Assembly: GCF_007989105.1 (NCBI RefSeq)
Contig: NZ_BJVK01000022.1
Location: forward strand, 1 to 36,280
Source of the DNA: Lentilactobacillus kefiri
GTDB lineage: Bacteria; Bacillota; Bacilli; Lactobacillales; Lactobacillaceae
Direction: 5' to 3'
DNA: 36,280 nucleotides
Shown here: one piece after another, positions 1 through 36,280 of the stretch
How the letters are laid out: the number at the start of each line of letters is the position of its first letter
How positions within the stretch are numbered: the stretch's first letter is position 1
The notes under the pieces: model-generated
Databases searched by the model: none
Seen by the model: the letters and a program-made list of their open reading frames with translations, nothing else
Told to the model about the DNA's origin: nothing
Made by a program: the position numbers and the translations under genes

Positions 1-119
1 AATGTTTTATTAGTGGTTATTTTAGTTTTTGCACTGACAGAAGTTGCCGGTTGCACTGCGAACAATGAAAACGCAGCTAGTCCGGTGATTGCCCCCGTTA
101 AGATAATTGACTTGTTCAT
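1..119 (-). CDS. Secreted protein, N-terminal part only (runs off left edge)
   Basis: On the minus strand an ATG at 119-117 opens a frame that stays open to the window edge (39 codons). The peptide starts MNKSIILTGAITGLAAFSLF and continues to a VSA-K boundary, a typical Gram-positive signal peptide of about 29 residues: short basic start, hydrophobic core, small residues before cleavage. A strong ribosome site (AAGGGGGG, 7 bases away) and a good promoter lie just upstream. The mature part visible is only about ten Lys/Thr-rich residues, so the function cannot be named. An overlapping plus-strand open frame has no such support. Confidence 0.72.
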   Translation of the reverse strand, partial: MNKSIILTGAITGLAAFSLFAVQPATSVSAKTKITTNKT

Positions 120-138
120 GAAATCCCCCCTTGGACAC

Positions 139-168
139 ATTATATGTCAGAAGGGGAAACTGTGCCAA
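139..168 (-). promoter_or_regulatory. Promoter of the left-edge secreted gene
   Basis: Minus strand: -35 TTGGCA (168-163), 18-bp spacer, -10 TATAAT (144-139). The ribosome site and ATG follow within 25 bases. The parS-like 16-mer lies 20 bp upstream. Confidence 0.6.
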
Positions 169-187
169 TTTCACGGACTGTTTCAAA

Positions 188-203
188 TGTTTCATGTGAA
201 ACA
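188..203 (+). promoter_or_regulatory. parS-like 16-mer (candidate ParB/Spo0J site)
   Basis: TGTTTCATGTGAAACA differs at one central base from the Firmicutes parS consensus TGTTTCACGTGAAACA. It is intergenic, just upstream of the promoter of the left-edge gene. One-mismatch parS sites are known to work in Bacillus; use here is inferred. If real, it would place the window in the origin-proximal part of the chromosome. Confidence 0.45.
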
Positions 204-218
204 TCAATGGAAACACAA

Positions 219-251
219 AGCAGGCAACGAGTTTCGCACTCGTTGCCTGCT
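219..251 (-). terminator. Terminator of the 272-973 gene
   Basis: Perfect 14-bp stem AGCAGGCAACGAGT / ACTCGTTGCCTGCT with a 5-base loop, 20 bases beyond the stop codon at 272. Read on the minus strand it is followed by TTTGTGTTT. The plus-strand side has only a weak T run. Confidence 0.75.
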
Positions 252-271
252 CTTATTAGATTCAACCAATG

Positions 272-973
272 TTACTTAACGTCGTAATTGAATCCTTGAA
301 TAATTTGTTTAACGCTCTTTTTGACTGCCGAATTAACCTTGGCTTTGATCCGCTTTTGAACCTGTTTATTAGTCGCGGGGTTGGCCACGTTCTTCCCAGC
401 AGCTTTGGCTTTCTTATACTGCTTGTTCGCTGACTTCTCCAGTTGAGTGGTGTACTGCTTTTTCAGTGTCTGCGCTGAATATTTGTTGGCGTAGCTCTTA
501 GCGGGAGACTTGGCCGTTTTAGTAAAGATGTACGACTTTCCGTTGGCACTGGGTACCCGGCCACCGTTATGGTATGCCAAATGAACCTGGTAAGAATTGT
601 TGCTCAGCTTTTTGATTGGGAAATAGTATTTCTGATTGAGCAGATTTCCCTTGGTATTCACAAATTTGTATTGTGAGGTAAAGGTTGTTCGATCTTTACT
701 GATGTTGTTAAGCACCGGCATGCCAATCTGGAGTTCGGGCTTATTAAAATCACCAAAAATCAGGATTGTTTGGACGCCCTTCTTTGTCTCAAGGTATTTC
801 CAGTGGAAGGCGAACCGGGCTTTGTTGCTCTTGAAGTAACCGGTTGGACCGCTGATTTCGCTCTTATCGAAGGTGTTGCTGGCTTTGACGGGCGTTGAAC
901 TGGCAGTGAATGCGAGCAGCAGGGATGCAGCGCCGACAATTCCTGCAAGTAGCTTGGGATTAGTTGATTTCAT
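272..973 (-). CDS. Secreted hypothetical protein, basic C-terminal tail
   Basis: A 233-residue protein with a clear signal peptide (MKSTNPKLLAGIVGAASLLL..., probable cleavage after PVKA near residue 31). The mature N-terminal half has regular aromatic and beta-type spacing (GYFKSN, FAFHWKYL, TILIFGDF, YKFVNTKGN, YYFPIKK). The last 80 residues are rich in Lys, Ala and Gln with few hydrophobics, consistent with a cell-wall or polyanion-binding tail. The start is supported by AAAGGAC 8 bases upstream; a TACAAT -10-like hexamer lies at 1015-1010. No LPXTG or SH3 repeat is visible. I do not recognise the family; small secreted proteins of this kind are common in lactobacilli. Confidence 0.8.
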   Translation of the reverse strand: MKSTNPKLLAGIVGAASLLLAFTASSTPVKASNTFDKSEISGPTGYFKSNKARFAFHWKYLETKKGVQTILIFGDFNKPELQIGMPVLNNISKDRTTFTSQYKFVNTKGNLLNQKYYFPIKKLSNNSYQVHLAYHNGGRVPSANGKSYIFTKTAKSPAKSYANKYSAQTLKKQYTTQLEKSANKQYKKAKAAGKNVANPATNKQVQKRIKAKVNSAVKKSVKQIIQGFNYDVK

Positions 974-1631
974 AGTGATGTCCTTTCATCTATCTTTTAA
1001 ATACTTCCTATTGTAAGTGTAAACTAGCAGATTGAATTCCGGAACCACATTTCACCAGTTTCCATAACTTTGCACACTTTGACAAAATGTGTGTATTCAA
1101 TGGCAGAAAGGTCAATGTTACGCTATTCATAGTTACAGCAGTGCAGGCAATATTTGTCTTGAGTTGCTATAACGGGTTCATCCTCACGCAATCGAGAGTC
1201 ATTAGATGCGGCAGTCTGTTGATTCGAGGCTTGGCAGCCTGTCTCGGTTAGGCGAAGGAATTGTCAGTGAACGCTGAATTGATGAAATTAACTGGACGGC
1301 TGGCACCGTCCAGCCAATGCACGTTGCGTCTATGTGGGCGGCACCACATCGGACGTGTAACACTGCGTCTAGGTGGGTGGCACCACATAGACAGCACCAA
1401 AGGGGATCTATTGTGGGTGGCACCTCAATAGATAAGCACCATTGGATCTACATTGGTTGGCAGCCACAATAGATATTCAATGGTCATTGTCAATTTGCAG
1501 ATTTCAGAATTCAACAGTAGATATAGATAAGGGGGATTGGTATAACAAACATTCAAATAAACAAGTGATTTTTACCACGCGTTTTTCAGCTTCACAGTTA
1601 TTCATAGGAAAGGATGTGAAACATATCCGCC
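974..1631. other. Gene-free upstream region of the giant gene
   Basis: No credible coding frame. It holds the start signals of the minus-strand gene, an imperfect dyad CACACTTTGACAAAATGTGT (1072-1091), two extended -10-like hexamers (TGCTATAAC 1165-1173 and TGGTATAAC 1538-1546) and the hairpin array at 1224-1476 described separately. Either -10 could start the giant gene's mRNA; the first would transcribe the array as a leader, the second would not. No good -35 pairs with either. Confidence 0.6.
1224..1476 (+). repeat. Array of six hairpins with shared NNGGCA loop
   Basis: Six imperfect inverted repeats with hexaloops TTGGCA (1231-1236), CTGGCA (1300-1305), GCGGCA (1338-1343), GTGGCA (1377-1382), GTGGCA (1417-1422) and TTGGCA (1457-1462). 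Loop centres two to six are 38, 39, 40 and 40 bp apart; the first is 69 bp before the second. Stems differ in sequence but stay paired: CTGGACGG/CCGTCCAG, GTCTA.GTGG/CCAC.TAGAC, ATCTATTG.GG/CC.CAATAGAT. Such compensating changes with a fixed loop point to selection on structure. The array sits 150 bp before the giant gene. It could be an RNA leader, a protein-binding array or a degenerate repeat element; I do not recognise it. Confidence 0.7.
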
Positions 1632-4600
1632 ATGAAAAAGAGCAGCAAACGTGGCTTACGGATTATCGCTAGTCTTTCGACAGTGATTCTGATGTCACCG
1701 CTGTTTGCTAATTCTTCAGTTCAGGTCATGCTTGGTAATGAGTTAAATGCTCACGCCGATGCACACGCGAAAACACCTGAGGGAGACAAATCAGTTCATA
1801 AAGCATTTACACCAAAACGTAAAAGCCAGCACGCGATTGATTCCTCCATTAAGTATTCTCACAAAGTGTCAGTGTTGAAAGTTTCTTTGAAACCAACGGC
1901 CACCAACTACTTTAAGAAAGGTGATCAGATTCACTTCAAATTTAGTAGCAGGAACGTTAACTTGAAGAATTTAAAAGCCAGTTATCAAAAATCGTTACCA
2001 TTCTCCTACAAACGGGTTAATGATCACGAACTGGTCTTAACTTTCAAGAAGTCATTAAATTCCGGGTTGTACGGACAAGCTTATGCGATCCCAACCAAGA
2101 ATAGAAAAATGACAACGAAGGTCAAAGGAACGTTTGATAACACCAAGCTAAATATTAAGAATGATGACATTCATTCTTATCAATTGGCTTCCAGGGCTCA
2201 CAAGGCTAGCTCCAATGCCGCAGCTTCGCAGAACACTGCAAACCAGCAGAATACTACGAATCAGCAAAGTACTGCGAACCAGCAAAGCACCGGTACCAAC
2301 AATGCAACGACTCAACAGCCACAAACAACATCGACTACGAGTCAAGCAACGAATAATACTGGTACCACAACCGGTACTCAACAGACTGCAGCAAGTCAGC
2401 AGACGCAACCGAGTTACACTACTAACAATAGGAAACAAAGTTCCGTCAGCCAGTCAGCAAACACTTCGTCGAATCAGAGCTACGTAAGTACACAAGGCAA
2501 AGCTGTTGCAAAATCTTCAACAGGAGGGAATACCTCAACCAAGGTTAATCAACCTCAAGCAAGTAAAGTTGATGCATCTACATCAACCACTCCTGCACAG
2601 ACTGCAGATACCACAAGTTCGTCTGATCAAACACAGGCTCAATCAACTTCTACAAGTTCCAATCAGACAACTTCTACTCAGGCATCTAACACAACAGCAA
2701 CTTCTTCTGCAGATACGAAAGCTGCTGCAACTGACCAATCGAACGTCACCACAAACAGTGATGGTTCCATTTCTCAATCACAACAGCAGAATGTTAATGC
2801 TTCAGATGCATACAACACCGCTTTGTCACGAACCACAATCAAACAGGGTTCATCCTCAAAGGGTTATGTTTCAACACCAGTTCCAGCTGCGAGTGATCCG
2901 GAGACAACATATAACAAATATGCCAGTCAACAGGACACCACAACAACTGGCCAGACATCTGAAACTGTTCAAAATGGTAGTACTGCATCATCTACTACAA
3001 CTACCACCAGCACCACGGGTTCAAATACTCAAAGTAGTCAAGCAGCGACTACACCAACAACTGCTCAAGCTAATTCCACTGGAACAGTGAACACAGCTGC
3101 TGGAAGTCAGAATACTTCGACTACAGATCCAAGTAAAACTACAACTGCGAATAGCAACAATTCTTCAGAGCAGAATTCCGAAGGTCAAGCTATTTATAAC
3201 GCAGTTAAGAAAAATGTTTCAGATCAAACATCCACTTGGGCATCTGTCAATGAACAGGGCGAAATCATCAAAGAGTATCCTTGGATTCTCAAAGATATCG
3301 CTTCAAAGATGGCAGCCAACCAAGACACTAAAGGTCAGGTTTGGAAGTATGCGGTTCCTATGACAACCGGTAAAACGGCATTAGTCACAATTGATGGGCG
3401 TTCGAGCACATCAAAAGCTGATAAGGGAACGTTGGCAGCTTCCATGCCGGAATTGTTGAAATCCCTTGGGAATTCTTCAAAGACCGGGATGTTTGATGAA
3501 GCAGTTGATGTCGATATTTTGAAGCAGTCAGATTATTATAAGAATCTACAAACTGAGCAGAACAATTTACAAAATGCTTCAGCCAAGGATGCTTATAACA
3601 CTGTCTTGGGTTCAACAAGATTTTCTCAAGACAATGGAACTTTGGATACTTCAAAGTATGTTACCGCTCCAACTCCTGACGCAAGTGATCCTCAAGCAAC
3701 TTACGCTAAGCTTGCTGCAGAACAACAGAACGGCAGCAGTCAAACATCAACGACGACTACTGAAAATTCAGACGGTACTGCGATTTATAACAATATCAAA
3801 TCACAAGTTGCCAACCAGACTAAGTCATGGGCTGACACTACCGAACAAGGCGAAATCGTCAAGGATTATCCTTGGATTTTAAATGATATCGCTAAGCGGA
3901 TGGCAGTTGCCGGTACAAATGACAATCAGGTTTGGAATTACAAGATTCCTTTGACGACTGGCGAGACCGCATTAGTTACGATCAATGGCAAAGCAGATAC
4001 AACAATGCCAAGTTCATTGACTGCCACGATGCCACAATTGCTTAAGTCATTGGGTTCATCAGCCACACCAGGAATGTTTAACGATGCAGTTGATTTTGAT
4101 ATTTTACAAAATTCACATTACTATAAAGGTCTGAAAATGCAGAGCCAGGCACAAGCAAATCCAAGTACCGGTTCAGAGTCAGGTAGCGGATTAGGTTCGA
4201 TTCTTGGAGGTTTCTTCAATCCACTTTCAATTATTTCAAACATTGTCGGTGCCTTTCTCACAGTGTCAACTATTGGTAGCTTAATTGCGGTTCCAGTAAT
4301 TGCGCACGTTGCCATTTCAGCAGTCAAATCAATTTCAAACATTGTCAAAGTTACCGGTGCAATTGTCGGTGTTGCCTTGAAGGCTATACCATTTATCGCG
4401 CCATTATTCATCATTCCAGCTATGATTACAATTGCCGGAATTATGTTTAATGCACCATTAATTATCGGCGGATTGCTTCTTGCTAAACCTGTAATTGATG
4501 CCGTTGCGACAATTGGAACAGTCATTACAATTGGAAATGTGATTGGAACAATCGGTACGCTCAGTACTCTTGGAACCATCGGCGGTGCAATCGCTCTTGG

Positions 4601-5489
4601 AACCATGGGAATGATCGGAACTGCAGTTGCTGTCGGTGCATTAGCTGCCACAGCACTTCCACTCATCTTCAAGACAATTACGAACATTGCCAGAAGCGTC
4701 GTTTCACTTGCCAACTTGGGAACCTTTATCGCTGGTTTCGTAATTGGTACGATCAGCGCGGTAACCACAACAATTTCCATTCTCGGTCATTTAGGTCTTG
4801 CTGTTCCGTTATTAGCTGTTACTTCAATTGCTAATCCAATTCTTTCAGTTATCTCAGCATTGGCCTTTGCAATTCTCACAGGAAACATTCTCAACCTCGG
4901 CACTGGTTTAGTAAATGTGCCACTCCTAGCTGGATTTGCAATTGGCGCATCACTTGTCACATTGATTGTGTCAATCTTAGGTCGTCAGTTGTTCAACTCA
5001 GCTATATCAGCAGTTAATCAATTCATTCAAGGTGCAAAGAACGTGATTCGAGCACTTGCATTGGGATCACTTATCCCGGCGTTCGTTTTGGCACCAGTAC
5101 TGATTAAAATTGCGATGGCTTTCTTAGCACTCATTCCACTTGCTGGTTGGGCTCTCAAGAAATTCCTCGATAATATTCGATCAGGTTTGAATGCATTGAA
5201 ACAATTCACCAATGTTATTTTCTTTGCTGTTCCATTAACAGCAATTGCTACGACAGTAGCTACAACAGTTACAAAAGCTATCAATAAAACTGGTAGCTTG
5301 GTTACCACAACCCTTGGTCCGCTGGCCATTCGCCTGGTAGTTGGTGCTTTAACTTTGGCCACCTTACCATTGACGATTGCATTCGGTGGATTACCATTCG
5401 TTATCATCAACATGGCTAACCGTCTGTTCCGCGACTTGGTTACGGGAACGGTTTGCTCCTATACTGAAATTTGGTACCAAAATCATTAG
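1632..5489 (+). CDS. Giant surface protein, 5' fragment before the IS
   Basis: This 1,285-residue frame has 1,274 native residues and 11 added from the left end of the IS (after ...LVTGTV) before a stop at 5487. ATG at 1632 is the only usable start, since an in-frame stop lies at 1617; the AGGAAAGGA ribosome site is unusually far away (17 bases). Signal peptide MKKSSKRGLRIIASLSTVIL..., likely cut after NAHA near residue 42. Then a domain at 55-185, low-complexity linker with two copies of a soluble module, and from residue 852 about 420 hydrophobic residues. If translated, the product would be exported but has no wall anchor, and its hydrophobic part might lodge in the membrane. Confidence 0.85.
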   Translation: MKKSSKRGLRIIASLSTVILMSPLFANSSVQVMLGNELNAHADAHAKTPEGDKSVHKAFTPKRKSQHAIDSSIKYSHKVSVLKVSLKPTATNYFKKGDQIHFKFSSRNVNLKNLKASYQKSLPFSYKRVNDHELVLTFKKSLNSGLYGQAYAIPTKNRKMTTKVKGTFDNTKLNIKNDDIHSYQLASRAHKASSNAAASQNTANQQNTTNQQSTANQQSTGTNNATTQQPQTTSTTSQATNNTGTTTGTQQTAASQQTQPSYTTNNRKQSSVSQSANTSSNQSYVSTQGKAVAKSSTGGNTSTKVNQPQASKVDASTSTTPAQTADTTSSSDQTQAQSTSTSSNQTTSTQASNTTATSSADTKAAATDQSNVTTNSDGSISQSQQQNVNASDAYNTALSRTTIKQGSSSKGYVSTPVPAASDPETTYNKYASQQDTTTTGQTSETVQNGSTASSTTTTTSTTGSNTQSSQAATTPTTAQANSTGTVNTAAGSQNTSTTDPSKTTTANSNNSSEQNSEGQAIYNAVKKNVSDQTSTWASVNEQGEIIKEYPWILKDIASKMAANQDTKGQVWKYAVPMTTGKTALVTIDGRSSTSKADKGTLAASMPELLKSLGNSSKTGMFDEAVDVDILKQSDYYKNLQTEQNNLQNASAKDAYNTVLGSTRFSQDNGTLDTSKYVTAPTPDASDPQATYAKLAAEQQNGSSQTSTTTTENSDGTAIYNNIKSQVANQTKSWADTTEQGEIVKDYPWILNDIAKRMAVAGTNDNQVWNYKIPLTTGETALVTINGKADTTMPSSLTATMPQLLKSLGSSATPGMFNDAVDFDILQNSHYYKGLKMQSQAQANPSTGSESGSGLGSILGGFFNPLSIISNIVGAFLTVSTIGSLIAVPVIAHVAISAVKSISNIVKVTGAIVGVALKAIPFIAPLFIIPAMITIAGIMFNAPLIIGGLLLAKPVIDAVATIGTVITIGNVIGTIGTLSTLGTIGGAIALGTMGMIGTAVAVGALAATALPLIFKTITNIARSVVSLANLGTFIAGFVIGTISAVTTTISILGHLGLAVPLLAVTSIANPILSVISALAFAILTGNILNLGTGLVNVPLLAGFAIGASLVTLIVSILGRQLFNSAISAVNQFIQGAKNVIRALALGSLIPAFVLAPVLIKIAMAFLALIPLAGWALKKFLDNIRSGLNALKQFTNVIFFAVPLTAIATTVATTVTKAINKTGSLVTTTLGPLAIRLVVGALTLATLPLTIAFGGLPFVIINMANRLFRDLVTGTVCSYTEIWYQNH
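2800..4134 (+). repeat. Duplicated soluble a-b module in the giant protein
   Basis: Two copies of a two-part module. Part a: DAYNTALSRTT...YVSTPVPAASDPETTYNKYA (from about 2800) and DAYNTVLGSTR...YVTAPTPDASDPQATYAKLA (from about 3590). Part b, about 125 residues: GQAIYNAVKKNV...DYYKNLQ (3178-3552) and GTAIYNNIKSQV...HYYKGLK (3772-4134). Part b carries a shared core EQGEI(I/V)K(E/D)YPWIL(K/N)DIA and MP(E/Q)LLKSLG...GMF..AVD.DIL. A Ser/Thr/Gln stretch separates a from b in both copies. No known family recognised. Confidence 0.75.
5451..5453 (+). repeat. Target-site duplication, left copy (GTT)
   Basis: GTT directly before the left inverted repeat, matched by GTT at 6634-6636 after the right one. 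Three bases is usual for IS3-family elements. It is also a Val codon of the interrupted gene in both flanking frames. Confidence 0.85.
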
Positions 5490-5531
5490 ATTTTGTGTCA
5501 TAATGATAAAAATCAGAATAGGAGTTTTTTT

Positions 5532-5795
5532 ATGAAATATTATTCAGATGAATTTAAAAACAACATCGTTAAGCTTTATCACAATGAAAATCGTTCAAAG
5601 AAATCCTTAGCCAATGAATATGGGGTTCATCCAACCACCATCAGTCATTGGATCAAGCGGGCCAAATTAGTTGAACTACCTGACGGTGGCGTAACGAGTG
5701 TTGAAGCCTTCAAGCAACTACAGAAAGAAAACCAGCAGTTAAAAGAAGAAAATGAAATTTTAAAAGCAGCGGCGGTGTTACTGGGAAGGCATTAG
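5532..5795 (+). CDS. IS3-family transposase subunit OrfA
   Basis: An 87-residue protein starting MKYYSDEFKNNIVKLY after the ribosome site AGGAG at 5520-5524. The first 50 residues form the helix-turn-helix of the HTH_Tnp_1 type (SKKSLANEYGVHPTTISHWI) that binds the IS ends. The last third (FKQLQKENQQLKEENEILKA) is a leucine-heptad coiled coil for multimerisation. In this family OrfA alone represses or modulates transposition, and the fused OrfAB made by frameshifting is the active enzyme. An upstream in-frame GTG-type start at 5493 lies inside the terminal region and lacks a ribosome site. Confidence 0.9.
   Translation: MKYYSDEFKNNIVKLYHNENRSKKSLANEYGVHPTTISHWIKRAKLVELPDGGVTSVEAFKQLQKENQQLKEENEILKAAAVLLGRH
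5759..5765 (+). other. Programmed -1 frameshift heptamer T TTA AAA
   Basis: In the OrfA frame the codons ATT TTA AAA give the canonical X XXY YYZ slip site T TTA AAA. Slipping back one base continues into the orfB frame (S-S-G-G-V-T-G-K-A-L-G...) with no stop, whereas orfB has no ATG/GTG start and no ribosome site before its conserved region. This fits the standard IS3-family expression mode. Confidence 0.7.
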
Positions 5796-6601
5796 GCAAA
5801 GTTAAAGCCATAGACTTTATCAACGAACAATTATGTAAACACCGCCTCTGGATAATCTTGAAAGCCTTAGGGCTTTCTAAAAGTACGTATTATCATTGGA
5901 AACACTATCAGATAAGTCGTCATGATAAACAAGATACGATTTTAAAAAGCCAGATCTTTGAAATTTGGAAAAATAATTATAAAGCCTATGGGTACCCTCG
6001 GATCACAATTGCCATGAGAAGACTTGGTGTAGTCATTGGCCCCAATCGTGTCTACCGATTAATGCAGGAGTTAGGCATTCGATCACTAATGGGGCGGCGT
6101 TTTAAGAAGCCAGGCACTCATGTAGATTATTCTCAACGGCCTAACTTGATTAAGAACCATCCAATTGGAACTATTTGGCGTGCTGACATAACCTACCTAG
6201 AACTAAGACCAGGCACTTGGGTTTATCTAAGTACCATCTTTGACCAAGCTAGTAAGCAAATCATCGCTTTCAACATTGGCAAGGAGATGGCATCGAAACT
6301 GATTATTAAGACATTGTTGCAAGCCTTGAGCAGGGCTTCTAAGCCAACCTTTTTGCACTCTGATATGGGTTCACAATACACCAGTATTGCTTATGAAGGC
6401 CTGTTAAAGCGGCACCTGATTAGGCATTCATATTCCAAACAAGGTTATCCATATGATAACGGTCCGCTCGAAGCTTTCCATTCGCTACTTAAACGAGAAT
6501 TTATTTTTCAAACACGTTTTACTAGTTTTGAGGACTTAGTCCTCAGAGTTGAAAATTACATTAACTGGTATAACACCGAAAGAATTAGGATAAACGGCTA
6601 A
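5766..6601 (+). CDS. IS3-family transposase catalytic part OrfB
   Basis: Read as the C-terminal part of an OrfAB fusion; the first start-like codon in this frame is TTG at 5858, so independent initiation is unlikely. The N-terminal part (LGLSKSTYYHW...YGYPRITIAMRR...RVYRLMQELGI) is the HTH_21-like region of IS3 OrfB. The integrase core has Asp in WRADITYLE, Asp in HSDMGSQYT, and Glu in GPLEAFHSLLKRE. Exactly 35 residues lie between the second Asp and Glu, with Lys seven residues further: the DD(35)E-K signature. The end NWYNTERIRING is typical, slightly short of the usual tail. No disruption is visible. Confidence 0.92.
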
Positions 6602-6633
6602 TTTTTTTAGTACCAAAACTTGACGTAGGAGCA

Positions 6634-9600
6634 GTTAAACTCGTTGCTAAAGTAAATTCTTTAGCCGCAAATGTTGTTACTAATATTGAAAGTCAAATTC
6701 AACAAGTCATCAAGACAGTTGTCAGTCCGGTTGTTGCCGGTGCTGCGCTCCTTAACGGATTGTTGTTTATAATACCAGCGATTACTGGTATTAAGATTTT
6801 GACATCTCCAATATTGGCAATATTGAGTTTACCGCTCACTATTCTTACAAATATCTTAGTACCAAGTATCGCAAATCTACTGTTACCCGCAATTGCATTG
6901 ATTGGTACCGCCATTACTTTGCCGCTTGTTTCCGGCTTGGTCGGCTTACCAATCATGATGCTGTTGGGTACAGGATTGCATAACATTGTTTCATCAATTT
7001 TGAATTTACCACTTCTTCTTTTGGGAAATGATTTAATCAGTTGGTTCCCAGCATTCTTAGCTGGTTCAATTGCTCAAATCACATCACTTTTGAAGAATGT
7101 GTTACCGCTTGTCTTTAGTGCATTGATCTCATTTGGTCTGCCACTTGTTTTGCTGCCATTGCAATTAATCGGTTCCACAGTATTGGGATTGATCTTGCCA
7201 TTTGGCTTGAAGTGGTTGGCACTCGCCCCGGTTGTTCTTCCAGCATTGATTGCTTTGGGATCACAACTTAAGTGGGTTTTGGATGCCGTTAAAGATGTGA
7301 TCGGTACCGTTATTAAATCTGTTTTGTCTGTCATTAATACTCATTTGCTTTTAGCTGCCATTACGATTATCCCAACGATCCTCAGCTCGATATTCAATAC
7401 ATTATTTGGATTCGGTCCGCTGAGCGTCATTGGTGATCTGATTAATACGTTGAACAAGATGTTTGTGAACAACTTTATGCTGCCACAATTTGTTGCGTTC
7501 GCAGTTAAGCTGATTGCTGGTGCGGTTTCAGGCATTCTTAAAGCAATTAACAATGGTATCTTTAATCTTATCTCGAACTTGTTGAAGGGCTTATTCCATT
7601 TGAAAGGCATCACTGGTTTGCTTGGCTTATTACTCGGAATTCCAGCCATGTTCTTCCAAGGTTTGCTCAACAATTTGATTCCTGACATGATCGCAACTTT
7701 AGCCGGACTATTGGTCTTGGCATTCAACTTATTGATTTCAACACCATTAATGTTCCTTCACGGTATTGGCTCAGCTCTTGGTCGCTTATTGTTGATCAAC
7801 TTATTGAACCCAATCCTTCAACTAGGAAACGATTTGATTAGCTGGCTGCCAGCACTTGCTGTTGGAACAATCTTGAACGTCATCAATTTATTTAACGGTT
7901 TGATTACCCAAGGACCAATCGGTTTATTCTTGTTCGGTTTGCCTTTGGTATTAAATGCCGGTTTGTTGCTTGCTAATTTGCTCGCAATTCCAACCTTCAT
8001 TTTGAATCTGATCGGAAACTTCTTCGGTCTCTCCAACTTAATGTCGTTAATCTTCCCATTGATTGCGGCCTTATTGTTGGGTGCCGGACTCAAATTGATG
8101 TCAGGTCTTACCACAATTTTGAACCTTATCGGATTACTCGGACAACTGGTTTTGAGTGGGTTAACCATGCCGCTTTGGTTGGTTATTCCAGGACTTAACC
8201 TGGTTCGCAAGCTGGCTTTCTGGACAACTCTTCTGTTAGGTTTGCCAAATGCATTGTTCAGCTTCATCGGTAATCTTGGTTCACAATTGCTCAAAGGAAT
8301 TTGGTCCGCTTTAACTTCATTACCATCAACTTTAATCAAAGCATTGTTCTCATTTGCCCGAAATGTCATTTCAACGATGATCAAAGATACGTTGTTGGCA
8401 CTTGGCGCATGGATCCTTGGTTTATTAGTTCTTGGCGGGTTAAAGCTCGCTGGCAATGTCATTAAGACTTTGCTTCAGTTAGCTAAATTCTTCTTAGTTA
8501 CTTTACCATTAACAATCGGCGGCTTGATTCTTTCAATCCTTGGATTGTTGGTTCTCAATGGCGCTATTGGACTAGGATTAATTCTTTTGTCCAACACATT
8601 GTTAAATGGTTTGGCTTTAATCGTTACCGCTGGCTTACTTGCTTTACCAGCATTGGCATCTCAATTTATTTCCAATGCCGTTAAAACATTTAGCCTGGCT
8701 GCCGTTTTGACTTTGAACTTGTTCCAAGGTCTCTTGAAAATTGGTAACCGATTGGTAATGGACTTTGTCCTCGGATTCTTGAACCTCTTGAATTTTGCGG
8801 TCAAAGCCGTCGCTGGATTGCCGACATTATTCGGTGCGCTCGCAACCATCGTAACTGCAATCCTTCCTGTCCCTGGTCACTTACTGCTTTCAAGCATCTT
8901 ACTTGCCTTAACAGTTGGTTCAGTACTTGCCAAGTTAGTTGCATTACCATTGGATCTTTTGACCAATGCGTTGAACTTGCTGAAGATCGGTCAATTGTTA
9001 TTAACAATTCCAGCCATCATCGCTAAGTTCATCGGTGCAGTTATCTTGAGTCAATTGATTGGTGGGCTGACAGGTCTCCTGTTGCTCCCAGTTGTATTGT
9101 TGAATCAATTGATTGGCGGCGTGATCGGATTGGCTCTCGCTGGTTTGAATGGTTTGATTAAATTAGCTTTGCCACTTGTACTTGGTGCACTTGGCTTAAC
9201 TCTTTCAATCGCTATTCCAACCGTTGTGCTTGGAATCCGTGTCTTGGGTGATTTGTTAAAGAACAACCCATTATTGGCATTGATTATCCTTGCATTACCA
9301 GGACTGATTCCAGGATTAAATCTGATTCTTGGTGCCGTCGGAATTGCTTCTGTATTCGGATTAGCCAAGAATGTCCTTAAATTATTACTTTCACCAATCA
9401 CAGGTATTTTGAACTTCATCAAGAACGGCCTGATTGCCTTATTAGCATTTGGTGCTTTAGCTGTTTTGGGTGCTGGTGCCGGCCTGTTGCTTGGTCTGCC
9501 ATTATTTGGCCTGCTTGCCCTTGGCATCAAAGGCTTATTGGATTTGGCACAATTGCCATTAAAGATCTTCAACGGCTTCATTGGTAACCTGATTCCAGCA

Positions 9601-12600
9601 TTGATTGCTGGTTCAATTACCGGATTGATTAGATTATTAACAAATGGTGGTTTGTTCGGTCTCCTCAAATTATTGGTTATCATTCCAGTTATTTTGAACG
9701 GTTTGCTGACGGCATTAATTCCTATTTTGAACGGAATTACTGTTCCACTTGCTCTCATTGCAGCACTTATCGAATTACCATTGACCTTGGTTGAAGGCCT
9801 GATCAATAACCTCAATGCCGGTCTTCTTGGCTTGCTTGGCGGCCAATTTGTAAAGGGTATTCTCAACTTGATCAACGGTGTTCTCAATGTGCTTGGACCA
9901 GTTTTGGGAATTCTTCTTGGCATTATGTTGCCAACTCTCTTAATTGGTTTGACGGCCAACATCATCTGGATCTGGTTCTTAGCCCCAATCGTGTTGAACC
10001 TCGCAGTTGATCCAATCACTGACTTTGTTGGCTTTATGATCATGCTTTACACAATGTTCCTTCAACCAGCTCTCTACATTGTCTTCGGAATCATCACGAT
10101 TCCAGTGACATTGGCATTGTTTATCGGCATGTTTGCCAACTGGTTGAATCCATTGAGATTTATTTTCCAGACGATTTCTGACTTTGGTACCTGGTCATTG
10201 ATTTGGCTTGGCCTTGGTAGCTTTGCTGCCATTGAACTTCTGAAGTTGTCATTACTTGGCCTGTCCTTGATTCCAGGTTCCGGCTTAGTTGCCTGGTTGG
10301 CATTAACCGCAGCAGAAATCGGCTTGGTTGCTTTAGTTGCACAATTTGTTTTGAACACAATTCCATCAATTATCTATGCTTGGGGAATTGTCATTCTCTT
10401 TGTTGCAATTGGTGCGATCGTTATCTTCCTCCAAGAATTCTTGAATCTCGGAATTAACGTTCCATCTTACTTGAGCTACTGGATTTTACTTCCTTTGGCT
10501 ACAATCCTTGGAGTTGCCGGCGTCTTGATGTCATTAACACTGATGCTTGCATTTGATACGCTTGCACTCTTAACTCAATTACCATTGATCATTGGAAACT
10601 TGTCATTTGGATTATTAGCCGCATTTGTGACTAATCCAATTTCAGCTTTGTTGGCCAACGTCGTCTTCGGTGTAATCGGTGTGGCATCAATTGTCGCATT
10701 TATCGCTGGAGCATTTATGGTTGGTCAAACATGGCTGGCGGCAGTCTTCCCATTTGATCTGTTTATTTACTATCTCATTATGGAAAACCCAATTTGGGAA
10801 CTCGGCCAATGGGCTGGATTATTCCCAATCATTGGTTGGATCGCCGCTTTGGTTGACGATATTCTCTGGTTGGCTGTCGGTACGTGGATTCCTGGAATCT
10901 TCGCAGCCTTGAACTACTCGATCTTTATTTTGACGGCAGTTCCACTCGACTTTTCAGCTGTCATCGGTGTGTCATTGTTGCTTGCTACTGGAATTAACGG
11001 CTTACTCCTGTTGCCGGTACTTCTCATTGGCGCAGCGATGACCCTCGGATTGATTGCTTTACCAATCGTGATCCGATACGGTTTGCAAATGTTGCCTGAC
11101 TTGTTGTTCGGCGTTGGTGTCAACATTGTCTTCACTTGGTTCTTAGGTCCGTTGTTCCTTGACTTGGCCGTAAATCCAATTGCTGATTTTGTCGGCTTCA
11201 TCATTATGCTGTACACCATGTTCACTCAACCAATTCTGTACTATGGCTTTGGAATCTTCTTGATTCCTGCTACGATCCTGATGTTTGCCGGGATGTTTAT
11301 CAATTGGTTAAATCCATTACACTATATCTTTGATGGAATTTCCACTTTTGCCAAATTTGCATTGCCAACACTTGCAGTATTAGGTATCGGTGCCATTGAT
11401 TTACTCCGTGTATCAGCTGGATTGATTAGTCTCATTCCAGGAGTTGGATTGATTAGCGCATTCACTCTTGGACTGGCTAAATGGGCCTTGATTGGCTTAG
11501 TTACCGCCTATGTCATTAACACCATTCCTTCAATTCTCGCGGGAGCCGCAATTGTCTTCCTGCTGGTTGGAATTGGTGCGATTGTCATTGTGCTTCAAGA
11601 AGTATTGAATATTGGGATCAACGTCCCATCATATCTGAGTTACTGGGTATTATTGCCAATGGCAGTAATCCTGGCAGTGACAGCTATCTTGATTACCTTG
11701 CCACTGATGCTCAGAGATGACTTTAATGTCACTTTGTTGGCATTACCATTTATTGTAAATAACTTAGGGCTTGGTTTGATGACTGGCTTAATTGCCAACC
11801 CACTTGCAGGGATCTTTACCGCACTTACATTTGGTGTTCTCGCAGCGGCTTCAATTCCAGCCTTCCTTACCGGATCATTTATGATTGCCGAATCTTGGTT
11901 ATCATCAATCTTCCCACTTGGATTATTTGCTTATTACCTGATTATGCAAAACCCAATTTGGGAAATGGCCAACTGGATTGGATTATTCCCAATCATTGGT
12001 TGGATCGTTGCCTTAATTGTTGATGTTGTTTGGATGATTGTTGGTACTTGGGTACCAGGGATGCTTGCACTGTTGAATTACGCAATCTTTATTGCGACCG
12101 CAATTCCAGCAACATTCTCCGCAATCATCGGCGTTTCACTGGGGTTATCCCTTGGACTGGTCGGCTTGCTTGGTCTACCAATTAATCTGATTGGCGGCGC
12201 AATTCTCCTCGGAGCTTTGGCATTGCCATCGATTATCGGTACTGTATTAAGTCTTGCAGGCGGTGTCTTCTATGGGATTGCTGCTAATATCATCTTCACT
12301 TGGTTCTTAGGACCAATTGCTCTTGATTTGGCAGTCAACCCAATCGCTGACTTCATTGGATACGTCATTCAGCTTTATACAATGTTTGAACAACCATTAC
12401 TTTACTTTGTATTTGGTGCAATCAGTATTCCAACAACTGCCTTGTTCTTCATCGGTATGTTTACGAACTGGTTGAATCCACTGAGAATTCTTTTCCAAGG
12501 TCTGACCGACTTTGCCAAATTTGCATTACCAACTATCTTGTTGTTAAGCATTGCAGCAGTTGTTGGTTTGCAGATTTCCGACTTATTGATCAGTGTTGTT

Positions 12601-15600
12601 CCTGGGATGGGATTGTTGGCATCACTTGGTTTGTTCAACGGAATCATTGGATTGGTTGGCTTAATTGCTCAATACGTGATTAACGTTATTCCTTCAATCC
12701 TTTCACTTGGTGCGATTGCCTTCTTGCTTGTCGGAATTGGCGCAATTGTCATTATCCTTCAAGAAGTCTTGAACATCGGTATCAACGTTCCATCGTACTT
12801 GAGTTACTGGGTTCTTTTACCGATGGCTGCAGTCTTAGGTGTCCTTTCGGTCATCTTGGTATTGCCATCGATGTTAGTAGGCGACTTGTTCGCAACGCTC
12901 CTTGGTTTACCATTTATTGTTGGTAACTTAGGGCTTGGCTTACTCGAGTCATTCCTTGCAAATCCAATTGCTGCAGTTCTTGCCGCATTGAACTTCGGAA
13001 TCCTCGGCATCGCCTCAATCCCAGCATTCTTCATTGGGACCTTCATGATTGCCCAAAGCTGGCTTTCATCAGTCTTCCCAATTGCTGAATTCTTGTATTA
13101 CCTTGTTATGAACAATCCAATTTGGGAGATGGCTAACTGGATTGGCTTGATTCCAATTATCGGTTGGATTGTCGCATTAATTGTGGATGTCTTATGGCTT
13201 GTCGTAGGCGCTTGGGGCACAGGAATTATGACTGTCTTGAACTACTCAGTTTGGGCATTGACAACCATTCCACTGGTATTTTCAATGATTACCGGCGTTT
13301 CCTTGTTGCTTTCCCTTGGAATATTAGGAATCGCAGCTGCACCAATTCTTCTTCTTGGTGGCGCAATTCTTCTCGGATTGTTAGCTGTCCCAAGCATTAT
13401 TAAGGCAGTTGTCAAAGCAATCTCAGGTCTCGTATATGGTATCGCTGCAAACACCATCTTCGTTTGGTTCTTGGGTCCACTCGCTTTGGACATCATGGTA
13501 AATCCAATTACTGATGCAATCGGCTTTATCATCATGCTTTATACCATGTTCTCACAACCTGTTTTATACATTGTATTCGCAGGGATCACAGTTCCGGTAA
13601 CCTTCTTATTATTTGCCGGAGCCTTCATGAACTGGTTAAATCCATTAAGATATCTGTATCAAGGAATTACATTCTTTGCGAAATTTGCATTACCAATCTT
13701 AGCTTTACTTGGTCTTGGTGCGATTGACGGTCTTCGTCTTTCAATGCTGGGTCTGAACTTATTCCCAGGTGTTGGTCTCATCGGCTTCATTGCATTGACC
13801 ATTGCTAAGTTGGGCTTAATTAACTTGATCGCACAATTTGTGATTAACGCAATTCCATCAATCCTTGCTTTGGCATTCATTGTCTTCATCGTTGTTGGTA
13901 TTGGCGCCATCGTCATTGTGCTTCAAGAAGTCTTAAATCTCGGAATTAATGTTCCATCATACTTGAGTTACTGGGTTCTCTTACCAATGGGAGCAATGCT
14001 TGGTGTTGGCATTACGCTGATTGCCTTGCCATTGATGCTTGTTGGTGATCTCCTTGCAACTTTGGTACAGTTGCCAATTATTGTTGGTAACTTGGGCTTG
14101 GGACTGATCAGTGGTTTGTTCGTCAATCCACTTGCTGCCGTCTTGGCAGCCTTCAACTTTGGTGTCATCGGGTTGGCATCATTACCAGCATTTATTGCCG
14201 GAGCCTTCATGCTTGATCAAAGTTGGCTTGGATCAGTCTTCCCAATCGAATTAGCGATTTACTACACAATTATGGAAAATCCAATTTGGGATATGGCCAA
14301 CTGGATTGGCTTGATTCCAATTATTGGTTGGATCGTTGCCTTAATTGTTGATGTGCTTTGGATGATCGTTGGTACTTGGGTACCAGGAATGTTTGCAACC
14401 TTGAACTACGCTATCTTCATCATGACGCAAGTTCCATTAACATTCTCAATGGTCATCGGCGCAGCAGAGTTCTTATCACTTGGGTTAGTTGGGATTCTCG
14501 GCTTACCAATCCTTCTCATGGGTGGAGCTGCATTGCTTGGTCTCCTCGCATTGCCAGCTGTTCTCTTGGGAATTGCTCGAACGGTGCTTGGTACCATTTA
14601 CGGTATCGGCGTCAACCTCATTTGGGCTTGGTTCTTAGGTCCGATCCTGCTTAACCTGGCAGTTAATCCAATTGCCGACTTCGAAGGATTCATTATCATG
14701 GTTTACACGATGTTTGTTCAACCTGTCTTGTACTGGGGATTAAGCGGCATCTTCATTCCTGCTACCTTATTCTTCTTCCAAGGTTCGTTCACAAACTGTC
14801 TGAATCCACTGAATAATCTCTTCCAGGGAATTACTAATTTTGCTTATCTTGCGCTTCCATTGCTTGCCGTCTTAGGACTGGGAACCATGGATCTGTTCAG
14901 ATTAGCAGTTAATGTGATTAGCTTGGTTCCTGGGGTCGGTTTGATTGCCGGTTTGGCATTATTTAATGCTAAATGGTTGTTAATTGGACTGATTGGTTTG
15001 TATGCTCTCAACGCACTTCCATCCGTCTTGGCATTGGCATTCATTGTCTTTATCATGGTTGGAATTGGTGCAATCGTCATTGTGCTTCAAGAAGTCTTGA
15101 ATCTCGGAATTAACGTTCCGTCAAGCTTAAGCTACTGGATCTTACTTCCACTGGGCGCATTTCTTGGAGTCGGAATTACCTTGATTACTTTGCCATTAAT
15201 GTTGGCAGGTGACTTGGTTGCGACATTGATTGCATTACCTGGAATCGTTGGAAGCTTAGGCTTAGCTTTGATCCTTGGATTTATTGCAAATCCATTGGCA
15301 GCCGTTATCGCTGCATTTAACTTTGCCGTATTGGGAGTCGCTTCAATTCCTGCCTTCCTTGCCGGAGTGTTCATGCTCGATCAAAGTTGGCTTGGATTCG
15401 TCTTCCCAATTGAATTATTTGCTTACTATCTGATTATGCAAAACCCACTTTGGTCAATGGCTCGTTGGATTGGCCTCATTCCAATAATCGGTTGGATTCT
15501 CGCCTTAATTGTCGATATTGTCTGGATGATTGTTGGAACTTGGGTACCGGGAATGTTTGCAACTTTGAACTACACCGTCTTTATCTTGACGCAAGTTCCA

Positions 15601-18600
15601 TTGGCATTCTCGACTGTGATTGGCTTATCAATGTTATTGTCACTTGGTTTACCAGGTTTGATTTTGATCCCAATTGCGATCTTGATTAACTTGTTGCCAG
15701 TTGGCTTGATAGCATTGCCAATCTTCTTACCAGCAATGTTGATTTCCGGTTTAGTAAATCCATTGCTTAATATACTCAAGAACGTTGCTTCATTCATTAC
15801 TGGCGGAGTCGTTGCATTAGCCGAAAAATTGTTTGGCAATAACTTCCTCAATAGCTTGTTCAGAATTGTTTTGAACGCCATTGTCTTAGCGCCTAAAGGA
15901 TTAATCGGTATGCTGCTGACATTGCCGGCATGGATCATGAAACAAGTTCTTAAGCTCAATGGTTTCCTCAATAAGGCATTAGCCGGATTGTGGTCATTGA
16001 TTTCAAATGTTATTACAGGATTGATTTTCTCAATTCCTGGCTCATTACTCAGTTCACTAGGTAATTTGTTCTTATCTCCAATCATCACCGGAATCATCAG
16101 CCTTGTTGGTCTTGGCATTCTTGGATTGTTAAATCTTTTGAACCCACTGACAAGCCTGATCATTCCACTAATTGGCGCCGGGTTGGTTGCTTTGGCACTC
16201 ACTGCTGGTCAGATTGCCAAGTTCATTGGCACCTTGATTAAGACAGTATTGAGTGGTCTCAACTTAATTCTTCCAGCATTAAATCTGTTAAGAAGAATCG
16301 GAGTTATCAAAGCTGCTTCTCAATTGTTAAAGAATGTCTTTGATGTCTTGAACGATCTCAATCCATTCAAACTGTTTGCGGACTTTGCTAAGAATGTTAT
16401 CTTACCAATGATCCTGTTCGCAACAGGCGCCTCAATTGTTCAAACGATTATTCGTCTTCTTGGTATGCCGCTGTTGAATTTGATTATTCCAGTGATCGCA
16501 GCCATCACAGGCGCAGTCATTTCAGTCTTGTTGAGTCCACTTGCTTTACTTGGATTGCCACTGATTGCCGGAATTGCTGCATTGATTCCGCTGGTATTGG
16601 CTCACATGAAGTCATTGGCTCAGGTTATCCCTGATTTGATTGGTCTAATCGGGCAGTCGTTATTAAACGGTGCGCTTGATTTGGCAAAATTATTACTCTT
16701 ACCGTTGGCAGTGTTCACATGGCCGCTTATCGGCTTGGTTGATTTGTTGAAGAACGTATTCAATGGTCAACATCCATTTGTTAACGTGTTTGAGAAGATG
16801 AACAATGTTTTGAAGGATCTCTTAGGTCCGCTCTCAGCATTATTCTTCGACGGCATGAATGGTCTTGCAAACATCTTAGGTGCAGGACTTTCATTCCTGA
16901 AGTTCGTCGGTTCATTGTTGTTGCCAATCTTCCCATTGAATTGGATCTTGGCATTGAACCAGGTTCCAAAGCTGTTAGCTTCATTGTTTAACGGCTTCAA
17001 AGGTCTTGGAAACATTGCCGGGGATCTCTTAAATGACTTAGGTCGTTTGGCTCTCGGTCTTGGGGCTGCCGTACTTGCATCATTGTTGATGCCATTGGCA
17101 CTCATTGGTTTAATCACCAAAGGGTTGACTGATTTGACACTTAACTTGTTCAAGAGTGGCATGTCACTGTTGTTCCAAGGACTCGCACAATTGTTTAAGA
17201 ATGGTATCAAGTTCCTGTTCTCACAAATTCCTGTCATGTTTAAGAATATCTTGGGTGGTTTAGGTAACCTGATTAAGTTGGGTGTGCTTGCCTTACCTGA
17301 TGTTTTGAACCCATTGCACGGACTTTTGATGGGAACCATGTTCCTTGGTGGATTGATTCCAGCAGTCGTTTCACTTCTCGGCTTGCCGTTTACCTTGTTC
17401 ATCAAGCCGGTTCTTGATCTCATTAATAACCATGTGGTTCCAATCGCTGCCTTCTTTGGTTTGAGCTTGCTCAATACCTTATTGAATCCAATTACTTCTA
17501 TCTTTGGATTCTTCAAGTCAGTCTTTGATACCATTAAGACTCAAAATAAATTGAACGGCATATTGAAAAATATTGCCAACTTCGTTAACACTGGTGTAAA
17601 GGGATTACAGATGTTGTGGCTGATTGGTCTTTCATTAGGCTCATTAGTATCGCACCTGATTACTGGAACAGTGGCTCTCTTGACTCACTTGATTACAAGT
17701 CACATCGGAAAGCTGTTGCTTAACTTAGCTGGATTACTATTCGTAGTAATCGGCAGTAATCCACTTAACGCCATTGGTTCGTTTGTTTCTAACGTAAAGA
17801 AGATGTGGAACGCAGGTCAGATAGTTCCAAAGGTCATTAAAGGCCTGATTCAGGGACTTATGAAGATCGGTTCAACCTTTACCTTCTTTATTCGCGGAAT
17901 CAAACACTTGGGTGATTTACTTACCGGCTTCGCTATCGTACCAGGAGCACTTGGTGTCCTTGGATTCTTACGACAAGTTAACCAGCAAGTTGTCGTTGCC
18001 CCTCTTCAATGGTTGAATCATAATATTGTGTTACCGCTGATAGCTAATGGTCTCACTGGCTTAGGCTTAGCACTTCTTGCACCACTGGCATTCTTACCTA
18101 CCTTGTTGTTGTCATTGCCTGGTAACAGGCTTGGCCGCTTGCTTCTCACATTGCCAATCGCACTTTTGGGCAACAGTCTTGTTCAATGGTTGCCGGCAAT
18201 CGCCCTTAACGGTTTGGGAAGCTTGTTCAATGGTGGTAAATCATTCCTGCAAAATCTCCTTAAGACATTTGCCTTATCAGGAATTGTTGGTTTGATTACC
18301 CGCGAATTAAGCAAGGCATTTGGTAAGTTAGTCACATTTGGCTTGTTGATTCCAAACATGATCTTTGGCAACAACCCATTTAGCACTATTCATTCACTGA
18401 TTAAGAACCTCGTGTTCCTCAAAGTGTTTGATACGGTTGTACCACTGATTGTCGCTGGTCTCTTACAGGCTGTCATGACAGTTAACTCATTTAAGAAGTT
18501 GCTTGGAAATGTCGTAACAGGCGTCAAGAGCTTCTTCAAGAATGGTTTGTTGTTCGCTGTCACTGCACCAATTTGGCTCATTTCAAATGGGTTAAATCAA

Positions 18601-20898
18601 CTTGGTAAAGGCATTTCCAACTTGTTTGGAAAGGTCGCCGGCTTCTTCTTGAAGCTTGGTTTATTACCACTTCGAGTTCTTTCATTCAATGGTGTTCCTG
18701 AGTTTATCGGCAATATAATTGCTGGATTGGGTAAGGCATTCACTTATCCACTTGCAATTCTTAACGTCCTTAACCTCACCATTCCTGGTTGGCTTTTGGG
18801 TCGATTGTTGACTCACTTGGTTGATCTTGGAAGTCTCGTAAAGATCGTTTCAGGATTTATTCCTGGAATTGGTTCAATGTTATTTGCACCAATTACCATC
18901 ATCTTTAATCTTGGTAAACAGATTCTGTCAGGCTTGTTCAACTTAGGTCTGAAAGGAATTCTCGATGGCCTCAACACAAACGCTGTCAACCTGGTTAACG
19001 CAATTGAGTTTGCTATTTCAACTGTCAATGATGCACTCACGAGTGGTCTGAAGCAGATGATCATGAACTTGATCGGCGTTATCACATTTGGAATCACGAT
19101 GGTTGGATTATCACTCTTAGGACGCTTAATCCCAACCGTTAAAGTTCCAGCATGGCTTGATAACCTGTTGAAGACAATTGGTCAAATCGCCAAAACTGTT
19201 CTTGTATTCAACATCGGCGTATTAGCCGGGTATTACCTGAATAAGAAGATCTTGGTTCCAATGATTAAGCTTTTGGGATTACCAGTTTTGCTGGCAGGGT
19301 TACTACCGTTTATCGGTATCGGATTGCTTAATAACGGATTGAAGAAGCTCGGAAATGTTTTGAAGGACTTCTTACTTCCATTGTTCGGTGGTCTGCTAGG
19401 ATCATTACCAGTATTACTTGGTCTATTGCCAATTATTGGATTAGGATTACTCAACAACGGCATCAAGCAGCTTGGAAATAACTTGAAGAGCTTCTTGCTT
19501 CCATTGTTCGGCAGCCTACTAGGATCATTACCAGTATTACTTGGTCTATTACCAATCATTGGATTAGGATTGCTCAACAACGGTATCAAGCAGCTCGGAA
19601 ATAACTTGATGAGTTTCTTGCTTCCATTGTTTGGCAGCCTACTTGGATCATTACCAGTATTACTTGGTTTATTACCAATCATCGGTATTGGATTGCTTAA
19701 TAACGGTATTAAGCAGCTTGGAAATAACTTGAAGAGCTTCTTGCTTCCATTGTTCGGCAGCCTACTAGGATCATTACCAGTATTACTTGGTCTATTACCA
19801 ATCATTGGATTGGGATTACTTAACAACGGTATCAAGCAGCTCGGAAATAACTTGATGAGTTTCTTGCTTCCATTGTTCGGTGGTCTGCTTGGATCCTTGC
19901 TTGGTCGCTTGTTGAATCAGAACAATAACAATAACTTTAACATCAATATTAACGTCAATGGTTTACCATTGTTGTTAGCATTGACACCTCTAATGAGTAC
20001 TTTAACCATTCTCGGAAATGCTGCAGCTGCCCCAATTAAATTGTTAACATCAATCTTGCCAGGATTGATTCAAACATTATTTGGCGGTAATAAGATTATT
20101 ATCTTACAAATCTTGATTCCAATTATCATTCCTTTGATAATTCCAATATTGTTGGTTGCACTTCTTCCGGTTGTTTTGCCAATCATCTTGGTCGCTTTAC
20201 TTCCGGTAATCCTACCAATCTTGATTCCGATTCTGCTAATAATGCCAGTCATTGTTCTTGGATTGCCAGTCCTTGTCGCATTGATTGCATTATTACCAGT
20301 CATCATTGGCATTCCATTAATCCTGCCACTCCTGTTACCGGTATTGATTCCAATCATCGGCGCAGCTGGCTTGATCAGATTCGTTACATCATCGTTTGGT
20401 GGTACCGTGAATACTCAAGTCACAAACAGTAAACCATCAGAACCCGCTGGAACATCAGGTCAACCTAATGTTTCTGTGAACGTTCCGGGCTTACCAAGTA
20501 CTTCTGGAAATTCAAATAACGAAGGAACCAGCCAGGTCCCTTCAACAGGTAATAATGTTGGAGGGAACCGCCAATTCCCTTCAACCACACCAAATCATAA
20601 TGGCAACGCACCCCGTGGCAATGTCACTAACGGAAACGGTCATAACACTGAAAGTTCCGTCAATAGTCAGTCGCAAGTTTCTGGAATAACGAACGGGATG
20701 ACGACGCCAAAGTCAACCGTCTCAGTTCCAGATTCAATGACTGATATGAATGGACTGAAGTCTCAAAAGGAATTGCCTCAAACAAATGAGAACCATGCCA
20801 ATCAACTATTGATCGCAGTATTAGGATTGATTCTAATGTTGCTTGATGTTCTTGGTTATGTATGGATTGCTCGACGTCGTAAGTTTTCAGTAGATTAG
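6634..20898 (+). CDS. Giant surface protein, 3' fragment after the IS
   Basis: Open from the right duplication (GTT 6634) to the stop at 20896; the first start-like codon is TTG at 6760 with no ribosome site, so this piece has no real start. It encodes about 4,750 residues: nearly 4,600 hydrophobic, then a hydrophilic spacer (about 20400-20770) and LPQTNENHAN, a 20-residue hydrophobic helix and RRRK. Recurrent motifs outside the regular repeats include LGNDLISWFPA (7024), LGNDLISWLPA (7819) and LGNSLVQWLPA (18169). Charged residues are mostly lone Lys or Arg. Without a signal peptide any product would stay inside or be degraded. The frame is otherwise intact over 14 kb, so the IS insertion is probably recent. 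Confidence 0.85.
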   Translation, partial: VKLVAKVNSLAANVVTNIESQIQQVIKTVVSPVVAGAALLNGLLFIIPAITGIKILTSPILAILSLPLTILTNILVPSIANLLLPAIALIGTAITLPLVSGLVGLPIMMLLGTGLHNIVSSILNLPLLLLGNDLISWFPAFLAGSIAQITSLLKNVLPLVFSALISFGLPLVLLPLQLIGSTVLGLILPFGLKWLALAPVVLPALIALGSQLKWVLDAVKDVIGTVIKSVLSVINTHLLLAAITIIPTILSSIFNTLFGFGPLSVIGDLINTLNKMFVNNFMLPQFVAFAVKLIAGAVSGILKAINNGIFNLISNLLKGLFHLKGITGLLGLLLGIPAMFFQGLLNNLIPDMIATLAGLLVLAFNLLISTPLMFLHGIGSALGRLLLINLLNPILQLGNDLISWLPALAVGTILNVINLFNGLITQGPIGLFLFGLPLVLNAGLLLANLLAIPTFILNLIGNFFGLSNLMSLIFPLIAALLLGAGLKLMSGLTTILNLIGLLGQLVLSGLTMPLWLVIPGLNLVRKLAFWTTLLLGLPNALFSFIGNLGSQLLKGIWSALTSLPSTLIKALFSFARNVISTMIKDTLLALGAWILGLLVLGGLKLAGNVIKTLLQLAKFFLVTLPLTIGGLILSILGLLVLNGAIGLGLILLSNTLLNGLALIVTAGLLALPALASQFISNAVKTFSLAAVLTLNLFQGLLKIGNRLVMDFVLGFLNLLNFAVKAVAGLPTLFGALATIVTAILPVPGHLLLSSILLALTVGSVLAKLVALPLDLLTNALNLLKIGQLLLTIPAIIAKFIGAVILSQLIGGLTGLLLLPVVLLNQLIGGVIGLALAGLNGLIKLALPLVLGALGLTLSIAIPTVVLGIRVLGDLLKNNPLLALIILALPGLIPGLNLILGAVGIASVFGLAKNVLKLLLSPITGILNFIKNGLIALLAFGALAVLGAGAGLLLGLPLFGLLALGIKGLLDLAQLPLKIFNGFIGNLIPALIAGSITGLIRLLTNGGLFGLLKLLVIIPVILNGLLTALIPILNGITVPLALIAALIELPLTLVEGLINNLNAGLLGLLGGQFVKGILNLINGVLNVLGPVLGILLGIMLPTLLIGLTANIIWIWFLAPIVLNLAVDPITDFVGFMIMLYTMFLQPALYIVFGIITIPVTLALFIGMFANWLNPLRFIFQTISDFGTWSLIWLGLGSFAAIELLKLSLLGLSLIPGSGLVAWLALTAAEIGLVALVAQFVLNTIPSIIYAWGIVILFVAIGAIVIFLQEFLNLGINVPSYLSYWILLPLATILGVAGVLMSLTLMLAFDTLALLTQLPLIIGNLSFGLLAAFVTNPISALLANVVFGVIGVASIVAFIAGAFMVGQTWLAAVFPFDLFIYYLIMENPIWELGQWAGLFPIIGWIAALVDDILWLAVGTWIPGIFAALNYSIFILTAVPLDFSAVIGVSLLLATGINGLLLLPVLLIGAAMTLGLIALPIVIRYGLQMLPDLLFGVGVNIVFTWFLGPLFLDLAVNPIADFVGFIIMLYTMFTQPILYYGFGIFLIPATILMFAGMFINWLNPLHYIFDGISTFAKFALPTLAVLGIGAIDLLRVSAGLISLIPGVGLISAFTLGLAKWALIGLVTAYVINTIPSILAGAAIVFLLVGIGAIVIVLQEVLNIGINVPSYLSYWVLLPMAVILAVTAILITLPLMLRDDFNVTLLALPFIVNNLGLGLMTGLIANPLAGIFTALTFGVLAAASIPAFLTGSFMIAESWLSSIFPLGLFAYYLIMQNPIWEMANWIGLFPIIGWIVALIVDVVWMIVGTWVPGMLALLNYAIFIATAIPATFSAIIGVSLGLSLGLVGLLGLPINLIGGAILLGALALPSIIGTVLSLAGGVFYGIAANIIFTWFLGPIALDLAVNPIADFIGYVIQLYTMFEQPLLYFVFGAISIPTTALFFIGMFTNWLNPLRILFQGLTDFAKFALPTILLLSIAAVVGLQISDLLISVVPGMGLLASLGLFNGIIGLVGLIAQYVINVIPSILSLGAIAFLLVGIGAIVIILQEVLNIGINVPSYLSYWVLLPMAAVLGVLSVILVLPSMLVGDLFATLLGLPFIVGNLGLGLLESFLANPIAAVLAALNFGILGIASIPAFFIGTFMIAQSWLSSVFPIAEFLYYLVMNNPIWEMANWIGLIPIIGWIVALIVDVLWLVVGAWGTGIMTVLNYSVWALTTIPLVFSMITGVSLLLSLGILGIAAAPILLLGGAILLGLLAVPSIIKAVVKAISGLVYGIAANTIFVWFLGPLALDIMVNPITDAIGFIIMLYTMFSQPVLYIVFAGITVPVTFLLFAGAFMNWLNPLRYLYQGITFFAKFALPILALLGLGAIDGLRLSMLGLNLFPGVGLIGFIALTIAKLGLINLIAQFVINAIPSILALAFIVFIVVGIGAIVIVLQEVLNLGINVPSYLSYWVLLPMGAMLGVGITLIALPLMLVGDLLATLVQLPIIVGNLGLGLISGLFVNPLAAVLAAFNFGVIGLASLPAFIAGAFMLDQSWLGSVFPIELAIYYTIMENPIWDMANWIGLIPIIGWIVALIVDVLWMIVGTWVPGMFATLNYAIFIMTQVPLTFSMVIGAAEFLSLGLVGILGLPILLMGGAALLGLLALPAVLLGIARTVLGTIYGIGVNLIWAWFLGPILLNLAVNPIADFEGFIIMVYTMFVQPVLYWGLSGIFIPATLFFFQGSFTNCLNPLNNLFQGITNFAYLALPLLAVLGLGTMDLFRLAVNVISLVPGVGLIAGLALFNAKWLLIGLIGLYALNALPSVLALAFIVFIMVGIGAIVIVLQEVLNLGINVPSSLSYWILLPLGAFLGVGITLITLPLMLAGDLVATLIALPGIVGSLGLALILGFIANPLAAVIAAFNFAVLGVASIPAFLAGVFMLDQSWLGFVFPIELFAYYLIMQNPLWSMARWIGLIPIIGWILALIVDIVWMIVGTWVPGMFATLNYTVFILTQVPLAFSTVIGLSMLLSLGLPGLILIPIAILINLLPVGLIALPIFLPAMLISGLVNPLLNILKNVASFITGGVVALAEKLFGNNFLNSLFRIVLNAIVLAPKGLIGMLLTLPAWIMKQVLKLNGFLNKALAGLWSLISNVITGLIFSIPGSLLSSLGNLFLSPIITGIISLVGLGILGLLNLLNPLTSLIIPLIGAGLVALALTAGQIAKFIGTLIKTVLSGLNLILPALNLLRRIGVIKAASQLLKNVFDVLNDLNPFKLFADFAKNVILPMILFATGASIVQTIIRLLGMPLLNLIIPVIAAITGAVISVLLSPLALLGLPLIAGIAALIPLVLAHMKSLAQVIPDLIGLIGQSLLNGALDLAKLLLLPLAVFTWPLIGLVDLLKNVFNGQHPFVNVFEKMNNVLKDLLGPLSALFFDGMNGLANILGAGLSFLKFVGSLLLPIFPLNWILALNQVPKLLASLFNGFKGLGNIAGDLLNDLGRLALGLGAAVLASLLMPLALIGLITKGLTDLTLNLFKSGMSLLFQGLAQLFKNGIKFLFSQIPVMFKNILGGLGNLIKLGVLALPDVLNPLHGLLMGTMFLGGLIPAVVSLLGLPFTLFIKPVLDLINNHVVPIAAFFGLSLLNTLLNPITSIFGFFKSVFDTIKTQNKLNGILKNIANFVNTGVKGLQMLWLIGLSLGSLVSHLITGTVALLTHLITSHIGKLLLNLAGLLFVVIGSNPLNAIGSFVSNVKKMWNAGQIVPKVIKGLIQGLMKIGSTFTFFIRGIKHLGDLLTGFAIVPGALGVLGFLRQVNQQVVVAPLQWLNHNIVLPLIANGLTGLGLALLAPLAFLPTLLLSLPGNRLGRLLLTLPIALLGNSLVQWLPAIALNGLGSLFNGGKSFLQNLLKTFALSGIVGLITRELSKAFGKLVTFGLLIPNMIFGNNPFSTIHSLIKNLVFLKVFDTVVPLIVAGLLQAVMTVNSFKKLLGNVVTGVKSFFKNGLLFAVTAPIWLISNGLNQLGKGISNLFGKVAGFFLKLGLLPLRVLSFNGVPEFIGNIIAGLGKAFTYPLAILNVLNLTIPGWLLGRLLTHLVDLGSLVKIVSGFIPGIGSMLFAPITIIFNLGKQILSGLFNLGLKGILDGLNTNAVNLVNAIEFAISTVNDALTSGLKQMIMNLIGVITFGITMVGLSLLGRLIPTVKVPAWLDNLLKTIGQIAKTVLVFNIGVLAGYYLNKKILVPMIKLLGLPVLLAGLLPFIGIGLLNNGLKKLGNVLKDFLLPLFGGLLGSLPVLLGLLPIIGLGLLNNGIKQLGNNLKSFLLPLFGSLLGSLPVLLGLLPIIGLGLLNNGIKQLGNNLMSFLLPLFGSLLGSLPVLLGLLPIIGIGLLNNGIKQLGNNLKSFLLPLFGSLLGSLPVLLGLLPIIGLGLLNNGIKQLGNNLMSFLLPLFGGLLGSLLGRLLNQNNNNNFNININVNGLPLLLALTPLMSTLTILGNAAAAPIKLLTSILPGLIQTLFGGNKIIILQILIPIIIPLIIPILLVALLPVVLPIILVALLPVILPILIPILLIMPVIVLGLPVLVALIALLPVIIGIPLILPLLLPVLIPIIGAAGLIRFVTSSFGGTVNTQVTNSKPSEPAGTSGQPNVSVNVPGLPSTSGNSNNEGTSQVPSTGNNVGGNRQFPSTTPNHNGNAPRGNVTNGNGHNTESSVNSQSQVSGITNGMTTPKSTVSVPDSMTDMNGLKSQKELPQTNENHANQLLIAVLGLILMLLDVLGYVWIARRRKFSVD
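9958..15777 (+). repeat. Five tandem 388-residue (1,164-bp) repeats
   Basis: Units start at 9958, 11122, 12286, 13450 and 14614, exactly 1,164 bp apart. Each opens with N(I/L/T)I..WFLGP and runs through landmarks (LAVNPIADF, LYTMF.QP.LY, NWLNPLR, LQEVLNLGINVPSYLSYW, SWL.SVFP, YYLIM.NPIWEMANWIGL, PIIGWIVALIVDVLWM, GTWVPGM, LNY.IF). The last about 15 residues of unit five diverge. Units differ throughout but show no length change, even though the nucleotides have drifted. Conserved acidic residues (NPIAD, LQE, VDV) stand alone in hydrophobic surroundings, and Trp/Tyr are conserved. In unit five one conserved Trp of NWLNPL is Cys (TGT). Confidence 0.93.
19279..19896 (+). repeat. Five tandem 41-residue repeats near the C terminus
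   Basis: Units start at 19279, 19405, 19528, 19651 and 19774; the first is 126 bp (one extra Ala), the rest 123 bp. The consensus starts LPVLLGLLPIIGLGLLNNG, then IKQLGNN and a (K/M)SFLLPLFGSLLGS end. Copies two to five are close to identical in DNA. Copies two and four have NNLKSF and three and five NNLMSF, so the array probably grew by duplicating a two-unit (246-bp) block. An Asn-rich stretch (NQNNNNNFNININVN) follows directly. Confidence 0.93.
20086..20375 (+). repeat. Ile/Leu/Val/Pro low-complexity block of giant protein
   Basis: About 95 residues built almost only from Ile, Leu, Val, Pro, Ala and Gly, with motifs such as LIPIIIPLIIPILL and VALLPV(V/I)LPI(I/L) recurring every 10-14 residues, just before the hydrophilic wall spacer. 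Prolines every five to seven residues make a simple transmembrane helix unlikely. Confidence 0.7.
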
Positions 20899-20943
20899 TT
20901 GTTAATTAATTTGAATGGAAACTTGCGATGTAATCCTAGGGAT

Positions 20944-20974
20944 GGCAACCACCGGTTTAACCGGGGGTTGTTTT
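20944..20974 (+). terminator. Terminator of the giant gene
   Basis: CAACC.CCGG / CCGG.GGTTG stem (one A-G mismatch) with loop TTTAA, followed by TTTT, about 45 bases after the stop codon. Confidence 0.7.
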
Positions 20975-20987
20975 CCCGTATCTAGGT

Positions 20988-21021
20988 TAATTACCCAAAA
21001 TGGGGTACATTAAGGTATACT
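20988..21021 (+). promoter_or_regulatory. Promoter/operator region of the TetR-type gene
   Basis: A -10-like TATACT at 21016-21021 lies behind a weak -35. An imperfect dyad TACCCAAAATGGGGTA (20992-21007) falls between the two elements, where an autoregulatory operator would sit. Both readings are tentative. Confidence 0.35.
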
Positions 21022-21070
21022 AATTGACTGATAAGGATTGCGTTCGGGGTTTCTGTTGGGGGGAACGAAC

Positions 21071-21802
21071 ATGTTTCAAAATATTACTATGAAGCAATCA
21101 ATCTATCACGCATTTATTCAAGTGATGGAACAAAATATGACTACAGCGCATGCTAGCGGCCGACTTTCTGATGGCCGGGAATTTTTAAAGCTTGTGAGCG
21201 TTACTCAAGTTACCAAAGCCGCACACATCAACCGTCGGACTTTTTACACGTACTTCCATGACATTTATGATCTATTTGATCATTTGGAAGATTACTACGT
21301 TTCTGGTTTGAGCCAATCATTCCATGGTTGGGAAGATCAGGACGATTCGATGAAGGCGGTTATTCAATCAATCGGTGATGCGGTTGATTATATGAGTGAA
21401 AATCGGCGGGGAATTAAGCTCGTTTCGACCATTGATACGTTGGTATTTCCCAATTTGATTCAAAAGGAAATTACCGATGCCATCAATGTGACTGGCGGAC
21501 TCTTTAACCGAGGCAAACTCGGGGCAGATCCAACCAAAGATCGGGAATGGAATCTGAATTACACGATTATCTTTCTGACCAGTGGATTTGCGTGGGTCTG
21601 CTACCACTGGATGTTGCACCCGGATGATTTCCCTAAAGATAAGCTCAAAGAAGAGTTCGCATCAACCTTCATGGGCGCCTACAAGTTGATTCAGAGTGAT
21701 CAATTATTGACCTCGGATCAGATGCAGGCATACTTTAGAGAGCATTCAACGGTCCATGCAAAAGTTGACGCTGAGTCGCACTGTGATTCACAAATTTCTT
21801 AA
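21071..21802 (+). CDS. TetR/AcrR-family transcriptional regulator
   Basis: A 243-residue protein. I place the start at ATG 21071, seven bases after GGGGGGAA; a TTG 33 bases upstream would extend it without a ribosome site. Residues about 38-70 (LVSVTQVTKAAHINRRTFYTYFHDIYDLFDHL) are the TetR helix-turn-helix with the usual RRTFYTYFHD recognition helix. The C-terminal domain (SFMKAVIQS-like ... LNYTIIFLTSGFAWVCYHWML) resembles the DhaS/TetR_C_7 type ligand domain, where a conserved GxxxxxxxW segment lines the pocket. It is a single-gene unit with its own terminator, between the giant surface gene and a secreted phosphatase. Its target and ligand cannot be read from the sequence. Confidence 0.85.
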   Translation: MFQNITMKQSIYHAFIQVMEQNMTTAHASGRLSDGREFLKLVSVTQVTKAAHINRRTFYTYFHDIYDLFDHLEDYYVSGLSQSFHGWEDQDDSMKAVIQSIGDAVDYMSENRRGIKLVSTIDTLVFPNLIQKEITDAINVTGGLFNRGKLGADPTKDREWNLNYTIIFLTSGFAWVCYHWMLHPDDFPKDKLKEEFASTFMGAYKLIQSDQLLTSDQMQAYFREHSTVHAKVDAESHCDSQIS

Positions 21803-21825
21803 GCAGATTGTTTCATGAACTGAAG

Positions 21826-21866
21826 AAGAGTCAGACAAAATTTGATATTTTGCCTGGCTCTTTTTT
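21826..21866 (+). terminator. Terminator of the TetR-type gene
   Basis: Stem AAGAGTCAGACAAAAT / ATTTTGCCTGGCTCTT with three internal non-Watson-Crick positions, followed by six T. Confidence 0.85.
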
Positions 21867-22004
21867 GCTTTGGAAAATTTATTTTGGTGTGCCAAACATT
21901 TACCGACTTTTTACAAATCCTTTGCTTGTAATTTACGTGCCCCAAGTACACTAAAGGTGAATCGAAAGTGGTTATCAGGGACTATCTAGAAGGATGGTGT
22001 GAAT

Positions 22005-22106
22005 ATGTCAACAATGTTATACGAAATCAAGCATACTCCCAAGTTGGGCTGGGAGATATCCATTGTGGTTTTGCTGATACTTGTTGTTCTGATAAGCATA
22101 TCATAG
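22005..22106 (+). CDS. Small membrane peptide, 33 residues
   Basis: ATG TCA ACA ... TAG encodes MSTMLYEIKHTPKLGWEISI followed by VVLLILVVLISIS. A short polar N terminus is followed by one hydrophobic helix of 16-18 residues reaching the C terminus, the layout of a single-pass membrane peptide. AGAAGGA lies about nine bases before the ATG, and a -10-like TACACT is at 21947-21952. The gap to the phosphatase gene is only 27 bp and has no terminator, so the two are likely co-transcribed. Too short for any family assignment. It could be a regulatory or structural partner, or an untranslated coincidence. Confidence 0.5.
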   Translation: MSTMLYEIKHTPKLGWEISIVVLLILVVLISIS

Positions 22107-22133
22107 AAATAATTTCACCTTGGGAGGATTAAC

Positions 22134-23900
22134 ATGGGACGTAGACATAGTAATGCAATTTTGAAAACGGTTCTGAAGAGTGCCTTTATTTTGACGCTGA
22201 CCGGAGCCGCTGTTTTAGGTTCACAGAGTAACGGTATTAAGGCAAACGCTAAATCGGATACCAGTATATCAAGTGAATTAAATCCAGCACCGGCATCATA
22301 TGGATACTTTGTTGATCAGTATAAACAAAACATTAAGACCAATGACACACCTGAAACCAATCCGGCAATCGCGTTATTTAACAATACCTTCTTGAAGTAT
22401 TGGGATGCACCAGACGGAACTAAGACTAATACCGCAGTGCTACAGGAAAACTTGGATAAATCAATTCAGATTTCCAATGGTGCTTCACAAGCAGAAATTG
22501 ACCGATCATATTTAACTGATCGACGAGACCTTCGTTACAACTTGATTAGCGGTCTTGGACAATACGCACCGGCATTTATCAAAGACGCTGACGCCCAAAC
22601 TGATTTCAACGCCGTTCCCGATGCACCGCTTCCAGCAGATTCACCATACAGCTCAATGCAATGGGCTGATGAGAATTCGACACTTGGTTCCGCTGTTAAA
22701 TTAGTGGACATTGCTGAAGATTCAGCATGGTCCGGAACTGGAACCCCAAAGGCTTACATCAAGTTCACCCGACCATATCGTCAAAGCAGTCAGGTTAAGG
22801 TTAACCCATATCTAGTCAATGTTATGGCTGCCGCTAAAGCTACCGACTACGACTTCCCAAGTGGTCATACGACTGCTGCATTTGAGATTGGTGAAACATT
22901 AGCTTACTTATTCCCAGAACGTTACCAACAATTAATCACCCGTTCTTCAGAAGTTGGTTATGACCGAGTTCTTGCCGGCCGTCACTCACCACTCGCTGTT
23001 ATGGGTGGCCGTGTCATCGGTACTGCAATGACTGCCGCAACATTGAACGATCCTGATAACAAGCAGTTAATCAGTCAAGCATATCAAGATACTCAAAAAG
23101 ATTTGGCAAATGCTGAAGATAAATCAGCTCAAGATTCATTCAGCGATTACCAAACCAACCTTAAAAATTACACTTATCGTTTGACCTACGGCTTCTCTCC
23201 AATCGGTGACACTACCAAGCCAATGGTTGTTCCAAAGGGTGCTGAAGTTCTTCTTAAGACCCGTTTACCATACTTGAATGACACTCAACGCCGTGAAGTT
23301 CTCTTCACCACCGGATTGCCATCAGGATATCCAATGACTGATGATACTGAAGGATGGGGCCGTTTGAACCTCTTCAAGGCTGCTAATGGATTTGGCGAAT
23401 TCTTGAACGATACCACCGTTAATATGGATGCCTCAAAGGGTGGTTTCAACGCTGTCGATACTTGGAAGAACAATATTTCCGGTAACGGTGGTTTGACCAA
23501 GGAAGGTACCGGATCATTGAGCTTGCTTGGCAATAATTCATACAAAGGCGGCACAACTGTTAAAGGTGGTACTTTGGTAGCTGAAAACGACAGTGCATTG
23601 GGTCACGGCAGCTTCAAGCTGAGTGATGGTAAATTGACATTGTCTGCCAAGAACGTGGTTGTGAAGGGCAACTACACTCAAAGCAAACAAGGAACTTTGA
23701 ATGTGAATGCAAATGATAAAGTTTCAGTTTCCGGAACTGCCAAGCTTGGTGGTAAGTTGGTTATCAAGAATGTCAAAGGCCTCAAGTCAGGAGTTGTCAT
23801 TCTCAAGTCCAACAAGCTTTCTGGTAAATTTGCCCACCATGCATTACCAAAAGGTTGGCACTTGGATTACACCAAGCACAGCGTAAAATTAGTTAAATAA
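22134..23900 (+). CDS. Secreted PAP2 acid phosphatase with PATR repeats
   Basis: A 588-residue protein after a strong GGGAGG site. Signal peptide MGRRHSNAILKTVLKSAFIL..., cut near KANA (residue 40). The PAP2/class A acid phosphatase core has KAYIKFTRP (K-x6-RP, about 207-215), PSGH (242-245) and DRVLAGRHSPLA (277-288). The third motif keeps Arg278 and His284, but the usual Asp four after His is Ala288 and the leading Ser is Asp277. Family members hydrolyse phosphomonoesters outside the cell. Residues 445-500 (GGLTKEGTGSLSLLGNNSY, KGGTTVKGGTLV) match passenger-associated-transport repeats of Gram-negative autotransporters, unusual in a monoderm. There is no LPXTG or SLH anchor; the Lys-rich C terminus may hold it to the wall. 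Confidence 0.9.
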   Translation: MGRRHSNAILKTVLKSAFILTLTGAAVLGSQSNGIKANAKSDTSISSELNPAPASYGYFVDQYKQNIKTNDTPETNPAIALFNNTFLKYWDAPDGTKTNTAVLQENLDKSIQISNGASQAEIDRSYLTDRRDLRYNLISGLGQYAPAFIKDADAQTDFNAVPDAPLPADSPYSSMQWADENSTLGSAVKLVDIAEDSAWSGTGTPKAYIKFTRPYRQSSQVKVNPYLVNVMAAAKATDYDFPSGHTTAAFEIGETLAYLFPERYQQLITRSSEVGYDRVLAGRHSPLAVMGGRVIGTAMTAATLNDPDNKQLISQAYQDTQKDLANAEDKSAQDSFSDYQTNLKNYTYRLTYGFSPIGDTTKPMVVPKGAEVLLKTRLPYLNDTQRREVLFTTGLPSGYPMTDDTEGWGRLNLFKAANGFGEFLNDTTVNMDASKGGFNAVDTWKNNISGNGGLTKEGTGSLSLLGNNSYKGGTTVKGGTLVAENDSALGHGSFKLSDGKLTLSAKNVVVKGNYTQSKQGTLNVNANDKVSVSGTAKLGGKLVIKNVKGLKSGVVILKSNKLSGKFAHHALPKGWHLDYTKHSVKLVK

Positions 23901-23910
23901 TAAAAACTAG

Positions 23911-23939
23911 TTGACATTGCGCCGTAAATAGATTAATAT
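23911..23939 (+). promoter_or_regulatory. Promoter of the T-box/brnQ unit
   Basis: Consensus -35 TTGACA (23911-23916), 17-bp spacer, -10 TAATAT (23934-23939), directly after the phosphatase stop codon. Transcription would start near 23946 and run through the T-box leader. Confidence 0.8.
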
Positions 23940-23949
23940 TTGTGTCAAT

Positions 23950-24240
23950 TAGAAACATTAGAATTTGCTAAGACAAGGAAAGTAGTCTCTTAGAACTTTT
24001 TCAGGGAGAATCGGGTAAGTGAGAACGATTCAAAAGCCTAAGTGATGAAAGTAACCTTCGAGCGACAAATGCGAGCGAGTCTGCGAGTGTTTGTTGGGAG
24101 CGCCCATTACAGCGCCAGTGTATCGCCAAAGCTTATTTGGCCGTACATGGCGAGTCGATAGTTGTGAGGCTGTCGAGAATTTGGGTGGTAACACGTGTAA
24201 ACGTCCCTTGAGATCGTCAAGATCTTGAGGGACGTTTTTT
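23950..24240 (+). promoter_or_regulatory. T-box riboswitch upstream of brnQ
   Basis: The leader carries an AAAGTAGT specifier-loop element (about 23980) near its 5' end, the T-box core GGGTGGTAACACG (24183-24195) and an intrinsic terminator. In T-box RNAs an uncharged tRNA pairs its anticodon with the specifier and its NCCA end with UGGN of the core, so read-through occurs when the amino acid is scarce. UGGU calls for a tRNA with discriminator A, as in Val, Ile and Leu tRNAs. A GTA (Val) in GATGAAAGTAACC on the 3' side of stem I is a possible specifier, but I cannot fold stem I with certainty. The downstream transporter makes a branched-chain amino acid the natural signal. Confidence 0.88.
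24199..24240 (+). terminator. T-box attenuator terminator
   Basis: Long stem AACGTCCCTTGAGATC / GATCTTGAGGGACGTT (two G-U pairs), loop GTCAA, then TTTTTT. It overlaps the region that would pair with the T-box core in the antiterminator. Confidence 0.88.
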
Positions 24241-24264
24241 GTTTGCAATTAAGGAGGTCTTAAA

Positions 24265-24420
24265 ATGAGAACATTGTTAAATCAAAGTAAGTCAGGCGGC
24301 ATTAGCCGAGTCACGAATTATCAATTTAAATATTTAAGTCATCAATTATCGAATTTGAATTATAAGGAGTGCACAATATGGAAAATACATCAAAAAAATT
24401 ATCATTTAAACATTATCTGA
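24265..24420 (+). CDS. Small leader ORF overlapping brnQ start, 51 residues
   Basis: ATG 24265 follows AAGGAGG, the strongest ribosome site nearby, six bases away. It encodes MRTLLNQSKSGGISRVTNYQ... to a TGA at 24418, running 43 bases past the brnQ ATG in another frame. No signal peptide or known domain. Location between the T-box terminator and brnQ, overlapping its start, suggests translational coupling or a leader role rather than an independent enzyme. It could also be chance, but the ribosome site is hard to explain otherwise. Confidence 0.45.
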   Translation: MRTLLNQSKSGGISRVTNYQFKYLSHQLSNLNYKECTIWKIHQKNYHLNII

Positions 24421-25760
24421 TCATTGCTTCTATGCTTTTTGGAATGTTCTTTGGCGCTGGGAACTTGATTTTCCCAATTCACTTGGGACAACTTGCCGGC
24501 TCCCATTGGATTACCGCTGGAATCGGCTTTCTGCTAACCGGAACGTTATTACCCTTACTTGCAATTATTGCGATTGCCGTTACCCACAGTAATGGGATTT
24601 ATGACCTTGCTAAACCAATCGGCAAACGTTACGCAACCTTCTTCATGGTAATGGTTTGTGCGACTCTTGGACCATTATTTGCAACTCCTCGGACAGCGAC
24701 AACACCATTTCAAATCGGCTTTGCCAGCCATCTGAGCGCATCACAACAACCAATGTGGTTATTCATTTATTCACTGATCTTCTTTGGAATTACTTATTGG
24801 GCTTCACGTAAGCCAACCGGGATTATTAATTCAATTGGTAAAATATTGAACCCGACATTTTTAGCTTTATTAGCCATTATTTTCGCATTTGCTTTCATGA
24901 GTCCAATTAGTTCAGCTTCAAAAGCACCGATTACCGATGCCGCTTATCAAAATGGATCAATCCTTAACGGTTTCCTTCAAGGCTATAACACAATGGATTG
25001 TATTGCCGGTCTGCTCTTTGGAATTGCAATCGTTACAGCCATTAAGAGCCTGGGAGCTACAAGCGCCAAAGAGATTTCAATGACTACCATGAAATCCGGC
25101 GCTCTTGGAATCGGACTTGAGGCCATTATCTATATTGCCTTGATCTGGTTGGGCGCAACCACTCTTGGCAGCTTCAAGTTATCAATTGATGGTGGGATTG
25201 CCTTTAATCAAATTGCCAACCATTTCATGGGCATTACCGGTGAAATCTTCCTGGCGATGATGGCTACTTTGACTTGCCTGACAACCGCCGTTGGCCTTTC
25301 AACATCATTTTCTGAAGCTTTACACGAAAAATTCCCTTCAATTTCATACCGTACATGGTTGATGATCGCAACCGGCTTGTCATTTGGAATTGCCAACTTT
25401 GGTCTTGATACCATCATTTCATGGTCAACCCCAATGCTGATGTTCCTGTATCCACTGGCTATCACGTTGATTATTCTTTCAATCGCCTCACCATTGTTCA
25501 ATCACGATCGTCGAGTATATATCTGGACCACGATTTTCACCATCATTCCAGCAATTCTTGATGCAATCGCAGCTGCGCCAACAATTATTTCCAAGTCAGC
25601 TTTCGCAACCACAATCCTTAAATTAGACGATTTTCTTCCAGGTGCTTCACTTGGGATGGACTGGTTGCTTCCAGCTGCCATCGGATTAATCATTGGTTTG
25701 GCAATTCACTTTATCAGCGCAATGATCGGCTCCAGAGCAGCTGAGATCCAAAAAGACTAA
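24378..25760 (+). CDS. brnQ: Branched-chain amino acid transporter BrnQ (LIVCS family)
   Basis: A 460-residue polytopic protein. Start at ATG 24378, eight bases after AAGGAG; a GTG nine bases upstream overlaps that site. The N-terminal segment FGMFFGAGNLIFPIHLGQLAG is the LIVCS hallmark, with the unwound GAGN element expected to bind Na+ and substrate. It continues with TPRTATTPFQIGF and about twelve hydrophobic segments, the family's usual size. It imports Leu, Ile and Val with Na+ (or H+) across the membrane. The T-box leader upstream supports this and means uptake rises under amino acid shortage. No frameshift or missing segment is seen. Confidence 0.95.
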   Translation: MENTSKKLSFKHYLIIASMLFGMFFGAGNLIFPIHLGQLAGSHWITAGIGFLLTGTLLPLLAIIAIAVTHSNGIYDLAKPIGKRYATFFMVMVCATLGPLFATPRTATTPFQIGFASHLSASQQPMWLFIYSLIFFGITYWASRKPTGIINSIGKILNPTFLALLAIIFAFAFMSPISSASKAPITDAAYQNGSILNGFLQGYNTMDCIAGLLFGIAIVTAIKSLGATSAKEISMTTMKSGALGIGLEAIIYIALIWLGATTLGSFKLSIDGGIAFNQIANHFMGITGEIFLAMMATLTCLTTAVGLSTSFSEALHEKFPSISYRTWLMIATGLSFGIANFGLDTIISWSTPMLMFLYPLAITLIILSIASPLFNHDRRVYIWTTIFTIIPAILDAIAAAPTIISKSAFATTILKLDDFLPGASLGMDWLLPAAIGLIIGLAIHFISAMIGSRAAEIQKD

Positions 25761-25781
25761 GCTGATTTCACTCAACACATA

Positions 25782-25809
25782 TTCACATAGAATCATAAAC
25801 ACATATAAT
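25782..25809 (+). promoter_or_regulatory. Promoter of the antiporter gene
   Basis: -35 TTCACA (25782-25787), 16-bp spacer, perfect -10 TATAAT (25804-25809). GAAAGGAGG follows eight bases before the ATG at 25850. Confidence 0.7.
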
Positions 25810-25849
25810 AGAAGTTAAGCACATAAGTTTTTAGAAAGGAGGCCACTGC

Positions 25850-27070
25850 ATGTCCTTTATCGGTGCACTTTGTCTTTTGCTGGTATTGACAACCTTGGCC
25901 GGGCACTTCGCAAATCGGATTGGCATTCCGTCGGTTATTGGTCAAATATTAGTGGGAATCCTGGTGGGCCCAGCGATGTTGGGCTGGATTCACCTTGATC
26001 ACATGATCGATTTATTCTCCCAAATCGGGGTTATCATCCTGATGTTTATTGGTGGTCTTGAAAGCAACCTTAAGCTGTTGCGAAAATACTTGCGGCCGGC
26101 AATTATTGTTGCCATCATTGGGGTTATTTTCCCCGTTTTAATGATTGGCGGTGCCTGCTGGGCGTTTTCGTTCTCACCTATGGAAGCCATCTTTATTGGG
26201 GTGGTATTCAGTGCAACTTCGGTTTCAATTTCCGTTGAAGTGCTGCGTGACTACAAGGCTTTGGATACCAAGGAAGGTGCAACCATATTAGGGGCTGCCG
26301 TAGCCGATGATATTATTGGCGTTATCCTGTTGTCCATCATGATTAGTGTCATGGGAACTCAGGGAGTTAATACAAGTGGCTCATCGACAAATTTGGCATT
26401 GATCTCGATTGAACAAATTGCATTCTTTGGAATGGCTTATTTGATGGTCAAATGGATTGTGCCGTACCTGATGCGAATTGGCGAGCGATTGCTGATGGCC
26501 TCCAGTGTCACCATTACTTCAATGGTTATCTGCCTAGGGATGGCTTACATCGCCGATGCAGTTGGCCTGAGTGGAGCGGTTGGCGCATTCTTCGCAGGAA
26601 TCGCGGTTGCTCATACGCCGTATCGGGAAACAATCGAAAACCACATGGAACCAATTGGCTACGCCGTGTTTGTGCCAATGTTCTTTGTAAGTATCGGGCT
26701 CAACATGTCGTTTGCCCATATCGGTGACTCGTTGCTGTTCGTTGGGACTTTAACAGTGCTTGCCTGCTTGAGTAAGTTGTTCGGATGTGGAATTGGTGCC
26801 CTGGTAAATGGGTTCGATCTTAACAGCAGTTATATGATCGGCTCGGGGATGATTTCTCGAGGTGAGATGGGCTTAATTACCGCTCAAATCGGATTTTCGT
26901 CAGGACTTCTGTCCGACTCCTACTATTCAGATTTGATTTTAGTGATTATTTTATCAACCTTGATTGCGCCATTCTTGTTGAAAAACGCGATTCACCTTTT
27001 GCCTTCGAATGACAAAGCTGATTTGTCAGTGGGGGTTGAAGATGGGGTAACCAATAATAGTCATTCATAA
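25850..27070 (+). CDS. napA: NapA-type Na+/H+ antiporter (CPA2 family)
   Basis: A 406-residue membrane protein with about 12-13 hydrophobic segments, normal for CPA2 antiporters without an RCK domain. Key features: IGIPSVIGQILVGILVGP in the first segment pair, FIGGLESNL, and AAVADDIIGVILL with the two ion-binding aspartates at 153-154, diagnostic of electrogenic CPA2 members. SRGEMGLI near residue 338 is another conserved loop. It exchanges cytoplasmic Na+ (possibly K+) for H+ in pH and salt homeostasis. Single-gene unit with its own promoter and a terminator shared with the converging gene. The gene name is by family resemblance; ion preference is not readable. Confidence 0.85.
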   Translation: MSFIGALCLLLVLTTLAGHFANRIGIPSVIGQILVGILVGPAMLGWIHLDHMIDLFSQIGVIILMFIGGLESNLKLLRKYLRPAIIVAIIGVIFPVLMIGGACWAFSFSPMEAIFIGVVFSATSVSISVEVLRDYKALDTKEGATILGAAVADDIIGVILLSIMISVMGTQGVNTSGSSTNLALISIEQIAFFGMAYLMVKWIVPYLMRIGERLLMASSVTITSMVICLGMAYIADAVGLSGAVGAFFAGIAVAHTPYRETIENHMEPIGYAVFVPMFFVSIGLNMSFAHIGDSLLFVGTLTVLACLSKLFGCGIGALVNGFDLNSSYMIGSGMISRGEMGLITAQIGFSSGLLSDSYYSDLILVIILSTLIAPFLLKNAIHLLPSNDKADLSVGVEDGVTNNSHS

Positions 27071-27074
27071 AAAT

Positions 27075-27107
27075 AAAAAAAGCTGGGCAATTTTGCCCAG
27101 CTTTTTT
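27075..27107 (+). terminator. Bidirectional terminator between converging genes
   Basis: AAAAAAGCTGGGCAA / TTGCCCAGCTTTTTT: a perfect stem with A and T tracts on both sides, so it serves the antiporter (plus) and the deoxyribosyltransferase (minus). Confidence 0.92.
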
Positions 27108-27122
27108 GCGTCCAATATTAAA

Positions 27123-27605
27123 TTAGAGAACTTTCTTTTCGGTGTAGCGTTGTTCCAGATCGTTGAAGTTATAGTCTTTAATATGTTGAATATCGTCTTT
27201 GCCGTTGAAAAAGGCGGTATAACTGCGAGACAACATCAAGTTCAACTGGCTGTTTTCACCAAATTGAACCATGATAACGGGGATGTTGGCTTCATGAGCA
27301 GAGCCAATTTCAAAGACTGTACCGGAATCGGGTTCGGTTAAGCCGTCTTCAAGCTGATAATCCAAAATGGCAACTACAACGTCGGCTTTATGTACTTGGC
27401 GCATGTCGGATGCAAAGACGGCATCCTGCCATTTGAAGCTGCCGAATGGTTCTGATTCGAATTGGTGGTCTTGAGGGATGAAAATACCGTCAGCGTCGAT
27501 TGTTGGGTTTTGCTTTAACAAGCTGACGACCTGGTTGATTCGGTCCTTTTGACCGTCACTGAAGAATGGTGAAGCTAGATAGACTTTGTTTTTGTTGGTT
27601 GGCAT
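27123..27605 (-). CDS. ntd: Nucleoside 2-deoxyribosyltransferase
   Basis: A 160-residue cytoplasmic enzyme, normal length for the family. It moves the 2-deoxyribosyl group between nucleobases in purine and pyrimidine salvage, typical of lactobacilli. N-terminal VYLASPFFS forms the first strand and substrate loop. DSGTVFEIG holds the catalytic nucleophile Glu99 (Glu98 of the L. leichmannii enzyme) and Asp93; Asp75 and QLNLMLS (the Asn-x-Met contributed to the neighbouring subunit) are also kept. GGAGG lies ten bases before the ATG. It stands alone and converges on the antiporter. Whether it is type I (purine only) or II cannot be told. Confidence 0.93.
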   Translation of the reverse strand: MPTNKNKVYLASPFFSDGQKDRINQVVSLLKQNPTIDADGIFIPQDHQFESEPFGSFKWQDAVFASDMRQVHKADVVVAILDYQLEDGLTEPDSGTVFEIGSAHEANIPVIMVQFGENSQLNLMLSRSYTAFFNGKDDIQHIKDYNFNDLEQRYTEKKVL

Positions 27606-27734
27606 GATATGATTCCTCCTTAATTTTAACTACATTGTACATGAAAAGTCCTGCAAAAGTCATAAAGTTTAAAAGACATCCTCATTTTGCACGTTTTATC
27701 ATAAGTAAAGGGGTTTATTCCAAATCCATTAGAA

Positions 27735-27763
27735 TTGCGTCAATAGCATAGTAATCATATAAT
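27735..27763 (+). promoter_or_regulatory. Promoter of the frameshifted surface-protein gene
   Basis: -35 TTGCGT (27735-27740), 17-bp spacer, perfect -10 TATAAT (27758-27763). The predicted start near 27770 lies before both possible start codons (27782, 27812). Confidence 0.65.
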
Positions 27764-28836
27764 TAAGGTAAACATGACATAATGCGTGTTGATTTATGGG
27801 GGGATTTTAACGTGGATAAACTAAATAGTAGTAATTATCAAAGATTTAAAAAAATGGTTCTGGCGATCATTGTTGGAACTGTTATTCTGATACTGGGAGC
27901 TTTTGCTTTCAACAATAAGGCATCTGCGGCTGATCAGGCTACTTTATCAAGTCCATTTAGTATGACTGATAGCATCAATTCTAGTAAGGATTATAAATAT
28001 ACTAGTCAGGAAGCAATTCATTTTTCATTTGATTTAATGAAAGGTGAACGAATTCAGAAGAATGATCAAATTATCATCAATGTTGACAAAGACGGAACTG
28101 GAACTCCGGGTTTTAATCTGAGCTCTCTTCAGATTAATTCAATTTCATCGAATAATTTCTTTACGGTTACCACGGATGGTTCCTCTAGTCCAGCCAAAGT
28201 TATTATTACTGCAACTAAAGATGTTGATTACTCAACTCTTGCCCAAGCGGGAATCTCATTGTACGCTAAGCCGTCAAAGAGTACTGCGAATACAGACAAA
28301 GAAGCTACTTACCATGTTTCAATTGACTACAAGCGAGGAAATCAGACTGCGAACATATTAGCAGATAAATCCTTTAACGTAGACAACAGTTCTTCCTCTG
28401 GAGGGGGTGTTGTCACTAAAATAAGTCAGCAAATATTTGGTGGCTTATCTGGGCTACCGGTTCCCACAGAAAAACTTAAATTAAATGGTGAGAATCGTTT
28501 CGACGTTAATTATTATGCCGATTTTAACAATGATACTTCCGTTAATAAAGGACTTTTGTACTGGTATACAAGAAATGCCTTTGTTGCTTGGGCTGAGATA
28601 ACTCTACCTGATGCGAAAGATGTTCCCAAATCACTGACATGGACTTTATCTACGGATCCGTCAAATCTTCCTTTTTACACACCAATGATGAAGGTTTATA
28701 AAACAGGTGACAATGATCACCCAACATCCGAGTGGAGCGTTGTTAATAGCACCCCTAACAAGGTTACTTTTAAAGCCACAAATCTTTCAAAATTCCATTC
28801 CTGATTACCACTAATAAGGTCACAGATGTTTCAAAA

Positions 28837-30306
28837 GTGACATCAACTGTTAAGGATAACAGCACTGATCCAGTGAAGATCGATCCATATACTGCCAATC
28901 TGTTTTATAACAGTACAATTGCTGCGGGTTTTATCCCAATTCTAACTGTCCAAGATAAAATAGTTACATCAGACGAAGCTCGACAAATGCTTTTCAACGG
29001 TAAAACGCTGAAAGATGACAATGACATTTTGAAACAATTTGCCACGGTTACCGATAACAACGCAGACTCCAGTAAGTTGCATGGTCAGAATACGCTACAC
29101 TTTGGTGTTGGTTATAATAAAAACACTGCATTTTCCTATAATGGTTTTAAGGATGGTCAAACATATGATATTCCGATCTATGCGGAGAACGATGCTGGTT
29201 CAACCAATACCCAGACAGCAAAACTGACTATTAAAGATCCAACACCAGAGCTAAAGAATATAGCGGCCGAATTTGTAGATGTTGATGGGAAAACCTCATT
29301 CCCCAACAATAACTTCACCATAAAGCCTACTTCAACTACAAAGCTGAATGATGTTTGGAATCTCAACAAAATTCTGACATTTGGTACAATTCCATCAGGG
29401 TATCATTTGGCAACAACCAGCGAACTTAAGTCAGGTCAAACTCAACCAACTATTACATGGGGATCAACTAAGTCGCCAGTTAAGATTTATGTTAAGAAGA
29501 CTACAAGTCCAACGCCGAACCCAACTCCAAACCCCGCACCGAATCCGACTCCAACGCCAACACCTACACCGACGCCCACACCAACTCCTGACCCAGGAGA
29601 GGGTGGCAACGTTGCTCAAAAGGGGACCGTTGTTTATGCTTTGAAGAAGATTTATTTGTATAAGAACACAACCTTCAGTAAGCATGAACGTCGAGCTGGA
29701 TATGTTTCCAAGCCACGGGTTTACCGACCAATGTTTGTTGTAACTGGTTATGGTCATTCTGCTAACGGTCGTTTGCGTTATCAGGTTCGCGATGTTAACC
29801 ATCTGACCAAGAACCATGGCAATAGCGGATATATCACCGCTCAATGGGCATACGTTCGTCCTGTCTATTATCAGACGATGCACGCTTCTGTGACCGTGAT
29901 TAATCCTCGTGGTGTCAATGCATATATGTACAAGAACCTCACTGCAAAGACCCGCAATTACAAGCAGGGAACGGTTCTGAATGTTACTAAGATTGTAAAG
30001 CATAACCTAACAACCAGATTTGTTTTGGCAAACGGTCAATACATTACCGCAAACCGGAAACTGGTAACTATGGACAATCAAAATCAGCCCAAGTACATTA
30101 AGGTTAAGAAGCCAATTTATCGATATAAAGATGTCAACTTGAGTAAGCGTAACAAGCACGCTCACTTCAAGAAAGGCACGAAGATTCGTGTTAAGAATTA
30201 TGATTTCTCACATGCAAACAGCGTGACAAATCATGGTGCTCTCAGGTATCACGTTGCCGGTGGTTATATTACTGGTAATCCAAAGTACGTGAAAGTTATT
30301 AAATAG
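28837..30306 (+). CDS. 3' fragment of the frameshifted surface protein
   Basis: If annotated separately this frame begins at GTG 28837, without a ribosome site, and gives 489 residues: the rest of the beta-rich region, the Pro-Thr repeats (29503-29595) and the C-terminal wall-binding units (about 29620-30300). It has no signal peptide, so it is best read as the second half of the broken gene. Confidence 0.7.
   Translation: MTSTVKDNSTDPVKIDPYTANLFYNSTIAAGFIPILTVQDKIVTSDEARQMLFNGKTLKDDNDILKQFATVTDNNADSSKLHGQNTLHFGVGYNKNTAFSYNGFKDGQTYDIPIYAENDAGSTNTQTAKLTIKDPTPELKNIAAEFVDVDGKTSFPNNNFTIKPTSTTKLNDVWNLNKILTFGTIPSGYHLATTSELKSGQTQPTITWGSTKSPVKIYVKKTTSPTPNPTPNPAPNPTPTPTPTPTPTPTPDPGEGGNVAQKGTVVYALKKIYLYKNTTFSKHERRAGYVSKPRVYRPMFVVTGYGHSANGRLRYQVRDVNHLTKNHGNSGYITAQWAYVRPVYYQTMHASVTVINPRGVNAYMYKNLTAKTRNYKQGTVLNVTKIVKHNLTTRFVLANGQYITANRKLVTMDNQNQPKYIKVKKPIYRYKDVNLSKRNKHAHFKKGTKIRVKNYDFSHANSVTNHGALRYHVAGGYITGNPKYVKVIK
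29503..29595 (+). repeat. Pro-Thr/Pro-Asn repeat spacer
   Basis: Codon-level repeat of CCNAC(N)CC giving SPTPNPTPNPAPNPTPTPTP and further TP pairs before DPGEGG. Such spacers reach through the wall in surface proteins. The simple repeat is prone to length change. Confidence 0.8.
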
Positions 30307-30315
30307 CCTGAATCC

Positions 30316-30348
30316 AAAAATGGAATTCCACCTCGGAATTCCATTTTT
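30316..30348 (+). terminator. Terminator of the surface-protein gene
   Basis: AAAAATGGAATTCC / GGAATTCCATTTTT perfect 14-bp stem with loop ACCTC and a T run, ten bases after the stop. Confidence 0.9.
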
Positions 30349-30391
30349 GTTTTACAATAAAAGATAGCAAGTACAGATGGGAGTTGGAGCA

Positions 30392-30832
30392 ATGATTGAA
30401 CATGTTCAAGGTGCGGCAGGTGAACGATTAAATGAAATAGCTCGCATCTGGTTGGCAGGCAATTTAGACGCCCACTCTTTTATTGATCCAGATTATTGGA
30501 AACATTACTTTGACGTCGTTAAACACGACATTGCTAAGTCAGAGTTGTTCATATTTGAGGAAAATGGGCATGTTCAGGGATTTATGGGAATGGATGGCCA
30601 CTACATTGCCGGCTTATTTGTTGCCAAAGGTCATCGTGACCAGGGCATCGGTTCCCAATTGATGGATGCGGCAAAGCAGAACCATTCAGAGCTAACATTG
30701 TCAGTCTACGAAAAGAACGCCCACGCGTACACGTTTTATCGAAAGCGTGGATTTAAAGAGTTTCAACATCGAGCAGATCGAGTTACCGGTGAGTTTGCGA
30801 TTAATATGAGGTGGAAAAGGAGGGGTCGATAA
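30392..30832 (+). CDS. GNAT-family N-acetyltransferase
   Basis: About 146 residues from ATG 30392, eight bases after TGGGAG; an ATG at 30377 would overlap that site. The start MIEHVQGAAGERLNEIARIW and the NLDAHSFIDPDYW that follows match small GNAT enzymes of the YjaB/PhnO-like kind. The acetyl-CoA motif is VAKGHRDQGIGSQLM (RxxGxG), with later NAHAYTFYRKRGFKEF, the usual C-terminal Tyr-containing block. It transfers acetyl from acetyl-CoA to an unknown amine in the cytoplasm. Its TAA overlaps the next gene's ATG (TAATG), so the two form an operon; pairing with a drug exporter hints at detoxification. Confidence 0.85.
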   Translation: MIEHVQGAAGERLNEIARIWLAGNLDAHSFIDPDYWKHYFDVVKHDIAKSELFIFEENGHVQGFMGMDGHYIAGLFVAKGHRDQGIGSQLMDAAKQNHSELTLSVYEKNAHAYTFYRKRGFKEFQHRADRVTGEFAINMRWKRRGR

Positions 30833-32034
30833 TGGCAGATAGTAAAGTCCAACCACGGATGGGAAATACAGGTTTTATCATCTTTCTGGCGCTTTTGAGT
30901 GCCTTTGTCCCACTCTCAACCGATTTGTATTTACCTGCACTTCCTGAAATGACGAAGTTTTTTGCGGTTCCCGAAATTGTGATGAATCTGACGCTCATTT
31001 TGTTCTTTGTGTTTTACTCAATCGCCACTTTGTTTTGGGGACCACTGAGTGATCGTTATGGTCGCCGGCCAATTCTACTGATTGGATTGACGCTCTACAT
31101 GTTAGCCAGTATCCTGTGTGGAATTGCCGTCAATGCGTATGAAATTATCATCTTTAGAGTTCTGCAGGCCATCGGTGGTGGGGTTGCAACAACTGTTGCG
31201 ACTGCCGTTATCAAAGATGTCTTCGTTGGCCGCAAACAGGAAACCACGTTAGCGATTGTTCAGTCCATGGTTGTAATTTCACCAGCAATTGCGCCGGTGA
31301 TTGGGTCCCTATTACTAACCTTTATTTCATGGCGGGGGATCTTCTTTGCCCAGGCACTCTTGGGGTTATCCGTCATTTACGGATCAATCATATTTAAAGA
31401 AACCCATCAAGCGGAAACTGGCAACACCAGTATTCTCAAATCTTTCGGCCGCTTGGGATCGTTACTCCTAAACCCAGGTTTTTCCGCCTTACTGATAACA
31501 TTCTCACTGATGTCGATTGTCTCGCTCTCCTACATCTCATCCTCTTCATACATTTTTCAAGACACCTTTCACTTGAGCAGCCGAATGTTCAGCTTATTCT
31601 TCTCGTTCAACGCGATTGGCATGCTGCTGGGACCGTTGGTTTATATTCCGCTATCGAAGTATAACGACCGGTTTAAGATAGTTTATACATCCTTTGGTAT
31701 CTCAATCGTTGCCGGAATCTTAGTATTGATATTTGGGCAAATGAGTCCAATTGCATTCGCGTTGACCCAGTTTCCAGCAACCCTTGCCAGCAGTGCGGTT
31801 CGGCCACCAGGAACTTATCTGATATTGAAACAGGAAGAAAACGACAATGGTTCAGCTTCCGCTTTGTATAGTGCCGGTGGAACGATCTTTGGCAGTCTCG
31901 GAATGGTAATTGTATCACTTGCCGAAGCAACGCCCATTGCCGCAATTGCGTGGATCAACATTATTATCGGTGCCAGTTGTGCAATATTACTGTTTGCATC
32001 TCTGACAGTGTTGAAGAAGAAAATTATTGTTTAA
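30832..32034 (+). CDS. Bcr/CflA-family multidrug efflux MFS transporter
   Basis: A 400-residue protein with 12 hydrophobic segments. ATG 30832 overlaps the previous stop and follows AAAAGGAGG. STDLYLPALPEM in the first helix is the Bcr/CflA (DHA1) signature; GPLSDRYGRRPI is MFS motif A between helices 2 and 3, and RVLQAIGGG in helix 4 matches the family (motif B Arg). IAPVIGSLL in helix 5 is the antiporter motif C. It should expel a drug or metabolite in exchange for H+. The substrate is unknown. Coupled with the GNAT gene and ended by a terminator facing the next gene. Confidence 0.9.
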   Translation: MADSKVQPRMGNTGFIIFLALLSAFVPLSTDLYLPALPEMTKFFAVPEIVMNLTLILFFVFYSIATLFWGPLSDRYGRRPILLIGLTLYMLASILCGIAVNAYEIIIFRVLQAIGGGVATTVATAVIKDVFVGRKQETTLAIVQSMVVISPAIAPVIGSLLLTFISWRGIFFAQALLGLSVIYGSIIFKETHQAETGNTSILKSFGRLGSLLLNPGFSALLITFSLMSIVSLSYISSSSYIFQDTFHLSSRMFSLFFSFNAIGMLLGPLVYIPLSKYNDRFKIVYTSFGISIVAGILVLIFGQMSPIAFALTQFPATLASSAVRPPGTYLILKQEENDNGSASALYSAGGTIFGSLGMVIVSLAEATPIAAIAWINIIIGASCAILLFASLTVLKKKIIV

Positions 32035-32036
32035 AC

Positions 32037-32067
32037 AAAAAGGGCAGCCCATCAAGGCTGTCCTTTA
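32037..32067 (+). terminator. Terminator between MFS and histidine-phosphatase genes
   Basis: AAAGGGCAGCC / GGCTGTCCTTT stem (one G-U) with loop CATCAA, A-rich before and T-rich after. It may serve both converging genes. Confidence 0.75.
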
Positions 32068-32080
32068 ATCTTGTGTTGAG

Positions 32081-33241
32081 TTATTTTAATACTTTAACGG
32101 TTGCTGTCTTATTACCAAATACGATTTGACTGATTTGATCAGAGTTCATATCCAACGATTTGGCGGCGTTCTTTGGGGTTGAAGTTAATTTCAGATTCAT
32201 ACCCTTTTTCAACTTTTTCAAAGTGGCTTTACTAAGCTTAAATGTAAAGTTTCCGTTTGAGTTTGCGTTAGCGTTCTTTAGTGTTGATCCCTTGGTATTC
32301 TTTAGAACCAATGACGCACCGGTTGAAGTCTTACCGGAAACCTTATTCTTCTTCAAATAGAACTTGTTGACCTTCAAAGTGTTCTTAGGGAGCTTTTGTA
32401 GTTCGGCACCTTTATCGATCGTGTAAAGAATTGTCTTATCGGTAACGTTTGAAGGGAAGTAGAATTGACCATTCTTATAGGTTACTTTCATTGTGGCTTC
32501 GTTGCCCCAGTTCACAAACCCTGGAACGGTGTAGTTTTTTTCGGATGAAAGCCATTCTGGAATTGACATTCCAGAGCTGACAACCAATACATTTCCACCA
32601 GTCTTTTCGGCTTTTTGTGCGATGGAAGTCAATTCAGTGTTCATTCGGTTGATGACTTGAGTTGAGCTCTCAGCCTTTAATGATTCGGGAAGTGAAGGAT
32701 CACTGTACTTACCAAAATCGACCGTTTCTGCGGCATGATAGGCATCCTGCAATGCTGGCCAGAAGTTTTTACCAAGTGCCTGTTGAGCCTTGCTGAAGTC
32801 TTGTGGGCCTGAGTAAGTGCCGGCTGGTCGTAGTAATGGCATCGTGACTTTGTTGACGTCATCGTACTTTTGCCCTTCAAAGCTACCGTAACCACCTTCA
32901 CGTAAATTGGATGTCCAGTTTACTTTGAGGTTGCCGTTGCCGGATGACTGAAGAGCATAAGTTGCTGTTCGGAATGTCCGCATATTGTCAGCGGAATAGG
33001 CGGCTTTGAACTTTAATCCATACAAGCCATAACCTAATTGATGAGCGACATAAACACCGGTGTCGGTTAAAGGACTGTCTGCCCAACCTTGACCCCGGCC
33101 GTTGACGTTAAACATCGTCTGCCCATGACGGGTTAAGTAGATATTGACAGTTTTGGCGGAAACATTTTGCGATGATGTTCCCACACCGATACTTAAAGCC
33201 CCAGCAAATAATAGCGCAAACCAAAAACTCGATTTCTTCAT
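32081..33241 (-). CDS. Secreted histidine-phosphatase-like protein, second His lost
   Basis: A 386-residue protein with signal peptide MKKSSFWFALLFAGALSIGV..., cut after VSA (residue 29), and AGGAGG upstream. Residues 30-270 are a phosphoglycerate-mutase-like fold: LTRHGQT (Arg38, His39), DNMRTFRTA (second Arg) and LREGGYGSFEGQ (acid Glu). The second catalytic His, normally in a VVSHG motif, is Ser223 in VLVVSSGMSI. The fold and phosphate pocket are kept, but normal histidine-phosphatase chemistry may be weakened or lost. Residues about 300-385 (KVNKFYLKKNKVSGKTSTG..., GNFTFKL) form a bacterial Ig-like basic domain, probably holding it at the surface. Divergent from the EEP gene. Confidence 0.85.
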   Translation of the reverse strand: MKKSSFWFALLFAGALSIGVGTSSQNVSAKTVNIYLTRHGQTMFNVNGRGQGWADSPLTDTGVYVAHQLGYGLYGLKFKAAYSADNMRTFRTATYALQSSGNGNLKVNWTSNLREGGYGSFEGQKYDDVNKVTMPLLRPAGTYSGPQDFSKAQQALGKNFWPALQDAYHAAETVDFGKYSDPSLPESLKAESSTQVINRMNTELTSIAQKAEKTGGNVLVVSSGMSIPEWLSSEKNYTVPGFVNWGNEATMKVTYKNGQFYFPSNVTDKTILYTIDKGAELQKLPKNTLKVNKFYLKKNKVSGKTSTGASLVLKNTKGSTLKNANANSNGNFTFKLSKATLKKLKKGMNLKLTSTPKNAAKSLDMNSDQISQIVFGNKTATVKVLK

Positions 33242-33376
33242 GTGAACCCCTCCTAAAGTATGAACAAATATGCCTAAATTTTATCATTAAACCGTTGTAA
33301 ATGGTACCAATATTTCAAAATATTTTTAGAATGTTCGGCTGGTGATTTGCTATGATAATAAGTGTGGAGGTATTCT

Positions 33377-34444
33377 ATGAAAAAAATCGTAAAAGGACTA
33401 TTATTCATTCTTTCAGGCTTAATTGTGGTGGTTGCAGCCTATGTGGCGTACGTTTACTTAACGTACCACCGGACTCCGGACAATGTGAAGTTGGAACCGG
33501 AAAATCACAATACAAGGATACTGCAGACAAATCGGCCATACAAAGCGATGACTTTTAATATTGGATACGCAGCTTATCCTGACAACTATTCGTTCTTTAT
33601 GGATGGCGGCAAATACTCACGGGCTTTCAGCAAGCAATCGGTTCTCGATGACCTGACGGGTATTCATCACGCAGTTGCTGAGGAAGATCCAACCTTGATG
33701 TTTTTCCAAGAAGTGGATACTGATGGTGACCGTTCTTTTCACGTGAATGAAGTTCAATGGTTGCAGCGTAAAATGGCTGGATATTCCAGTGCCTATGCGC
33801 AGAATTATGATTCGGCATATTTGTTTTACCCGTTGACTCGGCCGATTGGAAAAGCCAAGTCAGGACTGCTGACCCTTGCCAAAGCTAAAATAACCGATAG
33901 CACACGTTATCAGCTTCCGATCGACACTGACTTTAATAAGTTCATGGATCTGGATCGGGCAATTTCAGTGACCCATATTCCGGTTAATAATGGCAAACAG
34001 CTGGCAGTGATTAATTTGCACATGTCGGCATTTACAAAGAATGCCAAAGTTCGAAAAGCGCAAATTCAAAAGTTGTTCTCTAAAATGAAAATTGAGCGGC
34101 AAGCCGGTAATTATGTGATGGTCGCCGGTGATTACAATCATGACATGTTGGGGAATAGTCCTGAAGTGTTTAAGACGACGAGTAAGCGCAGAAATTGGAC
34201 CCATCCGTTCCCGGCAGACCAGTTGCCAAAGGGATTCCGAATTGCCAAGCAGGGTCTTGCTCAAGCCGAGGTTCCCTCGGTCAGGGCTAACGGAACGTCT
34301 TATCATCCTGGCAAGACTTATACCTCATTGATTGATGGATTCCTGCTTTCGGATAACATCCAGGTCAATCGCGTTCATGTTAAGAGTTTAGGATTCAAGA
34401 ATTCAGATCACAATCCTGAGATACTGGAATTTGAATTGAAATAA
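33377..34444 (+). CDS. Membrane-anchored EEP-family phosphodiesterase
   Basis: A 355-residue protein from ATG 33377, eight bases after GGAGG (a GTG five codons earlier overlaps the site). One N-terminal helix (about 4-28, LFILSGLIVVVAAYVAYVYL) anchors it with the domain outside. The endonuclease/exonuclease/phosphatase core has TFNIGY, metal-binding Glu112 (FFQEVD), NLHMSAF, Asp252 in VAGDYNHD, DGFLLS and catalytic Asp344-His345 in SDHNP. This set is complete, so it should be an active Mg2+-dependent phosphoesterase. Lactobacillar proteins of this type are otherwise uncharacterised; nucleic acid, phospholipid and sugar-phosphate targets are all possible. A single gene, divergent from the histidine-phosphatase-like gene. 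Confidence 0.88.
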   Translation: MKKIVKGLLFILSGLIVVVAAYVAYVYLTYHRTPDNVKLEPENHNTRILQTNRPYKAMTFNIGYAAYPDNYSFFMDGGKYSRAFSKQSVLDDLTGIHHAVAEEDPTLMFFQEVDTDGDRSFHVNEVQWLQRKMAGYSSAYAQNYDSAYLFYPLTRPIGKAKSGLLTLAKAKITDSTRYQLPIDTDFNKFMDLDRAISVTHIPVNNGKQLAVINLHMSAFTKNAKVRKAQIQKLFSKMKIERQAGNYVMVAGDYNHDMLGNSPEVFKTTSKRRNWTHPFPADQLPKGFRIAKQGLAQAEVPSVRANGTSYHPGKTYTSLIDGFLLSDNIQVNRVHVKSLGFKNSDHNPEILEFELK

Positions 34445-34455
34445 GCGACGTGCTC

Positions 34456-34482
34456 TTGGAATGGGGGGCGTTGTGCCATAAT
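34456..34482 (+). promoter_or_regulatory. Possible promoter of the 43-residue peptide gene
   Basis: -35-like TTGGAA (34456-34461), 15-bp spacer, -10 CATAAT (34477-34482). The spacer is short, so tentative. Confidence 0.35.
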
Positions 34483-34535
34483 TAAGTATGAGAACGTACT
34501 TGAATTTTGAAACTGATTTATTGGGGGAAGTTATC

Positions 34536-34667
34536 ATGAGTGGTCATTTTTATCTTGGCGATTTTATCTTTTCAGTTATTACGTACGCAATTGTCATTGC
34601 GATAGCTGTTGCGATTGTTTATTTTGGCATTAAAATTTATAAGTCGTTTATGAAGCATGATCAATAA
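34536..34667 (+). CDS. Small membrane peptide, 43 residues
   Basis: ATG after GGGGGAAG (six bases) encodes MSGHFYLGDFIFSVITYAIV... to KSFMKHDQ. One hydrophobic segment of about 22 residues (FSVITYAIVIAIAVAIVYFGI) is followed by a basic KIYKSFMKH tail, giving a single-pass peptide with its C terminus inside. It has its own possible promoter and a structured terminator that begins at its stop codon. A degraded copy of its 3' half lies at 35418-35485, which shows this was a recognisable unit that duplicated. Function unknown; phage holin-like or toxin-like roles are possible, but nothing nearby supports either. Confidence 0.6.
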   Translation: MSGHFYLGDFIFSVITYAIVIAIAVAIVYFGIKIYKSFMKHDQ

Positions 34668-34730
34668 GCAGTAAATAATCGGACGTCTACTAATGTGGGC
34701 GTTCTTTTTTGTACATTTATTTACTGCTTA
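34665..34730. terminator. Nested hairpin terminator with outer 14-bp arms
   Basis: Inner stem GGACGTCTAC / GTGGGCGTTC (34681-34704, two mismatches/G-T pairs) followed by six T. Outside it, TAAGCAGTAAATAA (34665-34678) and TTATTTACTGCTTA (34717-34730) are perfect 14-bp inverted arms. The left arm begins with the peptide gene's stop codon. Lies between converging genes, so may serve both. Confidence 0.7.
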
Positions 34731-34762
34731 CGATCAGCTATGGACTAATCCCAGTTTGGGAC

Positions 34763-35305
34763 TTAGCGATGCTGCCCCTTAATCACGACATTTTGGCTCA
34801 TCCGTCTCACTTTTTGAGCAGCGTGATCCGAGTTAATTTGGTTAACAATTCGAGATTCACTTGTCCGGTAGTGCTGATCCTCATCTTTTTGAGCGGTGTG
34901 AACTTCGAAGCTATGGTAAATAACCTGTTGATCGTTAATTTCAAACCAGTTTGGGGTCAGTTGCTTTTCCTGACTGGTGATCTTTTTGTCCGGCCAAACC
35001 AAATAGCGGACGATGTTATTTGCTTGAGAAAGTTCGACCTGCCAACCCAAACTAACATCTGAAACCTCTTGCCAACGCTGAATATTGACGTGGTTAATTG
35101 CATAGTAAATAATGCCAGCGTATTGAATTTTGCGGTTCTTTTTAAAAGTCGCAATTGAAAGCGGCTGGTATTTTTGAGTTTTCGACTGCCGGGGCTGATC
35201 AATTTGTTGCGTGGAGTTGCGGGTCTGGTTTGCAGTAACCAGCACTAAGCCAATGAGTCCAATCATAACGAAAGGTAATATGATGACGATAAGTCGTTTA
35301 TACAA
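34763..35305 (-). CDS. Membrane-anchored or secreted protein of unknown function
   Basis: A 180-residue protein. TTG at 35305 is the start, seven bases after GAGGAGGG; no ATG is near. N-terminal helix (YKRLIVIILPFVMIGLIGLVLVTA) without a clear cleavage site suggests a membrane anchor or a long signal peptide. The outer part has a Gln/Asn-rich stretch, then QYAGIIYYAINHVNIQRWQEVS, WQVELSQANNIVRYLVWPDK and NWFEINDQQVIYHSFEVHT, a pattern seen in small lactobacillar lipoprotein-like proteins. I do not recognise the family. Expression probably involves the inverted repeat just upstream. Confidence 0.75.
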   Translation of the reverse strand: MYKRLIVIILPFVMIGLIGLVLVTANQTRNSTQQIDQPRQSKTQKYQPLSIATFKKNRKIQYAGIIYYAINHVNIQRWQEVSDVSLGWQVELSQANNIVRYLVWPDKKITSQEKQLTPNWFEINDQQVIYHSFEVHTAQKDEDQHYRTSESRIVNQINSDHAAQKVRRMSQNVVIKGQHR

Positions 35306-35326
35306 TCAGAGACCCTCCTCGATACG

Positions 35327-35366
35327 ATTAGTTGAAAGTTCTTAAAACTTTCAACTAATTATTATA
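35327..35366 (-). promoter_or_regulatory. -10 element with adjoining 14-bp inverted repeat
   Basis: On the minus strand a perfect -10 TATAAT (35366-35361) is followed at once by ATTAGTTGAAAGTT / AACTTTCAACTAAT (35359-35327, loop 5). The repeat would cover the transcription start and the head of the mRNA of the 180-residue gene. It could be an operator or a 5' RNA hairpin. No good -35 is seen. Confidence 0.5.
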
Positions 35367-35417
35367 CCGCCAAAATTATTATTACATGCTAATCATGGGG
35401 TCAGTGGGACATCCACT

Positions 35418-35485
35418 GCGATAGCTGTTGCGATTATTTGTTTGGAATTAAAATTTATAAGCCGTTTATGAAGCATGCTCAGTAA
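35418..35485 (+). pseudogene. Decayed copy of the 43-residue peptide gene
   Basis: GCGATAGCTGTTGCGATT, then AATTAAAATTTATAA, GCCGTTTATGAAGCATGCTC and AGTAA match 34600-34667 closely, with a few substitutions and a small deletion that breaks the frame. Only the 3' half is present; no start or ribosome site remains. Confidence 0.75.
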
Positions 35486-35625
35486 AAATTGGATGTAAGC
35501 TAGTTCCTAAGACAACTTTTAAGAGAAGGTATGACAGGTTTTGAAAGTCGACCAAGAACATTGTTTAGCTTCTACAGCTCAAAATACTTGTTAATTGTGA
35601 TTCACAACTTAATTTATCAAAGAGA

Positions 35626-35653
35626 TTGAAATGTTTTTCAAGAGTTGTATTAT
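35626..35653 (+). promoter_or_regulatory. Promoter of the right-edge secreted gene
   Basis: -35 TTGAAA (35626-35631), 16-bp spacer, -10 TATTAT (35648-35653), about 50 bp before the start codon. Confidence 0.5.
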
Positions 35654-35705
35654 TAAGACGTTAACATTTCATAACTTAACAAGAAAGTGAACGAGGGGAT
35701 TATAT

Positions 35706-36280
35706 ATGATGAACATAAATCTAAGAAAATTATTTTTATGTATTTTAAGTTCAATGGCAGTTGTTTTATTTTTAACATCGGGGGCTGTTAGTGCCAGTAC
35801 AAAAACATACCGTGATCATCATGATAATGCAGTTGTGACTGTACATAAAAGAGCTGGCAAGGTAACTTCAGTAGTTTATCAGCTTAAGCATGCGAACAAG
35901 TATAAGAAACGTTATCAAAAACGGTCAAGATTCTATACTAAAGTGTCCGTGATTAATTCTAAGACAGCCAAATTGATTCGCAAAAATTATAAAGGAACCG
36001 TCACCTTTAACGATAAGATGAGGTATTATGGACATTTATATGCGAGTGAGCAAACAACTCCTATTAAAGGGATGACTGGTGATGCAACTGATGCGATCTT
36101 TATGAACGTTGCATATTATGGAAAAAATCCTCAAAAGTATCACAATGCGCTACTTTCTTTTGGTTATTGGTGGAATACAATGGATGATACTCCAAAAGGT
36201 AATCCCGAAGGCAATGTGATTGTCTTCAAAAATGGTCGGGTTTCTTTTTCAGATGATTTGTATAGTAAATTGCCTGACTA
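35706..36280 (+). CDS. Secreted hypothetical protein (runs off right edge)
   Basis: ATG 35706 (or 35709) after GAGGGGAT opens a frame that stays open to the window end, 191 codons. Signal peptide MMNINLRKLFLCILSSMAVV... ends at VSA-S near residue 34. The mature part starts with a basic stretch (VHKRAGKVTSVVYQL, KHANKYKKRYQKRSRF), then YTKVSVINSKTAKLIRKNYK and MRYYGHLYASEQ, followed by a segment with FMNVAYYGKNPQKYHN and LLSFGYWWNTMDD. No family recognised. The repeated Lys/Tyr pattern is common in non-covalently held surface proteins. C terminus not in the window. Confidence 0.75.
   Translation, partial: MMNINLRKLFLCILSSMAVVLFLTSGAVSASTKTYRDHHDNAVVTVHKRAGKVTSVVYQLKHANKYKKRYQKRSRFYTKVSVINSKTAKLIRKNYKGTVTFNDKMRYYGHLYASEQTTPIKGMTGDATDAIFMNVAYYGKNPQKYHNALLSFGYWWNTMDDTPKGNPEGNVIVFKNGRVSFSDDLYSKLPD

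Follow-up and report, generated by a model that had tools for sequence, protein, structure and literature searches.

How can a protein that begins with a signal peptide and ends in a sortase motif hold some 4,900 hydrophobic residues in between, and on which side of the membrane would such a chain come to lie? We addressed this question at a locus of Lentilactobacillus kefiri, within a window (the whole stretch of DNA analysed) of 36,280 nucleotides.

A giant gene split by an insertion sequence

The giant gene spans positions 1632-20898 of the + strand (about 18 kb) and is split by a single IS3-family element (5452-6633). Its 5' piece is open from 1632 to 5489 (+, 1,285 aa) and its 3' piece from 6589 to 20895 (+; listed from a TTG at 6760, 4,712 aa); the two were analysed separately rather than as a joined 6,027-aa protein. 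The inserted element has the ends TGCTCC...GGAGCA with GTT on both sides, its orfA and orfB carry HTH_Tnp_1 and rve domains (Pfam), and one copy was found in this assembly. The giant gene of this strain is broken by it. The encoded protein opens with a signal peptide and a beta-type head, runs through a Ser/Thr/Asn/Gln stalk and two small modules into a body of about 4,900 hydrophobic residues, and closes with LPQTNE-helix-RRRK. The initial annotation had proposed a restored frame with a signal peptide, a vast hydrophobic stretch and an LPQTN end, and the frames, composition and motif found in the two pieces confirm it. The features of the locus are:

272..973, - strand: divergent neighbour gene adjoining the giant gene and encoding an exported protein (233 aa) that belongs to no Pfam family
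1215..1525, + strand: structured leader RNA 5' of the giant gene, with serial GGCACC/GGCAGCC hairpins (folding, comparison)
1632..1769, + strand: start codon and signal peptide (MKKSSKRGLRIIASLSTVILMSPLFANS...AHA), read from the sequence, with a putative cleavage point
1788..2201, + strand: N-terminal head domain of about 130 aa, also present in hydrophilic exported proteins that other Lentilactobacillus encode separately
2202..3176, + strand: Ser/Thr/Asn/Gln-rich stalk (sequence)
3183..3551, + strand: alpha/beta module, copy 1 (a poor model shows helix and hairpin elements)
3771..4127, + strand: alpha/beta module, copy 2 (sequence, comparison, poor model)
4197..5450, + strand: hydrophobic body, first part, 5' of the insertion sequence (sequence)
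5452..6633 (approximate), + strand: IS3-family insertion sequence interrupting the giant gene
6637..9924, + strand: hydrophobic body, pre-unit flank, evenly hydrophobic and amphipathic (tested from 6760)
9925..11088, + strand: 388-aa unit 1
11089..12252, + strand: 388-aa unit 2
12253..13416, + strand: 388-aa unit 3
13417..14580, + strand: 388-aa unit 4
14581..15744, + strand: 388-aa unit 5, its last 40 or so residues divergent
15745..20379, + strand: hydrophobic body, post-unit flank of amphipathic helices, partly tape-measure-like
19321..19880, + strand: tandem 41-aa units (123 bp; TRF, motif search)
20380..20772, + strand: hydrophilic spacer (sequence, composition)
20773..20898, + strand: LPQTNE sorting signal, hydrophobic helix, RRRKFSVD and stop (sequence)

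A similar start was present in all nine genomes whose start was visible, and this conservation, together with the sequence itself, points to a putative cleavable signal peptide. The signal peptide and head were also found together on hydrophilic exported proteins. The head, in which a beta-solenoid was looked for, shows strands in a poor AlphaFold2 model (pLDDT 33.6), and its profile had no match among PDB sequences at E ≤ 10; Pfam candidates for it were weak and scattered (17 families over 12 members, each in one or two members) and were left unused. The length of the stalk differs between species.

Leu (22.8%), Ile (11.5%), Gly (10.7%), Asn (6.0%) and Pro (5.5%) are prominent in the 3' piece, whose mean Kyte-Doolittle hydropathy ranges from 0.78 to 2.13 (100-residue windows, starts 1 to 4401). 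Across thousands of residues the body averages 1.1-1.9, so that the mature region is not hydrophilic. The scarcity of acidic residues and cysteine noted in the initial annotation is borne out by this piece (Asp+Glu 2.2%, one Cys in 4,712 residues). Over 50,574 residues the giants have 3 Cys, whereas control hydrophobic open reading frames have 52 in 11,236 (0.46%); anaerobes are described as tending to keep Cys out of exported proteins (PMC12453122).

The 388- and 41-residue repeats reported earlier were likewise recovered. The five 388-aa units of the window are 48-65% identical, each of exactly that length and without indels; all nine genomes with a complete array have five units of about 388 aa and nearly constant length, and the units group mostly by lineage. 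Across 22 units, 19 columns are invariant, mostly Pro, Gly, Asn or Trp plus Asp33. Conservation is somewhat helically periodic (reached by 4 of 200 permutations), and Lys/Arg sit mostly at columns 71-140, with hardly any at the others. The 41-aa unit is present in 4.6 copies (TRF), with its motif occurring five times in the window, once in L. parabuchneri and not found in genomes G015 or G022; its tandem array is probably a recent expansion, judging from this distribution.

At the other end, LPQTN sits 40 residues from the C terminus. LPQTNE is present in all four Lentilactobacillus homologues, and the listed open frame of G015 ends inside the helix; the NCBIfam model EF0750_LPXTG matches this end below its cut-off (18.4 versus 47 bits). 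By contrast, none of the five homologues in a second genus (g4) has LPxT[GNAS] in the last 200 aa, and a different conserved tail takes its place (in a third genus, g20, the end falls outside the assembly). Homologues lacking both the signal peptide and the LPXTG end had been named as evidence against the original proposal, an objection that applies in part, as g4 keeps the signal peptide and head without LPXTG.

Upstream, the leader RNA folds with z = -3.65, and 9 of its 97 predicted pairs (four species) are changed on both sides in some sequence; it matched no Rfam family. The 233-aa neighbour adjoins the giant gene in all four Lentilactobacillus, and a gene 44% identical to it lies beside the g20 giant. 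This conserved position suggests a partner of the giant, and the gene occurs also in Lentilactobacillus genomes that lack the giant. Pfam identified the other window neighbours as TetR-like, PAP2, branched-chain amino acid transporter, Na/H exchanger, DUF5776 and histidine phosphatase genes.

Relatives, selection and lesions

Relatives were found in ten genomes of three Lactobacillaceae genera (Lentilactobacillus, g4 and g20), and none among plasmids, viral contigs and phage records. We took a further candidate, in genome G173 (70 aa, 21.6 bits, E 1e-4; eight-genome tally), to be a chance match to another membrane protein and dropped it. The intact homologue that the initial annotation had advised looking for exists in Lentilactobacillus parabuchneri DSM 5707, where an uninterrupted orthologue of 5,890 aa carries both end signals. 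dN/dS is 0.165 for the N-terminal piece (1,255 codons) and 0.159 for the C-terminal piece (4,543 codons), ranging from 0.10 to 0.28 over nine full 500-codon blocks and from 0.15 to 0.20 within g4. The giant protein is under purifying selection, and this dN/dS of about 0.16, with the uninterrupted orthologue, indicates that it is more than a product of chance.

We consider it very improbable that the gene is decaying or non-functional low-complexity sequence, its frame kept open by accident of base composition. Seven of the ten homologues do carry an inactivating lesion, the insertion in the window included, but the lesions number one or two per 18-kb gene and lie in different places, and five units of near-constant length persist in every complete array. 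As a long-term description, decay is refuted by dN/dS values below one-to-one rates.

Neither piece matched a Pfam family at E ≤ 1, and scans of both pieces with NCBIfam and PADLOC gave none; the two NCBIfam matches, to the LPXTG end and to a pullulanase across the same end, were weak and below cut-off. The 388-aa unit profile matched no PDB sequence at E ≤ 10, and a literature search found no similar protein described, in agreement with the earlier remark that no such family was known. The giant represents a new family of very large, predicted exported proteins, which we found in Lactobacillaceae alone.

Hydropathy pattern and the place of the body

The reading we favour, with even confidence, is that the giant leaves the cytoplasm and forms a coat of hydrophobic helices outside it, tethered by sortase in Lentilactobacillus. 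Sec would export the N-terminal head and stalk first; the hydrophobic body would follow and end outside the cytoplasm, on the external face of the membrane and within the wall, rather than stitched through the membrane. There its very hydrophobic helices would follow one another almost without loops, the flanks being amphipathic and the core made of the five homologous 388-aa units. LPQTNE would let sortase tie the C terminus to the wall in Lentilactobacillus; in g4 the other conserved tail would replace that signal. A hydrophobic, lipid-binding coat or adhesive would be the likeliest role, and we infer localisation, wall linkage and function alike from the sequence.

The main rival is a giant polytopic membrane protein of more than 100 transmembrane helices, with head and C terminus outside, its end tied by sortase to the wall, and its five units forming a pseudo-symmetric channel, transporter or scaffold, which we regard as possible, if rather less probable. 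The high mean hydropathy of the body over thousands of residues suits it, as do the AlphaFold2 models of two units, which are all-helical but of low confidence (pLDDT 56.9, pTM 0.37) and yielded nothing in Foldseek at E ≤ 0.001 (39 matches at E ≤ 10). The invariant unit columns and the partly helical periodicity of conservation also speak for it.

Such a protein would be expected to alternate hydrophobic segments with hydrophilic loops, a pattern that we did not find in the body. We compared 17 body regions from six genomes, and 29 ordinary hydrophobic open reading frames as controls, with shuffled versions of themselves. Hydropathy was more even than in shuffles in 16 regions, 14 of them at z -1.9 to -7.6 and two at -0.6 and -1.2; the remaining region, the post-unit flank of the window, was not (z +0.5). 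All 29 controls lay at z +0.2 to +4.6, none more even than shuffles. Polar and Pro residues are correspondingly spaced more evenly than in shuffles, opposite to all 29 controls, with no fixed Pro/Asn spacing in the flanks by autocorrelation. The Lentilactobacillus flanks are strongly amphipathic, their hydropathy power at 100 degrees being 2.3-2.8 times that of shuffles and above all controls (0.85-1.88), whereas g4 flanks (1.6-1.8) fall inside the control range. Residues in polar- and Pro-free runs of at least 15 make up 0-13% of Lentilactobacillus and g4 flanks and 20% in g20, against 26-35% in three membrane proteins of the window. The body is not homogeneous: hydrophobic runs are longer in the five-unit core, where they make up 14-32%, than in the flanks.

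Basic residues are also scarce, with K+R at 2.0-5.7% of the hydrophobic pieces versus 4.1-8.2% of ordinary hydrophobic open reading frames, and almost none over most of each unit, which would leave little for a positive-inside signal. The near absence of Cys likewise counts against a polytopic protein.

The number of segments predicted to be hydrophobic enough for Sec insertion (dG<1, or dG<0 where stated) weighs the other way. The 3' piece has about 100 of them and the 5' piece 10. Their density, 1.9-3.0 per 100 aa (window 3' piece, G013, G108, G364), is comparable to the 1.7-2.6 of three ordinary membrane proteins, and overall they are about as many as composition gives. They fall below shuffles mainly in Lentilactobacillus flanks, chiefly the pre-unit flanks (11 versus 16.8 and 12 versus 19.7, dG<0), and exceed them in some regions (G1115 post-unit flank, 56 versus 44.7, dG<1); insertion avoidance is thus not general.

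The initial annotation had offered two alternatives, a wall-anchored coat that avoids membrane helices and a giant multi-pass protein. The even polar/Pro spacing, the near exclusion of Cys, and export and anchoring signals that recur in orthologues lend support to the wall-anchored coat, though avoidance of insertable segments does not hold throughout. The multi-pass alternative draws on those same segments, not generally below shuffles and in places above them, and lacks the helix/loop alternation. In favour of the exported coat stand the signals at both ends of the orthologue, low dN/dS, even hydropathy, amphipathic flanks, short runs, Cys scarcity and a head common to hydrophilic exported proteins. 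Against it stand the segments of both pieces that are insertable by composition alone, many of which Sec would be expected to release into the membrane, the post-unit flank of the window, which is no more even than shuffles, the ordinary amphipathicity of g4 flanks and the lack of LPXTG in all five g4 homologues, along with core runs and conserved Trp, Asn, Pro and Asp positions such as a folded membrane protein could have.

A bolder version of the exported coat, speculative and on balance doubtful, would make the giant a new secreted class. Its roughly 4,900 hydrophobic residues would cross Sec untrapped because polar/Pro spacing breaks membrane helices, and then fold outside as a loop-free helical coat; exactly five 388-aa units, with one invariant Asp each, would be kept in every lineage because of a pseudo-fivefold assembly.

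The C-terminal flank drew attention to phage tape-measure proteins, from which this flank or the whole body might descend, now as an exported, membrane-active rod or channel. We judge this improbable. The tape-measure profile phrog_1272 matches 1,533 aa of L. parabuchneri at 79.5 bits (E 2.5e-22), and two further tape-measure profiles match the L. parabuchneri stretch; phrog_1272 also matches G015 (44.7 bits) and the window (21.8 bits), and the reversed window stretch has no such match at E ≤ 1. Yet a 593-aa L. parabuchneri stretch alone scores 36.3 bits forward and still 23 reversed, and the profile matches the giant in only 3 of 10 genomes, while matching 10 of 14 control genomes, archaea included (some may hold real prophages). 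PHROG matches at E ≤ 1 were absent from one g4 post-unit flank and from the units of G1122 and G108, tblastn of the L. parabuchneri stretch against 50,697 phage records gave none at E ≤ 0.01 (low-complexity filter on), and we saw no phage tail genes next to the giant (Pfam in the window; other loci read by eye). A strong tape-measure match of the repeats had been named as grounds for rejecting the first interpretation, an objection that applies in part: the C-terminal flank resembles such profiles, but the 388-aa units do not, and the profile is unspecific.

Comparison with known systems

On either the coat or the membrane reading, lactobacilli of food environments carry a large and conserved protein family that has no name or assigned function. 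It makes testable what degree of hydrophobicity Sec can still export in a long polypeptide, and which polar/Pro spacing lets a hydrophobic chain escape the membrane. Why the unit count stays at five, and why the gene was inactivated repeatedly in separate strains, are testable puzzles too, and an uninterrupted gene is available in a type strain (L. parabuchneri DSM 5707).

Piezo is a large multi-pass membrane protein with thousands of residues and many hydrophobic segments; the giant differs in its lack of helix/loop alternation and near absence of Cys, and would need more than 100 helices, more, to our knowledge, than any known membrane protein. Tape-measure proteins of phage tails share long hydrophobic helical stretches, and the C-terminal flank has profile similarity to them in 3 of 10 genomes. 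The giant departs from them in its signal peptide, sorting signal and lack of phage context, and the similarity partly survives reversal of the L. parabuchneri sequence.

Sortase-dependent surface proteins normally have a hydrophilic mature part. The giant resembles the LPXTG (LPQTxE) proteins of lactobacilli in its signal peptide, head, low-complexity stalk and LPQTNE-helix-basic tail, and is unlike them in its hydrophobic mature part and in g4 homologues without the motif. The sortase of L. plantarum is described as recognising LPQTXE (PMC3619620). Giant1-5 of Apilactobacillus kunkeei are described as extracellular surface proteins of Lactobacillaceae with 3,000-8,000 aa, in which a signal peptide precedes long internal repeats and Asn, Ala or Ser abound; they end in DUF5776/SH3b-like domains, with a beta-solenoid in Giant1-4 and, as that account has it, no predicted transmembrane regions (PMC12863079). 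Compared with that description, the L. kefiri giant has no DUF5776 in its protein (Pfam) and a hydrophobic body; it shares the signal peptide, the long internal repeats and a similar size class.

Layout, ends and recurrent breakage of the giant gene

The window corresponds to bases 1-36280 of contig C22, in an assembly of 2.49 Mb and 118 contigs. Its features of interest are the following.

272-973, divergent: gene for an exported 233-aa protein
1215-1525: leader RNA
1632-20898, + strand: giant gene
~5452-6633, inside the giant gene: single IS3-family element
22134-23900: PAP2 phosphatase-domain protein with a signal-like N terminus
23961-24211: T-box leader (Rfam RF00230, 97.8 bits)
24369-25760: branched-chain amino acid transporter, 3' of the T-box leader
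28837-30306: DUF5776 protein

One copy of the IS3-family element was found in this assembly, a kind in which copies may be collapsed. The giant protein consists, in order, of a signal peptide, a head, a Ser/Thr/Asn/Gln stalk, two small modules, ~4,900 hydrophobic residues (the body), a hydrophilic spacer, LPQTNE, a hydrophobic helix, and RRRKFSVD. Its orthologue in L. parabuchneri DSM 5707, 5,890 aa long, is read in one frame without interruption and carries both end signals.

The giant is a real gene under selection. Between the window and L. parabuchneri, dN/dS was 0.165 for the piece before the IS (1,255 codons) and 0.159 for the piece after it (4,543 codons), and ranged from 0.096 to 0.278 across nine full 500-codon blocks, with the minimum over the five-unit core; these ratios are approximate, since dS is near 1. 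Three comparisons within a second genus carrying giants (G364, G385, G1115, G1122 and G1124) gave 0.15-0.20.

LPQTNE lies near the C-terminal end in all four Lentilactobacillus members. The five members of the second genus share the C-terminal tail ...IPSVGFWVHNDPLVL, and a search of their last 200 aa for LPxT[GNAS] found none, which marks the sortase signal as a lineage trait. The signal peptide and head were seen in four of these five, the assembly of G385 being without the 5' end; the giant of a third genus (G108) runs off its contig. Other Lentilactobacillus have hydrophilic exported proteins that share the head, with 7 of 24 genomes matching the head end only. One such protein (G004, L087 4158-5825) adjoins the same divergent neighbor gene and carries an in-frame stop.

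Inactivating lesions were found in seven of the ten homologues, at different places.

Inactivating lesions in the giant gene and its homologues
Window: IS insertion
L. parakefiri JCM 8573 and G364: one in-frame stop each
G1122: two in-frame stops
G385, G1115 and G1124: a frame change each

At the three frame changes, the longest homopolymer is 3-4 bases. The L. parabuchneri gene is uninterrupted; those of G108 and of a further Lentilactobacillus (G022) are open up to their contig ends. Because each 18-kb gene has one or two lesions and dN/dS is low, the losses look recent, for example having occurred during cultivation; assembly errors are a possible alternative. All five giants of the second genus (L055, L060, L080, L082 and L084) carry a lesion, at different places, despite purifying selection.

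Several neighbors were also recorded. The leader RNA, a structured series of hairpins with GGCACC or GGCAGCC, lies 5' of the giant gene in all four Lentilactobacillus members (42 invariant columns in the best 50-column block, fold z -3.65, both-side changes in 9 of 97 pairs) and matched no Rfam family. In two genera, the gene for the divergent 233-aa protein, for which no Pfam family was found, is conserved next to the giant, its counterpart in the third genus being 44% identical; it is also present in Lentilactobacillus genomes without a giant. Judged by eye, an ORF similar to the PAP2 protein follows the giant in the four Lentilactobacillus loci. DUF5776 is described as the C-terminal domain of the Apilactobacillus giants (PMC12863079).

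Five repeat units and distribution of relatives

The core of the window protein comprises five tandem, indel-free units of 388 aa with pairwise identities of 48-65%; the first unit of L. parakefiri has 387 aa. A profile search found five units in all nine genomes with a complete array, scoring as one the unit split by a frame change in each of G385 and G1124, and excluding G022, whose contigs end within the array. In a FastTree phylogeny of 45 units (support values not read), units cluster by lineage (Lentilactobacillus; G364/G1115/G1124; G385/G1122; G108), with one exception: in the G364 group, the divergent unit 5 falls outside its lineage's cluster. Units of close species pair by position. 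The clustering by lineage points to concerted evolution or independent multiplication of units, despite which their number remains five.

An alignment of 22 units representing three genera has 19 invariant columns; 15 of these are Pro, Gly, Asn or Trp, and Asp33 is the only charged residue. AlphaFold2 modeled two units as all helical (pLDDT 56.9, pTM 0.37), and a Foldseek search of the PDB with this model returned nothing at E<=0.001.

The repeat region was found in 4 of 24 genomes of the genus (the window's own included), and giants in 5 of 36 genomes of the second genus and 1 of 15 of the third. Matches came from 8 of 397 genomes in a Lactobacillaceae sample, one of which (G173, 21.6 bits) was dropped from the tally of relatives, from 3 of 395 in an order sample, and from 1 of 398 in a phylum sample, namely the window's own. 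All searches combined yielded ten genomes in three genera; counts include the window's genome where searched and are incomplete, as the larger samples were drawn from larger groups. Searches of plasmids and of viral contigs found no relative. Upstream of the third genus's giant is a further, shorter relative (G108, L059 13210 to L058 2944). Its beginning aligns with residues 1-188 of the window protein (44%) and a later portion with residues 689-1280 (29%), a range that takes in some of the hydrophobic body.

Hydropathy, cysteine and the likely location of the body

In ordinary membrane proteins, hydrophobic helices and hydrophilic loops follow one another in turn. For 17 body regions, taken from six of the ten genomes (window, L. 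parabuchneri, G364, G1115, G1122 and G108; borders drawn by the analyst), we measured how widely the 19-residue mean hydropathy varies and set this against 60 shuffles of the same residues. Controls were 29 ORFs from the loci read (250-700 aa, mean hydropathy >0.55), several mutually orthologous and the majority without a name from any search. Sixteen body regions were more even than their shuffles (14 at z -1.9 to -7.6, two weakly at -0.6 and -1.2), the exception being the hydrophobic stretch after the window's units (z +0.5); all 29 controls had z >0 (+0.2 to +4.6). Rerunning the body regions and three controls with 500 shuffles gave the same direction.

At the helix angle of 100 degrees, hydropathy power was 2.3-2.8 times that of shuffles in the stretches flanking the units in Lentilactobacillus, 1.6-1.8 in those of the second genus, 1.4 in that of the third, and 1.2-1.6 in the units; only the Lentilactobacillus flanks exceeded the controls (0.85-1.88). 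Runs of at least 15 residues free of polar, charged and Pro residues held 0-13% of residues in the Lentilactobacillus and second-genus flanks, 20% in the third-genus flank, and 14-32% in the units, versus 26-35% in three membrane proteins that the window encodes.

A polytopic membrane protein is a serious alternative to an exported coat, because composition alone predicts membrane insertion. The piece after the IS has 100 predicted insertable segments at dG<1, which argues against export; the evenness of 16 body regions is at odds with the helix/loop alternation of ordinary membrane proteins. Predicted insertable segments were fewer than in shuffles mainly in the Lentilactobacillus flanks (dG<0) and more numerous in other regions (56 versus 44.7 in the G1115 post-unit flank, dG<1) and in most controls.

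Cysteine is nearly absent, with 3 in 50,574 residues across thirteen pieces from ten genomes; this count leaves out 5' sequence from four second-genus members (one piece each from G385, G1115 and G1124, two from G1122), the part of the window's 5' piece that derives from the IS, and the 20-60 residues with which some pieces start. The 29 control ORFs had 52 Cys in a total of 11,236 residues; seven of them lacked it. Anaerobes, according to one report, tend to keep Cys out of exported proteins (PMC12453122); we take the near-absence as an indication that most of the chain faces outward.

The analysis shows an export signal that is conserved as judged by reading the sequences, a sortase signal conserved in one genus, selection on the protein, an evenly hydrophobic body, five units, and Cys exclusion. 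In the exported reading that we favor, the body would form a hydrophobic coat or adhesive, which may bind lipids, in the wall or at the outer face of the membrane.

Comparison with known families

Pfam, NCBIfam, PADLOC and PDB sequences provided no family for the giant, and the head and modules gave poor structure models. The C-terminal flank resembled a tape-measure profile, with a score of 21.8 bits for the window and 79.5 bits for L. parabuchneri. Control results were mixed. The reversed window stretch gave no such match, and the L. parabuchneri stretch scored 36.3 bits forward and 23 bits reversed; of the ten genomes, three had a giant that the profile matched, and the profile also responded in 10 of 14 control genomes. 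We regard the similarity as a shared helical pattern rather than as established homology. A literature search found no description of such a giant hydrophobic protein; the nearest are the Apilactobacillus kunkeei giants, which are unlike the present giant in composition and ends (PMC12863079).
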